Positions 1 to 64,000 of a stretch of 64,000 bases of DNA are shown one piece after another. Where the stretch lies: positions 62,001-126,000 of the forward strand of contig NZ_JALEKL010000009.1 in NCBI RefSeq assembly GCF_022768985.1, given 5' to 3'. Made by a program: the position numbers and the translations under genes. Source of the DNA: Methanosphaera sp. GTDB lineage: Archaea > Methanobacteriota > Methanobacteria > Methanobacteriales > Methanobacteriaceae. Under the pieces are notes generated by a model. The model did no database searches. It worked only from the letters and a program-made list of their open reading frames with translations, and was not told the DNA's origin. Each line of letters begins with the position of its first letter. Position 1 is the first letter of the stretch.

Positions 1-211
1 CTTCATATTCATTTAAGTTTTTAAGATATACTCCACGTTTTTTTAGTGGTTGTCCATTTACTGATGGATTTAGTTCAACAAATACTGTCTGGTAGTTTTT
101 CTGTTCTGGAGTTTTTACTAGAAATACTCCCTCTACTGATGTTGGAATTCTCTCCCATGGCATTGTTTGTTCAACTGTTTTTACTAATATCTTTTTTTGT
201 TCTTGATCCAT
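1..211 (-). CDS. Unknown protein, N-terminal part only (runs off the left edge)
   Basis: An open frame of 70 codons reads leftward from an ATG at 211 to the window edge without a stop. The protein begins MDQEQKKILVKTVEQTMPWE and is charged and soluble-looking, with no signal peptide or membrane segment in the visible part. A GGTGA ribosome-binding site lies about 12 bases before the ATG, which supports the start. The gene is divergent from the restriction-modification gene at 372 and shares a roughly 160-base AT-rich promoter region with it. I do not recognise the family, and the C-terminus is outside the window. Confidence 0.65.
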   Translation of the reverse strand, partial: MDQEQKKILVKTVEQTMPWERIPTSVEGVFLVKTPEQKNYQTVFVELNPSVNGQPLKKRGVYLKNLNEYE

Positions 212-330
212 AATGTCTGAATTTTTCACCTTTAATTAGTTTTGTAATATTATATTTTATTATTACTACTATAAAAAGTATTACTATTTAATAGTAAAAG
301 TATTACTTATTGGGGGAGATAATATATCAT

Positions 331-381
331 GTGAAAATCAAAAATAATAATAACAATAATAAAGTAAGTGAATGTGCATGA
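331..381 (+). CDS. Possible 16-codon leader ORF coupled to the restriction-modification gene
   Basis: A GTG at 331, preceded by the G-rich site GGGGGAG at 312-318, opens a 16-codon frame rich in Asn and Lys that stops with TGA at 379-381. The stop overlaps the ATG at 378 of the downstream gene in an ATGA arrangement, the classic layout for translational coupling. An ATG at 329 is followed directly by TGA, so it is not the start of anything longer. The downstream gene has no good ribosome-binding site of its own, which makes coupling plausible. Coding status is inferred only from this geometry. Confidence 0.3.
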   Translation: MKIKNNNNNNKVSECA

Positions 382-2162
382 ATGAATATATTGAAAATAA
401 TCTTTTTGACTTAAAACTGATGGATCAATACATAGAAAAGTATGAAGATAATCTTGAAATTACAGATACAATAAATGAAGCAGTAAATAAATGGATATCA
501 ATGCTAAATTCCAAAGAACTAGAATCAGAACTAAAACACCACAAAGACTTCCACCATATCATACTTGAAGAAATATTAGGATATCCATATGACAGTTACA
601 AATGTGAAGAAAACATAGGAAACAACAAACGCCCTGATGTAATACTATACGATAATAAAAAGCCATATGTTGCATGTGAACTTAAATCAACAACAACAAG
701 ATTTAATAAAAAAGAAGGAATGAATGCAATAGATCAAGTAACACTATATGCAAGTAAAAAAGAAGAAACAAAATGGGCAATAGTATCAAACTATGAAGAA
801 ATAAGACTTTTTAATCCAGCATACAATGAAAAATATATCTCATTTAAATTTGAAGAACTAACAGATACAACAATCCTAAAAAAATTTCTACTAGTTTTCA
901 GTAAATTTAGTCTAATTGATGAAAAAATACCAATCAAACTACTTGATGAAACTAAGATAATTCAAAGACAATTTGAAGATAACTTCTATGAACTATTCTG
1001 TGAAACACGTCTAATGTTAATTGAAGAAATAAAACATCAAAATGATTCATTTTCAAATGATGAAATAATAAACTATGCACAACTTATTTTAAATAGATAT
1101 CTCTTCATATGCTTTGCAGAAGCCCTATCAATAATCCCTCGAGTAACAAAAGACACAATTACCACACCAATTATTAATGAAAATCTATCTGAAGATACTA
1201 TATGGCAGAGATTAAATGAATTATTTAAATTCATATACAAAGGTAATTCAAAAAAACAAATTTTAAGTTTTGAAGGTGATCTTTTTAAAGATGACCTATA
1301 TAATAAATTTAAAATTTGTGATTTTATTAAAGATCCAGAAGTATTCTTCAAAGGCTGTTATAGAAAATACAAATTCAATGATAAAGATGTTGAAATTGAA
1401 AAGATTCTATCAATTTATGATGATGATGAAACATATGATCCAATAAATCCTATCTTTAGAAATTTACTTCTAATATCATCATTTGATTTTAGTACAGAAC
1501 TTGATGTGAATATATTAGGGCATATATTTGAAAACAGTATTGGAACTCTTGATGATATTTTTGATGAAACTCAAGATGAAAATGAGGAAGAAGATGGGAA
1601 TGTAACTCAAAGACAGAAAAATGGAATATTTTACACACCTGAATATGTAACTAATTATATGTGTAAAAACACTATTATATCCTATTTAAGTAAAACATCA
1701 GAAGCATTAAGTATTGCAGATTTAATTCAAGAATACCAAGATGATGATGAATTAGACATACTTGATGAAAAACTTAAAAATATTAAAATACTAGATCCTG
1801 CATGTGGAAGTGGAGCATTCCTAAATAAAGCAGTAGATATTCTTCTTGATATTCATCAAAGTATTCATGATTCTAAAAATTATTCAAAATCTAATCTTGA
1901 TAAATGGATAGATAGTATTGAAACAAGAAAAAACATACTTCAAAATAATATATATGGTGTAGATCTTAGTGAAAACTCAGTAGAACTTACTAAATTATCA
2001 CTATTTCTAAAACTTGCAAGTTCAAAAAATGTAAAAGAAGGATTTAAATTACCTGATTTAAACAATAATATAAAATGTGGAAATTCACTAATAACCAGAC
2101 TATTTGACTGGGATGGAGAATTTAAAGAAATAATAGAGGGGGGGGCTTTGATGTTATTATAG
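372..2162 (+). CDS. Type IIG restriction-modification enzyme, N-terminal part (nuclease plus start of methyltransferase); truncated by a frame break
   Basis: This 596-residue product is the first part of an Eco57I-like single-chain restriction endonuclease and adenine methyltransferase. Residues ~85-110 carry a PD-(D/E)xK nuclease signature (P88-D89, then E103-L-K105). A helical connector follows. The sequence QKNGIFYTPEYV near residue 415 and the S-adenosylmethionine motif DPACGSGAF at ~475 mark the methyltransferase. The frame ends at 2162, just before the catalytic motif NPPY, which lies intact in another frame at 2165-2176. The break coincides with a run of eight Gs at 2138-2145; one extra G (or two fewer) would restore a frame reading GGFDVIIGNPPY. 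The ATG at 378, overlapping a leader ORF, is an alternative start. As written the product lacks motif IV and should not methylate DNA. Similarity calls are from motif recognition. Confidence 0.85.
   Translation: MCMNEYIENNLFDLKLMDQYIEKYEDNLEITDTINEAVNKWISMLNSKELESELKHHKDFHHIILEEILGYPYDSYKCEENIGNNKRPDVILYDNKKPYVACELKSTTTRFNKKEGMNAIDQVTLYASKKEETKWAIVSNYEEIRLFNPAYNEKYISFKFEELTDTTILKKFLLVFSKFSLIDEKIPIKLLDETKIIQRQFEDNFYELFCETRLMLIEEIKHQNDSFSNDEIINYAQLILNRYLFICFAEALSIIPRVTKDTITTPIINENLSEDTIWQRLNELFKFIYKGNSKKQILSFEGDLFKDDLYNKFKICDFIKDPEVFFKGCYRKYKFNDKDVEIEKILSIYDDDETYDPINPIFRNLLLISSFDFSTELDVNILGHIFENSIGTLDDIFDETQDENEEEDGNVTQRQKNGIFYTPEYVTNYMCKNTIISYLSKTSEALSIADLIQEYQDDDELDILDEKLKNIKILDPACGSGAFLNKAVDILLDIHQSIHDSKNYSKSNLDKWIDSIETRKNILQNNIYGVDLSENSVELTKLSLFLKLASSKNVKEGFKLPDLNNNIKCGNSLITRLFDWDGEFKEIIEGGALMLL
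2138..2145 (+). repeat. G8 homopolymer tract at the frame break of the restriction-modification gene
   Basis: Eight consecutive Gs interrupt coding sequence that is otherwise extremely AT-rich. G8 sends the upstream frame to a TAG at 2160-2162. G9 or G6 would join it to the downstream frame. G7 would end immediately at TGA. The zero-frame codons here (GAG GGG GGG) also form a G GGG GGG heptamer of the kind on which ribosomes can slip by -1. A hypermutable contingency tract, ribosomal slippage and a sequencing undercall are all compatible with the sequence. Confidence 0.9.
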
Positions 2163-3247
2163 GAAATCCACCATATTTAGGTTCTAATCATAAAGATGAA
2201 TATCAAAAACAAAGAGAAGAATTAAATAAATCTGATGAGTATGAAACTTTGTATGGTAAATGGGATTATTATATTGCTTTTATTGAAAAAGGATTAAAAT
2301 TATTAAAAGAAAATGGTGAATTATCATTCATTATATCTAATGCATATGATCATGCTGATTTTTCTATAAAATCAAAAGAGTGGATTTATAATAATTATCA
2401 TTTCAAACAGCTGGATTTCTTTAAAAATATTAAAATATTCAATGATGCTAGTGTTGGAAGTACTATATTAACAATTCAAAAAAATAAAACTAAAGAATAT
2501 ACAAAAAAGATCATACATTATGAAGAATTTAATAATATAATAACTTCAAATGTTAATGAATTTGATAAATTGTTTATCACTGATAAAATATTTGATTTAA
2601 AAGAAAATATTGAAGAATATAATTTATTATCTGAAATATGTTTTATAAGTACTGGATTAAGGTTAAATTCGTCTGAAAAGTATGAAAAAGAATTTAATAA
2701 AAAGTTTAAAAAAGATAAAGTTTTATCTGATATTAAAACTGAAAGATGTACTAGAAAATATGTGGAAAATAAATTTATTGAACCGTATTTTATTAAAAAA
2801 ATAAGATATGTTGAATATGGTACTGATTTAGTTCCTGAACATATATATACTAAGACTTTTCCTGAACTTTATATTTATCCTAAGATCATTTTTGGTGAAA
2901 TGAGTAATTGTGCAATATATGATGAAGATAAATTATTATGTGATAATACTTGTACAATTTTAGTTCCTCATAACTCTTTAAAAGGAGTTAAAAATAGAAG
3001 TATTAATAGAGGGATTAAAGAAGCTAATAAGATTATAAAAAGTAGCTTTGGTAAAGAAAAAAACAGAGAAAAATTAGAGTTAATTTCTAAAAAATTTGAA
3101 TTAAAATATATTTTAGCACTTTTAAATTCTAAAGCTTTCAAATACTATTCTAGTTCAAAAGCACGCCATACAGTAGAAAATAGATCATATATTTTAAATA
3201 TTGTGAAGAATTTATTGATGAAGTTAATGGTTTTATTAATTATTTAA
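2147..3247 (+). CDS. Type IIG restriction-modification enzyme, middle part (catalytic NPPY motif and target-recognition region), out of frame
   Basis: The frame resumes after the G tract as FDVIIGNPPYLG, the catalytic motif IV of N6-adenine methyltransferases of this family. It continues through a region typical of the second half of the methyltransferase (YYIAFIEKGLKLLKENG, then SFIISNAY) and a target-recognition-like segment ending ALLNSKAFKYY. The first ATG in this frame is at 2249 but has no convincing ribosome-binding site and would omit NPPY, so independent translation would not give an active enzyme. The frame stops at 3245-3247, about 105 codons short of the expected C-terminus, which continues in the next frame. 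This is therefore part of one interrupted gene rather than a separate specificity subunit. Confidence 0.75.
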   Translation, partial: FDVIIGNPPYLGSNHKDEYQKQREELNKSDEYETLYGKWDYYIAFIEKGLKLLKENGELSFIISNAYDHADFSIKSKEWIYNNYHFKQLDFFKNIKIFNDASVGSTILTIQKNKTKEYTKKIIHYEEFNNIITSNVNEFDKLFITDKIFDLKENIEEYNLLSEICFISTGLRLNSSEKYEKEFNKKFKKDKVLSDIKTERCTRKYVENKFIEPYFIKKIRYVEYGTDLVPEHIYTKTFPELYIYPKIIFGEMSNCAIYDEDKLLCDNTCTILVPHNSLKGVKNRSINRGIKEANKIIKSSFGKEKNREKLELISKKFELKYILALLNSKAFKYYSSSKARHTVENRSYILNIVKNLLMKLMVLLII

Positions 3248-3564
3248 ATCGTGAATATAATACCAATATTGATTTTTCTAATTTAAATATTAAATCTAAA
3301 TTAAAAAGATATTATGATTTAGATTTTGATGAGTTCTTAGAAGAGGTTAAAAAGAAAAGTAAACCTAAATCTATTCTTAAGAAACGTGAAAATATTGAAA
3401 ATTTAGAAGAAGAATTTAATAAAAGTAAGGAAATACTTCTTCCTCTTAAAGTTGAAATTAATAAGATAAATGATACTATTAATAGTGAAGTTTACAAGTT
3501 GTATAATTTAAGTGATGAGGATATTCGAATTATTGAAGCTAAATATAATCAAACATTAGTATAA
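3184..3564 (+). pseudogene. Restriction-modification enzyme, C-terminal part, in a third frame
   Basis: From 3184 a third frame is open to a TAA at 3562-3564 and ends with EVYKLYNLSDEDIRIIE, the usual C-terminal signature of Eco57I-type enzymes. It has no start codon or ribosome-binding site of its own that I find convincing. Joining it to the preceding frame needs a one-base gain somewhere in 3184-3245; the heptamer T TTA AAT at 3193-3199 lies in the correct register for a -1 slip. With all three parts joined the enzyme would be about 1060 residues, normal for the family. Either this break is fixed decay, or it reflects a sequence error or frameshifting. Confidence 0.7.
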
Positions 3565-3565
3565 T

Positions 3566-3590
3566 TTTCCCACCTATACTTCTTTTTTTA
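3566..3590 (+). terminator. Probable transcription end: C cluster then T tract
   Basis: Directly after the last stop codon there is a short C-containing stretch (TTTTCCCACC) followed within ten bases by a seven-T tract. The same C-then-T arrangement recurs behind many genes in this window. Confidence 0.4.
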
Positions 3591-3670
3591 TAAAATATAA
3601 AAATTATGATTAACTATCAAATAACATAAATATATAATAACAACACTTTTTATGGGGAAGATGAATTAAA

Positions 3671-4726
3671 ATGCAGATTAAAAAACAAGACAGAAAAAAT
3701 CAACTAATAGAGGTAGTAGCCGAAAGTACAGATGATCTATGGCACCTATCACACATAGTAGGAGAAGGTGATGTAGTATCAACACTAACAACACGAAGAA
3801 TACAAGATACAAACTCAGGAAAAACAAGAGCAGATCGTGGTGTTAAAAAGACATTCTATCTGACTGTAAAAGTTGAAAAAGTAAGCTTCCATAAATACAC
3901 ATCAAATCTACGATTTACTGGAACCATACAAAATGAAGTAGAAGATCTGATAACTGTAGGATCATATCATACAATAAATGTAGAAATAAACAAGCCAATA
4001 AAGATAATTAAAAACTGGGATAAATGGTCATTAAGACGACTTAATACTGCTGTTGATGCATCAAAAAGACCAACAGAAATAATTGTAGCAATAGAAGATA
4101 ACACAACAGATCTTGGAATAATAAAACAATATGGAATAGAATACCGTGGACCTATAACTGGTGACATATCAGGAAAACGTAACATACAAAAAGATAGAAA
4201 ATCAAAGACTATGGACTACTATGCTGATATTACATCCACCATTAAACAACTTGGTGATGTAAACAAGCTAATAATTGTAGGACCAGGATTTACAAAAAAT
4301 GGCTACTATGACTATCTTCAAGATAAAGAACCATCTCTTGCTAAAAAATCAGTACTTGAAGCAACAGGTGCAGGTGGACATGCAGGAATAGAAGAAGTTC
4401 TTAAAAATGGACTAGTTGAATCACTCTCAAAGGATGCAAAAATAGCAAAAGAAACAACTGCTGTAAATAAATTACTAGAAGCTATAGCTAAAAGCATGGG
4501 TGATGTAACATATGGTAAAAATCAATGCCTTAGTGCTGCAAATATGGGAGCTATAGAAAAGCTACTTGTAGTTGATCATATGATACGAGATAACACAATA
4601 CAAAACATCATGAATACAACAGAAAACATGGGTGGAAGTGTTGAAATAATAAGTAGTGAACATGACGCTGGAAAACAACTAGAAGCACTAGGAAATCTAG
4701 GAGCATTTCTAAGATATCCAATATAA
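3671..4726 (+). CDS. pelA: Pelota, mRNA surveillance and ribosome rescue factor
   Basis: The 351-residue protein matches archaeal pelota over its full length. It begins MQIKKQDRKNQLIEVVAEST, and the N-terminal Sm-like domain (about 1-130) contains the conserved segment DDLWHLSHIVGEGD. The central domain (about 135-265) and C-terminal eRF1-like domain (about 270-351) follow. Pelota resembles release factor eRF1 but lacks the GGQ peptide-release loop; with the GTPase aEF1A and then ABCE1 it splits ribosomes stalled on defective mRNA. The site GGGGAAGATGA precedes the ATG at a normal distance, and a TATA-like element lies at about 3626-3641. The gene appears to be transcribed alone and converges with the glycosyltransferase gene to its right. 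Confidence 0.95.
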   Translation: MQIKKQDRKNQLIEVVAESTDDLWHLSHIVGEGDVVSTLTTRRIQDTNSGKTRADRGVKKTFYLTVKVEKVSFHKYTSNLRFTGTIQNEVEDLITVGSYHTINVEINKPIKIIKNWDKWSLRRLNTAVDASKRPTEIIVAIEDNTTDLGIIKQYGIEYRGPITGDISGKRNIQKDRKSKTMDYYADITSTIKQLGDVNKLIIVGPGFTKNGYYDYLQDKEPSLAKKSVLEATGAGGHAGIEEVLKNGLVESLSKDAKIAKETTAVNKLLEAIAKSMGDVTYGKNQCLSAANMGAIEKLLVVDHMIRDNTIQNIMNTTENMGGSVEIISSEHDAGKQLEALGNLGAFLRYPI

Positions 4727-4803
4727 ATAAGCTAAAAATAAAATAATATAAAAAAAAGAGAATATAATCTCCCCTAAAAAAAAGAAGGAAGTTTAAAAGT
4801 ATA

Positions 4804-4831
4804 GAAAGAAGAATTATTCTTTCAATTAACA
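4804..4831. terminator. Bidirectional hairpin terminator between pelota and the glycosyltransferase
   Basis: A perfect 7-bp inverted repeat (GAAAGAA at 4804-4810, TTCTTTC at 4817-4823) with a six-base loop sits between two convergent genes. A T tract follows on the plus strand near 4831, and the A-rich run near 4776-4790 gives a T tract on the minus strand. Confidence 0.55.
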
Positions 4832-4848
4832 ATTTTTTTCCTTAAAAT

Positions 4849-5904
4849 CTATTTTTCCCTAATATGTTTTTTAACAAAAGCAACTAAATCATTAAGACCA
4901 TTTAATATACCGTCTGAATAATTAGCAGCAGCAGTTTGCATTTCATCATGATGTTCTAGTGCATATGATACTTTCTCTGTTATATCATCAACATGACTTT
5001 CAAGTACAGCACCATTAAATACTTTTGAAAGTGCATGATAACGACCATATTTTACACCAATAACAACAACTACTGGAAGTTTACATGCTATTGTTTCATG
5101 AAGTGTAAGACCATCATCTGTAATAACTGCAAGATCTATAAGATCATATAAATCCTTAATATAATTAATATATCCAAGATTTATAATGTTAGGATGATCA
5201 ATAATTTCATCAATACCATCATGGAGAGGTGCACCAATAATGAAGATATTCACATCATCATTTTCCTCAGCAAACTTACGTGCAGCTTTTGCCATATCAT
5301 CAAAAAGAGTAGATCCTGATGAGAAAAGTACACTTTTATGTTCTGGATTGAAATTTTCAGGCATTTTGTCAATAATATTATGGTAGTCACCATTTACAAT
5401 ATCTGTTTTTATTGGTGAATACTGCTTTTTAACATCATATTTTGATTCAACATTATCATCTGTAAATCTTGTTGACTCAGGAAGTAGAAGTGTTGGATTA
5501 AGCATAAGTGACATCTTAGTATCAGTAGGTGTTGCTGCAACACCAATTGATGGAACACCAGCAAGCTTTGCAGATAAACATCCAATAACAAGTCCTCCAC
5601 CAATAACACCAATTACACCATCAGCATTTTGTTGTTTAATAAGACTACGACCAGCAAGTGCAGCCTTTATTGACTTAAATGCTGCCTTAATTAATGTCTT
5701 CTTAGATGCAGCATGTCCTCCTGCTGCTGGAATTGGACACTTAAGCCATTCTACATTACGTTTTTTAAAATAATATCCAGGTGCTGATGGATCAAGAACT
5801 ACAGTTGCATCAATACCATGATCATTTAAAGCTTCTGTTATATTATATGCTGTTACTGCATCTCCACCAATACCTCGTCCTGTTACAAAAACTAATAACT
5901 TCAT
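4849..5904 (-). CDS. MurG-like GT-B glycosyltransferase
   Basis: The 351-residue protein has the two-domain layout of a GT-B enzyme. The N-terminal Rossmann half begins MKLLVFVTGRGIGGD and contains the Gly-rich loop GVIGGG near residue 104. The C-terminal nucleotide-sugar half contains VLFSSGST near residue 190, GYINYIKDLYDLIDLAVITD, and the donor-site segment DGLTLHETIACKLPVVVV near 270. This pattern resembles MurG/GT28 enzymes, which transfer N-acetylglucosamine from UDP to a lipid-linked sugar. In a pseudomurein-containing methanogen the likely role is envelope or glycan synthesis, but donor and acceptor cannot be read from the sequence. No membrane segment is present, so it would act at the inner face of the membrane. 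The start is supported by GAGGG upstream. It is monocistronic. Confidence 0.7.
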   Translation of the reverse strand: MKLLVFVTGRGIGGDAVTAYNITEALNDHGIDATVVLDPSAPGYYFKKRNVEWLKCPIPAAGGHAASKKTLIKAAFKSIKAALAGRSLIKQQNADGVIGVIGGGLVIGCLSAKLAGVPSIGVAATPTDTKMSLMLNPTLLLPESTRFTDDNVESKYDVKKQYSPIKTDIVNGDYHNIIDKMPENFNPEHKSVLFSSGSTLFDDMAKAARKFAEENDDVNIFIIGAPLHDGIDEIIDHPNIINLGYINYIKDLYDLIDLAVITDDGLTLHETIACKLPVVVVIGVKYGRYHALSKVFNGAVLESHVDDITEKVSYALEHHDEMQTAAANYSDGILNGLNDLVAFVKKHIREK

Positions 5905-6094
5905 ATTTCATATACCCTCTATTTGCTATATTCCCTTTAAAAAAAATAATAATAATTAAAAAAAATTCTTAAGTCCTTAATTTATTTATAAATTTCATTT
6001 AAATTTATTAAATCTAATATAAACTTTAGTTAATATTATTTATTAAAGTAATGTTATTATTTAATTAAAAACCATATTTAGGCTATTGAAATAA

Positions 6095-6135
6095 ACAAAA
6101 AGTTTATATATAGAATATATTAAATTTATTTTTAT
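6095..6135 (+). promoter_or_regulatory. Ferredoxin promoter (BRE and TATA box)
   Basis: An A-rich BRE-like stretch followed by TTTATATATA at 6103-6112 would place transcription start near 6133, giving a leader of about 38 bases before the ferredoxin ATG. This is one of the clearest archaeal TATA boxes in the window. Confidence 0.55.
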
Positions 6136-6170
6136 ATTTATAATAAAAATATTTTTGGGAGATATTAATA

Positions 6171-6404
6171 ATGTATGAAGTAATACTAGAAAGAGAAGAT
6201 TGTACAATGTGCGGAAACTGTGTAGAAATTGATGATACAATATTTACATTTGACTCAGATGATATAGCAACAATTATTGGTGCTGAAAGAGACGATGATG
6301 TAGATGAAATCGAAGTAGATGATCCTGAAGTATACAAAGAAGCAGCAGACAATTGTACAGGTGAATGTATAGAAGTTTACGATGAAGATGGAAATCCAGC
6401 ATAG
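6171..6404 (+). CDS. Small acidic ferredoxin with a single [4Fe-4S] cluster
   Basis: The 77-residue protein is strongly acidic. Its CTMCGNC motif (residues 12-18) supplies three cluster ligands, and the late CTGEC segment (about 63-67) supplies the fourth. The usual Pro after the last-set Cys is replaced by Thr. Such small ferredoxins shuttle single electrons between oxidoreductases in the cytoplasm of methanogens; the partner cannot be inferred, because neither neighbour is a redox enzyme. GGGAGAT precedes the ATG. A clear TATA box upstream and a hairpin terminator downstream indicate a single-gene transcript, probably well expressed. Confidence 0.85.
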   Translation: MYEVILEREDCTMCGNCVEIDDTIFTFDSDDIATIIGAERDDDVDEIEVDDPEVYKEAADNCTGECIEVYDEDGNPA

Positions 6405-6484
6405 GATTATATTCTTTAAAAATTTAAACTTTAAAAAATTTTTACAACAAAAAAAGAGAAATTAAAATTATATAGAAAAAATAT

Positions 6485-6518
6485 GGGATGAATAAATCCA
6501 CATCCCTTTCAACTTTTT
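6485..6518 (+). terminator. Hairpin plus T-tract terminator after the ferredoxin gene
   Basis: GGGATG at 6485-6490 pairs with CATCCC at 6501-6506 across a ten-base loop, and a T-rich stretch ending in seven Ts follows at once. Confidence 0.5.
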
Positions 6519-6659
6519 TTCTAATATAAAACTAGATTTTTTTTATAAACTTGAAATTTTTCAATATTATTTTATAATATTATTTATCTAAAACTATTTT
6601 TTTTAATCATCCAAATAAATAAATATTTTTTTTTATTTTAATACTTATTTTTCAAAATA

Positions 6660-7130
6660 TTAAATTGTGTAGTATTCACCATCAGCACGCATTACCTTAT
6701 TTAGTAATTTCTGATTTTCAAGAGATACAACAATATTATAAGTTCTCTTTGGTGAAAGTTCAAGATCTCCATATAAAAGAGCACCCTCAATAATATATCT
6801 TGGAGCATATCCTCTATATTCCTCGATTACATCACGTATTATTTCATAGGCATCCTGTTCTGTCTTATTTAACATATACTTTTCAAGTTCTGATTTATCC
6901 TCAACAACCTTAAATTCCTGATCTAAATCGTCATATGTTATTGTTTTTGAATTTAAATTAATACCTACAAAATTCTTTTTTTCAAGTGATTCAAGAAGAT
7001 CAAAAACCTCAGTTTCAGATAAATCAAGAAATTCACGAATAGTATCAAATGACATACCAGTAGGATAACTATCTAAGTTATTATTAATTAAAAGAAGTAT
7101 TTTATTTTCATTTTTTGTAACAATCTGCAA
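6660..7130 (-). CDS. Putative DNA-binding protein with tandem winged-helix-like domains
   Basis: The 156-residue protein has no signal peptide, membrane segment or catalytic motif. Residues about 5-75 (KILLLINNN ... FDTIREFLDLSETEVFDLLESLEKKNFV) show the spacing of a winged helix-turn-helix with a short beta-hairpin after the recognition helix. Residues about 90-156 repeat the pattern (AYEIIRDVIEEY ... RTYNIVVSLENQKLLNKV). This suggests a small transcriptional regulator, but I do not recognise a named family. The most plausible start is TTG at 7128-7130, preceded by GGTAGG; no ATG fits. It is divergent from nurA, and the 360-base gap between them could hold operators for both. Confidence 0.5.
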   Translation of the reverse strand: MQIVTKNENKILLLINNNLDSYPTGMSFDTIREFLDLSETEVFDLLESLEKKNFVGINLNSKTITYDDLDQEFKVVEDKSELEKYMLNKTEQDAYEIIRDVIEEYRGYAPRYIIEGALLYGDLELSPKRTYNIVVSLENQKLLNKVMRADGEYYTI

Positions 7131-7491
7131 TCTTAAAACCTACCCATGTATTTTTTCTTATAGATGTAAATATGCATTTTATAATTAATAATTCTTATAG
7201 TATTATAATAAATTTTAATGTGAAAATAGGGTAATTTAGAATATCTATACATAATTTTTATTTATAGCAAAAATAAAACATTAAATTATATGATCAAATA
7301 ATTAAAAAATAGTATTTTAAATTCTATTTTTAATCAAATAAGTATAAAATTAGACAACATCATATACAAACAAATAAAAAATAAACTATATTTATGAAAT
7401 AAGATGATTAAATATAAACTTTTTTTTATTATTATACTACTTTAAAAAAAAATTAACCAAAAAAAAATTGTAGATGGAGGCGAAAATATAG
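7131..7491. other. Divergent intergenic region upstream of the nurA operon
   Basis: No coding frame is apparent. The stretch is almost pure A/T and contains TATA-like candidates, for example around 7412-7422, which could serve nurA with a leader of about 45-50 bases. The ribosome-binding site GGAGGCGA at about 7476 belongs to nurA. Confidence 0.5.
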
Positions 7492-8637
7492 ATGCTTGAT
7501 ATTTTATATGAAAAGGTAATTGTAAATCGAAGCCAGATAAATGAATTTTTTGACAATATCCGTGGAAATCTTGATGTAGATAAAATAAGAAGTTCATATA
7601 ATGAATGCAGATTTGATAAAACAATACCAGATAAGACATTTGCAGCAGTAGATGGAAGTCTAAATAAGAAGAAACTAATGGCAGCATTTATCTATGCACT
7701 TTCAAGTCAGACAATAATCTATGATTCAAAAACACATATAACAAAACATTCACAAGCAGCAGATGTAAACTACATATCATCAACACAGACAAGCCATATC
7801 AACGATATACTCTCACACCAGATGAGCATACTAGAACTTAAAAGTACAATAGATACACTACAAAAACATCCAGAAATAGACTACATGCTTCTTGATGGAA
7901 TGATCTCAGGAAAAATACTGTATCTATCAATAAATTATGAATTTCCTCAACAAATAGAAGATATGATACAGGATAAAATAGATGAAATTGAACAACAACT
8001 CGAAGATGGAAACTTTCCAATAGAGATAGTTATGAATGAAACAATAGTTAATGAAATAATGCAAAATGGAAAATTTAAGCCACAAGAGGAAAATGAAATA
8101 AAAGAACAGATAATAAAATATTCACAAACTCTTGAAGAACTTGCATGTATTAACTATCTTCTTGAAAACTATTCAGAAAAAATAGTAGGAGTATCAAAAA
8201 CAAGCAGTACACATAATCAATTTGAACAAATAATACCTGATGCTGCAGCAGTTGAATATGTATGTCAAAATTCAGGATATACAAATCCAATTGAAAATTC
8301 AAATATAAAACCATTAAGACGTGTTACTACACAAAGACGTAGGACAAATGAATTTCCAAAATATAGAAGTCTTTCAGATAGAACATTTACAACATTCTTT
8401 ACAAGAATTAACAATCATGGAAATGTCCTAAAAATTGAACTTCCATATAAGATATATTCAGATAAACATGAAACAATACAAACAATATTAAATGATCTTA
8501 ATAGTATAAGTGTTGATGGATATCCATACATACTAAAAAAAGCTCATGATGAAGTTGTAATAAAACAAAGAGATATGGATTCTATAATGAAAGAACTTGG
8601 AATATTTGAAAAAACAGGACGAGACATGCTCGAATAA
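7492..8637 (+). CDS. nurA: NurA 5'-3' nuclease of the HerA-Mre11-Rad50 repair system
   Basis: The 381-residue protein carries the NurA hallmark AAVDGSLNKKK near residue 53, where the Asp is a metal ligand of the nuclease site. Further acidic motifs include MLLDGMISG near 131, and a conserved C-terminal block starts near 300 (TTFFTRINNHGN and PYKIYSDKHE). NurA binds the HerA hexamer and digests the 5' strand at double-strand breaks, together with Mre11-Rad50, to give 3' single strands for RadA. It is the first gene of a four-gene plus-strand operon. A strong site (GGAGGCGAA) lies before the ATG. The length is normal for the euryarchaeal family. Confidence 0.9.
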   Translation: MLDILYEKVIVNRSQINEFFDNIRGNLDVDKIRSSYNECRFDKTIPDKTFAAVDGSLNKKKLMAAFIYALSSQTIIYDSKTHITKHSQAADVNYISSTQTSHINDILSHQMSILELKSTIDTLQKHPEIDYMLLDGMISGKILYLSINYEFPQQIEDMIQDKIDEIEQQLEDGNFPIEIVMNETIVNEIMQNGKFKPQEENEIKEQIIKYSQTLEELACINYLLENYSEKIVGVSKTSSTHNQFEQIIPDAAAVEYVCQNSGYTNPIENSNIKPLRRVTTQRRRTNEFPKYRSLSDRTFTTFFTRINNHGNVLKIELPYKIYSDKHETIQTILNDLNSISVDGYPYILKKAHDEVVIKQRDMDSIMKELGIFEKTGRDMLE

Positions 8638-8702
8638 AAAAAAATAAAAATATAGTTGAAAATTTTAGTTAAAAAAAAAGTAATTAGTTTATGTGATTTA
8701 AT

Positions 8703-10223
8703 ATGACAGAAATAATAGGACGCTCAATAGGTGAAACAGAAACAGGAAGTCTGGAATTTATATCAAAGAAGCTATCTGCAATTGGTGAATATGTATGTAT
8801 AGACTACAATGATATGACAGTACTTGGTATGATAACAGCAGTAAATAGGGGAAGTTTAACAATAGATTCAGATATACGAAATCCTGACCTTGTTGAAAAA
8901 ATACATGCACTAGAAGGTGATCTTGAACACTACGTACGTGGATATATTATGATACTTGGTGATATTCATACACTTAAAATACCAAGAACACCAGCACCAC
9001 CTGGAATTGCAATAAGAAAAGCAACAAAAGAAGAACTTGAAATAGTGTTCCAAAAACCTGACTCAATACGTGTTGGAACAGTACTTACACAGCCTGAAGT
9101 TGAAGTTAGAGTAGATGTAAATAAGATGGTATCCAGACATCTTGCAATACTTGCTATGACTGGTGCTGGAAAATCAAATACAACAACAGTGATAATAGAT
9201 CAACTACTTGCAAAAAAAGGAACACTACTTGTATTTGATATGCACTCAGAATATGGAAGTATAGACTTCTCAAATGGTAAAAAGAAAACAATTGCACCAA
9301 AGATCAATCCTAAAGACTTGACAATTGGTGAATTTAAAAGTCTTATGCATATAGGTGAAAATGCTGTAAATCAGGAAAAATACCTGCGTGATGCATATAA
9401 TCATGCAAGAAGTAAAGTAGTAGATGGACATAAAATCAACTTTATCAAGGAAATGGGAGAGTATATATCTGATCTTGCAAGAAGAATTGAAGATGAAAAT
9501 AAAAAACATGAATCCATAAAACAGGTCAATAAAAAACATTATGAATCCATAAAACAGGTCGAATTTAAGCTTGACTCACTTGCAAAAAGATACTATAAAC
9601 TCTTTGATTCAAATGATGAAGCAGATATTGTTGAACTTATAACACCAGGACGTGTAAATATTATCTCACTTGGAAGTGTTGATGAAAGAAGTGTTGATAT
9701 TATTGTAAAACATACACTTACAAAGATTCTAAGACAACGTAAAAGTGGAGAACTTAAAGTTCCAGTATTTTGTATAATAGAAGAAGCACACATGATAGTA
9801 TCAGAGAGACGTTCAACAGAATCAAAATATATTATAAGTAAAATTGCACGTGAAGGACGTAAATTTGGTGTAGGACTGTGTCTTGTAAGTCAAAGTCCAA
9901 AATCACTTGACTCTGAAACTCTCTCACAGGTAAATAATCTTATAATACTAAGACTTGTTGAGCCTAATGACCAGAAACATGTACAAAATAGTAGTGAAAG
10001 TTTAAGTTCAGATCTGCTCAAACAACTTCCATCACTTAACATTGGTGAGGCAATACTACTTGGGCAGATGACAAATATTCCAACAATGGTAAAGATTGAT
10101 GAATTTGAAGGTAAAGTTGTAGGAACAGACCTGGACATACTAAAAGAATGGCAAAATAGTGTAGTTGAAGAAGAAGAGGAAGAAGATAGTCAATTTGACT
10201 TTATAGATGATATAGGGATTTAA
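8703..10223 (+). CDS. herA: HerA bipolar DNA translocase/helicase
   Basis: The 506-residue FtsK-like ATPase forms a hexameric ring that moves along DNA and drives NurA during end resection. An N-terminal HAS-barrel domain spans about 1-100. The Walker A motif TGAGKSN is near residue 157, the FDMHSEYG segment near 180, and the Walker B motif CIIEEAH near 358; SERRSTESKYIISKIAREGRK-type sequence and the sensor SQSP follow near 400. The acidic tail (EEEEEED) precedes the stop. An almost exact duplication of about 30 bases (9498-9560) adds a repeated KKH(Y)ESIKQV peptide in the helical insertion. The stop directly abuts the mre11 ATG, so the two are translationally linked. Confidence 0.93.
   Translation: MTEIIGRSIGETETGSLEFISKKLSAIGEYVCIDYNDMTVLGMITAVNRGSLTIDSDIRNPDLVEKIHALEGDLEHYVRGYIMILGDIHTLKIPRTPAPPGIAIRKATKEELEIVFQKPDSIRVGTVLTQPEVEVRVDVNKMVSRHLAILAMTGAGKSNTTTVIIDQLLAKKGTLLVFDMHSEYGSIDFSNGKKKTIAPKINPKDLTIGEFKSLMHIGENAVNQEKYLRDAYNHARSKVVDGHKINFIKEMGEYISDLARRIEDENKKHESIKQVNKKHYESIKQVEFKLDSLAKRYYKLFDSNDEADIVELITPGRVNIISLGSVDERSVDIIVKHTLTKILRQRKSGELKVPVFCIIEEAHMIVSERRSTESKYIISKIAREGRKFGVGLCLVSQSPKSLDSETLSQVNNLIILRLVEPNDQKHVQNSSESLSSDLLKQLPSLNIGEAILLGQMTNIPTMVKIDEFEGKVVGTDLDILKEWQNSVVEEEEEEDSQFDFIDDIGI
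9498..9560 (+). repeat. Imperfect tandem duplication inside herA
   Basis: A 30-base unit at 9498-9527 is repeated at 9528-9560 with only a three-base insertion, so the reading frame is kept. The encoded peptides are NKKHESIKQV and NKKHYESIKQV. The near-identity indicates a recent duplication. Confidence 0.85.
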
Positions 10224-11399
10224 ATGATGAAAATAGCACACATGGCAGACACACACCTTGGACACAGACAATATGGAATAGAAGAACGTGAAGATGACCT
10301 TTATGAGGCATTTAAGAACGTTATTGATGATATGATAGAACGTGATGTTGATGTAGTTCTACATTCAGGTGATCTATTTCAGAATCCAAAACCACAGATA
10401 AAAGCAATACTTGCAGCAAAAGAAGGATTTGAAAAACTTAAAAAGCATAACATACCAGTATATGCAATTGCAGGAAATCATGACATAATGCGTAAGTCTG
10501 GTACAAAAATTCCACATGAACTATTCATTGATGATAATTTCCATGTACTTACAACACGTAAAAATCACGTAGTAGTTAATGGAGAAGTCTTTATTGCAGG
10601 ACTTCCATTTCTTCAAAGATCAGAAGAAAAAGTTATAGAAAGACTACTTGAACAAATACAGGAAGCATCACAGGGTTATAAATATAAAATACTCATGCTT
10701 CATGGTGGATTGGAGAAATTCAATGAAGGTACATTTGAATATGAATTTAGTAACAAAGCATTACCAGAGGGATTTGACTACTTTGCAATGGGACATATTC
10801 ATCAGAAACTAACAGGTGACTTTAAGGGTGCTGAAGTTGCATATGCAGGATCAATTGAAAGAATTGATAAAAAAGAACAACTAGATCATCAAAATAAACC
10901 AAAAGGATACAATCTTCTAACACTAAGTGATGGAAAAGTTGAATATGAAGAAATTGCAGTACCACTAAAGCGTGAATTTCTTATACGTGATATAGAATAT
11001 CCTAAATTTGATGAACAACTAGAAAATCTTGTTAATGAAATCACCACTATTAATGAAAAAACAAAACAAAACCCAATACTTCACCTTACAATTAAAGATG
11101 GAAGATTTGAAAAAAGTGAAATATCACCAATACTACACAAAACACTTGATGATATAACACTAACACTTAAAGTTAAATACAGACCTATAGAAGATGAAGA
11201 AGAGGAAATATTTTCAAATGTTGAAAAAGAACATCTTACACCTGAATATTTCATTAATGAAAGAGTTATGGCAGAATTTGAAAATGAAACAATATCAAGA
11301 TATGCAGTTGACTTATATGAACAACTAGCACAGAAAAATATGGAAGAATCTGGAAATCTAGCATCAAGGCTATATAATGAAATATATAATGAAAACTAG
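10224..11399 (+). CDS. mre11: Mre11 double-strand-break nuclease
   Basis: The 391-residue calcineurin-like phosphoesterase carries the Mre11 metal-binding series: ADTHLGH near residue 8, HSGDLF near 47, AGNHD near 82, LHGG near 153 and GHIH near 190. The C-terminal capping domain is acidic (EDEEEE near 330) and is followed by a helical segment that would bind the Rad50 coiled coil. With Rad50 it recognises and trims broken DNA ends. The ATG at 10224 sits immediately after the herA stop; the ATG at 10227 is an equally good start (MKIAHMADTH). GGGAT in the end of herA serves as ribosome-binding site. Confidence 0.95.
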   Translation: MMKIAHMADTHLGHRQYGIEEREDDLYEAFKNVIDDMIERDVDVVLHSGDLFQNPKPQIKAILAAKEGFEKLKKHNIPVYAIAGNHDIMRKSGTKIPHELFIDDNFHVLTTRKNHVVVNGEVFIAGLPFLQRSEEKVIERLLEQIQEASQGYKYKILMLHGGLEKFNEGTFEYEFSNKALPEGFDYFAMGHIHQKLTGDFKGAEVAYAGSIERIDKKEQLDHQNKPKGYNLLTLSDGKVEYEEIAVPLKREFLIRDIEYPKFDEQLENLVNEITTINEKTKQNPILHLTIKDGRFEKSEISPILHKTLDDITLTLKVKYRPIEDEEEEIFSNVEKEHLTPEYFINERVMAEFENETISRYAVDLYEQLAQKNMEESGNLASRLYNEIYNEN

Positions 11400-11419
11400 A
11401 AAAAGGGGATTATTGGTAA

Positions 11420-14152
11420 ATGATATTAAATAAACTTGAAATTGAAAACTTCAGATCACACAAGGATACAACAATTGAATTTCCACGTGGAATAACATTA
11501 ATAGTGGGAAAAAATGGTGCTGGAAAATCATCAATACTTGAGGCAATAAGCTTTGCACTCTTTGGAGAGATTAACACATCACTTGATGAGGCAATACGTC
11601 AACCATCAAGTAGTAGTGATATTGTAGATAAGATGAGTGTAAAACTTACATTTGAACATGGTGGAAAAACATATGTTGTAATGCGTCAAAGACGTAAAAA
11701 TAAGACAACTGTAAGACTTACAGAACTACTAGATGGACACATTAAGCTTATCTCAGAAAAAGTTAACGATGTAAATAATGAAATAAAAGCTAAAATTGGT
11801 CTTGATAAAGAATCATTTAAAAATGCTGTATATATAAAACAGGGTGAAATTACAAAACTTACAGATGCCACACCTGCTGAAAGAAAAGAACTTGTATCTA
11901 AACTTCTCAATATTGAATCTGTTGCAAAAGCATATGATAATATGAAGGGAGTTATTGATGACTATCAAAAAGAATATGAAAAAAATACTGGAAAGCTTGA
12001 AAGCTATACACAAAAACAGGAATCAGAAACTAAGACAAAATCTGAAATTGAAACTTTAGAAAAGATTATTAAAGAATATGAAGTTCAACTTAATGAGTAT
12101 GAAAAGTTACGTGATGAAAACATAAAAATAAGAGATGAACTTGAAGATAAGAAAAATAAGTATGAAAGAGTTGAAATAGAACTTAGAAATACAAAAGCTC
12201 ATCTAAATGAAAAAGAATCATTACTTAAAGATTCTGATGAAAGACTTAAAGAGATTAAACATAAAGAAGAGTTAATTAAAAAGATAGAAGTTGAAATTAA
12301 ACCACTACCTAAACTTAAAGAACTTATAGAACTTAAAAATGCAAGAGATAACGATATTGAACATCTTAAAAATATAACTAAAAGTATTGATGATGTTGAA
12401 AAAAATAAGAAAATTATTGAAAAAACACGATCTGGACATGAAAAATACACATCATTAAAACAACAACTTGACATAAAAGAAAAACAACTCAGTGAAGTAC
12501 AACTTGAAGTTAATGAAAATTCTAAAGTTAAACATGAAATTGATAAGTTATCTGAAAGATGTGATGATATATTTAAAACTATTGCAGGTGAACTTACAGG
12601 TAGTATGAAGTTATTTGATCTTAAAAAGCCATTTCCAAGTCCTGCATTATATGATGAATTTCTACTAGAAGAAAAACAAATAACACAAAAATCAATTGAT
12701 GATATTACAAATACAATCAATGAAAATATTGCTAAGATCCGATCATATGAGTCAATTATAAAAACAACACAAAAATCACTTGAAGATCTCAGGAAAGTTG
12801 AAGGTAAATGTCCTATATGTCAATCTGAAATTACACATGAAAAACACGCACAACTTCAAGATGATTATGAATCAGAAATTAGTCAAAATAAGCAGTTAAT
12901 AGTAAAACTTGAAGATACAAATTCTAAACTTAAATGTGACCTTAAAGTAAAACAGGAGTACTTAGATAAATTATTAAGTGTTAAAATTGATGTTATTAAA
13001 AGCTATGATGAAGAATATAGAAAATCATCAAATGAAGTTAAAGAAAAACAAAAGCTTCTCCCTGAAATTGAAAAAGTTGAAGCTAAATTTATACAGATGC
13101 AAAATGATATAGCATCTATTAAAGTAGAGATTGCTGAACTTGAAGATGTTAAAAAATCATATGATGTAGCATATGGTATAGTTGCAAATAGTAGTAGTGA
13201 TTATGAGGCTAATAAACTAAAAGAAACACAGCTAAGATCAAAGATTGAAAAAGCAAAACTAAAAACTGCACACCTTATGAGTGAAGTTCAAGTTAGGGAT
13301 AATGTTGAAGTTAAAGTTCAATATCTTGAATCAAGAAAAGATGAGTTAAACACCCTTAAAGGTGAAGTTACAAGAAAAGATGACATCCTCAATCAACATG
13401 AAGATACTCTAAAACAAATAAATAAATTAAAAGATAAGTATTCAAATTATAGTACAGAAATTAATAAATTACAATATGATCCTAAAGAATACGAAACAAT
13501 TAACAGTACATGTACATCATACAAACAAAAATGTGAATCTTTAGAAAAAATTCTCATTGAAAACAGAACAGAACTCAGAAAAGAAAATGAAAAACTCACA
13601 GAAATAAAAGCAGAACTAAAAGCTCTCGATGAACTCAGAGATGAAAACCAAAACCTCTATGACTACATAAAACTACTTAAAGAAATACGTGAAATCTATG
13701 GAAAAGATGGAATACAAAGTGACCTAAGACGTGCTGTAAGACCAAAAATAGAAAAACGTACACAGAAAATCTTTGATGAATTTGGATTTGACTACTCAGA
13801 AGTAACACTAGATGATGACTATGAAATAACAATAACACGACAAAGTGAAACACTAACAACAAAACAACTCAGTGGTGGAGAAAAAATAGTAATAGCACTA
13901 GCACTACGCCTTGCAATAGCAAGAATACTATCAAATAGAAACAAACTATTAATACTTGATGAACCAACAATACATCTTGACTCAGAACGTAAAGAAAACT
14001 TGCTTTACATCATCCAAAAAACAAGTATTGTATCACAGATGCTTGTTATAACACACGATGAGGAAATGGAATCATTATCAGATAACATCATAAAAATATC
14101 TAAAAAAGATGCAATATCATACATTGGTGATGATGAAGACGAAAGTATGTAA
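11420..14152 (+). CDS. rad50: Rad50 SMC-like ATPase
   Basis: The 910-residue protein has the full Rad50 layout. An N-terminal ATPase half contains Walker A (GKNGAGKSS, about residue 30). Long coiled coils follow on each side of a CPIC zinc hook (about residue 468). The C-terminal ATPase half carries the ABC signature LSGGEK (about 818) and Walker B LLILDEPT (about 850). Two molecules dimerise through ATP and the hook and, with Mre11, tether and open DNA ends. The gene begins 20 bases after mre11 with AAAAGGGGA as ribosome-binding site and closes the operon. The length is normal for the archaeal family. Confidence 0.96.
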   Translation: MILNKLEIENFRSHKDTTIEFPRGITLIVGKNGAGKSSILEAISFALFGEINTSLDEAIRQPSSSSDIVDKMSVKLTFEHGGKTYVVMRQRRKNKTTVRLTELLDGHIKLISEKVNDVNNEIKAKIGLDKESFKNAVYIKQGEITKLTDATPAERKELVSKLLNIESVAKAYDNMKGVIDDYQKEYEKNTGKLESYTQKQESETKTKSEIETLEKIIKEYEVQLNEYEKLRDENIKIRDELEDKKNKYERVEIELRNTKAHLNEKESLLKDSDERLKEIKHKEELIKKIEVEIKPLPKLKELIELKNARDNDIEHLKNITKSIDDVEKNKKIIEKTRSGHEKYTSLKQQLDIKEKQLSEVQLEVNENSKVKHEIDKLSERCDDIFKTIAGELTGSMKLFDLKKPFPSPALYDEFLLEEKQITQKSIDDITNTINENIAKIRSYESIIKTTQKSLEDLRKVEGKCPICQSEITHEKHAQLQDDYESEISQNKQLIVKLEDTNSKLKCDLKVKQEYLDKLLSVKIDVIKSYDEEYRKSSNEVKEKQKLLPEIEKVEAKFIQMQNDIASIKVEIAELEDVKKSYDVAYGIVANSSSDYEANKLKETQLRSKIEKAKLKTAHLMSEVQVRDNVEVKVQYLESRKDELNTLKGEVTRKDDILNQHEDTLKQINKLKDKYSNYSTEINKLQYDPKEYETINSTCTSYKQKCESLEKILIENRTELRKENEKLTEIKAELKALDELRDENQNLYDYIKLLKEIREIYGKDGIQSDLRRAVRPKIEKRTQKIFDEFGFDYSEVTLDDDYEITITRQSETLTTKQLSGGEKIVIALALRLAIARILSNRNKLLILDEPTIHLDSERKENLLYIIQKTSIVSQMLVITHDEEMESLSDNIIKISKKDAISYIGDDEDESM

Positions 14153-14437
14153 GTAAATAAGATAAAATTAGTACAATAATAAGTAAGTATTAATAAAAAA
14201 TAGCTTGAAGTTTAGGTTTAATATATAAAAAAAGGAGAGGTTTAGAATAGATTTTTAGTAGTAATGGAAGTAAATACTAGTATAAATAAATTTTAAACCC
14301 TTCAAACTAGCCTAAAAAGAATTCCACACCCAAAGTAAAAATCATTTAGTTACTCTACTCTTTTTTTAAAACTAAAAAAGAAGAAAAAATATTTTTTTTT
14401 TCTTATCTTTTTAAAAAAATATTTTAGAAGAAAATAT

Positions 14438-16012
14438 TTACATTATGTTATATTTTTGTAATAATAAAAATTCTTCAGTTGTTAATTTTTTACCATCTTT
14501 GAATTTTTGGAAGATTTCTTCTGCTTCTTCTTTTTCTTTTGTTTCATCAGGTTTTCCTTCACCTTTTCTGGATCTGGATGATGATTTAGCTTGATCCATG
14601 AATTTGTTAACTTTTCTAATTTCTGTTAATTTAGCTTTAACTTCTTCATGTTTAGCTGTTGCTGCGTTTCTTGAGTTGATGAACTCTTTGTGTTTTTCGT
14701 CAGCTTTTTCTCTGATTCCATCGATTTTGTTGAATGATTCAATCATGTCTTCGTGTACTGCTTGTGCTTTGTCAGAAAGTTCTACTACTTTTTGGTGGTA
14801 TTCTTCTGATTTTTCTTTTAAGTCACCAGCTGATTCTTCATCATCAACATTTGTCTGGATTTTTTTGAGTTGTTTTGTTAAATCAGATACTCTTTTTACA
14901 AGTTCATTTTCTTTTCTGATATCTAATACTTTTGTTTGTATTGTTTTATCGATTTTGTTAATTTCAGCTTGTATGTTTGAGATTTCTTTTTTACCGGAAC
15001 CCCATTCTGATTTTTTGAGTTCTTCATTACATTCGTTTCTTAATTCTTTGAATTTGCGAACTTCTTTGTTGATTTCGTCTCTTTCATTTCTTTTTTCAAG
15101 TGCTTTGTTGAGTGTTTCTTTAAGCTCTTGGTTTAATTTGTCACGTTCCTGTCTGAATGCTTTTGTGTTTTCATTCATGTTGTCACGTACATTTTTGAGT
15201 TCTGTGAGTTCTGCTTCAAAGGTTCTTTTTACTTGTAGTAATTGTTGGAAGTTTAATTTGGAGTAATCCATTGCATCTTCCTGTTCTTCTGGTTGAGCTT
15301 CAGCATCTTTTGCTTCTACTTCTTCAGCTTGAACTTCTTCTTGTGCATCTACTTCTTCTACTACTTCTTCTTTAGTTATCTTTTCTTCGTCTGTCATTAT
15401 ATCAAGTACCTTCCTTAGGTCTTTTTCATTGATTTGAATATCGGCGTGTTCTTTTAATATAGGTTTTGCATTGTATGCTATTCCAATTTTAGCTTGTTTT
15501 ATCATTTCAAGGTCGTTTGCCCCATCTCCAATTGTCACACATTCATCTAAGGTTATTCCTAGTTCGTCAACTAGGCCTTTTAATACATCAACTTTGTTCT
15601 GAGTTACAAGAGGTCCGGATACTTCTCCTGTGAGTTTGCCATCTTCTACTTCAAGTGTGTTATAGAATGCATAGTCTGCACCTATCCATTCTTTTACTTT
15701 TAATGCTATTACATCAAAACTTCCTGTAATAATTGCTATAGTATATCCTCTTTTTTTAAGTTCAGCTGCTGTCTCTTTAGCACCTGGATTTAGGGATATA
15801 TTATTCATTTTAGCATCAATATCATCAACACTTATACCTTTAAGTATTTTTACGCGTTCTCTGATGGATGTTTCAAATGGAATTTTACCTTGCATTGCTT
15901 GTAATGTTATTTCACTTATTTGTTCTTCATTACCATTTATTTCTGCTATTTCATCTATTGTTTCTGTATCTATTAAAACATTATCTAGATCAAATACTAC
16001 CAATTTAATCAA
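14438..16012 (-). CDS. Phosphoserine-phosphatase-like HAD protein fused to an archaeal coiled-coil (COG1340-like) domain
   Basis: Residues 1-210 form a HAD phosphatase of the SerB type: the nucleophile motif FDLDNVLID near 7, a cap region, ITGSFD near 95, and the metal-binding GDGANDLEMI near 162. Substrate could be phosphoserine (serine synthesis), but specificity is not visible. An acidic linker (about 215-250, many Glu and Gln) leads to a highly charged coiled coil (about 255-505) resembling the archaeal COG1340 proteins; the chain ends EEFLLLQKYNIM. SerB is normally about 210-230 residues, so more than half of this protein is extra. The start is TTG at 16010-16012, preceded by the full anti-16S match GGTGATC. 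It appears monocistronic. Confidence 0.8.
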   Translation of the reverse strand: MIKLVVFDLDNVLIDTETIDEIAEINGNEEQISEITLQAMQGKIPFETSIRERVKILKGISVDDIDAKMNNISLNPGAKETAAELKKRGYTIAIITGSFDVIALKVKEWIGADYAFYNTLEVEDGKLTGEVSGPLVTQNKVDVLKGLVDELGITLDECVTIGDGANDLEMIKQAKIGIAYNAKPILKEHADIQINEKDLRKVLDIMTDEEKITKEEVVEEVDAQEEVQAEEVEAKDAEAQPEEQEDAMDYSKLNFQQLLQVKRTFEAELTELKNVRDNMNENTKAFRQERDKLNQELKETLNKALEKRNERDEINKEVRKFKELRNECNEELKKSEWGSGKKEISNIQAEINKIDKTIQTKVLDIRKENELVKRVSDLTKQLKKIQTNVDDEESAGDLKEKSEEYHQKVVELSDKAQAVHEDMIESFNKIDGIREKADEKHKEFINSRNAATAKHEEVKAKLTEIRKVNKFMDQAKSSSRSRKGEGKPDETKEKEEAEEIFQKFKDGKKLTTEEFLLLQKYNIM

Positions 16013-16262
16013 AAGATCACCAATATTTTTTTTAATAAGAATAAAACTTAGAATAAAATTCTATTCTAAAAAGCCTTATTAAATATAATATTTATCTTTT
16101 TATGTATATTCTTTTTTCGATTTTTTTCAAGATATTTATCATTTTATAGGGCTTAGCTATGTTTTATTTTATTAAATATTTTGGAGATTATGTGTGGTGT
16201 TTATGTTTTATTCTGGAGTATAAATAAATTAACTCATTTAATATTGGATCATTTATACCTAA

Positions 16263-16814
16263 TTATTCTTCAATTAAGTATAATTCAATTAAGCGTTCTT
16301 TTGTTTTTTGAACACCTAATAATGCTTGATCAGCTGTTTTTGCTCCAGTACATACAACTTTTCCTGAACCGAATAATAGTAATACTACTTTTGGATCTTC
16401 AAGTCTGTATACTAATCCAGGGAATTGTTCTGGTTCATATTCTGTATTTTCAAGATCTAATGCTACTGCTTCTAGGTTTAATACTTTTCCTAGATTTGCT
16501 GATGCTACGATGTTTTGAATTTTTATTTCAAATTCTTGAGGGATTTCAGGATCGAGTTGTCTAATTTTATCCACAGTCATGTGAATTGCTTTCATAGAAT
16601 CGTCGATACATTTTGCCCCTGTACATACTAATTTACCAGATCCAAATATTAAAGCAGCTGTTTTAGGTTTTTTAAGTTTAAATACAAGTCCAGGGAATTG
16701 TTCTAGGTTGTATTCTACGTTTTCTAAAGCAGGTGCGATTCTAGGTAGTTCTAAGGATTTACCTAGTGTTGCGGATGCTACTATATTTTCAACTTTTATT
16801 TTTACATCTGCCAT
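16263..16814 (-). CDS. tbp: TATA-box-binding protein
   Basis: The 183-residue protein is a canonical archaeal TBP made of two direct repeats. The first (about 1-90) contains IVASATLG, EQFPGLVFKL and FGSGKLVCTGAK; the second (about 93-183) contains IVASANLG, EQFPGLVYRL and FGSGKVVCTGAK. The saddle formed by both halves binds the TATA box and recruits TFB. The ATG at 16812-16814 (MADVKIKVEN) is chosen because GGAGGA lies eight bases upstream; a frame extension to 16853 would add 13 residues unlike any TBP. A perfect palindrome containing a TATA box sits about 60 bases upstream of the ATG. Confidence 0.97.
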   Translation of the reverse strand: MADVKIKVENIVASATLGKSLELPRIAPALENVEYNLEQFPGLVFKLKKPKTAALIFGSGKLVCTGAKCIDDSMKAIHMTVDKIRQLDPEIPQEFEIKIQNIVASANLGKVLNLEAVALDLENTEYEPEQFPGLVYRLEDPKVVLLLFGSGKVVCTGAKTADQALLGVQKTKERLIELYLIEE

Positions 16815-17219
16815 TATTTCTCCTCCATTGTTGTGATAAAAAAAATTAAGCATTTTTTATTATTTTATTGTATAAATTTATACTTCAAAAAATTCGTGAT
16901 TTAAAAGACTAATTTATAATATAATTTAATTTAACTTCTCTAGAATAGTTTAATTTAAATTTAAAATAATATTTATAAAAATAATCTTCTTAGAATTATC
17001 TAATCCATTTTTGGGGTTTAAAGAATCCAACTCATCACTCATCTTTCTCTCTATGCTTATTTATTATAATATCTATTTAAAAAATACAAAATAACATATT
17101 ATGTCTTTATTTATGTACTTTTTTATTTATATATATAACTATATAACTTATGAAAAAATTAAATAAAATTATACTTATCTTAATACTAGAATATACTATA
17201 TAAGAGGAAATTTGATAAT
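16815..17219. other. Divergent intergenic region between tbp and the CYTH gene
   Basis: No coding frame is visible. The region holds the tbp promoter (palindromic TATA at 16870-16883) and several TATA-like stretches on the plus strand, such as around 17128-17140, that could drive the CYTH gene. The remainder is featureless AT-rich sequence. Confidence 0.5.
16870..16883 (-). promoter_or_regulatory. Palindromic TATA element of the tbp promoter
   Basis: GTATAAATTTATAC is a perfect 14-bp palindrome located 56-69 bases upstream of the tbp ATG. Read on the minus strand it would place transcription start near 16850. Because TBP binds TATA boxes, the symmetrical site could be occupied in either orientation. 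Confidence 0.5.
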
Positions 17220-17789
17220 ATGATAGAAATTGAAATAAAAGCAAAAATTAATGATTCAAAAAAAGCAATGGAAGATCTAGGCAAAATTGGTGCAACATAT
17301 TCACATACAGAAAGACAACATGACATCTACTTTAATGCACCAGATAAAGATTATGCAAAAACAGATGAAGCATTAAGAATACGTCAAATTCCTGATGGTG
17401 ATGACTTTAAACGTATCCTAACATATAAAGGACCTAAAATCAACTCAAAAAGTAAAACAAGAAAAGAAGTAGAAGTTGAAATTTCAGATGTAGATGCTAT
17501 GAATGAAATACTAGTAAATCTTGGATTTAAGGCATCTGCAATAGTATCTAAAATTAGACGTATATTTAACTATGAAGACTATACTATCACACTTGATAAG
17601 ATTGAAGAATTAGGATACTACATGGAAATAGAATATGTAACAGATGATGAAGCTAAAGTTGATGAAATGTGTGATAATATAATGGGAGTATTTGAAAAAT
17701 TAGGTATTACAGATGGTTTTGAAAGAACCTCCTATCTTGAACTTCTAGAACAAGTTAAAGATGTATCAGTTAAAGATAATGAAGAATAA
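17220..17789 (+). CDS. CYTH-domain phosphohydrolase/cyclase (CyaB-like, class IV adenylate cyclase family)
   Basis: The 189-residue protein starts with the family-defining EIEIKAK motif (residues 3-9). Further CYTH tunnel residues follow: RIRQ near 58, a Lys in LTYKGP near 72, RKEVEVEI near 85, then KIRRIF near 115, TLDKIEELGYYMEIE near 126, and a late SYLELL. These charged residues line an eight-stranded tunnel that binds triphosphates with divalent metal. Members include class IV adenylate cyclases, thiamine triphosphatases and tripolyphosphatases; which activity applies here cannot be told. GAGGAAAT precedes the ATG. The gene stands alone. Confidence 0.8.
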   Translation: MIEIEIKAKINDSKKAMEDLGKIGATYSHTERQHDIYFNAPDKDYAKTDEALRIRQIPDGDDFKRILTYKGPKINSKSKTRKEVEVEISDVDAMNEILVNLGFKASAIVSKIRRIFNYEDYTITLDKIEELGYYMEIEYVTDDEAKVDEMCDNIMGVFEKLGITDGFERTSYLELLEQVKDVSVKDNEE

Positions 17790-18039
17790 ATAAAATTACA
17801 TCATTGTCCACCATATTTTTTTTTATTAATTTAGTTAGTATTAATTAAAAGATTATATAATTTAAAAAATATAGAATATACTATTATTAACTAATAAAAT
17901 ATATAAAAAATAATGTTATAATTTTAGTGTTAAAAAAAAATTCAATGGGATGGAATTTAAAAAAACACATATGAAAAATGATAATATTTCATTTTTTTAA
18001 AAACAATTTACACAAATTAAATCAAGGGATGGTAAACCA

Positions 18040-19209
18040 ATGGATAGATTTGTAAGTATATACAACCAAGAAGTAGAATACGATTTTCCTAAGAAAATAA
18101 ACATATACGATACAACTCTAAGAGATGGAGAACAAACACCAGGTGTATTTTTCTCTGTTGATGAAAAATTAGAAATAGCACATAAACTCGATGAACTTGG
18201 AGTAGGCCAGATTGAAGCTGGATTTCCAAGAGTTTCAGAAAATGAAAAACTTGCAGTAAAAACTATTGCAAATGAAGGACTTGATGCAGGTATCATATGT
18301 CTTACACGTACAAAACAAGAAGATATAGATGCAGCTCTTGATGCAGATGTTGATGGAGTAATTACATTTATGGGACTATCTGATCTTCACCTAGAAGTTA
18401 AGATGAACAAACCAAGAGAAGAAGTAAATGAAATCTGTATGAATGCAGTAGACTATGCAAAAGATCATGGACTATTTGTAGCATTTTCAGCAGAAGATGC
18501 AACAAGAACAGAACTTCCAAAACTAATAGATATCTACAAACAAGCAGAAGAACATAAAGCAGACAGAATACACATCGCAGATACAACAGGATCAATAAAT
18601 CCATCAGCAATGAGATATCTAGTACGTAATATTAAAAAAGAAATCAATACAGAAATTGCACTTCACTGTCACAACGACTTTGGAATGGCAGTAATTAACT
18701 GTATTGCAGGACTTCAAGAAGGTGCATCTGCAATTTCAACAACAGTAAATGGAATTGGTGAAAGAGCAGGAAACACATCACTTGAAGAGCTAACAATGGC
18801 ACTTAAACTATTATATAACAAAGATCTTGGATTTAAAACAGAAATTATCCATGAACTATCAACAATTGTATCAAAATATAGTGAAATACCAATAGCAGAC
18901 AACAAACCTGTAGTTGGAAATAACATATTTAGACATGAATCAGGAATACATGTAGATGCAATACTTAAAAATCCACTAGCATATGAACCATATGTACCTG
19001 AAATGGTTGGAACAAAAAGACAAATTGTACTAGGTAAACATTCAGGAAAAGCAGCAGTAGCAGAAAAACTTGACACATTAAATATAAAAGTTGACGATGC
19101 AAAACTTCTTGAAACTGTAGATCTTGTTAAAAAAGAAAGAGAAAAAGGAGAAAATATAACAAACGAAAAATTCAATGAAATACTCCAAAAAGCAAATATT
19201 GATGGATGA
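18040..19209 (+). CDS. aksA: Homocitrate synthase family enzyme AksA (coenzyme B biosynthesis)
   Basis: The 389-residue protein has the HMGL-like TIM barrel of the isopropylmalate/homocitrate/citramalate synthases. YDTTLRDGEQTPG at about 23 gives the catalytic Arg and metal-binding Asp, and HCHNDFGMA near 208 and NGIGERAGN near 237 complete the site. It lacks the roughly 120-residue C-terminal leucine-sensing domain of LeuA, and its sequence resembles archaeal AksA. AksA condenses acetyl-CoA with 2-oxoglutarate and its chain-extended homologues, leading to 2-oxosuberate for coenzyme B. The downstream aksD, nine bases away, supports this over LeuA or CimA. The ribosome-binding site is GGGATGGT. 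Confidence 0.82.
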   Translation: MDRFVSIYNQEVEYDFPKKINIYDTTLRDGEQTPGVFFSVDEKLEIAHKLDELGVGQIEAGFPRVSENEKLAVKTIANEGLDAGIICLTRTKQEDIDAALDADVDGVITFMGLSDLHLEVKMNKPREEVNEICMNAVDYAKDHGLFVAFSAEDATRTELPKLIDIYKQAEEHKADRIHIADTTGSINPSAMRYLVRNIKKEINTEIALHCHNDFGMAVINCIAGLQEGASAISTTVNGIGERAGNTSLEELTMALKLLYNKDLGFKTEIIHELSTIVSKYSEIPIADNKPVVGNNIFRHESGIHVDAILKNPLAYEPYVPEMVGTKRQIVLGKHSGKAAVAEKLDTLNIKVDDAKLLETVDLVKKEREKGENITNEKFNEILQKANIDG

Positions 19210-19218
19210 GGAAAACAT

Positions 19219-20466
19219 ATGAATATAACTGAAAAAATACTGGCTAAATCTGCAAATAAAACAGAAGTGCAACCAGATGAAACAATAAATGCAAATATTG
19301 ATATTGCAATGAGTCATGATGGTACATCACCACCTACAATTAAAGTATTTGAAAAACTAACAGACAAAGTATGGGATCCAGAGAAAATTGTACTTGTATT
19401 TGACCATAATGTACCTGCAAATACAATAGGATCAGCAGAATTCCAACAAGTAGTACGTGAATTTGGAAAAAAACAAAACATAAAAAACATGTACATACAA
19501 GGAGAAGGAGTATGTCACCAAGTACTACCAGAAATGGGACATATTAAGCCTTCAACTGTTGTTGTAGGTGCAGATTCACACACATGTACCTATGGTGCAT
19601 TTGGTGCATTTTCAACAGGTCTTGGAGCAACAGATTTAGCATTAGTATATGCTACAGGACAAACATGGATTAAAGTACCACACTCACTTAAACTTAATGT
19701 TAATGGTACACTTGGTGAAAATACCTACTCAAAAGATGTTATATTAAATATCATTAAAACTCTTGGATCATACGGTGCAACATATAAGGCACTTGAATTT
19801 CATGGTGATACAATAGATAATATGTCACCTGATGCAAGAATGACAATGACAAATATGGCAATTGAATGTGGAGCAAAAAATGGTATAATGATACCAAATA
19901 AACAAACAGAAGAATATCTTGCAGCACGTGGTGTAACAGATTATGAAATTACAACACCAGATAAAGATGCAGAGTATGAAAAAGTATATGATTTTGATGT
20001 TGATGATTTACAACCACAAGTTGCATGTCCACACAATGTAGATAATGTTGAAGATGTAGATAAAGTAAGTGGAACTACAATTAACCAAGCAGTACTTGGT
20101 TCATGTACAAATGGACGTTATGAGGATTTAGAACAAGCAGCTGAAATTCTTAAAGGAAACAAAGTACATCCTGATGTTCAACTTCTAGTATTCCCTGCAT
20201 CAAGAAAAATCTATCAAGATGCAATAGATTCAGGAATTATTCAAACACTCCTTGATTCAAATGCTATAATTTGTAATCCTGGTTGTGGACCATGTCTTGG
20301 TGCACATATGGGTGTAATGGATGATAATATGAGTTGTATTTCAACAACAAATAGAAACTTCCTTGGACGTATGGGTAGTGCAAAATCATTTGTATATCTA
20401 TCAAATCCAAAAGTTGTAGCAGCATCAGCTATACGTGGTGAAATTACAAATCCTAGTGATATATAA
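19219..20466 (+). CDS. aksD: Homoaconitase large subunit AksD (3-isopropylmalate dehydratase family)
   Basis: The 415-residue aconitase-family large subunit carries the three [4Fe-4S] cysteines in GSCTNGRYEDL (near 295) and CNPGCGPCLGAHMG (near 355), plus VGADSHTCTYGAFGAF near 115. In the aks pathway it isomerises homocitrate and longer homologues to the iso forms, working with a small subunit (AksE), which is not in this window. Sequence alone does not fully separate AksD from LeuC; the immediate linkage to aksA favours AksD. GATGAGGAAA, overlapping the end of aksA, acts as ribosome-binding site. Confidence 0.8.
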   Translation: MNITEKILAKSANKTEVQPDETINANIDIAMSHDGTSPPTIKVFEKLTDKVWDPEKIVLVFDHNVPANTIGSAEFQQVVREFGKKQNIKNMYIQGEGVCHQVLPEMGHIKPSTVVVGADSHTCTYGAFGAFSTGLGATDLALVYATGQTWIKVPHSLKLNVNGTLGENTYSKDVILNIIKTLGSYGATYKALEFHGDTIDNMSPDARMTMTNMAIECGAKNGIMIPNKQTEEYLAARGVTDYEITTPDKDAEYEKVYDFDVDDLQPQVACPHNVDNVEDVDKVSGTTINQAVLGSCTNGRYEDLEQAAEILKGNKVHPDVQLLVFPASRKIYQDAIDSGIIQTLLDSNAIICNPGCGPCLGAHMGVMDDNMSCISTTNRNFLGRMGSAKSFVYLSNPKVVAASAIRGEITNPSDI

Positions 20467-20544
20467 TTTCACAAATTTTACATAACCTCCTTTCAATTAC
20501 CTTTTTCTTTAATTAAATTATTTTAAAAATCAGTAGTTAAAAAA

Positions 20545-20602
20545 AGTTTTTTATCTAAAAAAAAGAGAAGATTAAGGGTATTTCTCCCAAATTATTGAGA
20601 AA
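20545..20602 (-). terminator. Hairpin terminator of the MATE gene
   Basis: On the minus strand, downstream of the MATE stop, TTTCTC and GAGAAA (20581-20586 and 20597-20602) form a 6-bp stem with a ten-base loop, followed by a C/T-rich stretch and an eight-base T tract near 20555-20562. Confidence 0.45.
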
Positions 20603-20622
20603 AATAGATTATACATTTTTTT

Positions 20623-22014
20623 TTATACTGGTGTTGTTTTAATATCAATATCTTCATGTGATTGTTTCATAATTTTATTTATATAGTATTTTGCATATAC
20701 TAATGCTACTATTCCACCAATAAATCCACCTATTACAATTCCTCCATAGATTCCAAATTCACCAAGTCCAAGTGTTACAGCAAAGAGTATTGCAAATATA
20801 TATTCACATACTGTACATCTAAACATTTTAATTACAAATGCTGTTATTCCTTTTCCTATTCCTTGGAAGAACATTACAGATAGTGTTCCGAAACATACAC
20901 CATAGAATTTAAGTACCATTATACGTAGTGCTAGTGCTATGTGTGGTATCATTGATGCTGTTTGTTGATTTGTAAATGCTGTACATAGTTGTGGTGCAAA
21001 TACTAAAAAGATTACTACAAGTATTGTTGTTATAGTTAGTGTTAATTTTAGTCCATATCCAAATGATTGTTTTAGTTTTTTGAAGTCTTTTGATCCATAT
21101 GCTGCTCCTGCTACTGTAATTAATGCAAATCCTATTCCTGATATTGGTAGATCTACTACTTCAATTAGTCTTAGTACTGCTGCATATGTTGCAACTCCAT
21201 TTACTCCTCCTGCTGTTACAAAGAGCCAGTTTCCTATTATACTTAGTGAACTAAGCATGATACATTCAATTGTATATGGTATTGCTATGTTAAATAGATC
21301 AAGTACTATTGCTTTGTTAAATTTAAAGTTACTGAGTGATAAGTCAAGATATATGTCTTTTTTATACTGTATCCAGTAGAAAAGTATTAGACAACTTATA
21401 AGTGTTGAAAGTACTGTTGCATATGCTGCTCCACTTATTCCCATGTGAAGATAGTATATGAATATTGGATCTAGTATCATATTTAGTATTGATGTTGCCA
21501 TCATTGCATACATTACACGTTTTGCATTTCCTTCTGCTCTTAGTATTGCTATTGCAATGTTGTTATATAGTGTTATAAATAAGCATCCAAACTGTATATA
21601 ACTATAATTTAATGCTGCTTGTGTTGCACTTCCTGCATTCATCCACATTAGTATTGTTGGTAATGCAAGACATAAGGATATTCCACATATTATTGATATT
21701 ATCAGTGTTATTATCATTCCATGTAATGCCGTGTTATTTGCTTGTTTATAGTTATTTGATCCTATAAATCTTGCAATTAAACTATTTACTGCTATTTCTG
21801 TACCACTTCCCAGACTCATTGCTATCATTAAAAGTGGTGCTACAAATCCTATTGCAGCTAATTCTTCCATTCCTAATCCTGCAACCCATATTTCATCTGC
21901 TATATTGTATAATGTTACAAATAGCATACTAAATATTATTGGCCATGCTAATTTTTTTATTGCTGTTTTATGATCGCCCATTATAAGATCGATATTGTCG
22001 TTTGTCTCTGCCAT
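20623..22014 (-). CDS. MATE-family multidrug/metabolite exporter
   Basis: The 463-residue integral membrane protein has about twelve hydrophobic segments in two similar halves, as in the MATE family. The N-terminal half includes KLAWPIIFSMLF near 18, then GLGMEELAAIGFVAPLLM near 50 and SLIARFIGSNN near 84. The C-terminal half repeats the pattern near 275 (PISGIGFALITVAGAAYGS). These carriers export cationic compounds, drugs or metabolites in exchange for Na+ or H+. The substrate cannot be inferred. The start is supported by GGAGTGGGAT upstream of the ATG. A clear TATA box (22126-22133) would drive it, and the gene is monocistronic. Confidence 0.88.
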   Translation of the reverse strand: MAETNDNIDLIMGDHKTAIKKLAWPIIFSMLFVTLYNIADEIWVAGLGMEELAAIGFVAPLLMIAMSLGSGTEIAVNSLIARFIGSNNYKQANNTALHGMIITLIISIICGISLCLALPTILMWMNAGSATQAALNYSYIQFGCLFITLYNNIAIAILRAEGNAKRVMYAMMATSILNMILDPIFIYYLHMGISGAAYATVLSTLISCLILFYWIQYKKDIYLDLSLSNFKFNKAIVLDLFNIAIPYTIECIMLSSLSIIGNWLFVTAGGVNGVATYAAVLRLIEVVDLPISGIGFALITVAGAAYGSKDFKKLKQSFGYGLKLTLTITTILVVIFLVFAPQLCTAFTNQQTASMIPHIALALRIMVLKFYGVCFGTLSVMFFQGIGKGITAFVIKMFRCTVCEYIFAILFAVTLGLGEFGIYGGIVIGGFIGGIVALVYAKYYINKIMKQSHEDIDIKTTPV

Positions 22015-22372
22015 TTTTGGATCCCACTCCTTTTATTGCATTAGAATAATTATTAAAAAATTTATTTTATTTAAATTAAAAATTATTAGTTTTAATTATC
22101 TATAAAAACATTTTATAGCGTTATGATATATAAACTTAAAGTAAAAAAGAGAAATTCATAAAATATTTAAAATTAATTAATTTATATAAAAAATAGTTCG
22201 TATTTAAACGTATTTTAATTTTATAAGAGTAAATAACAACTATTTAGACTAAATAAACAACCATATAAGCTATAAGTTATATGTTAATATTAAAAAAGTA
22301 GGTGTAAAAAAAGTAAAGATGAAAGAGTAAAGTGAAATTTACTCTTGTTTGTATTTAGAAATTAAATATTCT
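22015..22372. other. Intergenic region between the MATE gene and an adhesin-like gene
   Basis: No coding frame is visible. The region contains the MATE promoter (TATATATC-type TATA box at about 22126-22133 on the minus strand, leader about 85 bases) and, next to the adhesin stop, a hairpin terminator at 22323-22346. Confidence 0.5.
22323..22346 (-). terminator. Hairpin terminator after the 825-residue adhesin-like gene
   Basis: AAGAGTAAA (22323-22331) and TTTACTCTT (22338-22346) form a perfect 9-bp stem with a six-base loop. On the minus strand it lies 27 bases after the stop codon and is followed by a T-rich stretch ending in seven Ts. Confidence 0.6.
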
Positions 22373-24850
22373 TTATTCAATTATAAGTGGAATATTAAGT
22401 ATTGCCTCATTATATCTTTTTGACTCTCCAACTTTTATTGTAAGAGTTTGTTTTAGTGATGAAGATTGTGCAACCACAGGTGTTATATAATCAAAATAAA
22501 ACACTCCATCAACTAGTGTAATGTTGGTTTTATATGTGATATTGTTAATTTTATAACATAACTTAACTTCTCCAACATAATTGTTATGTGAGTCAACAAG
22601 TGTAATTGGAACTCTAATACCACTATCACTCATAAGATAGAGTGTTGAGTTATCTTTAAGATAGATGTTATCTTTTGCAACTTGAAGTATTTGAGTTTGC
22701 ATATTTGCATTCTTATTTTCATCACCTGAATACTTAATTGAAATTGTATAGTTTCCAGGATTAAATGTATATGGAATAGTATAATTTATCACTGCTTTTC
22801 CATCAACAACTCTAATATCTGACTGTTGTGTTTTTCCATTTATTTTAAATACAATTTTTCCTGTTGTAATGTTTTGATTTGCCATTTTTACTGATACAAC
22901 TATCTTAATTGTATCTCCAACTTTTATTGGCTTTTTATTGTTATCTATACTTATTTTAATTGAAACATCACGTTTTGGAATCATTACTGTAATATTTTTA
23001 TTAAGTATATCACCATTATTATTTGCAATAATATTTAATATGTAGCTATTATATCTCCAGGATGTTGGTATGTCATATATAGCTGTAAGTTTTCCATTTA
23101 CAATTTTCTGATTTTTAATAATTGTCTTTGAATTAACTTTTATTGATGTTTTAGCATTAATATCACTAGGTAAGTTATATGTAACTTCTATTGTTTGATT
23201 GTTATTTATGAGTTTATATGTAATATCTGATTTTATAGCATTAAGTATAAGTCTTTGATTGTCAACTCTTACTGTTATATTAGTTGTATCGTTTGCAACT
23301 ACTATATTTTCAACACTACCATTAATACTTTGGAAATTTTCATTATATGTAGCATTACATGTAGGATATATTACATCACGAACTGGAAGAGGTTGTGTAA
23401 TTTCATTGCCATTATTTAATGTATTAAGTGTTACTTTTATGTGTGATTGTAGATTTTCAATGAGTGGTGTTGTATTCATAAACTTCATAACAACCCAACT
23501 ATTTGGTGTTACTCCCATCTTTTTAAAGTCTGGATTATTTAAGCTCCACCAATTATTTTCAACTGATTTAATTTTATATCCATTATATACTTCTTTTGAA
23601 GTTTCTGCATCATCATTTAAAAACACATTATATTCAAGGTCAATAAATCCAACAGAATATATTGCACCACCACAACTTCCTGCACTATTTGAATCGTATA
23701 TACAACGTCTTGATGTGATTGTTCCATAGTTGTTATCTACATCTGTAGAGTTAAGTGTTATTATTGCACCACCATTTATACCTGCACTATTTTCTGTAAA
23801 GTTACAATCAATTAATATAATATTACCATTTTCTTTTGCTGTCCATGGTATGTTTTCTATTGCTCCACCACTTTCACCTGCTGTATTTGATGTAAATGTG
23901 GAATTTATTGCTGTGAAGTTATTTGTATTTGTTATTGCACCACCCATATAATTTGCATTATTATATAGGAAGTTTGAATTTAAGACATTACATATTCCTG
24001 TTGTATAGATTGCACCACCATAGTATGTTTGTGCTGAATTTTTAAGAAACATTGAATTTTCAATATCTAATTTTCCAAATGCATTATATATTGCAGCACC
24101 ACTTACTGCTGTATTTTGTATAAATCGTGAATTATTAACTGTCATATTTCCACGAATATTATAGAGTGATCCTCCAACATTATAGGTGTGATCAAGACGC
24201 ATTAATGAATTATTAATATTTACAACTCCACCATTATTATATACTGATGCTCCCCATGATGCTGTGTTTGATTCAAATGTTGAATCTTTAACATCAACTT
24301 CTCCTGTTGTATAGATTGCACCACCTTTTGCTGTTCTATTAAGGCATGTGTTGTTTATTATATCAACACCAATTAGTGTGAGTTTTCCCTGGTTGTTTAT
24401 TGTAGCTATAGTTTCAGATTGATGATTATTTATTGTTAGATTTATTAGTGTAAGATGTGAGTTTTTAGTTATATTAAAGAGGTGATCTGTTGAATTTGTT
24501 GAAATATATGTATTTGTTGTGGAATTTCCAATTATTGTCACGTTATTGTCAACTATTATTGGATCAACTTTGTAGTTTCCTTCATCGAGATTTATTATTG
24601 TATTGTTTTTTTCATTTACCTGTTTTTGTGTTATTGTTTTTGTTGAATCTTCTTTTTTAGATGTTTTTTGATTTGTATATATCCTATTATCTATGCTTTT
24701 ATCTACATCAGCTGCTGTATTTATTTCATCTGTATGATGATCTTTAAGTTGAATATTATCTACTGTTAGATTATCACTACTTTCAGCTGCTGCTGTTGAT
24801 ATAAATATCATTAAAACCATGCAAAATAATAGGAAATATTTCTTATTCAT
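22373..24850 (-). CDS. Adhesin-like protein: beta-helix followed by Ig-like repeats
   Basis: The 825-residue protein starts with a signal peptide (Lys-rich n-region, hydrophobic core to about residue 20, cleavage near STAAAESS). A Thr/Asn/Lys-rich spacer follows to about 75. A right-handed beta-helix (about 80-440) contains repeated GGAIY/GGAIT motifs of the Chlamydia-PMP type, ending in a NNWWSLNNPDF block. Ig-like domains with the FKINGK and YSGDENKN signatures occupy about 560-825. No C-terminal membrane anchor or pseudomurein-binding repeat is seen, so attachment is unknown. Such proteins are exported and thought to mediate contact with host or other cells. AGGAG precedes the ATG. A TATAATATT element lies about 130 bases upstream. 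Confidence 0.85.
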   Translation of the reverse strand: MNKKYFLLFCMVLMIFISTAAAESSDNLTVDNIQLKDHHTDEINTAADVDKSIDNRIYTNQKTSKKEDSTKTITQKQVNEKNNTIINLDEGNYKVDPIIVDNNVTIIGNSTTNTYISTNSTDHLFNITKNSHLTLINLTINNHQSETIATINNQGKLTLIGVDIINNTCLNRTAKGGAIYTTGEVDVKDSTFESNTASWGASVYNNGGVVNINNSLMRLDHTYNVGGSLYNIRGNMTVNNSRFIQNTAVSGAAIYNAFGKLDIENSMFLKNSAQTYYGGAIYTTGICNVLNSNFLYNNANYMGGAITNTNNFTAINSTFTSNTAGESGGAIENIPWTAKENGNIILIDCNFTENSAGINGGAIITLNSTDVDNNYGTITSRRCIYDSNSAGSCGGAIYSVGFIDLEYNVFLNDDAETSKEVYNGYKIKSVENNWWSLNNPDFKKMGVTPNSWVVMKFMNTTPLIENLQSHIKVTLNTLNNGNEITQPLPVRDVIYPTCNATYNENFQSINGSVENIVVANDTTNITVRVDNQRLILNAIKSDITYKLINNNQTIEVTYNLPSDINAKTSIKVNSKTIIKNQKIVNGKLTAIYDIPTSWRYNSYILNIIANNNGDILNKNITVMIPKRDVSIKISIDNNKKPIKVGDTIKIVVSVKMANQNITTGKIVFKINGKTQQSDIRVVDGKAVINYTIPYTFNPGNYTISIKYSGDENKNANMQTQILQVAKDNIYLKDNSTLYLMSDSGIRVPITLVDSHNNYVGEVKLCYKINNITYKTNITLVDGVFYFDYITPVVAQSSSLKQTLTIKVGESKRYNEAILNIPLIIE

Positions 24851-25130
24851 TTTAAAATTTCTCCTATTTTTAGTTTTTAATTAAATATGATATTATATAT
24901 AACACAACCAATATTTTAACTATTTCAATTTATTTAAAAAATTATAAAAAAAACTTTAACAATTATGGAAAACTAATATTATACTATTGAAAACTATTCA
25001 TGTAACTAATATTTAATAAAGATAAAAAATAGAGTTAACAATAAGATAAACAATCAAAACCCTACTATATAAATTATAGAATTTGGAAGATTATTTATTA
25101 TATCAAAAAAATATAAAGGAGATTAAAATA

Positions 25131-26204
25131 ATGAAGGGAGTTATTTTAGCAGGTGGACATGGAACACGTCTAAGACCATTAACACACACCGGACCTAAAC
25201 AACTAATACCTATTGCAAATAAACCAGTAATATTATATGCAATAGAAGATCTACGTGATGCAGGAATTACAGATATAGGAATAATTCTTGGAACAAATAT
25301 GCCAGAGAAAATAAAAAATGCACTAGGTGATGGATCAGAATTTGGTGTAAATATTACATACATCATGCAAGGTGAACCAAAAGGACTTGCACATGCAGCA
25401 GCAACAGCAAAAGACTTTGTAGATGGAGATTCATTTGTAATGTATCTAGGAGATAACATACTAAAATCTGGAATTGAAGAATTTGTAGATGGATTTGATG
25501 AATCAGAATTTGCATCAAGACTACTACTTCAAGAAGTTGAAGATCCAAGACAATTTGGAGTAGCAGAACTAAATAATGAAGGAAAAATCATAAATCTTGT
25601 TGAAAAACCAGAACATCCAAAAAGTAACCTAGCACTAGTTGGAATATACCTATTTAAAAACAATATCTTCGATGCAATAGATAAAATAAAACCATCCTGG
25701 AGAAATGAACTAGAAATAACAGATGCAATACAACAACTAATAGATGAAAAACAAAGTGTAGATTCATTTGTTGTAGAAGGATGGTGGAAAGATACAGGAA
25801 AACCTGAAGATGTACTAGATGCAAACCAATTAATACTTGAAACAATAGACGATGACATCTCAGATGAAGCAATAATAGAAGATGATGTAAAACTTAAAGG
25901 ACGTATCCAGATAGGTAAAAATACCACAATAAAATCAGGAACTGTGATAAAAGGACCTGTAGTTATCGGTGAAAATTGCCAGATAAAAGGATATGTAGGA
26001 CCTTACACCTCAATTGGTGATAATACAGAAATTATAGAAACAGAAATAGATTCATCAATAATAATTGGAAATTCAACAATACACTCAGATAAAAGAATAA
26101 CAGAAAGTCTTCTTGGTGAAAACTCAAAAATAATAACAGACAATGAAAGCTATCCAAAAGGAAGAAGCTTTGTAATTGGTGAAAACTCTATTGTAAAACT
26201 ATAA
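25131..26204 (+). CDS. rmlA: Glucose-1-phosphate thymidylyltransferase, long form (RmlA-like sugar nucleotidyltransferase)
   Basis: The 357-residue protein joins a nucleotidyltransferase domain (1-235; MKGVILAGGHGTRLRPLT with the signature GGxGTRLRP, then PKQLIPIANKP, and LGDN near 105) to a left-handed beta-helix (about 245-350) of hexapeptide repeats. This is the archaeal long RmlA architecture, which makes dTDP-glucose from dTTP and glucose 1-phosphate. RmlB and RmlD are encoded near 58-60 kb, which supports dTDP-rhamnose-type synthesis. The ATG at 25131 is chosen because AAAGGAGA lies just upstream and the protein then starts at the universal motif; an upstream in-frame ATG at 25083 would add 16 residues without homologues. 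The gene is followed by a galU-type gene 32 bases on. Confidence 0.85.
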   Translation: MKGVILAGGHGTRLRPLTHTGPKQLIPIANKPVILYAIEDLRDAGITDIGIILGTNMPEKIKNALGDGSEFGVNITYIMQGEPKGLAHAAATAKDFVDGDSFVMYLGDNILKSGIEEFVDGFDESEFASRLLLQEVEDPRQFGVAELNNEGKIINLVEKPEHPKSNLALVGIYLFKNNIFDAIDKIKPSWRNELEITDAIQQLIDEKQSVDSFVVEGWWKDTGKPEDVLDANQLILETIDDDISDEAIIEDDVKLKGRIQIGKNTTIKSGTVIKGPVVIGENCQIKGYVGPYTSIGDNTEIIETEIDSSIIIGNSTIHSDKRITESLLGENSKIITDNESYPKGRSFVIGENSIVKL

Positions 26205-26236
26205 AAAATAAAATAAAAATTGGAGGATGATAAGAA

Positions 26237-27085
26237 ATGAAAGCAGTTATACCAGCAGCAGGACTAGGTACAAGATTCCTACCTGCTACAAAAGCACAGC
26301 CAAAGGAAATGTTACCAGTATTTAATAAGCCAACAATTCAGTATGTTGTTGAAGAAATTGTACAATCAGGAATTGATGACATACTTATAATTACAGGAAA
26401 AGGTAAAAGATCAATAGAAGATCATTTTGACAGATCATTTGAACTTGAATATACACTTGAACAAAAAGGAAAACTTGACTACCTAGAGCAAGTACAAGAA
26501 ATTACAGATATGGCAGACATCCACTACATTCGTCAGAAAAAACAAAATGGTCTTGGTGATGCAATACTATGTGCTGAAAAACATATTGGTGATGAAGCAT
26601 TTGCTGTACTTTTAGGTGATACAATTACACATTCAAAAGTTCCATGTACAAAACAATTACTTGATGTATATGAAAAATATGGTGGATCAACAATTGCAAT
26701 AGAAACACTACCTGATGCAAAAGTAGAAAGATATGGAATAGTTGATGGAGTAGAAGTTTCAGATAACATCTATGAAGTTAAAAATCTTGTTGAAAAACCA
26801 AAACTTGAAGATGCACCATCAAACCTTGGAATAACAGGACGATACATTCTTACATCTGACATATTTGACAAACTTAAAAATACAAAACCTGGAGTAGGTG
26901 GTGAAATTCAACTTACAGATGCAATAAATGCACAAGACAACGTATATGCTACAACATTTGAAGGTGACATATATGATATTGGAAATACAGTTGAATGGCT
27001 TAAAAGTTCAATAGATATGGCACTTGACTCTGATGATCGTGACCTTATAATTGAATATATGAAATCAAAACTAGATAATTTATAA
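26237..27085 (+). CDS. galU: UTP-glucose-1-phosphate uridylyltransferase (GalU family)
   Basis: The 282-residue protein begins MKAVIPAAGLGTRFLPATKA, the GalU signature, followed by PKEMLPVFNKPTIQYVVEE, GKGKRSIEDHFD near 55, and LGDTI near 132. It makes UDP-glucose from UTP and glucose 1-phosphate, the precursor of UDP-sugars for glycan and wall synthesis. It forms a probable two-gene transcript with the rmlA-type gene upstream; GGAGGATGA precedes the ATG. A T8 tract (about 27096-27103) follows the stop and probably ends transcription. Confidence 0.92.
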   Translation: MKAVIPAAGLGTRFLPATKAQPKEMLPVFNKPTIQYVVEEIVQSGIDDILIITGKGKRSIEDHFDRSFELEYTLEQKGKLDYLEQVQEITDMADIHYIRQKKQNGLGDAILCAEKHIGDEAFAVLLGDTITHSKVPCTKQLLDVYEKYGGSTIAIETLPDAKVERYGIVDGVEVSDNIYEVKNLVEKPKLEDAPSNLGITGRYILTSDIFDKLKNTKPGVGGEIQLTDAINAQDNVYATTFEGDIYDIGNTVEWLKSSIDMALDSDDRDLIIEYMKSKLDNL

Positions 27086-27275
27086 AAGAAAGGTTTTTTT
27101 TATATTCCCTTCAATATCTCCCCCATTCTAAATATTTTTACTTTTTTTGAAAATACTAAATTTAAGATAAATAATGAAAAAATAGTTTTTTTATTAAATT
27201 TGAAATTTTAATTAAAATAATAATAAAATAAGAAAAAAAATAAAAGAAGAAAAGATTTAATTCCATCTTCTTTAT

Positions 27276-30200
27276 TTAATGTGTAATTTTTGTTTTTGAA
27301 TAACTTTTAGGTGCATTTACACCAATTAAAAGTTTTTTCCATTGTGGATTATTTGAATTCCAGTAGTTGTCCTCAATAGTTGTTGATGAACCACTTACTG
27401 CTGTTATTGCATTTCCTGCATTTGTTGCATTGTTATCTATGAAGTTTGTTTTTGTAACTGTCATATTTGCAAGGTTTGCTATTGCTCCTCCACCAATATT
27501 TTTACCAGATACTTTATTTTTCATAAAGTCACAATGATATATGGTTGTATTTGCATGAGCATAGATTCCTGCTCCTATTGAAACATTTGCTGAATTTGCC
27601 TCATTCATGTTAAAGCGACATGATGAAACTGTTAAGTTTCCAAGTTCATAGTAGATTACTCCACCAAATGAATTTGTAGCTGTTGCTTTTGCCATATTTT
27701 TTGTAAATGTACAATTTACATAGTTTGAAAATGCATAATATCCTTGTATTGTTCCACCCATTACAGTTTTACTTTGTGCAAGGTTATCTTTAAATACACT
27801 ACTATATGCCATCACTGCTGCATATTGAGTATATAATGCTCCTGCAGCTGATGTTACTCCACCATAGGCTTTGTTAGATTCAATTGTTGATAAGTTAAGA
27901 TATACACCTGTTGCAAGACTGTTTATTGCACCACCAATTCCATAATCTGTACCATTTACAACGTTGTCTTTAAAGTTAGTACTTGTTACTACAAGGTTTC
28001 CATAAATACCTTTTATTGCACCACCAAGTGCTGTTTTTCCTGTTGCTTTGTTTGATTTGAAAGTTGATGCTTTAATTGTTAATGATCCATCTTGCATGTA
28101 GATTGCTCCACCACCAGATGAATTTGTTGCAACTGCACGATTTTCTGTGAAGTTTGAATTAATAATATTTGTTGTATTGTTAATTAAACGTAGTGCTCCA
28201 CCTTCTGCATTTGTATGTGTGAGGGTGTTGTTTATAAATTCACAGTTTGTTATGTTAACTTCACCTGTTGAATAGATTGCTCCTGCTGATGAATTTCCTC
28301 TTGCTTTATTTGAGATAAATTTACAATCAGTTACATTAACTTTTCCATAGTTATGTAGTACTCCACCAGATTTTTCAATGTCTGATCTTCCATTTCTAAA
28401 TGTAATTGATTTTACAGTTAAGAATGAATCACGTTTTGTAATTGTTATTATTGGTTTTCCTGATGCTCCACCATCAATAATTGTTTTTGCACCATTTCCA
28501 ATGATTTTAACACTACTATTTAGAAGTATTGAATTTTCACGGTATGTACCATCAAGAATATGTATTGTTCCAAATGTTGCTACATGTCCCATTGCATAGT
28601 AAAGACTTCTAAATGGATGTTGTTTATCACCAAGATTATCATTATTTCCATTTGTTGATACATATACATCTTTAAGTGATGATATTGTAATGTTATTTAC
28701 AGAATATGCTGATGCATAGTATTCATTTGCTTTAAGATTTGCAATAAATCTTAGTGTTAAACCACTGTATTTATATGGTGGTTTGTATTCAATTGTTGCT
28801 GAACCATTTTTAACTTTTGCTTTTCCAATAAGTGTACCATTAATTGTAATGTTTATTTCACCATTTTCTGCATAATGGCTTGTTTCATCCATTACATATA
28901 CTGTGATATTTACTTTATCTCCTACTGTTACATGTACAGGTTCTGTTACAAGACGTGATGTAAGTCTTGTTACATTTACATAGTTTAAGTTGTTACTTGA
29001 ATAGTATGATGCACTACCCATGTATGTTGCATTAAGTCTGTATACTCCTGTAGGATAACGTGGCATTATAAATGTATAGTTTGCTGCACCATCTTTTACT
29101 GTTGCATTTCCAAGATATGTTCCATTGAGTGTAAATACTACAATTCCACCATTTACAAGTACTTGATTTTTATCTTCTACTCTTGCTGATACTGTAGTTT
29201 GCATTCCACTTTTTGCATCTGTATATCTTGTTGTTGTTATTGTACCAATTTTTGTAATTTCCATTGTAGAATTAGTTTGACTATTTGCATATTTCCAGTT
29301 TCCCTGATATATTGCTTCTATTGTATAGTTTTTTGCAATATTAGTTTCTGGTGTGTATCTAAATAGTGCATATCCATTTGTTATATTTACTAGTTTTTGT
29401 GAAACACCATTGATTTTAAATAATACTTTTCCTTTATGTGCATTGTTTTTATTTTCATCAATTGGTGTTGCTGTTATTGTTACTGTTTCATTTATTTTTG
29501 ATGTAATTTTTGATAGTGATAGTGTTGTTTTTAGTTGTTTTAGTGTGAGTGTTGCATTTTCTGTTGCAATATTTACTTTTGATGTTCCATTACTTATTAC
29601 ATTTACAGTGTAGTTTGTATAGTCAAATACTGATGGTATGGTATATCTGTACTCTGCAACTCCACGTCCATTTGTTGTTGCATTTCCTATTGTTACACCA
29701 TTTACCTTAAATACTACTAGTGATTGTACAACTGGTCTGTTTAATTCATCAATAATTTTTGCATTTAGTGTTATTGTTGATCCTGCCTTTGTTGTTCTAT
29801 CTGGTATTGTAATTGTTGAGTTTAGTTTTTGAATATATAAATTTCCACGTATTGTTTCATTTTTAAATTTATAGTTTCCACTATATACTGCATCAAGTCT
29901 GTATTTTCCTGGTGTGTATGATGCATTGAAATTATATCTTGCCTCTCCATTTACTACTTGTATTTTTGGTGAAATTGTTGATTTATTTAATTTAAATACA
30001 ACAGTTCCTGTAGCATCTTTGTCAAGTTTTAATACTATATCACCACATGATAAGTATTTGATATTAGGATTTTTTAGGGCAAGTTTTGGATCTAAATCTT
30101 TTTCTTTTGGATTTAATTTAAGTGTTGATTTAGCAGATTGTGATTCATATTTTGAATCTCCAGAGTATATAAATGATAGTTCATATGTTGGATTTTGATA

Positions 30201-30722
30201 TGATGTTGGTACTTCATATTGATATCTGATAAATCCTTTATTTTCTGCTACATTAATTTTTTCAGATACTGTTTTTCCATTTATCTTAAATACTCCATAT
30301 CCTGTTGCATCACTATCCATTATTACGATAAATGTTGTATTTTCACCAGGTGTAATTGGATTATCACTTATTCTTATGTCTGGTATTTGTTTTACTGTTG
30401 TGTTTGTATTATCTGTGGTTGTTGTGTCATCTTTTGTAGTTGTTGTTGTGTTGGTTGTGTTATCTTTTTTTGGTGTTTTTTTATTTGTTGTAGTTGCAGT
30501 TTGTATGGTTTTATTTGTGTCTTTTGATTGTTTGTTTTTTAGTGAATAATGTTTTTGCATATCTTCCATGTTATGTGTTGAATCTGTATGTTCTATGGCC
30601 GAATTTGTATTTAATGTCATGTCTGTTGTATTATCAGCTGATGCTGCATTTATTGTTGACATGCCTAGGAAGATGAACATTATGCATAAAACAACCAAAA
30701 TATGACTGTTTTTAATGTTAAT
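27276..30722 (-). CDS. Adhesin-like protein: Ig-like repeats followed by a C-terminal beta-helix
   Basis: The roughly 1150-residue exported protein has a signal peptide (hydrophobic VVLCIMFIFLGMSTINAAS) and a Thr/Asn/Lys-rich spacer. At least five Ig-like repeats of about 95 residues (FKINGKTV, IYSGDSKYES and similar) follow to about residue 690. A beta-helix with GGAI repeats (about 715-1110) ends in a NYWNSNNPQWKKL block. The order is the reverse of the 825-residue neighbour. No ATG suits the start: the first recognised codon TTG (30698) is 31 bases from the only ribosome-binding site, GGAGG (30734-30730), whereas an ATT at 30722 lies seven bases from it and gives a normal Lys-containing n-region. 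I therefore extend the gene to 30722, tentatively. Confidence 0.8.
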   Translation of the reverse strand: MNIKNSHILVVLCIMFIFLGMSTINAASADNTTDMTLNTNSAIEHTDSTHNMEDMQKHYSLKNKQSKDTNKTIQTATTTNKKTPKKDNTTNTTTTTKDDTTTTDNTNTTVKQIPDIRISDNPITPGENTTFIVIMDSDATGYGVFKINGKTVSEKINVAENKGFIRYQYEVPTSYQNPTYELSFIYSGDSKYESQSAKSTLKLNPKEKDLDPKLALKNPNIKYLSCGDIVLKLDKDATGTVVFKLNKSTISPKIQVVNGEARYNFNASYTPGKYRLDAVYSGNYKFKNETIRGNLYIQKLNSTITIPDRTTKAGSTITLNAKIIDELNRPVVQSLVVFKVNGVTIGNATTNGRGVAEYRYTIPSVFDYTNYTVNVISNGTSKVNIATENATLTLKQLKTTLSLSKITSKINETVTITATPIDENKNNAHKGKVLFKINGVSQKLVNITNGYALFRYTPETNIAKNYTIEAIYQGNWKYANSQTNSTMEITKIGTITTTRYTDAKSGMQTTVSARVEDKNQVLVNGGIVVFTLNGTYLGNATVKDGAANYTFIMPRYPTGVYRLNATYMGSASYYSSNNLNYVNVTRLTSRLVTEPVHVTVGDKVNITVYVMDETSHYAENGEINITINGTLIGKAKVKNGSATIEYKPPYKYSGLTLRFIANLKANEYYASAYSVNNITISSLKDVYVSTNGNNDNLGDKQHPFRSLYYAMGHVATFGTIHILDGTYRENSILLNSSVKIIGNGAKTIIDGGASGKPIITITKRDSFLTVKSITFRNGRSDIEKSGGVLHNYGKVNVTDCKFISNKARGNSSAGAIYSTGEVNITNCEFINNTLTHTNAEGGALRLINNTTNIINSNFTENRAVATNSSGGGAIYMQDGSLTIKASTFKSNKATGKTALGGAIKGIYGNLVVTSTNFKDNVVNGTDYGIGGAINSLATGVYLNLSTIESNKAYGGVTSAAGALYTQYAAVMAYSSVFKDNLAQSKTVMGGTIQGYYAFSNYVNCTFTKNMAKATATNSFGGVIYYELGNLTVSSCRFNMNEANSANVSIGAGIYAHANTTIYHCDFMKNKVSGKNIGGGAIANLANMTVTKTNFIDNNATNAGNAITAVSGSSTTIEDNYWNSNNPQWKKLLIGVNAPKSYSKTKITH

Positions 30723-31130
30723 AATTTAACCTCCTTTTACTTTTAATACTTGAAAAATATTTCTTCCATCCTTTTAAATATTCTCCATGAACTTTATTAT
30801 AATTAAAGTAATATATATTTTTATTTACAAAATCTAGAATAGTTTATAATTCGCTTAAATACTAACTAGAAGCTTATTTTTATACCATTAAAGTTTATTT
30901 TAAAAATGTATCAAAAAACTACATAAAACATGATAAAAATGATAAATCATGACAAATTATCACCTAATTATATAATAAAAGTATGCAATTTTATTAATAC
31001 TTAAAAAATTAAATATTATTTTATAAAAATTCAAAAACAATAATTTAATACACATTGATAAAATATCAATAAAAATTAAATTAGTATTGTGTTTTTATTA
31101 TTAAACAAAAAACAAAGGAGGGAAATATAG
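30723..31130. other. Divergent intergenic region before the DUF2162/ExbB/DUF2149 operon
   Basis: No coding frame is visible. The right half has a TATA-like stretch (ATTATATAATAAAAG around 30967-30981), preceded by a dyad TGATAA (30940-30945) and TTATCA (30957-30962) separated by eleven bases. AAAGGAGGG just before 31131 is a strong ribosome-binding site. Confidence 0.45.
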
Positions 31131-31832
31131 ATGTTAGATCAATTGATGCAATATGGAATACTTGCAGCAATACTAGTATTTGGTGTAAAAATAGGACTTG
31201 CATTAGGATTTTCAGGAATAAAAAAACGAAATGTAGGATACATACTAATAGCATATGCAGTAGCATTAATAGTACTATCATACCTAATGGAACCATACAC
31301 AGACCAATTATACTTCTTTGTATACAACTACTCATCACAAATATTTGCAGTAATAGCAGTTGTAATTCTACTAACAGGATTTAAAACAATCTATGACTGG
31401 AAAGTAACAGGATCAGATGTAGGAAGTGCAACGTGTATGGCAGTAGTTGCACCATGTCCATGCTGTTTTGGAGCAATTCTATCAACAATACTCCTTGTAG
31501 CACCTATGACAACAATTCCTACAGTAACAATGGGTGCAGTATCATCATTAGCACTAGTTGCAGTTATGGGTTTAACATATATATTATCAAATAAAATAGT
31601 TGCAAAAATACACAGACCATATCCTATTGTACTTGGAGATTTTATGATATTTATAGGATTATATTTTGTACTATGTTTACTGATTTTACCTAATATTGAA
31701 CTTTTAACATTAGGTACCCCAATAGAAATACAATCACTTGGTAGTGTAATTAAGATGGTTGTAGTAATAGCAGTTGTAATGCTAATTGGAGCAATATATA
31801 CAAGACGTAATAATAGATTTATAAAATACTAA
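31131..31832 (+). CDS. DUF2162 membrane protein, putative transporter
   Basis: The 233-residue protein has about six or seven hydrophobic segments and matches the archaeal DUF2162 family as I recall it. A conspicuous Cys cluster, APCPCCFGA near residue 104-112, lies at the start of a transmembrane helix. The sequence ATC just before it adds a further Cys. Clustered cysteines suggest metal or thiol chemistry, though function is unknown. It is the first gene of a three-gene unit with an ExbB/TolQ homologue and a DUF2149 protein, so transport energised by the proton motive force is a reasonable inference. AAAGGAGGG precedes the ATG. Confidence 0.75.
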   Translation: MLDQLMQYGILAAILVFGVKIGLALGFSGIKKRNVGYILIAYAVALIVLSYLMEPYTDQLYFFVYNYSSQIFAVIAVVILLTGFKTIYDWKVTGSDVGSATCMAVVAPCPCCFGAILSTILLVAPMTTIPTVTMGAVSSLALVAVMGLTYILSNKIVAKIHRPYPIVLGDFMIFIGLYFVLCLLILPNIELLTLGTPIEIQSLGSVIKMVVVIAVVMLIGAIYTRRNNRFIKY

Positions 31833-31909
31833 AAAAAGGGAATCTATTAAAAAAAATAAGAGAGAAAGTCTTATATTTTTAAATTAATTAAAAAAAATGG
31901 AGGCCAATT

Positions 31910-32554
31910 ATGGCAAGCACAATTCCTGGAGGAGAAGCTTTATCAGGAATTTTGAATGTAATATCACAGAGTTTATTACTTCCAGTAATGATATTACTGG
32001 TTATATTTATTATATTTGCAATAATAGAGTTAGGATCAATAATTGCAGAATATACAAGTCGTAAGAAAATTACAGCAGAAGATAAAGAAAAACTTATAGA
32101 AAATATTACAATTTCAAAAACAAAAGAAGAAATAATAGATGCAATCAATAAATCAGCATTTTCAAAATATGATAAAGAACTACTATGTAAAGTAGCAAAA
32201 CTCGACCCAGAAGCATATGATAAAAAAATACGTGAAGTACTAGCACGTAACCTTCTCGAAGATCAAGAAGGTAAAATAATACGTACACTTGAAAAAGATG
32301 AAATTGTTGCAAAAGTAGGATCAGGATGTGGACTTCTAGGAACAATTATACCTATGGGTCCTGGACTTGCAGCATTAGGTTCAGGTGATATGACAACACT
32401 TACATCAAATCTTACAGTTGCATTTAACACAACAACTACAGGTCTTGCATCAGGAACATTATGTTTTGTTATAGCAAAAATACGTCGTCGATGGTATCAA
32501 AAAGATATAGATGACCTTTATGATATAGCAGAAGTAATTCTTGAGGTGATATAA
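31910..32554 (+). CDS. MotA/TolQ/ExbB-family proton channel subunit
   Basis: The 214-residue protein has one N-terminal transmembrane helix (about 20-45), a charged cytoplasmic domain (about 47-140), and two C-terminal helices with the family pattern GSGCGLLGTIIPMGPGLAAL and then TTGLASGTLCFVIAKIRRRW. ExbB and TolQ form pentamers that, with an ExbD or TolR dimer, convert proton flow into mechanical work on envelope proteins. Its stop is followed after one base by the start of the DUF2149 gene, implying tight co-translation. The upstream gene ends 77 bases before it, and GGAGG precedes its ATG. Confidence 0.85.
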   Translation: MASTIPGGEALSGILNVISQSLLLPVMILLVIFIIFAIIELGSIIAEYTSRKKITAEDKEKLIENITISKTKEEIIDAINKSAFSKYDKELLCKVAKLDPEAYDKKIREVLARNLLEDQEGKIIRTLEKDEIVAKVGSGCGLLGTIIPMGPGLAALGSGDMTTLTSNLTVAFNTTTTGLASGTLCFVIAKIRRRWYQKDIDDLYDIAEVILEVI

Positions 32555-32555
32555 G

Positions 32556-32873
32556 ATGTCACTTAGACGAAGTAGACTGCGTGGTGAAGTTGATGATACA
32601 GATCCAATGTCATCAGCTGTAAATATGACAGATATCATGCTTGTACTTGCTGTTGGATTTCTAATATTTGCTGTTATGTCAACAGGAGCTGAAAGTATAT
32701 CTCAAGCACAACAACAGCAACAAAGTGCAGCACAAACAACAGAATTAGACCAGCAGACAACAGAACTTGACACAACACCTGAAGCTGTTACATCATCAGG
32801 TTCTGGTTATGAACAGAAAGGTACAGTATACCAAGATCCAAAAACTGGAAAGATGGTAATGGTATCATCTTAA
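32556..32873 (+). CDS. DUF2149 protein, ExbD/TolR-like partner
   Basis: The 105-residue protein has a short basic N-terminus, one membrane helix (about 23-42) reading NMTDIMLVLAVGFLIFAV, and a Gln/Ser/Thr-rich extracytoplasmic tail ending GTVYQDPKTGKMVMVSS. The Asp at position 26 at the start of the helix, followed by MLVL, matches the proton-carrying Asp of ExbD and TolR. I therefore regard DUF2149 as the ExbD-equivalent of the adjacent ExbB homologue; that is inference from motif and context. The tail is much shorter than the ExbD periplasmic domain. Start and stop of the two genes are one base apart. Confidence 0.8.
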   Translation: MSLRRSRLRGEVDDTDPMSSAVNMTDIMLVLAVGFLIFAVMSTGAESISQAQQQQQSAAQTTELDQQTTELDTTPEAVTSSGSGYEQKGTVYQDPKTGKMVMVSS

Positions 32874-33202
32874 TAGTTAATGAGTGTTATATATTTACAC
32901 TCATCTTCCAATAATCTCCTTTTTATAATTTTAAAATCCTACTTTTAATGATTTATTTCTATTTTAAGGTTAAATTAATCCGTATTTTTTTATTTACACA
33001 TTTATAAAAGTTCTATTTAAATAAAATTATGTAAATTTTGCTACATAAATTAATAAAATAAATTTTAATTAAAATTTAAGAAACCTTATTAATTGTTTAG
33101 TATATAAATAAATAGTACATAAAAGATAAAAAATTAAAAAAACTTGAATAGGTATTAGTTTTTTATAATTTATGCAAATATCTTAACAAAATAGGTGAGT
33201 AG
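32874..33202 (+). other. Intergenic region between DUF2149 and the first plus-strand adhesin-like gene
   Basis: No coding frame is visible. It contains the hairpin terminator at 32880-32904 and, near 33099-33115, an AGTATATAAATA-type TATA box that would start the 1693-residue adhesin-like gene with a leader of about 70 bases. AGGTGAGT precedes that gene's ATG. Confidence 0.5.
32880..32935 (+). terminator. Hairpin terminator of the DUF2162-ExbB-DUF2149 operon
   Basis: ATGAGTGT (32880-32887) and ACACTCAT (32897-32904) form a perfect 8-bp stem with a nine-base loop, seven bases after the DUF2149 stop. A pyrimidine-rich stretch and a T tract follow (32905-32930). Confidence 0.6.
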
Positions 33203-36200
33203 ATGAAAACCACAAAAAAATTACTCATAGTTAGTGTAATTTTATTGACAGTTATGATAACAGGTTGTGTATCTGCTGCAGATAACAGCACAACAACATC
33301 AGATGATACACAAACTACAACCATATCAGATGATATTTCAACTACCCAGGCAATACAAACTACAGATACAGTTAAAGAAAAAACTGTAAAAAGTAGTAGT
33401 AGTGAAAATATCAAAACAAAAGACAATAAAAATACAACAACTAAAGTAGAAAATAAGGAAATAAAAAAAGATTCACAAAAAACAGTTGAATCTACTACTA
33501 AAACAACAAAAAAAGGTGCAAAATACGATGTAAGAAGCAGTGACTACGACCTCTATTTTGCATTTAATGAAACAACAAATATGACCCAGACAACAAATCT
33601 TGTAAGAGCTGGAGATACAATCAACCTACTTGGTGAATTTAAAAATGTAAACTTTACAATAGACAAACCAGGTATGACAATAACAAGTGAAGGACGTAAT
33701 GCAAGATTATACAACTGTTCAGTTCTTGTAATGGGAATAAACTCATCAAATTCAACAGTTGAAAACTTAACAATAAACAACTCAAACTTCTATGGTACAG
33801 GAATACACACAAATGTAACAAAAAACATCACAATATACAACAATAAAATACATGTAAATGGTCCATTTGCATTTGCACTAGCTGCAGATTCAATGAACAA
33901 CAGTTATGTATATAAAAACTACTTTGAAACATCAACACGTGAAGATACATTCCGTACACATACAGCAGCAGCATTTGGTTCATGTTACTACAACTTAATT
34001 AAAAACAACACAGTAGTAAGTGACTATGCAAACGGTATATACTTCTCAGTATATGGATCAGGAAAATTCCTTGGAGGATACTGTTATGATAACAACGTTA
34101 CAGGAAACGATGTAACAGGAGGAGATACATCCTGGTCATACACAATCCAGATTATGGGAACCAGAAACATCATAGACAACAACAGAGTACGTGGTGGATA
34201 TCGTGGAATATCAACACAGGACTTTACAAACAACACAATTATAAACAACGATGTTAATGGTACAAATGAAGGAATATATGCATGTGAAGGTGCAATTGTA
34301 TTAAACAACTCAGTACGTGTAAATGGTTCAACAACAGGTATTACAGTTGGTGGAGATGGAGTACTTCTTGAAGGTAACTACATATCATCAAACAATGGAA
34401 GCTGTGTTGTAATAAGTGCAAACAACGTAACAATAAAAGACAATACAATGTGGTCAACAGACAGCTACTGTATATATTCAAAAGGTAAATATACCCAGAT
34501 AAATATTACTGGAAACGATATGAGAAGTAAAAAAGCTGGAATTCTATTTAGAAAACAATCAACAACAAAAAGAATAAACCATGTAAGTGTAACAAAAAAT
34601 AGAATTCAATCATATGGAGATTGTGCAATAGACTTTACAGAAGCAGGAGCACTAAATCCGGCAGATGTAAATATAACAGTTGCAGATTCAAATGCACTTA
34701 ACTGTTCTGCTGGATCAGGACTTGAAAAAGCATATCTTCCACCAGCAGCAGGAAGTAGTGAAAATACATCAGATTCAAATAAAACATATGTAGTAACAGA
34801 AGATACATACTACCAATACTTTAATGATGATTTCTCAGTAAATACACGTAAAGTTCTAAAAAATGACACAATCATACTTCAAGGAACATTTACAAATAAA
34901 GACTTCCTATTCCCAATAAAAGTACATGTAATTGGAAGAAATTGTATAATAAATGAAGGTACAGTAAGATTTTCAGAAGATGCATCAGCATCAACAGTAT
35001 GTAATGTTACAATAATAAACAAAGGAAATAAAACATACAATAGACATGGAATAGAATTACTTGAAGTAAACAACTGTAATGTTACAAACAACACAGTATA
35101 CAACTATGACTTATGGGAAAGCTTTGGAATATGGGTATATTCATCAAGTGGATCAAGAATTACAAAAAACATAGTTGTAACATCAGGTGACTATGTAAAT
35201 CATGGAATTTTATTATATGCATCAGATCTAAGTATAGTTGCAGATAATAAAGTACACCTAAATCAGTCAGCAAAACCAGTTCAATATGCTGATGAAATCA
35301 TGTATAATGAAAAAATGGGAACAATAGGAGAAGTTCTACACAACTATGGAATACTTCTATTATATTCATCATATAACACAATTGAAAACAACAATGTAAC
35401 AACAAAATCATTATTTAAAGAATACACATTCCCAACAACTGATTGTAAAAACAGTGTTGTAGGAATAGATGTATACTATGACAGTAACTACAACCTTATC
35501 CAGAACAACAACATTAATGTAGATAGTCTTGGACCATATGCATATGGTATGGGAGTTCTTGGAGCACCATGGGGAAGTTCAATAACTGCTATAAATGCAA
35601 CAAACAACACATTTACAAAAAATAATGTAACAGTAAAAGGTGGATACTTTGCAACAGGATTTATTGCAGGACTTCACAGTGTATATACACTCGTTGAAGA
35701 TAACCAATTTACAGTAAGTGCTGTACATAATTCTACACAAAAAGGTGACTATGTATATGGATTAACACTTGAAGCTGCAAGAAATACAACAGTAAGAAGT
35801 AATACATTTAATACATCAGGAGCTGCTGTATATAATGTAGAAATCTTTGATTCAAATAACAATGAATTAATAGGAAATGACTTCACATCAATTGGATCAT
35901 ACCTCTATGGAGTTGCAGGATACCGTGCATGTGACAATAAAATAATATCAAATAACTTCTCACTTAAAAATGCAAAATATGGAGATGTAGCAAAAGCAGT
36001 ACATAGTGATGCAATACCATATGGTAATGCTGGAGTTCTTCTAATGTATGACAGTTTCAGAAACAATGTAACATTAAATACAATAAACTCAACAGCACCA
36101 TACACAGTTAACCTTACAGTACAAGCAATTAACAACACAGTTGTTGAAAACTCATTAAGATCAGCAAAACTTATAGGTGATGCATCAGTACTTAATGATC

Positions 36201-38284
36201 ATGCAACAAATAAAGTTGAAAGAAACTTCCTACATTTTACAACAGCAAGTATGTCACCAATTAAGGCAACAGTAGGACAACCATTTACAATAAATGGAGT
36301 AGTATCAGCAACAACAAGTGATCTTTCAAATATCACAGTACAACTTAAAATGGGAACAACACTTCTTGGAACTACAAAAGTAGCAAAAGATGGTAAATTC
36401 TCAGTAAAAGTAAATGAAACAAGCTTCTTTAAACCAACATCATATACAATTACAGCATATGTAACAGGTACAAACTTCCAAAATGCAACAACAACAGCAA
36501 CACTTAACTTAAATAGAACACTTAAAGATCCAACAGTAACAGTTACAAAAGTAAAAGCACTACCTGGTGCAAATGTAACATTTACAGTAAATGTTGAAGG
36601 ACCACTAAGTGATAAACCAGCAGGACAAATCATACTTAAATTAGATGGTAAAGTTCTAACAACACAAAATCTTACACTTGGACGTATAACATACAAATAT
36701 AAACTTCCAATGAACATACAACCAGGAATACACAATATTACTGCTGTATATAGTGGAGATGATAAGTATTCACCAGCTGAAGGAAGTAACATCCTAGGTG
36801 TACTTACAACATCAGTAACAACAACAGATGCTAAAAAAGGTGCAATTGGAGATAAAATTAACATAACAGCAAAAGTTACATCAAATGGAGCAGCAGTAAA
36901 AACAGGAAAAGCAACAATAATAGTAAATGGTATGAATGTTGCAAAAGTAGATGTAGTAAATGGAAAACTATCATATCAATACACCATACCTACAAACTTC
37001 ACAACTAAAGTATATAACATAAAAGTAAAATATGAAGGTAATGATACAATAGCAGCATCTACAGGAAACAATAATCTTACAGTTGTTGCAAAACAATCAA
37101 AAATTAACTTCAACACAACATATGCAACAGTAGGTGAAAATACCAACCTTAAAATCAGTATATCTGATATGTCAGGTAAAATCCTTGCAAAAGGTGGAAG
37201 TTTAACAATTAAAATTAATGGTAAACAACTTAAAAATCCTGATGGAACACCAGTTACAGGAAAAGTTGACTCAAAAACAAATCTTGTAGTATTTACATTT
37301 ACAGCTCCATCATCACTTGTAGGTAAAAATAATGTATCATTTGCATACTCTGGTGATAATCAATTTACATCATCTGAAGGAACATTTACAAATGCACTTA
37401 TTATAAATCCTAAAGGAACACCAACAAAAATCGTAGTTAATAATGTAACAGCAAAATATGGCTCAAATGCTACATTTAAAGCTACAATATATGATAATAA
37501 TGGTAACCTTGTAACAAGTGGTAAAGTTGTATTTAAATTAAATGGTGTTACACTTAAAAAAGGTGGACAGCCAATAAAAGTTGACGTAGTAAATGGTGTT
37601 GCACAACTTACATACTTTGTTAAAAATACAGCAAAAGACTATAAACTTACAGCTGTATTTTCAGATAACAAAGTAAGACTTGAAAAACAAGTAACATTTA
37701 AAGTAATACGTGCAGATAAATACCTAAAACTTGATGGTATAATAACAACAGGCAACAGTGCTAAAATTACAGGTAAAATCTATGATGAATTTGGAAACCT
37801 CGTATGTGGTAATACAAAAGTAACAGTTAAAATCAATGGTAAAACAGTTCTTAGTAAAGTTGCAGTAGCTAATGGAACTATGAATATTAACCTTGACACT
37901 AAAAACTATAAAGATGGAGTATATAATGTTACAATTATTGCAGGTGAAAATAACATGCAAAATATGGTATCAAATAACACTCTTCTTATGAAAAATGTTA
38001 AAGATGCAATCGTTGTAATGCCACAAACTGCAAAAAGAGGAACAACCATAACTCTTACATCATATGTATTTGATAAAAATGCAAATCGTATGAGTACTGG
38101 TGATGTTGTTTATAAATTAAATGGTAAAACTATTGCTACAAAAACAACAGTGCAAAATGGTATTGCAACAGTACAATATACTATACCTGAAAGTTATTCA
38201 GCAAAAGATTATACTCTTACTGCTAACTACTCAAATGGTAGTATGAAACTTACAAATTCAACAGTATTATGTATTACTAAATAA
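33203..38284 (+). CDS. Giant adhesin-like protein: long beta-helix and seven or so Ig-like repeats
   Basis: The 1693-residue exported protein has a signal peptide whose hydrophobic core ends MITGCVSAAD, giving either a lipobox (ITGC, Cys at 22) or a signal-peptidase I site after VSA. A Ser/Thr/Lys-rich spacer runs to about 105. A right-handed beta-helix with NosD-like short repeats (for example ITGNDM, IENNNV, IIDNNR) occupies about 110-1000, apparently in two halves that each begin with a YDLYFAFN/YYQYFNDDF block. Ig-like domains follow (about 1015-1693; FKLNGVTL, YSGDDKYSPAEG, AVYSGD). It ends without membrane anchor or wall-binding repeats. It is the first of four tandem adhesin-like genes. 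A TATA box lies at about 33099. Confidence 0.87.
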   Translation: MKTTKKLLIVSVILLTVMITGCVSAADNSTTTSDDTQTTTISDDISTTQAIQTTDTVKEKTVKSSSSENIKTKDNKNTTTKVENKEIKKDSQKTVESTTKTTKKGAKYDVRSSDYDLYFAFNETTNMTQTTNLVRAGDTINLLGEFKNVNFTIDKPGMTITSEGRNARLYNCSVLVMGINSSNSTVENLTINNSNFYGTGIHTNVTKNITIYNNKIHVNGPFAFALAADSMNNSYVYKNYFETSTREDTFRTHTAAAFGSCYYNLIKNNTVVSDYANGIYFSVYGSGKFLGGYCYDNNVTGNDVTGGDTSWSYTIQIMGTRNIIDNNRVRGGYRGISTQDFTNNTIINNDVNGTNEGIYACEGAIVLNNSVRVNGSTTGITVGGDGVLLEGNYISSNNGSCVVISANNVTIKDNTMWSTDSYCIYSKGKYTQINITGNDMRSKKAGILFRKQSTTKRINHVSVTKNRIQSYGDCAIDFTEAGALNPADVNITVADSNALNCSAGSGLEKAYLPPAAGSSENTSDSNKTYVVTEDTYYQYFNDDFSVNTRKVLKNDTIILQGTFTNKDFLFPIKVHVIGRNCIINEGTVRFSEDASASTVCNVTIINKGNKTYNRHGIELLEVNNCNVTNNTVYNYDLWESFGIWVYSSSGSRITKNIVVTSGDYVNHGILLYASDLSIVADNKVHLNQSAKPVQYADEIMYNEKMGTIGEVLHNYGILLLYSSYNTIENNNVTTKSLFKEYTFPTTDCKNSVVGIDVYYDSNYNLIQNNNINVDSLGPYAYGMGVLGAPWGSSITAINATNNTFTKNNVTVKGGYFATGFIAGLHSVYTLVEDNQFTVSAVHNSTQKGDYVYGLTLEAARNTTVRSNTFNTSGAAVYNVEIFDSNNNELIGNDFTSIGSYLYGVAGYRACDNKIISNNFSLKNAKYGDVAKAVHSDAIPYGNAGVLLMYDSFRNNVTLNTINSTAPYTVNLTVQAINNTVVENSLRSAKLIGDASVLNDHATNKVERNFLHFTTASMSPIKATVGQPFTINGVVSATTSDLSNITVQLKMGTTLLGTTKVAKDGKFSVKVNETSFFKPTSYTITAYVTGTNFQNATTTATLNLNRTLKDPTVTVTKVKALPGANVTFTVNVEGPLSDKPAGQIILKLDGKVLTTQNLTLGRITYKYKLPMNIQPGIHNITAVYSGDDKYSPAEGSNILGVLTTSVTTTDAKKGAIGDKINITAKVTSNGAAVKTGKATIIVNGMNVAKVDVVNGKLSYQYTIPTNFTTKVYNIKVKYEGNDTIAASTGNNNLTVVAKQSKINFNTTYATVGENTNLKISISDMSGKILAKGGSLTIKINGKQLKNPDGTPVTGKVDSKTNLVVFTFTAPSSLVGKNNVSFAYSGDNQFTSSEGTFTNALIINPKGTPTKIVVNNVTAKYGSNATFKATIYDNNGNLVTSGKVVFKLNGVTLKKGGQPIKVDVVNGVAQLTYFVKNTAKDYKLTAVFSDNKVRLEKQVTFKVIRADKYLKLDGIITTGNSAKITGKIYDEFGNLVCGNTKVTVKINGKTVLSKVAVANGTMNINLDTKNYKDGVYNVTIIAGENNMQNMVSNNTLLMKNVKDAIVVMPQTAKRGTTITLTSYVFDKNANRMSTGDVVYKLNGKTIATKTTVQNGIATVQYTIPESYSAKDYTLTANYSNGSMKLTNSTVLCITK

Positions 38285-38371
38285 TTGAAATAAATTAGAT
38301 AATTTATTTCTTTCTATTTTTATTTTTTTTTAAAATTTAATTAAAATATTAACTTATCAGCTATTTTTTAA

Positions 38372-38394
38372 TAATTAAGTATAATATTTATTAA
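38372..38394 (+). promoter_or_regulatory. Putative promoter element shared by adhesin-like genes
   Basis: TTAAGTATAATATTTATTAA starts at 38376, about 100 bases before the start codon. Its core GTATAATATT recurs at similar distances before other adhesin-like genes (about 41169, 43926, 51988, 60639, and 24975-24984 on the minus strand). Confidence 0.35.
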
Positions 38395-38476
38395 CATTAT
38401 AAGTATACTTAATGTAATCAATTAATTTTTATAAAAAATTTAATATGATTGATTATATCGTTTAACTAAAAAGAAG

Positions 38477-41050
38477 ATGAATAAAATGGCAAATAAAAAA
38501 ACATTAATTTTTGCTGCTATTTTAATTGTATTTCTAGTAGGAATAACTGCAACATCAGCAACAGATGATGTAGACACTCAAGTATTATCAGATAATAGTA
38601 ATACACAAGATGTAGTATTAGCTGATAGTAATGCAGAAGATAATATTGCATTAACTGATAATATGAAGGAAGTACCAACAGTATCTGAAGCATCAGAAAA
38701 AAATATTAAAAAACCTGCTGTTACTTCAAAAGAGGATACAACAAAAAGTAGCACAAAAGACACAAAAAAAGATGGAGAAAATAAAACCTATAATGTAACA
38801 AATTCTAACTATAATAAGTATTTTGCATCTACAGGTGAAATACTCTCAGCAGTTAGTGCAAATTCAACACTTATATTAAGTGGAGAATTCCAAGATAAAG
38901 ACTTTATTATTACAACAAATGGATTATATGTTACAGGAGATAACACAACACAAATTAACAATGGTAAAGTCTACATTGATGGTATGGCAAGTAATGTAAC
39001 TGTAACAAATCTTAAAATTACAGTAAATAATGTTGATGAAATAGAAGCAGCAATTGATATTGAAGGATTAAATACAGCAGTATCAAATAATATCATACAC
39101 ATAACAAAAGATAATGGAAAAGCATATGGTATTAGAAACAATGGTGGAGAAAATGCTACAATTATAGGAAACCATGTTGAAGTATATGGACCTTCCATGG
39201 ATATTGACTGGACTGGATCAGAACCAATGGCTGTTACAAGTGCTATAATATCAATATATGCAAACAATGTAGTAATTGCAAATAACACAGCAAAAGCATC
39301 AAAAGGTGAAAATGCAGAATCTGATTATTATGGTACAATTGATGCTGTTGAATTAAAAGGTGAAAATATAACAGTTGATGGAAACAGAATCTCTGTTGAA
39401 GGTGCAAGATTTGGATATGCAGTAAATGGTCTTGAATTTTCAAATTCAAACATTACAAACAATAAAATTGAAGCATATGGTGAACGTTACATTGATGGTA
39501 TCCAAATAGGAAATGGAGCACATAACCTTTTAATTGCAAATAATGAAATTACAGGTGTATGTCAAAATAAAACCATATTTAAAGATGATAATGAAGCTAT
39601 GTCATTTGGTATTATCTCAACAAATATGGGTGGAACAACTAGTGAAAACATAAATATTACAAACAATACAATTAACATGAATGCTACAATTGCATATGGA
39701 ATGGAAATTTATGGTGTATCAAACAACTTAATATCAGATAATAAATTAAATCTTCAAAGTTCAGCATTTGCAATGGGTATTGGTCTTGCTCATTCAAAAG
39801 GCATTACAATTAATAACAACACAGTAATAACAAAAGGTAACAGTGGACTTAAAGTAAATGAAGTTGTTGAAGAAATCAGACCAGCAAACCATGGAATTCA
39901 TGTACAACAACAAAGTGATAATGTAAAAATTACAAACAATGTTGTATTAACAGAAGATGCAGTAGCTGAAAATGCAACTGCAGTTCTTATAAATTCATCA
40001 GCAAATCCTATTGTTAAAAATAATGCTCTTGATACAAATACACAAAGTGGAGCTGATGCAATAGTTACAACAAATGTTACAGGAGCTACAATTGAAAACA
40101 ATACAAGTAATAAAACAGGAAAAGCAAAAGCTGAAATTAGTATTGTTCTTCCAAGTGAAGCTGTAACATCAACAACAATAAAAATTAAAGCAAATGTTAT
40201 TAATGAAGCAACAGGTGCTAAAGTAAATGAAGGAACTGTTGTATTTAAAATTAATGGTAATACTATTAAAATGAATGGTAAAAGTGAAATGAAAGTAACA
40301 AATGGTGTTGCTGAAGTTAGCTACTACCTTAATGGTCTTACAGCTAAATCATATAAAATTACAGCTACATATTCTGGTAGTGATAATTATGATGAAGCAG
40401 AAACTACATCAAATCTTAATGTATTAAAAACTAATATTTCATTTACTCCTAAAACAATCACAGGATATTCTGGTGAAACAATAAAACTTAATGAAACATT
40501 ATGTGATGTTAGTGGTAAAACATTAATTGGTAAAAATAAAATTGTTATTAAATTAAATGGTAAAACATACTATAAAGGTACAATTGAAGATGGAAAATTA
40601 GATATTAGCTTAAAACTTCCAGATGGACTTAGAGCTGGTGTAAATAATCTTACAATTATAATTGGTGAATCAAACAGATACAACCAGGCATCAACACTTT
40701 ATACAATTAATACACCAAAACAGGATACAATTATTACAATTGAACCTGTAAGTACATATGGTGCTGTATATACTACATTTAAAGCTACATTTAAAACAGC
40801 TCATACAGGTACAAATGTTTTAAGTGGTAAAGTTGCATTTAAAGTAAATGGTAAAACTATCCAGAATATGGATGAACAGGGAAATGTTATTAAAGAACCT
40901 GTTCGTGTAGTTGATGGTGTTGCTATACTTCACACATTCTTCCCACTTGACATGAAATCTAAAAATTATAATATTACAGTTACATACTCAGGTAACAACT
41001 ATGCAAATAGTGGTCGTGAAACTTTAGTTGATGGACTTACAATATTATAA
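38477..41050 (+). CDS. Adhesin-like protein with one beta-helix module and a conserved C-terminal Ig-like domain
   Basis: The 857-residue exported protein has a signal peptide (ANKKTLIFAAILIVFLVGIT, cleavage near ATSATDD) and a Ser/Thr/Lys spacer. One beta-helix module (about 110-545) begins with NYNKYFASTGEIL and LSGEFQDKDF. The C-terminal unit (about 550-857) contains LPSEAVTSTTIKIKANV, FKINGNTIKMNGKS and three Ig-like folds. The same module and tail occur in the next two genes. The ATG at 38486 (MANKK), with GAAGATGA as ribosome-binding site, is as likely a start as that at 38477. No anchor is recognised. Confidence 0.86.
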   Translation: MNKMANKKTLIFAAILIVFLVGITATSATDDVDTQVLSDNSNTQDVVLADSNAEDNIALTDNMKEVPTVSEASEKNIKKPAVTSKEDTTKSSTKDTKKDGENKTYNVTNSNYNKYFASTGEILSAVSANSTLILSGEFQDKDFIITTNGLYVTGDNTTQINNGKVYIDGMASNVTVTNLKITVNNVDEIEAAIDIEGLNTAVSNNIIHITKDNGKAYGIRNNGGENATIIGNHVEVYGPSMDIDWTGSEPMAVTSAIISIYANNVVIANNTAKASKGENAESDYYGTIDAVELKGENITVDGNRISVEGARFGYAVNGLEFSNSNITNNKIEAYGERYIDGIQIGNGAHNLLIANNEITGVCQNKTIFKDDNEAMSFGIISTNMGGTTSENINITNNTINMNATIAYGMEIYGVSNNLISDNKLNLQSSAFAMGIGLAHSKGITINNNTVITKGNSGLKVNEVVEEIRPANHGIHVQQQSDNVKITNNVVLTEDAVAENATAVLINSSANPIVKNNALDTNTQSGADAIVTTNVTGATIENNTSNKTGKAKAEISIVLPSEAVTSTTIKIKANVINEATGAKVNEGTVVFKINGNTIKMNGKSEMKVTNGVAEVSYYLNGLTAKSYKITATYSGSDNYDEAETTSNLNVLKTNISFTPKTITGYSGETIKLNETLCDVSGKTLIGKNKIVIKLNGKTYYKGTIEDGKLDISLKLPDGLRAGVNNLTIIIGESNRYNQASTLYTINTPKQDTIITIEPVSTYGAVYTTFKATFKTAHTGTNVLSGKVAFKVNGKTIQNMDEQGNVIKEPVRVVDGVAILHTFFPLDMKSKNYNITVTYSGNNYANSGRETLVDGLTIL

Positions 41051-41090
41051 ATTAAAAAGTATGTAAATATTGATTACTACATACATATCA

Positions 41091-41125
41091 CCCCCCCCTC
41101 TTTTTTCTTATTTTTTAGATACTTT
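41091..41125 (+). terminator. C8 run followed by T-rich stretch after an adhesin-like gene
   Basis: Eight consecutive Cs (41091-41098) lie 40 bases behind the stop codon and are followed by CTTTTTTCTTATTTTTT-type pyrimidine sequence. The C run is the longest in the window and sits between two adhesin-like genes. Confidence 0.45.
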
Positions 41126-41277
41126 TTTTTGAATAATTCTATCCTATTGAAACTATCTTTTAACTAAATATAATAATGATTAAACATTATAAATTAATAC
41201 AAGTAATCAAACAATTTTAAATATAATTTTAAAATAATTGATTAATTATCTAAAAAAATGAAAAAATGTGATTTAAA

Positions 41278-43803
41278 ATGTTTAATAAAAAAGCTAGTTT
41301 TATATTCATAGCTTTAGTTATCATACTACTTTTTGCAACAACAATATCAGCAAAAGATGATACAACAAACACAATAATAGATCATGATACTAAAATAATA
41401 GATTATAATAATAACTTAGATGCTGATATAAATGTTGACACAAAAGAAGATGTAAAAACTAAAACTATAGATAATGATAATAACTTAAAAACTTACACAG
41501 AAAATAAAAAGACAACAAAAAGTCCAAAGAAAAATACAAACACAACATCAGTTGTAACAAATATGAATTATAATAAATATTTCAGCTCATCTGATGGAAA
41601 AATACTAAATACAATAGATGAAAATTCAACAGTTATACTTAGTGGAGAATTTACAAATAAGATATTTAAAATTACAACAAAAAATCTCTACATAACAGGA
41701 GACAATACAACACAAATAAGAAATGGACGAATAATACTTGACACAGGATCAAATGGAACAACAGTCGTAAATATCAAAATTAACAATACAAATCCCTCAG
41801 ATACAATAAATGATGCAATTGAAGTAGTAGATAGTAATATAACAATAGCAAACAATACAATCTACATGGAAAAAATAAGTGGAATAACATGTGCAATACG
41901 AAACTATGGAGATAACAACAAGATAATAAATAACAATGCAACAGTATCAGGACCATGTTCAAATATAAACTGGGCAAGTGGAAGTACAATAGCAGATACA
42001 ATAACAATAGCAATACAGTATGGATCTAATATTACAATAGAAAACAACAACGTAGCAGTACTACAAACTAAAAATTCTGCAAGTGACCCCTATGGTACAG
42101 TAAATGCTATAATGGTAAGTGGTGAAAATATAAAAGTTGCAAACAATAACATAACAGCAAATATATCACGACTAGTATATGCAATAGATACAAAATCTGC
42201 AACAAATATCACAATAATAAACAATAAAATCAACCTTACAAGTCAAAGATATACAGCAGCAATACAAGTAGGTGATGATAGTAGAAATGCATACGTGGCA
42301 AACAATGAAATATACTCATACTGCTACAACACAACACCACAAACAACTTATGATGAGGCTATATCATATGGAATCATAGCATCAAATATGGGTGGAACAT
42401 TCTGTGAAAATGTAGTAATAAATAACAATACAATAGTACTAAATTCAAGAGTAGCATATGCAATTGAGGCATATTCAACAAAATACATCAATATTACAAA
42501 CAATAAACTAAATGCAACAGGAGCATATGCAATGGGAATAGGACTATCTGATAATATCATAAATCGTATAGATGGAAATATAATACATACAACAGGTAAC
42601 AGTTCAATAGCTATAAATCAGGCATATGAGGCAATAGATCCAGTAAATACTGCAATTCACATACAGCTTGGATGTCATTTTACAAATATTACAAACAATA
42701 AAATTAACACAACAGATGCAAATAATAAATCATTAGGTATTAATTCATCAGCATCAAATGATGTTATAATAAAAAATAATAAAGTTGACACAAATACAAA
42801 AACTGGAAGTAATGCAATAGTATATACAGGTAGTGATGTAGTAGTTGAAAATAATACAAGTTCAATTACAGGAAAAAATAAGGTAGAAATAAAAATTATA
42901 CTACCAGATAATTCTGTTACATCAACAACAATAAAAATAAAAGCTGAAGTATTAGATGCAAATACAAAAGCTAAAATAAATAGTGGTAGTATTATATTTA
43001 AAATCAATGGAAATACTATAAAATTAAATGGTAAATCATCACATGCCATAAAAGATGGTGTAGCTGAGGTTAACTATACACTAAATGGATTAACTTCAAA
43101 AAACTATACAATCACAGCAATATATTCAGGTAGTGAGATGTATGATGAAGATGAAAATACAACCACATTATCTGTTTTAAAGACAAATATTACACCTACA
43201 TCTAAAACATTAAATTCATATTCAGGTAGTGAAGTTCAAGTTAATGAAACATTATATGATATATCACAAAAACAATTACTTGGTAGAAATAAGATTGCAG
43301 TTAAATTAAATGGTAAAACTATCTATAATGGTGTAATTGAGGATGGAAAATTAAATCTTAAATTAAAACTTCCAGATGAGATAAGGGCAGGTTCTAATAA
43401 TTTAACAATTATTATTGGTACTTCAAGTCGTTATAATAAAATTATTTTAAATTATAATCTTTCAATTGCAAAACAGGATGCTGTAATTGTATTTGAACCT
43501 GTTAAAACATACAATGAGGTATATACAACTCTTAAAGCTACAATAAGAACATCACATACAAATAAAACAGTAAATAGTGGAAAGTTCACATTTAAGGTTA
43601 ATGGTAAAACAATTCCTAATATGAATTCTGATGCAACACTAAATTTAACAACTCTCAGTGTTAAAGGTGGTATTTGTGAAATTCACACATTCTTCCCATT
43701 TACTATGACATCAAAAGAATATGATATTATGGTAATTTTCTCTGGTAATAGTTTTATAGCACCGAGAAGTGAAACATTTAAAGCTTCACTAAAAATACTA
43801 TAA
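41278..43803 (+). CDS. Adhesin-like protein, paralogue of its upstream neighbour
   Basis: The 841-residue exported protein has the same architecture as the gene at 38477: a signal peptide (MFNKKASFIFIALVIILLFA, cleavage near ISAKDD), a Lys/Thr/Asp-rich spacer, and one beta-helix module (about 95-535) starting NYNKYFSSSDGKI with LSGEFTNKIF. It closes with the same C-terminal unit (LPDNSVTSTTIKIKAEV, FKINGNTIKLNGKS, then KIAVKLNGKTIYNGVIEDGK). Clear but diverged similarity to the neighbour indicates tandem duplication. GTGATTTAAA before the ATG matches the 16S tail. A TATAATAATG element lies 109 bases upstream. No anchor is seen. Confidence 0.86.
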   Translation: MFNKKASFIFIALVIILLFATTISAKDDTTNTIIDHDTKIIDYNNNLDADINVDTKEDVKTKTIDNDNNLKTYTENKKTTKSPKKNTNTTSVVTNMNYNKYFSSSDGKILNTIDENSTVILSGEFTNKIFKITTKNLYITGDNTTQIRNGRIILDTGSNGTTVVNIKINNTNPSDTINDAIEVVDSNITIANNTIYMEKISGITCAIRNYGDNNKIINNNATVSGPCSNINWASGSTIADTITIAIQYGSNITIENNNVAVLQTKNSASDPYGTVNAIMVSGENIKVANNNITANISRLVYAIDTKSATNITIINNKINLTSQRYTAAIQVGDDSRNAYVANNEIYSYCYNTTPQTTYDEAISYGIIASNMGGTFCENVVINNNTIVLNSRVAYAIEAYSTKYINITNNKLNATGAYAMGIGLSDNIINRIDGNIIHTTGNSSIAINQAYEAIDPVNTAIHIQLGCHFTNITNNKINTTDANNKSLGINSSASNDVIIKNNKVDTNTKTGSNAIVYTGSDVVVENNTSSITGKNKVEIKIILPDNSVTSTTIKIKAEVLDANTKAKINSGSIIFKINGNTIKLNGKSSHAIKDGVAEVNYTLNGLTSKNYTITAIYSGSEMYDEDENTTTLSVLKTNITPTSKTLNSYSGSEVQVNETLYDISQKQLLGRNKIAVKLNGKTIYNGVIEDGKLNLKLKLPDEIRAGSNNLTIIIGTSSRYNKIILNYNLSIAKQDAVIVFEPVKTYNEVYTTLKATIRTSHTNKTVNSGKFTFKVNGKTIPNMNSDATLNLTTLSVKGGICEIHTFFPFTMTSKEYDIMVIFSGNSFIAPRSETFKASLKIL

Positions 43804-44046
43804 TATTACTTTTTTAATCACCACCCCTTTATCTTCTCCTCTTTTTTATTTTAATTAAACTTTATAGCATGTTTAACTAAAATTAGGTTTCTAATTTTTC
43901 TTTTCAATTTTTAATAATAATTAACTATAATATTAATAAAAGTTAGATATTAATTCATATAGTCAAGTTTATTTTATTTTAAATGAATTTCATTTGAATA
44001 TTACAACTTCTATTAAATAAAAAAAAACTTAAGGAATTGATTTATA

Positions 44047-47000
44047 ATGCTAAATAAAAAATCAAGCTTTATTTTATTAGCTTTATTAATTGTATTTCTT
44101 ACAGGTCTAACAGCAGCAACTGCAGCTGACACAAATGATAGCCAAGCAATATCAGAGAGTGTCAATGTAGCAAGTGCTGATGTAATTAGTCAAGTAGATG
44201 TAACTACACAAACAAACGATGTAGTAACAACAACAGCTAATAAGCCAACACAAAAGAAAGCAATTAAAAATGAAAAAGTAGTAAAAAAAGATGATACTAC
44301 AACAAACACAACAACAAATATTAATAAAGATAATTATAACACATACTTTGATAGTACAGGAACAACACTTGATACAATCAAAGAAAACACAACAATAATA
44401 CTAAGTGGAGATTTTGAAGATAAAAACTTCCAAATCACAACACCTAACCTGTATATAACAGGTGATGATACAACAAACATTAAAAATGGACAAATCAGAA
44501 TTGATGTAGCAGCAAGTGGTGTAACACTAACAAACATAAAAATAAACAATACAAACATAACATCATTTGATTCATCAATTGAAAATTCAGCAGAAAATGT
44601 AACAATATCAAATAACAATGTATTCATGGAAAAAGTAAGTGGATTTACATATGCTATACGTAACTATGGAGCAAATACCAAAATTACACAAAACAATGTA
44701 ACACTAAATGGACCATGTACAGATATTGACTTTTCAGGTGAAGGACTTGCAAATACAATAGCAATAGTAACACTATATTGTGAAAATGTTTCAATAGCAA
44801 ACAATAATGTTAGTGTAAATCAAGCAAATGGAACAACACCAACAAGCTATGGTACAATTGAATGTATTGATATGAAAGGTAAAAATATTACAGTTAACAA
44901 CAATACATTATCAATTAAAGCTAAAAAATTTGTATATGCCGTAAATGCACTTGGTGCAGAAGATGTAAAAATTACAAACAATAAAATCCATGCAGAAAGT
45001 GAAAGATACACAGCAGGAGTTCAATATGGAACAGACTACTCTGGATTATATGAAAGTAAAGGTTTATATCTTGCAAATAACAACATCAAATGTATCTCTA
45101 AAAAAGCATCAGCATCAGATGATGAAGCAATAGCATACGGTGCAATTGCATCAAGTAATCCTGGATATAGTTGTGAAAATGTAACACTAGAAAACAACAC
45201 AATTAACTTAAATGCAAATGTAGGATATGGTATTGAAGTATACACAGTAACAGGCAGCAAAGTTAACAAAAACAACATAAATGTAAATGGTAGCCGTGCA
45301 ATGGGTATTGTTTATGCTCATTCAATAAACAATATGGTAGATTCAAATATCATAAATACAACAGGAGACAACTCAACAAAAATAGGTTCTGTTGTTGAAG
45401 AAATCACACCTGTAAATGTAGGTATACAACTACAACAAGGAAGCCACTTTACAAACATAACAAACAACCAAATCTATACAGAAGATAAAAAAGATCAAGC
45501 AAAAACAATCAATGTAGCAAGTGTAAATGATGTAATTATCAAAAACAACATACTTGATACAGACAAAGAACATGGACAGGCAACAATATCAGCAAAAGGA
45601 ACAGATATAACACTAGAAAACAATACAAGATACACAATTATAATAACAAAAGAAAACTACTCACTATACTTTGATGATGATGGAGTTATAACAGGTCTTG
45701 AAGAAAATGATGCAATAACTCTTAGTGGAGAATTTACAGATAAAAACTTCATAATTACATTACCAGGAATTAATGTATTTGGAGATAATACAACAATAAT
45801 TCGCAATGGAAGAATCTTAATTACTGAAGATGCAATGAATGTTGTAATATCAGGAATTAAAATTAACAATACAAACACAACAATAGAAGCATCAATTGAA
45901 AACCAGGCAGATAATACAGTAGTTGCAAATAACACAGTATACATGACAAAAAAAACTGGAACAACAAATGGTATTAAAAATACAGCATCAAATGTTGTAA
46001 TATCAGACAATAATGTAACAGTATATGGACCATCTGAAAATATTGGATGGGATTCAGGTAGTAGTCTTACAAATACAATTGCAATTGCAACACTTGATGG
46101 ATATAATGTAACAGTTACAAACAACATAGCAAAAGCATTACAAAATCCAAATACAGAAGCTGAAGCATACGGTACAATTGATGGAATAGAAGTTAAAGGT
46201 ACAGAGGTACGTGTTAACAACAACACAATTGTAGTTGAAGGTAAATATACATCATTTGTATATGCAATAAATGGTCTTGGAATGGCTGATGTAAACATTA
46301 CAAACAATAGAATTGAAGCATACAGTGAAAGATACATTGCAGGTATACAAGTTGGTAGTGACTTTACATCAGGTATTGATGGAGCAAATGTATTAATTGC
46401 AAACAATACAATTATTGGAAACTCTAAAAACCTAACAGATCTTCCAGATAATGAAGCTATGGCATATGGTATTATATCATCAACCATGGGTGGAAGTGCA
46501 TGTGAAAATATCACAATTATCAACAACAACATTGCTATGAATGCAACTGTAGGATATGGTCTTGAATTATACACAACAAACAAAGTAAAAGTTATAAACA
46601 ATACAATTACAATGAGAGCACCATATGCAATGGGTATGGGATTTGCTCATGCAACAGAAAATATAATTGATTCAAATAATATTACAACATATGGAGATAG
46701 TTCAGTAGGAATACAGGGAGTTGTTGAAGAAATTCAACCTGCAAATGTAGGTATACAAATACAACAAGAAAGTGATGATACAAACATTACAAACAACAGA
46801 GTAATTACATTTGATGCAGCTAGTGGAGCATTAGCAATTAATGTAGAAGATAGTAATAATTTAGTTGTTAAAAATAACATAATCGATACAAATACAGACC
46901 ATGGAACTAAAGCAATGTCAATTCCAAAAGGTCAAAGTGTAGAAAACAACACAGGATACATAACAACAGTAACAAAAGATAACTACTCACAATACTTCAA

Positions 47001-50000
47001 TGCAAAAGGTGAAATGATAAATATTCCAGAATGTTCACAAGTAATACTTAGTGGAGAATTTACAGATAAAAACTTTACAGTTACAGTACCAGGAACTCTT
47101 ATAACCTGTGATGAAAATGGTATAATTAGAAATGGTAAAGTAAGAATTGATTCAAATGCAACAAGTGCAACAATTTCACATATAAACATTAACAATACAA
47201 ATACAACAATCGATGCATCCATTGAAAATGCAGCAACAAATGCCATAATTGTAAATAACACAATTTACATGCAACAGGCAACAGGAATTACACAGGGAAT
47301 TAAAAACTATGCAGGATATACTTTAATTAGAGCAAACAATGTAACAGTATACGGTCCATGTGTAGGTATTGACTGGAATGGTGAAGCTATTGCAAATACA
47401 ATAGGTATTGTAACACTTTATGGTGATAATGTAAGAATTCTAAATAACAACATAAAAGTATTCCAAACAAACGGAACTACAGCAGAAGCATACGGTACAA
47501 CAGATGGTATTGATGTACGTGGAAATAGAGTAAGTGTTTTAAACAATAACATTGAAGTAAATGCACAAGTATACACCTATGGTATTAATGTTATGGGAGA
47601 AAAACTAAAAATTCAAAACAATACAATTAATATGAAATCTGAAAGATATGTTGCAGGAATTCAGGCAGGTAGTGACTACAGTGGAATATATAATTGTAAA
47701 AATGTAAATATTACAAACAATAAAATTACAGGAATTGCAAATAAAACAAGCAAAAATGCATCAGATGCAGTAGCATATGGTATAATCTCATCAAGTATGG
47801 GAGGAAGCATGTGTGAAAAAATAAAAATAGACAATAACACAGTAGATCTTAAATCTAATGTTGGATATGGTATGGAAATCTACACATGTATAAATACAAA
47901 TATTACAAAAAATAACATAAAAGTAGATGCAATCTATGCAACAGGTATTGGTGTTTCAAAATCAATAAACAACAACATTAAATTAAATAATATAACAACA
48001 CATGGAAACTCTCTTAAAACAATAGGAGCAGTATCAGAAGATATAGAACCTGCAAATGCTGGTATAAACCTTGATAGTGGAAGTCATTACACAAACATTA
48101 CAAACAATAAAATATACTCAGATGATACAAACAACACAGCAAAAACAGTAAATGTAAAAGCTAACAACAATGACATCCTAATTGCAAACAACATAGTAGA
48201 TACAAACACACTTAATGGTCAAGATTCAATAGCACTTGCAACTGGAGTAGATGTAAAATCAGAAAACAATACACGAAACATAATAATTATAACACAAGAT
48301 AACTACTCACAATACTTTGATGCAAATGGTAAAATGCTCGATACAATACAAGCAAACCTAGCAATTACACTTAGTGGAGAATTTACAAATAAAACATTCA
48401 AAGTAACAAAAGCAAATCTTCTCATTACAGGAGATAATACAGCACAAATTATAAATGGACAAATCCTAATTAACTCTAAAAATACAACACTTAAAAACAT
48501 AAAAATTAATGATACAGATGCAACATTTAACTATGCAATACAAAACAATGGAGAAAATACATTAATTGACAACAACACAGTATACATCTCAAAAACAACA
48601 GGTATTGTAAATGGTATACAAAACAATGCAGATAATGTAACAATTGCAAATAACAATGTAACAGTAGAAGGACCAAGTAATAACATCCCATGGAGTTATG
48701 ATGTAAGCTATGCTGATACAATAGCAATAATAACAGCAGATTCAGAAGATGTATTAATTGAAAATAACACAGTTACAGCATTACATAATAATAAAACAAC
48801 ACCAGCATCAACAGGTACAATCTATGCAATTGAAGCATATGGTATGACAGTTACAATTAATAACAACACAGTAGTTGTATATTCACCAAAATATGCATAT
48901 GCAATAAATACAGTAGGATGTGAAGATGTATATGTTACAAATAACAACATCAAAGCAACATCTGAAAGATACATTGCAGGTATACAACTTGGAGATGCAC
49001 CAGATGCAGAAGTATTAAACAACACAATTAATGGTGTATGTGCAAATACAACAGCATTAACAAATGAAGAAGCAATAGGATATGGAGTAATAGTACAAAG
49101 TATCATGGGAATGTGTGATAACACAATAATTAACAATAACATAATTAATATTAACTCAACAATAGCATACGGTGTTGAAGTATTCTCATCAAGATATTCA
49201 AACATTACAAACAACAACATTACACTCAATGGTGCATATAGTATTGGTGTAGGATTAGCACTATCAAGACCTGTAAATATTACAGCAAACAACATAAAAA
49301 TATGTGGTGATAGTTCACAAAAAATAAATCCAATTACTGAAAATGTTCAACCAGCAATTTCTGGAGTTGTAACAACACAAGGTGCATGTAATGCAACAAT
49401 ATTAAACAATAACATCCATGTTATCGACTTAAATGGTAATGCAACAGGTGTTCTTATTGGTAATGTAACACTTAAAAATTCAATTGATGCTACAGTTAAA
49501 AATAACATTATTGATACAAACACATTACATGGAAATGATGCAGTATTAAATACTACAACATCAAATATGATTGTAGAAAACAATACAGGACTTATAACAA
49601 CAATAACAGAAGATAACTACTCACAATACTTCAATGAAAATGGTGAAATGATAAATATTCCACAATATACACAAGTAATACTTAGTGGAGAATTTACAAA
49701 TAAAACATTCACAATCACAACACCATACATTACAATATCAGGTGATAATACAACAATATACAATGGTAAAGTAACAATTAATAATGCAGCAATGGGAGTA
49801 ATCCTATCTGGTATTAAAATTAACAATACAAATACAACAATAGAAGTATCACTTGAAAACAATGCAGACAATACAGTAATTGCAAATAACACAGTATACA
49901 TGGAAAAAGTAAGTGGTACAACAAATGGTATTAAAAACAAAGCATCAAATGTTGTAATTTCAGGTAATAATGTAGTAGTATATGGACCATGTGCAGGTAT

Positions 50001-51861
50001 TGACTGGGCTGGTGATGGTATTGTAAAAACAATTGCAATAGCAACACTTGGTGGAGATAATGTAACAATTGCAAACAATACAGCAAAAGCATTACAAGCT
50101 CCAAATTCAGTAGTTGAAATGTATGGTTCAATTGATGCTGTAGAATTAAAAGGTACAAATATACGTGTTGAAAACAACAATATTACAGCAAAAGCTGAAG
50201 GTGCAGGATTTGTATATGCATTAAATGGTCTTGGAATGGCTGATGTAAACATTACAAACAATACAATTGAAGCATACAGTGAAAGATACATTGCAGGTAT
50301 ACAAATTGGTAGTGACTTCATATCAGGTATTGATGGAGCAAATGTATTAATTGCAAACAATAGAATTATTGGAAATTCCAAAAACTTAACAGTACTTGCA
50401 GATAATGAAGCTATGGCATATGGTATTATATCATCAACCATGGGTGGAAATGCATGTAAAAATACAACAATTATTAACAACACAATTGATATGAATGCAA
50501 CTGTAGGATATGGTCTTGAATTATATGGAACACAGACAACAACAGTTAAAAACAATACAATTATAATGAGAGGCATATATTCAATAGGTATGGGATTTGC
50601 TCATGCAGCAGGAAATATAATTGATTCAAATAATATTACAACATATGGAGATAGTTCATTAAAAATACAGTCAGTTGTTGAAGAAATTGTACCTGCAAAT
50701 GTAGGTATAAAACTACAACAAGGTAGTGGTAATTCAAATATTACAAACAACCAAATATTAACAATTGATGAAAATAAAAAAGCTACAACAATTAATGTAG
50801 TTGGAAGTGACGATGTAATTATTAAAAACAACATTGTAGATACAAATGTACTTAATGGTGAAGAATCAATATCTGCAAATGGAACAGGTGTAAAATCAGA
50901 AAACAATACAAGTTACAAATCAAAAACACAAACAGTAGTAGATCTTCCAAGTGAAGCTGTAACATCAACAAACATAACAATAAAAGTTAATGTAATTGAC
51001 ATAAATACAAATGAGAAAATAAACTCAGGTTATGTTGTAATTAAAGTGAATGGTAAAACAATACAAGTGGATGGTTCATCAAAAATCAGATTTATAAATG
51101 GAACAGCACAAGTTACATATTCACTCCTAGGATTTACAGCAAAAGACTATGATGTAGTTGTAAAATACAGTGGAGATAATTTAAATCTTAAATCTGAAAA
51201 TTCAACAACATTCACAGTAGTTAAAACTAACATGACACTTGAAAGTAAAACACTTACAAAGTATGCATCAGAAGAAATAGAAGTTAATGAAACACTAAGA
51301 GATGTAAATGGAAACGTGCTTTCAGGACGTAACAAAGTTGCTGTAAAACTTAATGGTAAAACCATATACAATGGTGAAGTAATTGATGGTAAATTATACT
51401 TTAAAGTAAAACTTCCAGCAGATCTTCGTCCAGGAGTAAGTAATCTTACAATTATTATTGGTGAATCAAAAACAACAAATGCAAACTCAGTAAATTACAC
51501 AATTAACGTTGAAAAACAGGATGTAATTATTACAATTGAACCTGTAGCATCTATGCCAGGAAGATACACAACATTTAAAGCAACAATGAGAACTGCTATT
51601 TCAAATATGACAGTAAATGGTGGTAAATTCTCAGTAAAAATAAATGGTAAAACAATTACACCAATGAATACTGATAAAACACCAAGTAATGAAACTCCAA
51701 GAGTATATAATGGTGAAGCAGTGCTTAAAACATTCATACCTAGTGATATGTCAGCTAAAAAATACGATATTACATTCACATATGCTGGTGACAACTATAC
51801 TAATGGATGTAAATGTACACTTAATGATGGATTAATAGTTATTGCTAAAGTTAAAGCATAG
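44047..51861 (+). CDS. Giant modular adhesin-like protein with five tandem beta-helix modules
   Basis: The 2604-residue exported protein starts with a signal peptide (MLNKKSSFILLALLIVFLTG, cleavage near ATAADT) and a Thr/Lys spacer. Five modules of 438-442 residues follow, beginning at residues 95, 536, 978, 1418 and 1856. Each opens with a (D/E)NY..YF block, an LSG(E/D)F(T/E)(D/N)K(N/T)F strand, and NNTxxxx-type beta-helix rungs, and each contains a GYG(L/M/I)E(L/I/V)Y segment. One C-terminal unit (about 2295-2604; LPSEAVTSTNITIKVNV and three Ig-like folds) closes the protein. The single-module neighbours have the same ends, so this gene looks like an expanded version. Modules 2 and 5 are nearly identical in places. 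AAGGAATTGA precedes the ATG. Confidence 0.88.
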   Translation: MLNKKSSFILLALLIVFLTGLTAATAADTNDSQAISESVNVASADVISQVDVTTQTNDVVTTTANKPTQKKAIKNEKVVKKDDTTTNTTTNINKDNYNTYFDSTGTTLDTIKENTTIILSGDFEDKNFQITTPNLYITGDDTTNIKNGQIRIDVAASGVTLTNIKINNTNITSFDSSIENSAENVTISNNNVFMEKVSGFTYAIRNYGANTKITQNNVTLNGPCTDIDFSGEGLANTIAIVTLYCENVSIANNNVSVNQANGTTPTSYGTIECIDMKGKNITVNNNTLSIKAKKFVYAVNALGAEDVKITNNKIHAESERYTAGVQYGTDYSGLYESKGLYLANNNIKCISKKASASDDEAIAYGAIASSNPGYSCENVTLENNTINLNANVGYGIEVYTVTGSKVNKNNINVNGSRAMGIVYAHSINNMVDSNIINTTGDNSTKIGSVVEEITPVNVGIQLQQGSHFTNITNNQIYTEDKKDQAKTINVASVNDVIIKNNILDTDKEHGQATISAKGTDITLENNTRYTIIITKENYSLYFDDDGVITGLEENDAITLSGEFTDKNFIITLPGINVFGDNTTIIRNGRILITEDAMNVVISGIKINNTNTTIEASIENQADNTVVANNTVYMTKKTGTTNGIKNTASNVVISDNNVTVYGPSENIGWDSGSSLTNTIAIATLDGYNVTVTNNIAKALQNPNTEAEAYGTIDGIEVKGTEVRVNNNTIVVEGKYTSFVYAINGLGMADVNITNNRIEAYSERYIAGIQVGSDFTSGIDGANVLIANNTIIGNSKNLTDLPDNEAMAYGIISSTMGGSACENITIINNNIAMNATVGYGLELYTTNKVKVINNTITMRAPYAMGMGFAHATENIIDSNNITTYGDSSVGIQGVVEEIQPANVGIQIQQESDDTNITNNRVITFDAASGALAINVEDSNNLVVKNNIIDTNTDHGTKAMSIPKGQSVENNTGYITTVTKDNYSQYFNAKGEMINIPECSQVILSGEFTDKNFTVTVPGTLITCDENGIIRNGKVRIDSNATSATISHININNTNTTIDASIENAATNAIIVNNTIYMQQATGITQGIKNYAGYTLIRANNVTVYGPCVGIDWNGEAIANTIGIVTLYGDNVRILNNNIKVFQTNGTTAEAYGTTDGIDVRGNRVSVLNNNIEVNAQVYTYGINVMGEKLKIQNNTINMKSERYVAGIQAGSDYSGIYNCKNVNITNNKITGIANKTSKNASDAVAYGIISSSMGGSMCEKIKIDNNTVDLKSNVGYGMEIYTCINTNITKNNIKVDAIYATGIGVSKSINNNIKLNNITTHGNSLKTIGAVSEDIEPANAGINLDSGSHYTNITNNKIYSDDTNNTAKTVNVKANNNDILIANNIVDTNTLNGQDSIALATGVDVKSENNTRNIIIITQDNYSQYFDANGKMLDTIQANLAITLSGEFTNKTFKVTKANLLITGDNTAQIINGQILINSKNTTLKNIKINDTDATFNYAIQNNGENTLIDNNTVYISKTTGIVNGIQNNADNVTIANNNVTVEGPSNNIPWSYDVSYADTIAIITADSEDVLIENNTVTALHNNKTTPASTGTIYAIEAYGMTVTINNNTVVVYSPKYAYAINTVGCEDVYVTNNNIKATSERYIAGIQLGDAPDAEVLNNTINGVCANTTALTNEEAIGYGVIVQSIMGMCDNTIINNNIININSTIAYGVEVFSSRYSNITNNNITLNGAYSIGVGLALSRPVNITANNIKICGDSSQKINPITENVQPAISGVVTTQGACNATILNNNIHVIDLNGNATGVLIGNVTLKNSIDATVKNNIIDTNTLHGNDAVLNTTTSNMIVENNTGLITTITEDNYSQYFNENGEMINIPQYTQVILSGEFTNKTFTITTPYITISGDNTTIYNGKVTINNAAMGVILSGIKINNTNTTIEVSLENNADNTVIANNTVYMEKVSGTTNGIKNKASNVVISGNNVVVYGPCAGIDWAGDGIVKTIAIATLGGDNVTIANNTAKALQAPNSVVEMYGSIDAVELKGTNIRVENNNITAKAEGAGFVYALNGLGMADVNITNNTIEAYSERYIAGIQIGSDFISGIDGANVLIANNRIIGNSKNLTVLADNEAMAYGIISSTMGGNACKNTTIINNTIDMNATVGYGLELYGTQTTTVKNNTIIMRGIYSIGMGFAHAAGNIIDSNNITTYGDSSLKIQSVVEEIVPANVGIKLQQGSGNSNITNNQILTIDENKKATTINVVGSDDVIIKNNIVDTNVLNGEESISANGTGVKSENNTSYKSKTQTVVDLPSEAVTSTNITIKVNVIDINTNEKINSGYVVIKVNGKTIQVDGSSKIRFINGTAQVTYSLLGFTAKDYDVVVKYSGDNLNLKSENSTTFTVVKTNMTLESKTLTKYASEEIEVNETLRDVNGNVLSGRNKVAVKLNGKTIYNGEVIDGKLYFKVKLPADLRPGVSNLTIIIGESKTTNANSVNYTINVEKQDVIITIEPVASMPGRYTTFKATMRTAISNMTVNGGKFSVKINGKTITPMNTDKTPSNETPRVYNGEAVLKTFIPSDMSAKKYDITFTYAGDNYTNGCKCTLNDGLIVIAKVKA
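44329..50930 (+). repeat. Five in-frame tandem repeats of about 1320 bases
   Basis: Module starts are at 44329, 45652, 46978, 48298 and 49612, giving spacings of 1323, 1326, 1320 and 1314 bases, all multiples of three. The last ends near 50930. Sequence similarity is highest between the second and fifth copies. Confidence 0.85.
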
Positions 51862-51877
51862 CTTAATCTATTCAACT

Positions 51878-51911
51878 CTCCCCCATATTTTTTTTATTTT
51901 TTTTTTGAATT
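51878..51911 (+). terminator. C5 cluster plus T tracts after the 2604-residue adhesin-like gene
   Basis: CTCCCCCATA is followed by an eight-T tract and then a longer T run a few bases on, starting about 17 bases after the stop codon. No stem-loop is apparent. Confidence 0.45.
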
Positions 51912-52095
51912 ACTATTTTAAAATTTCCTTTAAATTACTAATGTCTTTTTTAATTTTTCTTAAAATTACTTAATTAATTATGGTTAACTATATTAGTTAT
52001 ATCAAATTAATATTGTTATCAGTGTATAAAAGAAATTTTAATAATTATCAACATTAATTAAAAGGTTTTTCAATGCACTAAAAAAGGAGTTATAT

Positions 52096-55000
52096 ATGAT
52101 GAAAAATAAAAAGATCTTTTCATTATGTATGATGATTTTTATAATTTTGATTTGTATAACGGCAGTAAATGCACAAGAAACACAAAACAATAACACACAA
52201 ACAACAATAGAACAACTAAATAATACAACAGCAGACATACCAACACTAGCAACTGATGATAATATAGATAAATTATCATTAAAAGAACCAACGACGGTAT
52301 CAAAACAAACTGAAACTAAAAATATAAAGCAGAAAAAAAGTAGCAGTACAGATAAACAATCAACAACTACTACTACAACTAAATCTGCTAAAGAATCAAA
52401 AGACAATATAACTCAACAAGACGATAATGGAAACATTAAAGTTCCAACAACAAACAAACAAATCAAAACTGACTCAGTAAAAGTAATTAAAACCGAAAGC
52501 ACCAAGTATAATATACAAGGTAATGTAACTTGCGTATTAAACAAAACAACAGGAAAATATGTTGGTGGTGAAGAAGACGGTTACGGAGTTAAGGATGCTA
52601 AAGTAACACTTTATGATGCAAAAGGTAAACTCATAGCTACAACAAAATCAGATGAAAAAGGTAATTATATCTTTAGCAAACTAAATCCAGGAAAATATAA
52701 AGTAAAATATGAATATGGTACATATCTTGCAGGTGATGAAGAAATAACAATCACCAATGAAACAGTTCTAATGAACCATGTATTTATACCAGATATAGTA
52801 TTTATAACATCAAGTCAAGGACTAGAAGAGGGACAATATAAGAAGATACAAATTCTTAAAAGTTTAAGTGATCGTATCTTGTTCCTTGAATCATACAACC
52901 TAGATAGTACATATGATACATCTGCACATTGGATGCTAGATTATGCAAACTTCATACTAGTTGACATGTACAGCCAAGGACTTGGATTTGGAGTAGATCC
53001 TAACCTTATACGAGACTCTCCAGCTTCCAAAAATCATATGATAGCATATACCTTTGGTATGTATAATGATGCTATGCTACTATCACTTGGATGGGGATAT
53101 CTAGGAAATAACCCACATTCAATAGAAAATACATATATGGGTTCATATTGGCAAGCAGAAGCTACCAAAAATGAAACTGTAACAAGAATTAACATGCAAA
53201 ATATGCTTGACTATATCAGATTCCTTCTTGGAGAAACTGACATAAATCCTACACTTGTAGGTAATGGACCAAGAATGCCAGGACCACAATGGGGTGTATA
53301 CTACCCAGGTTATACAAGAACAGTTCCATCACCAGATGCAGAGTTAATTAATAAATGGATTCATATAGATCCAGGATACAATGCAGATGGTGCAGGAAGT
53401 CTTAACTGGATGACAAACTATTATAACCACTGGATTGTTGAACATCAAGATCCAGTCGAGTTACTTCAAAACTTCGAAACATGGTATAATAAGAATGTAA
53501 ATCTTAAAGGTCCATTTGTTGTAATTATAAGCTACTATGAAACTACAGCAGAAGTAGAAGCATTAATTAAAGAATTTGAAAAACAAGGTAAACCAGTATT
53601 TTGTTTATATCAGTATGCTACTACAACTCCATCAATGACCGAATTACTTGAAATTGCAGCAACAAAAGGTTTAAAACGTGGAATTAGTGCTGGAAGTTCA
53701 CTTTATGGATGGTCAACATCATATTCAACAATGAATACAAACACAACTGTTAATTCATACCTAAAAACTAACATAACAATACTAAATGCACTATCAGGTA
53801 TTAGTAAAAAAAGTTATGAAAGTGAATATGGACCACAATCAGAATGGACATACCAAGTTACAATTCCAGAATTTGAAGGTATTATTGGACCTATTCCAAT
53901 ATCATATATTGATGATGATGGAAAAACAGTAATTATAAGTGAAAGTGTTAAAAAACATGTACAGCTTGTAAAAGGTTGGGCAAATCTTAAAGAAAAGAAA
54001 AATTCAGATAAAAAAATTACCATTATGGTTTATGATTATCCACCAGGAAAAGCAAACATAGGTGCATCATATCTTGATGTATTTACAAGTACACATGATT
54101 TACTTGTACAACTTGCACTCCAAGGATATGACCTAGGAATGGATATTAAAGATATTCCTACAGCAGAAGAATTAACTACAATGATGATTGATGCTGGTAA
54201 CAAAGGTGGATGGGCACAAGGTTTCCTTGAAAAATATATCAAAGAAAACAATGCTACAATCACTAAAAATCATCAACTTATCAGTAAATCTGAATTTGAA
54301 GTAATGTTTAATCAACTACCTAAAAACTTACAAGATCAAATGATAAAGTCATGGAATACAGGTCTTGGAAATGGATCAATGATCTATAACAATTCATCAA
54401 TTCTTATTCCAGGATTCTATCTTGGTAATGTTTTCATAACATCACAACCTGCAAGAGGTTGGGATTCAGTAGCTGATTACCACAGTGATACACTTGCACC
54501 ACCACAACAATATGTAGCCTTCTATAAATACCTATACCAATACTTCCAAGGTGTTAAAGGATCAAGTACAGATGCTATAATAAGTATGGGTACACACGGA
54601 ACCCTTGAATGGCTTCCAGGACGTAATCTTGGACTTCAAAGTAGTGATTGGACCTTCCAATTAACAGAAGTACCTATTATATATCCATACATTGTATCTA
54701 ACCCTGGAGAAGGTATGACTGCAAAAGAAAGAAGCTTCGCTCAAGTTATTACACACATGACTCCTGTAACAACAGCTTCAACATTATATGGTGAATACTC
54801 ACAACTTAGTGATGCTATATCAAATTATGATAATAACAAAAAAATTGGTGATGAAAGCAACATGGCATACTACAAAGAGTTAATATTAAATATTACCTCA
54901 ACAAATAGTAGTTTCCCAACAGCAAACTTCCTTAAAATGCAGGAAAACATCACACAATATAAGTATGCACGTGATATGAACGATATAATGCTCATGGAAT

Positions 55001-57675
55001 TAAGTAAAAGTTCAATCTTTAACTTATCAGAATCACTTAATAAATCCATGTATCAATACTTCAACTTCACATTACATAACCTTACATTTGATGAATACCT
55101 AGATAAAATGTATACATATGTAACAAGTCAAGAAGCATTTGAAGCATGGCTACAAACATTACATGAAAAACTTGAAAGTTTAAGTGGAGATACAATAACA
55201 TATGGTGTACATACACTTGGATATGTATGGAATGATACAGAAATGGTTCAAGGTATAAAAACCATTGCATCTTCAAGAACAGAAATACTACAACATATCA
55301 TGGAACTCTACTATCAAATAGATGGAGATTACTATAAAAAGATTAAATCAACAAGCTTCCTTGAACAACAAAAAAACATAGAAGCAACACTTGAAAATAT
55401 AGTAACACGTCTTGTAAAAGATACATCACTTGCTATGGTAAATACTATTGCAGGAGAAGTAAACCAGAAACAAGGCAGTCCATTTTATGAAGATCTTCTT
55501 CAAATTAAAGGATTAATTGAAGGAGTACGAGATAACATGGAATGGAATTCCATACTTGGAGCATTAAGTGGTGGATATGTACAACCTGGTCTATCTGGTG
55601 ATCCAGCATTATCAGATGTAATTCCTACTGGTAGAGCAATGTATTCAAGTGATACATCAAAAATGCCAAGTAAGGCTGCATGGTCAACAGCAGTAAAAAC
55701 TGTTGATGAAACATTAATTAAATACATGAGAGACTTAGGTGAAGACACATATCCTGAACTTGTTGCAGAAGTAATATGGGGTACAGAAGTACTTCGTACA
55801 GAAGGTGTAAGTATTGCTCAATTCCTATACCTACTTGGAGTAAAACCTGTATGGGATCAAAGTGGAAAAGTAACAGGAATTGAAGTAATGCCACTAGATG
55901 AGCTTACACTCACAGTTGATGGTACAGTATATCAACGTCCAAGAATCGATGTATTTGCAACAATTGTTACAAATAACCCTCAATGGATAGGATTAATGTA
56001 TAATGCAACACAACTTGTAAGTAAGTTAAATGAAAGTGTAGATGACAACTATGTCTTAAAACATCTTGAAAAGAACAACTCCACCTATAGACTATTTGGA
56101 CTTAACGGTCCAAAACTTGAAGGTACAGGAGTATCAGATCTTCTAAACAACATTGCATCCTGGCAAAACTCCTCAGATGGAGTAAGTTATGAGGCAGCAA
56201 GTGTATATGAATCAAGAATTTCAAATGCTTGGACTGTTGATGCAAGTGGAAACATAGTTGTTAAACCTGCAGAAAAAGCAGCATTTGTATATCTACTTTC
56301 ACACGTTGATCTTGTTATACAAAACCTTGACAGTACATGGAGATATCTTGACTCAGACGATTATACTGACTGGTTTGGAGGATTACTAAATGCAGCAAAT
56401 GTACATGGAGCAGTACCAAATACAATGTTACTTGATATACGTAATAAAAATAACGTTGTAACAAACACTATTTCACAAGAGGTAAGTAAAGAAGTAATGG
56501 GTACAATTACAAACCCACAATGGTTACAAGCTATGACATCCTCAATTGGTGGATGGAACCAGCTATCACAAAACTTTGAAAACCTTATAAAATCAATCTT
56601 TACAACCCAGAAATATGCTGAAGATGAAAATGGTAAAGCTATCCATCAAACAAACAAAGGAAATAATACAGGACTTATAAGTAATGAATTATTTACCAAT
56701 GTTGTTAAAACTGTTGTATATAGTGACTACCTCGTAGCAGATGCTGACTATAAATCATATGCTATGCAATCTATGACTGGATGGGCAATGACATTAGCAA
56801 TGAATAATTATTGGAAAACAAATGACAATAAGCTAATGAAAGACTTAATCCAGAAATATGTTGATGGTGCAAATAAATATGGAGTTGCATGTTGTCACCA
56901 CACATGTGGTAACGTAAACTTGCATGAATGGATTTTAAAAACAGGTTCTCAATTTGGTGTAAAAGGTTTAGAAAGATACTCACAACAGTACTACTCAGCT
57001 ACAAAAACAGGTACAGTTCTTGGAACTGGTGACTCTGGAAATGGAGCTGGTTCAGGTTCTGGTGGAGAAGGTAACGGTACTGGTAGCAATGGCGGTACTC
57101 AAATTGGTGACTCAAGTTTCCAAGGATATGGAGATAATGGAGTATCAGATCCTAATTCTCAATATCAAGGTTCAGGATCTTCATCATCAGGAAGTAGTAG
57201 CAGTGCAGCTATAAGCCAGATGACAGGTCAATCAGGACAAAGTAGTGGAAATGATAAACCTAACTCTGGTAATAATACTGGTAATAATACCGGTAACCAA
57301 ACATCAAATGGAACAAATGGAAATAGTACAGGCCAAAATGCAACAAATGGTACCAGCAATGGTAACAACAATGCTAATGGTCAAGCAAACAATAACCAAG
57401 GAAATGCAACAGGTAATGGAGATAAAACAGCAGGTGAATCACCAGCATCAGATGAAGCAGCATCAGCAGCTGAATCATCATCTTCACAAGCATCAGCAGC
57501 TTCAGCACCTGCTGGAACTACAAGTGCAACAGCAACAGTTCTAGAAGTATCAGCTTCTGGTGGACAGAAAGCATCATCTCAGGCTGAAATTTCACTCGGT
57601 TATCTTATTGCAATCGTACTACTTGCATTAATATTCCTTACAGGATTCCTTAAAAGAAATCCTAGGGATGGATAA
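52096..57675 (+). CDS. Exported, membrane-anchored CobN/BchH-type chelatase homologue
   Basis: The 1859-residue protein has a signal peptide (MKNKKIFSLCMMIFIILICI, cleavage near VNAQE) and a Thr/Lys spacer. A carboxypeptidase-regulatory-like beta-sandwich (about 133-225; KDAKVTLYDAKGK, GNYIFSKLNPGKY) comes next. A CobN-type chelatase domain (about 230-1640) includes GTHGTLEWLPG (His 834). The segment CCHHTCGN lies at 1599-1606. A Gly/Ser/Asn-rich linker (about 1645-1830) leads to one transmembrane helix (1835-1852) and a basic tail. Cytoplasmic CobN inserts cobalt into a corrinoid ring using CobS-CobT; here the chelatase domain would face outside with no ATPase partner nearby, so a biosynthetic role is doubtful. 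Binding or trimming of external tetrapyrroles or metals is possible. AGGAG precedes the ATG. Confidence 0.85.
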   Translation: MMKNKKIFSLCMMIFIILICITAVNAQETQNNNTQTTIEQLNNTTADIPTLATDDNIDKLSLKEPTTVSKQTETKNIKQKKSSSTDKQSTTTTTTKSAKESKDNITQQDDNGNIKVPTTNKQIKTDSVKVIKTESTKYNIQGNVTCVLNKTTGKYVGGEEDGYGVKDAKVTLYDAKGKLIATTKSDEKGNYIFSKLNPGKYKVKYEYGTYLAGDEEITITNETVLMNHVFIPDIVFITSSQGLEEGQYKKIQILKSLSDRILFLESYNLDSTYDTSAHWMLDYANFILVDMYSQGLGFGVDPNLIRDSPASKNHMIAYTFGMYNDAMLLSLGWGYLGNNPHSIENTYMGSYWQAEATKNETVTRINMQNMLDYIRFLLGETDINPTLVGNGPRMPGPQWGVYYPGYTRTVPSPDAELINKWIHIDPGYNADGAGSLNWMTNYYNHWIVEHQDPVELLQNFETWYNKNVNLKGPFVVIISYYETTAEVEALIKEFEKQGKPVFCLYQYATTTPSMTELLEIAATKGLKRGISAGSSLYGWSTSYSTMNTNTTVNSYLKTNITILNALSGISKKSYESEYGPQSEWTYQVTIPEFEGIIGPIPISYIDDDGKTVIISESVKKHVQLVKGWANLKEKKNSDKKITIMVYDYPPGKANIGASYLDVFTSTHDLLVQLALQGYDLGMDIKDIPTAEELTTMMIDAGNKGGWAQGFLEKYIKENNATITKNHQLISKSEFEVMFNQLPKNLQDQMIKSWNTGLGNGSMIYNNSSILIPGFYLGNVFITSQPARGWDSVADYHSDTLAPPQQYVAFYKYLYQYFQGVKGSSTDAIISMGTHGTLEWLPGRNLGLQSSDWTFQLTEVPIIYPYIVSNPGEGMTAKERSFAQVITHMTPVTTASTLYGEYSQLSDAISNYDNNKKIGDESNMAYYKELILNITSTNSSFPTANFLKMQENITQYKYARDMNDIMLMELSKSSIFNLSESLNKSMYQYFNFTLHNLTFDEYLDKMYTYVTSQEAFEAWLQTLHEKLESLSGDTITYGVHTLGYVWNDTEMVQGIKTIASSRTEILQHIMELYYQIDGDYYKKIKSTSFLEQQKNIEATLENIVTRLVKDTSLAMVNTIAGEVNQKQGSPFYEDLLQIKGLIEGVRDNMEWNSILGALSGGYVQPGLSGDPALSDVIPTGRAMYSSDTSKMPSKAAWSTAVKTVDETLIKYMRDLGEDTYPELVAEVIWGTEVLRTEGVSIAQFLYLLGVKPVWDQSGKVTGIEVMPLDELTLTVDGTVYQRPRIDVFATIVTNNPQWIGLMYNATQLVSKLNESVDDNYVLKHLEKNNSTYRLFGLNGPKLEGTGVSDLLNNIASWQNSSDGVSYEAASVYESRISNAWTVDASGNIVVKPAEKAAFVYLLSHVDLVIQNLDSTWRYLDSDDYTDWFGGLLNAANVHGAVPNTMLLDIRNKNNVVTNTISQEVSKEVMGTITNPQWLQAMTSSIGGWNQLSQNFENLIKSIFTTQKYAEDENGKAIHQTNKGNNTGLISNELFTNVVKTVVYSDYLVADADYKSYAMQSMTGWAMTLAMNNYWKTNDNKLMKDLIQKYVDGANKYGVACCHHTCGNVNLHEWILKTGSQFGVKGLERYSQQYYSATKTGTVLGTGDSGNGAGSGSGGEGNGTGSNGGTQIGDSSFQGYGDNGVSDPNSQYQGSGSSSSGSSSSAAISQMTGQSGQSSGNDKPNSGNNTGNNTGNQTSNGTNGNSTGQNATNGTSNGNNNANGQANNNQGNATGNGDKTAGESPASDEAASAAESSSSQASAASAPAGTTSATATVLEVSASGGQKASSQAEISLGYLIAIVLLALIFLTGFLKRNPRDG

Positions 57676-57737
57676 TTGAATCAAATTATAAATTACATCA
57701 TACTTTGAAAGAAAAGTTAATTTAAAAAAATAAAATC

Positions 57738-57768
57738 CCCCCATTTTTTTATTTTTTTTATTTTTTTT
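57738..57768 (+). terminator. C6 cluster plus T tracts after the CobN-like gene
   Basis: CCCCCC is followed by ATTTTTTTATTTTTTTT-type sequence about 60 bases behind the stop. It has the same C-then-T layout as behind several other genes. Confidence 0.45.
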
Positions 57769-57947
57769 AGTGTATATTGAATAGTGATTCCTAAAAATAT
57801 CTCTATAAAATAAAAAAAATGATTTCTAAAATAATGTAAATTTTTTTTAATATCCTCACCACAAAAAAAAGTAGTAGTCTAATTTTAATAATAATTTAAT
57901 AATTAATAATTTAAATAAAAAAAAAGAGGTTGAAAGAAAAGAACAAC

Positions 57948-58190
57948 TTATAGTGTTTTTTGTTGCTCTTCAATTTTCATAGTTTCATAGTATTCTTCAG
58001 CTTCAGGTTTAAGTGTGAAACTATAAGTGTTTTGTTTATGTTTTTTAACTACTTGCTCTATATCACTAGGTTCTAATTTAAAGAATTTCATATGTGTTTT
58101 AATTTTATTTAGGTGTTTGTATTCAAATTTATGATAAAGTTAACTTTCAAGTATGAATGCTTTACCACTATAGATGAATACATGAATATA
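57948..58190 (-). pseudogene. Relic of an unrecognised gene, or a 47-residue ORF
   Basis: On the minus strand one frame reads YIHVFIYSGKAFILES, then TAA, and continues without further stops through LYHKFEYKHLNKIKTHM to a stop at 57948-57950. The part after the internal ATG at 58089-58091 gives 47 residues (KFFKLEPSDIEQVVKKHKQN and onward). No ribosome-binding site precedes that ATG, and the sense sequence on both sides of the TAA looks protein-like, so a decayed gene is more likely than a functional small one. I do not recognise the family. The rest of the gap 57676-58251 holds only the terminator and AT-rich sequence. Confidence 0.3.
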
Positions 58191-58251
58191 ATTTAAATTT
58201 TATATTTTAAAAAAAAGGGGTATTGAGGTGGTGAAGTTATAATTTATATTT

Positions 58252-59202
58252 CTATAAGTTTTCTACTTTTGGATATAATCGTTGTGCATTTTCTTTGTAC
58301 CAGTTTACTGTTTGCTCCATTGCATCTTCAAATTTCCATTTTGGTTCCCATCCAAGTTTTTTTGTTTTTGATGCATCGAGTGAGTATCTTCTGTCATGTC
58401 CTAGACGATCATCTACGTGTTTTATGAGACTTTCTGGTTTGTTTAGTTTTTCAAGTATTAGTTTTGTTATTTCGAGGTTGTTTTTCTCATTTCCTCCACC
58501 AATATTGTATACTTCTCCTATTTTTCCTTTGTGTAGTACTGTGTCTACTCCTGCACAGTTGTCTTCTACATAGATCCAGTCTCGTACATTTTTTCCATCC
58601 CCATATACTGGTAGTGGTTGGTCATTTAATGCTTTTAGTATAAATAGTGGTATGAGTTTTTCTGGGAATTGTCTTGGTCCGAAGTTGTTACTGCTTCTTG
58701 TTATTATTACTGGTATGTCATATGTTTTGTAGTATGCACTTACTAGCATGTCTCCTCCTGCTTTACTTGCAGAGTATGGACTTGATGGATCTATGTTATC
58801 TGTTTCTTTAAATGATCCTTCCTGTATACTACCATATACTTCATCTGTTGATATTTGTATGTAGCGTTCTATGTCGTATTTACGTACAAGTTCTAGTAGG
58901 TTTTGTGTTCCTAGTACATCTGATTTTACAAATGATGCTGGGTCTTCTATTGATTTATCAACATGTGTTTCTGCTGCAAAGTTTACTACATAGTCTGCAT
59001 CTTTCATTGCATCTGCTGCATCTTTTTGTGATGCTATATCTCCTTTTATAAATTTAACATCTACACCATCAAGGTTTGCCATGTCTCCTGCATATGTTAA
59101 TTTATCTAGTACTGTTATTTCATAATCATCGTATTTATTTGCTATGTAGTGTACAAAATTTGATCCTATAAATCCTGCTGCACCTGTTATCATTATTTTC
59201 AA
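58252..59202 (-). CDS. rmlB: dTDP-glucose 4,6-dehydratase
   Basis: The 316-residue extended short-chain dehydrogenase begins MKIMITGAAGFIGSNFV (NAD-binding GxxGxxG) and has STDEVYGS near 120 (active-site Thr-Asp-Glu), SPYSASKAGGDML near 140 (catalytic Tyr and Lys), and RSSNNFGPRQFPEKLIPL near 170. It converts dTDP-glucose to the 4-keto-6-deoxy sugar, the second step of dTDP-rhamnose synthesis. The start is TTG at 59200-59202, with GGTGA seven bases upstream; the ATG at 59193 would be too far and would cut into the first strand. It is divergent from rmlD with a 110-base gap. Confidence 0.93.
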   Translation of the reverse strand: MKIMITGAAGFIGSNFVHYIANKYDDYEITVLDKLTYAGDMANLDGVDVKFIKGDIASQKDAADAMKDADYVVNFAAETHVDKSIEDPASFVKSDVLGTQNLLELVRKYDIERYIQISTDEVYGSIQEGSFKETDNIDPSSPYSASKAGGDMLVSAYYKTYDIPVIITRSSNNFGPRQFPEKLIPLFILKALNDQPLPVYGDGKNVRDWIYVEDNCAGVDTVLHKGKIGEVYNIGGGNEKNNLEITKLILEKLNKPESLIKHVDDRLGHDRRYSLDASKTKKLGWEPKWKFEDAMEQTVNWYKENAQRLYPKVENL

Positions 59203-59313
59203 AATAAGTCACCCTGTCTTTTTATTAGTTTATTATAGTTATTTATCTTTTAATTTATTAAAATAGATTATTATGAATATTTTTTTATATCTGAATTTAT
59301 TATATCTTTTATT

Positions 59314-60180
59314 ATGAAATTTTTTATAACAGGTGGTAGTGGTTTACTTGGTCAGAGAATTGCTACTGTTGCAGATAATAATGATGAAGTTATTTTAGCT
59401 CATAATTCTAATTGTATGGATAATAGTGTTAAATGTGATATTACAGATAAAAGTCAGGTTGCTGATGTTATTGGTGGATCTGATTGTGATGTTATTATTC
59501 ATGCTGCTGCTATGACTAATGTTGATTTGTGTGAAGATGAAGTTGACATGGCATATGATATTAATGCTAATGCAACTGGATATATTGCTCAAACTGCAGA
59601 AGATATTGGTGCTAAGGTAATTTATGTTTCTACTGATTTTGTATTTGATGGTGAGGTTGGAAATTACACAGAAGACGATAGTGTTAATCCTCTTGGTATT
59701 TATGCAAAAAGTAAGTATGAAGGTGAGGTTATGCTACAGAAGTATTCATCTAACTGGGCTATTGCAAGGGTTAGTGTACTTTATGGTTGGCATGAGCGTA
59801 ATAATTTTACTACTTGGCTTATTGATGAGTTAAGAAATCATAATAGTGTTAATATTGTTACAGATCAGATTAATTCTCCTACCTATGCTGATAATGCAGC
59901 AGAAGCTATGTTTGCTATTGCAAAAAGTGATGTTAATGGTATTTTCCATACTGCTGGTAATGATCTTATTAGTCGTTATGATTTTGCACTTAAAGTTGCA
60001 AGTGAATTTGATCTTGATGAGAGTTTAATTAATCCTATTACTTCTGATAAGTTTATTCAGAAGGCTCCAAGACCTCGTGATTCTTCTCTTAATGTTTCTA
60101 AAATTGAAGATGTTCTTGATTTTAAAATGGAGACTTGTTCTGAGTCTTTAAGACGTATGGCTGATTGTGAGAATTTATAG
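59314..60180 (+). CDS. rmlD: dTDP-4-dehydrorhamnose reductase family protein
   Basis: The 288-residue protein is a reductase of the RmlD type: MKFFITGGSGLLGQRIA at the N-terminus, HAAAMTNVDLCEDE near 65, YVSTDFVFDGEVGNY near 105, and NPLGIYAKSKYEGE (Tyr and Lys of the catalytic pair) near 127. RmlD reduces dTDP-4-keto-rhamnose to dTDP-rhamnose. A 3,5-epimerase (rmlC) is not in the window. No ribosome-binding site precedes the ATG, and a T-rich TATATC stretch lies about 27 bases upstream, so the mRNA may be leaderless. Confidence 0.87.
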   Translation: MKFFITGGSGLLGQRIATVADNNDEVILAHNSNCMDNSVKCDITDKSQVADVIGGSDCDVIIHAAAMTNVDLCEDEVDMAYDINANATGYIAQTAEDIGAKVIYVSTDFVFDGEVGNYTEDDSVNPLGIYAKSKYEGEVMLQKYSSNWAIARVSVLYGWHERNNFTTWLIDELRNHNSVNIVTDQINSPTYADNAAEAMFAIAKSDVNGIFHTAGNDLISRYDFALKVASEFDLDESLINPITSDKFIQKAPRPRDSSLNVSKIEDVLDFKMETCSESLRRMADCENL

Positions 60181-60192
60181 GTAATATTTTTT

Positions 60193-60235
60193 GTGATCAT
60201 AGTATGTAACCGAAAAGTATATATACTATGATCAC
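60193..60235 (+). promoter_or_regulatory. Perfect 13-bp inverted repeat enclosing a BRE/TATA promoter
   Basis: GTGATCATAGTAT (60193-60205) is mirrored exactly by ATACTATGATCAC (60223-60235). The 17-base spacer holds CCGAAAAGTATAT, a strong archaeal BRE plus the beginning of the TATA box, which extends into the right arm. It lies just after the rmlD stop and 87 bases before tRNA-Leu. It could be an operator over a promoter, or a hairpin ending rmlD transcription. Confidence 0.6.
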
Positions 60236-60297
60236 TAAACTTTATAATAGTTGCTATAGAGTGACATAGTAACATGCATTGGAAAATCCATCCAAAG

Positions 60298-60305
60298 TAT
60301 AAAAA
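60298..60305 (+). promoter_or_regulatory. TATA-like element immediately upstream of tRNA-Leu
   Basis: TATAAAAA, preceded by the BRE-like TCCAAAG, lies 17-24 bases before the tRNA. It is slightly close for a start at the tRNA 5' end. The promoter inside the inverted repeat at 60193-60235 is an alternative that would give a leader of about 75 bases. Confidence 0.4.
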
Positions 60306-60321
60306 CTAATTTTTTATATAT

Positions 60322-60405
60322 GCGGGGGTGGTCGAGCGGTCAAAGGCGATAGGTTGAGGGCCTATTGAGGTAGTCTCTTCGCGGGTTCGATTCCCGTCTC
60401 CCGCA
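60322..60405 (+). tRNA. tRNA-Leu (anticodon GAG)
   Basis: The 84-base cloverleaf has the acceptor pair GCGGGGG/CTCCCGC (one G-T pair) and discriminator A. The anticodon stem is ATAGG/CCTAT around loop TTGAGGG, with anticodon GAG at 60356-60358. A class II variable arm (GAG...CTC) and a T arm with GGTTCGATTCC-type loop follow. It reads CUC and CUU leucine codons. CCA is not encoded. No intron is present. Confidence 0.95.
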
Positions 60406-60720
60406 CTTTACAATTTAAAAACTAATTTTAACAAATTTTTATTTTAATATTTATTTTCTCTAAAACTTTTAACAAACTTAATCTAAATTTTTTAACAATA
60501 ACTAATTCTATAAAAAAAATATTTTTTCTTACTAATTTAAGATAACAATCTAAAATAATATAGTTTAATTGAAAAAATACAACAAATAAACTAAATATTT
60601 CTAAATTTCTATAATAAATACACTTTTATTAATAAAATCTATAATATTGTTAAAAGATAATATAATAACATCAAATTAAGAAAGTAAGAATTTAGATAAA
60701 ACTGTTAAAGGTGAACTTAA
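60406..60720 (+). other. Intergenic region between tRNA-Leu and an adhesin-like gene
   Basis: No coding frame is visible in this AT-rich stretch. CTATAATATTGTTAA at 60639-60653 resembles the element upstream of the other adhesin-like genes and is about 80 bases from the start codon. AAAGGTGA at about 60707-60714 is the ribosome-binding site of the following gene. Confidence 0.45.
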
Positions 60721-63422
60721 ATGATAAAAAATAAAAAAACCTTATCATTTCTATTTATCCTACTTTTTTTATGGTAACAATCACAGCAGCAACAGCAGCT
60801 GATGATAACACTACAACCACTACCACTACTACTGTAGATGCAACACACAACACTGATATAGTAGCAGATGAAAGTGTACAAACAACCACAAAAAGTAGTA
60901 ATATAAATAAAGAAATAAAAAAATCTGAAAATAAAAAAGTCGAAACTAAAGAAGTTGAAACTAAAAAAAGTAATAATGATAATATAAAAACAGAAAAAAA
61001 AGACAACGAATATACAGTTGAAGACTACGCTGGACTTATCGAAAAATTTGAAGAAATAAAACAACAAACAACAGGAGACAGCGCAACAATCAACATTGAT
61101 GGAGGATACTGGGGACTTGAAGATGGCTATGAATTATTAAACTGGACATCATCAAACAGTATTAAAACATTAATAATAAATGGAAACAACAACAGAATAA
61201 GTATGGACTCTAAAGGTATATTTATGAATGTTGGAGATGGTTTCACAGTATATCTTAATAATATAAGATTTAAATATGGATACACTCCTAAAACCGTTTC
61301 AGTAATTAACAACTCAAATGGACATATATACATGGAAAATGTAACTTTTAGTGACTGTAGAACTGATGGTATAGAAGATACTGGATTAATTTACCAGACA
61401 GGAGATAATGCAACACTAACACTTACTAATGTTTCAATGGATAATTCATGTAAAGGATCAATCTATGCTCTTGGTGGATCTGTAAATTTAATTAATTCTT
61501 CATTTATTGACAATAAAGAAACAGATGATACATATGCACAAGGTAGTAGACGATACAACATGATTATTGGTGAAAATGTAACATTTACATTAACAAATAC
61601 CATTATAAGCTATGAAGTTAAACCATACGGTGATACAACAAGAGTAAATTTAATGTCACCAGTTAATTATAAAAAACTAACAAGTAATGATAATGTAACA
61701 TTTATTGATAATGGAGTAGCACTAACTGATCCTGTTGCAATAGATGATGGATTTGTAAATACAACACATGAATTTGGAGAAAGTGTTGCAGATCCACATA
61801 TAATTGAAATTAACTACCCTGGATTAACAGGTAATGCTACAAACAGCTCAATTAGACTCATAATTAAAGCAAGTATTGATGATTACATACAAATTCCATA
61901 CACAACTACAGTTGAAGGAGTTGAAGTTACAACAACAGTAAAACTTTATGATAAACATGGAAATCCAATAACTGAAGATCTTCCAGTAGAAGTATTTATA
62001 ACAGACTACAATGGACATGAATATAGATTACCTTCCATTGTTAAAGATAGTCAACTTTCATTTACAGTAACAGATAATGTAGATGCAGGACATTACACAG
62101 GATTTGTAAATACTCAAGCAACAGATATATATTCATCACATTCATTTAGTGCAGTAGTTGATGTAACACCAGCAAATGTTAAAATTACAGAAATAAGTGA
62201 TGATATAAAAACAGCATCAAAACTTAATGCAACAGTAAGAGTTCAAGATGACAATCAAACACTAATTAATGGTGGATATGTAATCTTTAAAATTAATGGT
62301 GTAACACTAAAAGATGAAAATAATAAAACAATACAATCAGATGTAGTAGATGGTATTGCAAAACTTACAGAATATGAACTTAAAGGCAGATACAATACTG
62401 GAGATTATAAACTTGTAGCTGTATATAAAAATGGTAACGTTTCAAAAGAAGCTAAAAGAAGCTTTACAATTGAAAGAACAGACCTTGACTATTACATGGA
62501 ACTTCCAGAATACACAACAAAAGCACTTACAAATACAACAATAGAATTAAATCTAACAGATGAATTTGGACAACAAGTTTATGGAAAAACAAAAGTATCA
62601 GTAAAAATAGGTGGAAAAACAGTAGTTGAAGCAGCAGAAGTAATTGATGGTAAAGTTAACATTACAGTTAACACAGAAAAAATGAAATGTAATGACTACT
62701 ACATGGAAGTAATTATAGCAGGAAATAACAGATATAATGAACGTAGATTATACACATATTTAACAATTATTATACGTGATGCAACAATTGAAATAAGTCC
62801 AATTAATACAACAACAAAAGGAAATATTACAGCAAATATAACAGTTAAAGATGACGATGGAAAACTTGTAAATGGTGGATTTGTAATTGCTAAAGTTAAT
62901 GGTAAAACATTAAAAGATGCAGATGGAAATACATTAAAATTCAATGTTGTTAATGGAAAAGCAGAAATAAATACAGCAGTTGCAGGTGGACTTAAAGCAC
63001 AAGACTATGATCTTGAAGTTGTATATTCAAATGATAAATACTTCAACAGAGCATCAGAAATTTCAAAACTTAGCGTTGTAAAAACAGATATTAAAGATTT
63101 AGATATACCAAATGTACCTATAAATACTAATAAAGGTGAAAATACAACAATAGTTACACAAGTATACGATGTATATGGTAATGCTATTGAAGGAAAAACA
63201 AAAATAGCAGTGAAAATTAATAATAAATCAGTACAATTTACACCTAAAGAAAAATATATCATGAATGGAAATCTTAACATTACAATAGATACCAGTAATA
63301 TGGGTGCTAAAGAATATACTATAGAAATTATACTTGGTGAAAATAATTATTATAACACCAAAAAATCTACAGTTGCTTTAAATATAACAGAACCAACTAA
63401 TGTATTAGAAAGTAGAATTTAA
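60721..63422 (+). CDS. Adhesin-like protein with its signal peptide out of frame at a T7 tract
   Basis: The well-placed start is ATG 60721, preceded by AAAGGTGA. It encodes MIKNKKTLSFLFILLFLW and hits TAA at 60775-60777. The rest of the signal peptide and the 883-residue body continue in the -1 frame from 60771 (MVTITAATAADD). One extra T in the T7 run at 60764-60770 would give an uninterrupted signal peptide and roughly 900 residues. The body has a Thr/Lys/Glu spacer, a beta-helix (about 85-330) and Ig-like domains (about 390-883; FKINGVTL, KVNGKTLKDADGN). Translation from ATG 60771 alone would lack a ribosome-binding site and half the signal peptide. The gene may be phase-variable, frameshifted during translation, or affected by a sequence error. 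Confidence 0.8.
60764..60770 (+). repeat. T7 tract and T TTT TTA heptamer at the signal-peptide frame break
   Basis: Zero-frame codons CTT TTT TTA contain the heptamer T TTT TTA (60765-60771), which fits the X XXY YYZ rule for -1 slippage and equals the HIV-1 slippery site. A -1 slip here joins the ribosome directly to the 883-residue frame. Confidence 0.8.
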
Positions 63423-63450
63423 TTCTACTTTACATAACCTCCCCTTTTTT
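63409..63450 (+). terminator. Hairpin terminator straddling the adhesin-like stop codon
   Basis: AAAGTAGAATT (63409-63419) and AATTCTACTTT (63421-63431) are perfect inverted repeats one base apart; the TAA stop at 63420-63422 lies in the centre. A C4 cluster and a T6 tract follow at about 63439-63448. Confidence 0.6.
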
Positions 63451-63473
63451 ATTTAGAAAAAATATTTCTTTTT

Positions 63474-63884
63474 TTATACTTTTATTGTAACTTTAAGATC
63501 ACAACTATTTTTAAGATCATCTACTAGTTTTTCATCAAGATCTGCTGCAGCTTTATCTGCATTTATCATGAGTGTTCTGCTACATGTAAAGTTACTTTTT
63601 CGACATACCATATCTGATGGATGATTGAGTGTTAATTTTTCTGATCCATAGCCTACGATTTTATCTTCACTATTTGGTGTTTGTAGTATTATTTCAATTT
63701 TTGTGTTATCTGTCATTATCTTTTCTCTTATTTCAGTTGGTATATCTTCTAGTGTTGTCCTGCTTGCCACACCTACTATACAATCTCCACGTGGTGTTAG
63801 TGTTTTATCTGTTGTTATTTCAAATGTTGATTTATGTTCTGATTTTACATTTTCATGTCCTTTTGCTATAAATGAAAATTCCAT
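63474..63884 (-). CDS. DUF371 family protein of unknown function
   Basis: The 136-residue protein resembles the archaeal DUF371 family: FIAKGHENVKSEHKSTFEIT at residues 5-24, then the highly conserved TPRGDCIVGVAS at about 31-42, and a GYGSEKLTLNHPSDMVCRKS segment near 78-97. It has no signal peptide or membrane segment, and the family's role is unknown. The ATG at 63882-63884 begins the conserved N-terminus. It converges with the adhesin-like gene on its left. Confidence 0.8.
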   Translation of the reverse strand: MEFSFIAKGHENVKSEHKSTFEITTDKTLTPRGDCIVGVASRTTLEDIPTEIREKIMTDNTKIEIILQTPNSEDKIVGYGSEKLTLNHPSDMVCRKSNFTCSRTLMINADKAAADLDEKLVDDLKNSCDLKVTIKV

Positions 63885-63962
63885 ACTTAATCTACCGTCC
63901 CTTTAAAGTTTTTATTTTATATAATTATATTTTTATATTTCCTTATTTAATAATAAATTATT

Positions 63963-64000
63963 ATGAAAGATGAAAATATAGACATTCCAGATAAGGGTAA
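63963..64000 (+). CDS. Possible start of a further gene (runs off the right edge)
   Basis: ATG at 63963 opens a frame of twelve codons (MKDENIDIPDKG) to the window edge. It is divergent from the DUF371 gene, with a T-rich TATA-containing gap of 78 bases. There is no ribosome-binding site, so a leaderless mRNA would be needed. Too short to identify. Confidence 0.3.
   Translation, partial: MKDENIDIPDKG

Follow-up and report, generated by a model that had tools for sequence, protein, structure and literature searches.

In the current picture, the HmuU and HmuV proteins power an outer-membrane receptor. Homologues of both are encoded in the window, the 64,000-nucleotide stretch of Methanosphaera sp. 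DNA analysed here, on the same strand as an exported CobN homologue and in an archaeon, a gut methanogen, that has no outer membrane. What such a motor acts on is the question raised by this locus. The authors of the HmuS study considered the role of the archaeal HmuS/CobN homologues unclear and complete hmu operons missing in archaea (PMC12583661). Both the use of the archaeal homologues and the target of the motor now become testable questions, which bear on the competition of gut methanogens and anaerobes for cobalt, nickel and cobamides.

Layout and conservation of the locus

Open reading frames and Pfam matches confirm the predicted gene set and order, all on the plus strand. DUF2162 (31131..31832; PF09930, E=3.5e-58) is a 7-helix membrane protein with an APCPCC (CPxC) motif. 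It is followed by an ExbB/TolQ/MotA-family protein homologous to HmuU (31910..32554; PF01618, 1.4e-8, 35 bits against a cut-off of 22.9 bits) and by DUF2149, the HmuV homologue (32556..32873; PF09919, E=6.8e-17), which has one transmembrane (TM) helix with Asp26 in an ExbD-like DIMLVL motif. Four adhesin-like surface proteins (ALPs) come next, and about 20 kb separate the motor genes from the CobN homologue (52096..57675; PF02514, E=5.7e-187), which contains GTHG, SDDY and CCHHTC motifs. The matches for DUF2162, MotA_ExbB, DUF2149 and CobN-Mg_chel are all above the curated cut-offs. A single base lies between the ExbB stop and the DUF2149 start, which is consistent with the co-translation that had been proposed for the two genes.

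The clustering of DUF2149, DUF2162, ExbB and CobN genes in other methanogens, which the original prediction had mentioned, is real and was found in many genomes by a neighbourhood survey. DUF2149 and CobN lie about 2–27 kb apart on one contig in 13/13 testable Methanosphaera genomes; in four further genomes of the genus that have both, they are on separate contigs of fragmented assemblies. In methanogens, Firmicutes and one actinomycete MAG, the genes for CobN, DUF2162, ExbB and DUF2149 adjoin one another, and this order is the Bacteroidota hmuS-T-U-V order. The gene set is present in organisms without an outer membrane (archaea and Firmicutes).

The ALP genes had been taken for insertions between the parts of the system. 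ALP1 (33203..38284) is a beta-helix/Ig-like surface protein (Beta_helix, NosD and Big_3_5); a homologue with 40–59% identity adjoins DUF2149 in 12 other Methanosphaera genomes, and homologues outside the genus adjoin CobN or ExbB-DUF2149. ALP2a (38477..41050) is 36–43% identical to a counterpart of about 850 aa at the matching place in other Methanosphaera. ALP2b (41278..43803) is a tandem copy with 47% identity to ALP2a, and ALP2c (44047..51861; 2604 aa) is a repeat-expanded relative, the C-terminal part of which is 44–48% identical to ALP2a and ALP2b. This conservation of the families at the locus contradicts insertion; the adhesin-like genes are conserved partners of the locus.

The proposed ExbB-DUF2149 motor and DUF2162

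The ExbB profile retrieves MotA and TolQ chains at E of about 0.002–0.01. In the ExbB homologue the GLxGT and FxTTxxG segments are invariant, and two TM segments are counted by hydropathy, the family having three TM helices. An ExbB-family channel with a small single-TM protein carrying a conserved Asp is likewise found in the TonB-ExbB-ExbD, TolQR and MotAB motors. Across 28 proteins of archaeal, Firmicutes, Planctomycetes and Bacteroidota origin, Asp26 of DUF2149 does not vary; the single N-terminal TM helix that carries it is an ExbD/TolR trait, with an Asp that is essential in that family. Unlike the TonB-ExbB-ExbD system, the window system has no TonB and no outer membrane to reach, and its DUF2149 has no recognisable ExbD periplasmic domain. 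A PDB profile search with DUF2149 found TolR and ExbD TM peptides at no better than E=0.63 and 5.6, and the alignment with Trichlorobacter lovleyi ExbD covers 12 columns at a probability of 1.5%. A true ExbD was rejected, with nothing detectable past the TM motif. The HmuU (ExbB) and HmuV (DUF2149) genes of Prevotella belong to the same Pfam families as those of the window.

DUF2162 takes the place of HmuT of the Bacteroidota; that the two are one protein was rejected, as no homology is detectable (hhalign probability 0.3% against three HmuT proteins). The CPxC motif of DUF2162 is present at 46/46 loci with CobN, against 17/44 loci without. The AlphaFold model of DUF2162 (mean pLDDT 81) has no PDB fold match at E<=0.001, which leaves two readings of the protein unsupported, a known transporter fold and an electron conduit of the CcdA/DsbD type.

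Cobalamin riboswitches and the proposed function

A cobalamin riboswitch is located upstream of the cluster in 10/10 Firmicutes loci, against a background of only 2–10 cobalamin riboswitches per genome. The distance is 53–510 bp in the first set (5/5 loci), and the riboswitch is again upstream in 5/5 further genomes picked by DUF2162 alone. The plasmid cluster of T. lovleyi has tandem cobalamin riboswitches ahead of it and is located among cobamide genes, and related clusters include CbiM and FecCD importers. The CCHHTC motif is common to the window CobN and all nine complete riboswitch-linked CobNs. Since the single-membrane bacterial relatives are under B12 switches, the window set most likely harvests cobalt-type cofactors. 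In an Rfam scan of the window no riboswitch or other regulator was found, a tRNA being the sole element; the archaeal substrate is deduced from the bacteria. Upstream of DUF2162 in Methanosphaera there is no 6-base gapped palindrome common to at least three species, and a conserved operator at this site was rejected. In the CobN leader an inverted repeat, AGTGTAT...ATGCACT (52021..52079, plus strand), is a possible cis-regulatory hairpin; a matching stem, in which the changes are paired, is seen in the CobN leaders of several other Methanosphaera, with weak statistics.

The best reading of the locus is a proton-driven exported chelatase system for the acquisition of cobalt or corrinoid, alternatively of nickel. 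A corrinoid-directed extracytoplasmic chelatase or dechelatase, coupled to an ExbB/ExbD-like proton motor, is given a probability of about one half. ALP1, ALP2 and the anchored CobN would capture a metal-tetrapyrrole, most likely a corrinoid, outside the membrane. ExbB-DUF2149 would turn proton flow into motion, acting on CobN and/or DUF2162 instead of an outer-membrane receptor. Cobalt, or the corrinoid itself, could then pass from the CCHHTC site of CobN to the CPxC of DUF2162 and to the cell interior. The chelatase and motor are a conserved unit in cells without an outer membrane, and in Firmicutes the unit is linked to B12 riboswitches; it can therefore be argued that the chelatase, or a step at the inner membrane, is what the motor works for. 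More tentatively, the motor may work on the anchored chelatase rather than on an outer-membrane receptor, prising metal from the tetrapyrrole or handing metal to DUF2162, and would then represent a class of ExbB-type machines with which archaea and bacteria that have a single membrane harvest corrinoids or metal.

The original prediction of a proton-driven capture of corrinoid, F430-like or metal compounds keeps its corrinoid and metal theme, through the riboswitches and importers. What is shown is the identity of the genes, the export signals, the conserved linkage, and the clade and motifs in common with systems linked to B12 riboswitches; the substrate, its transport, the direction of metal transfer, the coupling to proton force and the roles of DUF2162 and the ALPs are what we infer. 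CbiD is present in 20/20 Methanosphaera genomes, including the window genome, and corrinoid auxotrophy as the driver was rejected on this ground. No FecCD permease was found in a search of the window genome. Because this genome makes corrin (CbiD) and is without FecCD, uptake of the intact corrinoid would need another, hypothetical route.

The same architecture could have a nickel target: the surface CobN would capture or strip Ni from tetrapyrroles of the F430 type, or from other Ni complexes, for import into the cell. Nickel limitation raises CobN1, NikR1 and 'Transporter MTBMA_c10530' in M. marburgensis (PMC12350162), the last of these being, from gene order, the probable ExbB gene of a split CobN cluster (PMC3087415). 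CbiM/NikM-type ECF genes cluster with DUF2162-ExbB-DUF2149, although CbiM may carry cobalt too. However, the Methanothermobacter CobN is of the CCDCSC class and the window CobN of the CCHHTC class, and in bacteria the CCHHTC systems go with cobalamin riboswitches, which makes a nickel target rather unlikely. A role of the motor in surface-protein or cell-wall processes, with CobN as an unrelated neighbour, is improbable. The 20 kb gap in the window would fit such mere proximity, as would loci where ExbB-DUF2149 is found with large surface proteins and CobN is absent, and the window-type CobN of Methanobrevibacter (L090, L093 and L100), which is free of motor genes to a distance of about 9 kb. 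Against it are the linkage in every testable Methanosphaera genome, the contiguous genes in many other taxa, the correlation of CPxC with CobN and the riboswitch operons in common.

The CobN homologue and known systems

Hydropathy and sequence reading bear out the proposed export of CobN, predicting a signal sequence at its N-terminus and a hydrophobic anchor at its C-terminus. In a tree rooted on BchH, the window CobN, HmuS and other exported CobNs form a single clade (support 0.999), outside the true cobaltochelatases (Sinorhizobium and Azotobacter CobN) and BchH. Window-type CobN and the forms from Firmicutes group together with a support of just 0.111. This value, the motor-free CobN of Methanobrevibacter, the apparent nickel response of M. 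marburgensis, the absence of an Rfam regulator from the window and the making of corrin in a genome without FecCD were counted against the corrinoid reading. CCHHTC was not found in the cytosolic (true) CobN or BchH sequences compared.

The locus belongs to the Hmu/BtuS kind, as a variant that does without an outer membrane. Bacteroidota hmuYRSTUV (HmuS, PDB 9d26; PMC12583661) likewise encodes an exported, doubly anchored CobN-like chelatase with a GTHG His, then a membrane protein, an ExbB homologue and DUF2149 in the same order, whereas the window has genus-specific ALPs between motor and CobN. The equivalent of the HmuS catalytic His538 is kept in the window CobN (ISMGTHGTLEW), but His1209 (LSLDHxxEFMGG) is not, the window CobN having LDSDDYTDWFGG with an Asp there. 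This second motif, SDDY, is cobaltochelatase-like, while the porphyrin enzymes HmuS and BchH have DH.

Heme-iron dechelation as by HmuS would account for the clade, the gene order and the kept His538 motif, and the CobN-like BtuS proteins of M. barkeri vary with iron source (PMC10846266). A window CobN releasing iron from heme in this way would, however, have to do so with His1209 replaced. A scan of the larger ORFs of the window found neither HmuY nor HmuR, no HmuT homology is detectable in DUF2162, and relatives with the identical CCHHTC motif carry B12 riboswitches; heme is thus a very improbable substrate. An ordinary cobaltochelatase, inserting cobalt in corrin biosynthesis, would share the Pfam family and the SDDY of Sinorhizobium and Azotobacter CobN, but can practically be dismissed given the predicted signal sequence and anchor, the position outside the true CobN clade and the extra CCHHTC region.

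The preferred corrinoid-directed system has further relatives. BtuS family and hmu-like operons of Bacteroidota likewise have exported CobN-like proteins, ExbB and DUF2149, and some are noted as B12-regulated, with a cobalamin riboswitch (PMC6460266, PMC10100974). These depend on outer-membrane receptors, whereas the window and the Firmicutes have DUF2162 and no outer membrane. The cluster of T. lovleyi (Geobacter; PMC3403914) shares DUF2162-ExbB-DUF2149-CobN with the window, but has TonB-dependent receptors, a separate exbB-exbD-tonB set and a CCDHTC motif in its CobN.

The Methanosphaera locus

The genes for DUF2162 (31131..31832), an ExbB homologue (31910..32554), DUF2149 (32556..32873) and CobN (52096..57675) are present on the forward strand where they were originally predicted, as are four surface-protein genes, with domains above the Pfam cut-offs. 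A single base separates the ExbB and DUF2149 genes in the window. The first residues of the window CobN are MMKNKKIFSLCMMIFIILICITAVNAQ, and a hydrophobic helix near its C-terminus leads into a terminal KRNPRDG; by its sequence it therefore reads as an exported, anchored protein, in agreement with the predicted export signal and membrane anchor.

DUF2149 and CobN share a contig, approximately 2–27 kb apart, in 13 of the 20 Methanosphaera genomes surveyed. The distance is 20 kb in the window, 13 kb in G113, approximately 10 kb in G114, G115, G116 and G128, 6 kb in G119, 5 kb in G125, 2 kb in G117, and approximately 11 kb on opposite strands in G123 and G131. Two pairs are found in each of G120 and G129. 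The two genes are split over separate contigs in G118, G121, G126 and G130, and G122 is without DUF2149, DUF2162 and CobN.

Distribution of the module

The expected clustering in other methanogens was found, with CobN, DUF2162, ExbB and DUF2149 contiguous in Methanobrevibacter, Methanothermobacter-type genomes and Methanoflexus, and likewise in an actinomycete MAG and Firmicutes. The Methanobrevibacter CobN of the window type, an exported form with a CCHHTC motif, has no motor genes (ExbB-DUF2149) within ~9 kb. Planctomycetes (Brocadia, Jettenia, Loosdrechtia) have CobN-ExbB-DUF2149; the single locus tested also has a TonB receptor upstream of these genes. The 80 surveyed loci are those nearest to the query, rather than a random sample. 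The association of an exported chelatase with motor genes in organisms that lack an outer membrane is real and widespread. Related hmu-like operons with B12 riboswitches had already been described from Bacteroidota (PMC10100974), and the name of the BtuS family predates the present work (PMC6460266). The gene order of hmuS-T-U-V in the Bacteroidota records of Prevotella, Bacteroides and Aureibacter is the same as that of CobN-membrane protein-ExbB-DUF2149, and profile comparison found no homology between DUF2162 and the HmuT proteins of these records. One Trichlorobacter cluster holds the module plus a separate exbB-exbD-tonB set, which suggests that the module is other than merely a TonB motor.

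CPxC is present in DUF2162 in 46/46 loci with CobN versus 17/44 without it; these counts are phylogenetically non-independent. Several CPxC-less copies sit either with CbiM-type ECF genes and FmdE-domain surface proteins or with FecCD-type ABC importers; locus L130 has both CbiM and CPxC. The predicted 7-helix DUF2162 fold had no counterpart in the PDB. At L154:5635-10944 a FecCD-type ABC importer and an FmdE-domain protein immediately precede a CPxC-less DUF2162, ExbB and DUF2149, with similar arrangements in L139, L142, L152, L158, L159, L161 and L162. The motor module in loci of this type thus pairs with metal-chelate importers too. At L112:4514-11003, DUF2162-ExbB-DUF2149 follow a CbiM-type ECF gene, a pair of small 2-TM proteins and a surface protein with FmdE domains, and L077-L079 and L130 are similar. 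CbiM-type ECF genes and CobN-DUF2162-ExbB-DUF2149 form a single run at L116:2607-10970. In Carboxydocella (L146:10997-20378), a tandem pair of exported CobNs with differing Cys motifs lies 3' of the motor genes.

Cobalt, corrinoid and nickel

All five first-survey Firmicutes loci with CobN have a cobalamin riboswitch (Rfam) 53–510 bp ahead of their first gene, against a background of only 2–10 such riboswitches in each of these genomes, and tandem copies precede the Trichlorobacter cluster. Further Firmicutes genomes, selected by DUF2162 alone, have one in 5/5, in four of these ~150–300 bp upstream of the operon. In one locus (L215) the riboswitch stands in front of successive genes for ribonucleotide reductase, a FecCD-type ABC importer, DUF2162, ExbB, DUF2149 and CobN.

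In a FastTree phylogeny of 63 sequences, rooted on BchH, the window CobN, other methanogen exported forms, Firmicutes, Planctomycetes, Trichlorobacter and HmuS, the Bacteroidota heme dechelatase, form a single clade (support 0.999) with weak internal branching order; Sinorhizobium and Azotobacter CobN are placed apart. The His538 motif of HmuS is retained in the window CobN (GTHG). At the second HmuS His, HmuS and BchH have DH, whereas the window CobN has Asp (SDDY), as do cobaltochelatases. The window CobN shares the C-terminal motif CCHHTC with the window-type CobNs of methanogens and with those of riboswitch-linked Firmicutes. CCDCSC is the variant in most of the other methanogen CobN class and CC[DE]HTC that in Planctomycetes and Trichlorobacter; the motif is degenerate in HmuS, and the cytosolic forms compared are without it. 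The truncated locus L216, with a CCDCSC-type CobN, has an upstream riboswitch as well, so the metal cannot be read from the motif class alone.

For the archaeal system, a cobalt or corrinoid substrate would follow by analogy with these bacterial relatives. The alternative target is nickel, its main support being that 'CobN1' and 'Transporter MTBMA_c10530' are up in nickel-limited M. marburgensis (PMC12350162). A CobN-like chelatase is listed there as c10550-10570 (PMC3087415). In what is probably the M. marburgensis locus (L080:11367-16295), CobN is split into three ORFs adjoining DUF2162 and ExbB, therefore c10530 would by gene order be the ExbB gene. In a relative (L081), by contrast, CobN is a single ORF of 1708 aa. 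With regard to corrinoid, CbiD is present in the window genome and no FecCD permease was found there, therefore intact corrinoid would need another route, possibly DUF2162, or possibly the metal alone enters.

An inverted repeat lies directly 5' of the window CobN (52021-52079), and matching stems with paired changes (e.g. CAGTGTATTC...GAATACACTG) are found in other Methanosphaera CobN leaders. The stem was not found upstream of the neighbouring adhesin-like genes, and the fold z-scores are modest (-2.4 to 0.1).

Surface proteins of the locus

The four adhesin-like genes had been seen as insertions between parts of the system. This view is not supported: a homologue of ALP1 (33203-38284), 40–59% identical, adjoins DUF2149 in 12 other Methanosphaera genomes, and ALP2 is kept at the locus. 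Outside the genus, in a target set confined to CobN or ExbB-DUF2149 neighbourhoods, ALP1 matches adjoin window-type CobN in L084, L090, L093 and L100, and ExbB-DUF2149 in L087 and L120; three control surface proteins from the window did not give this pattern in the same set. The adhesin-like proteins are best read as members of the locus, perhaps as receptors. In the window ALP2 has expanded to three genes, one of which (44047-51861) encodes a 2604 aa protein resembling a tandem expansion of an ~850 aa ALP2 unit. The surface-protein array is flanked by two sugar nucleotidyltransferase genes (25083-27085) and, on the other side, by dTDP-glucose dehydratase and dTDP-4-dehydrorhamnose reductase genes (58252-60180).
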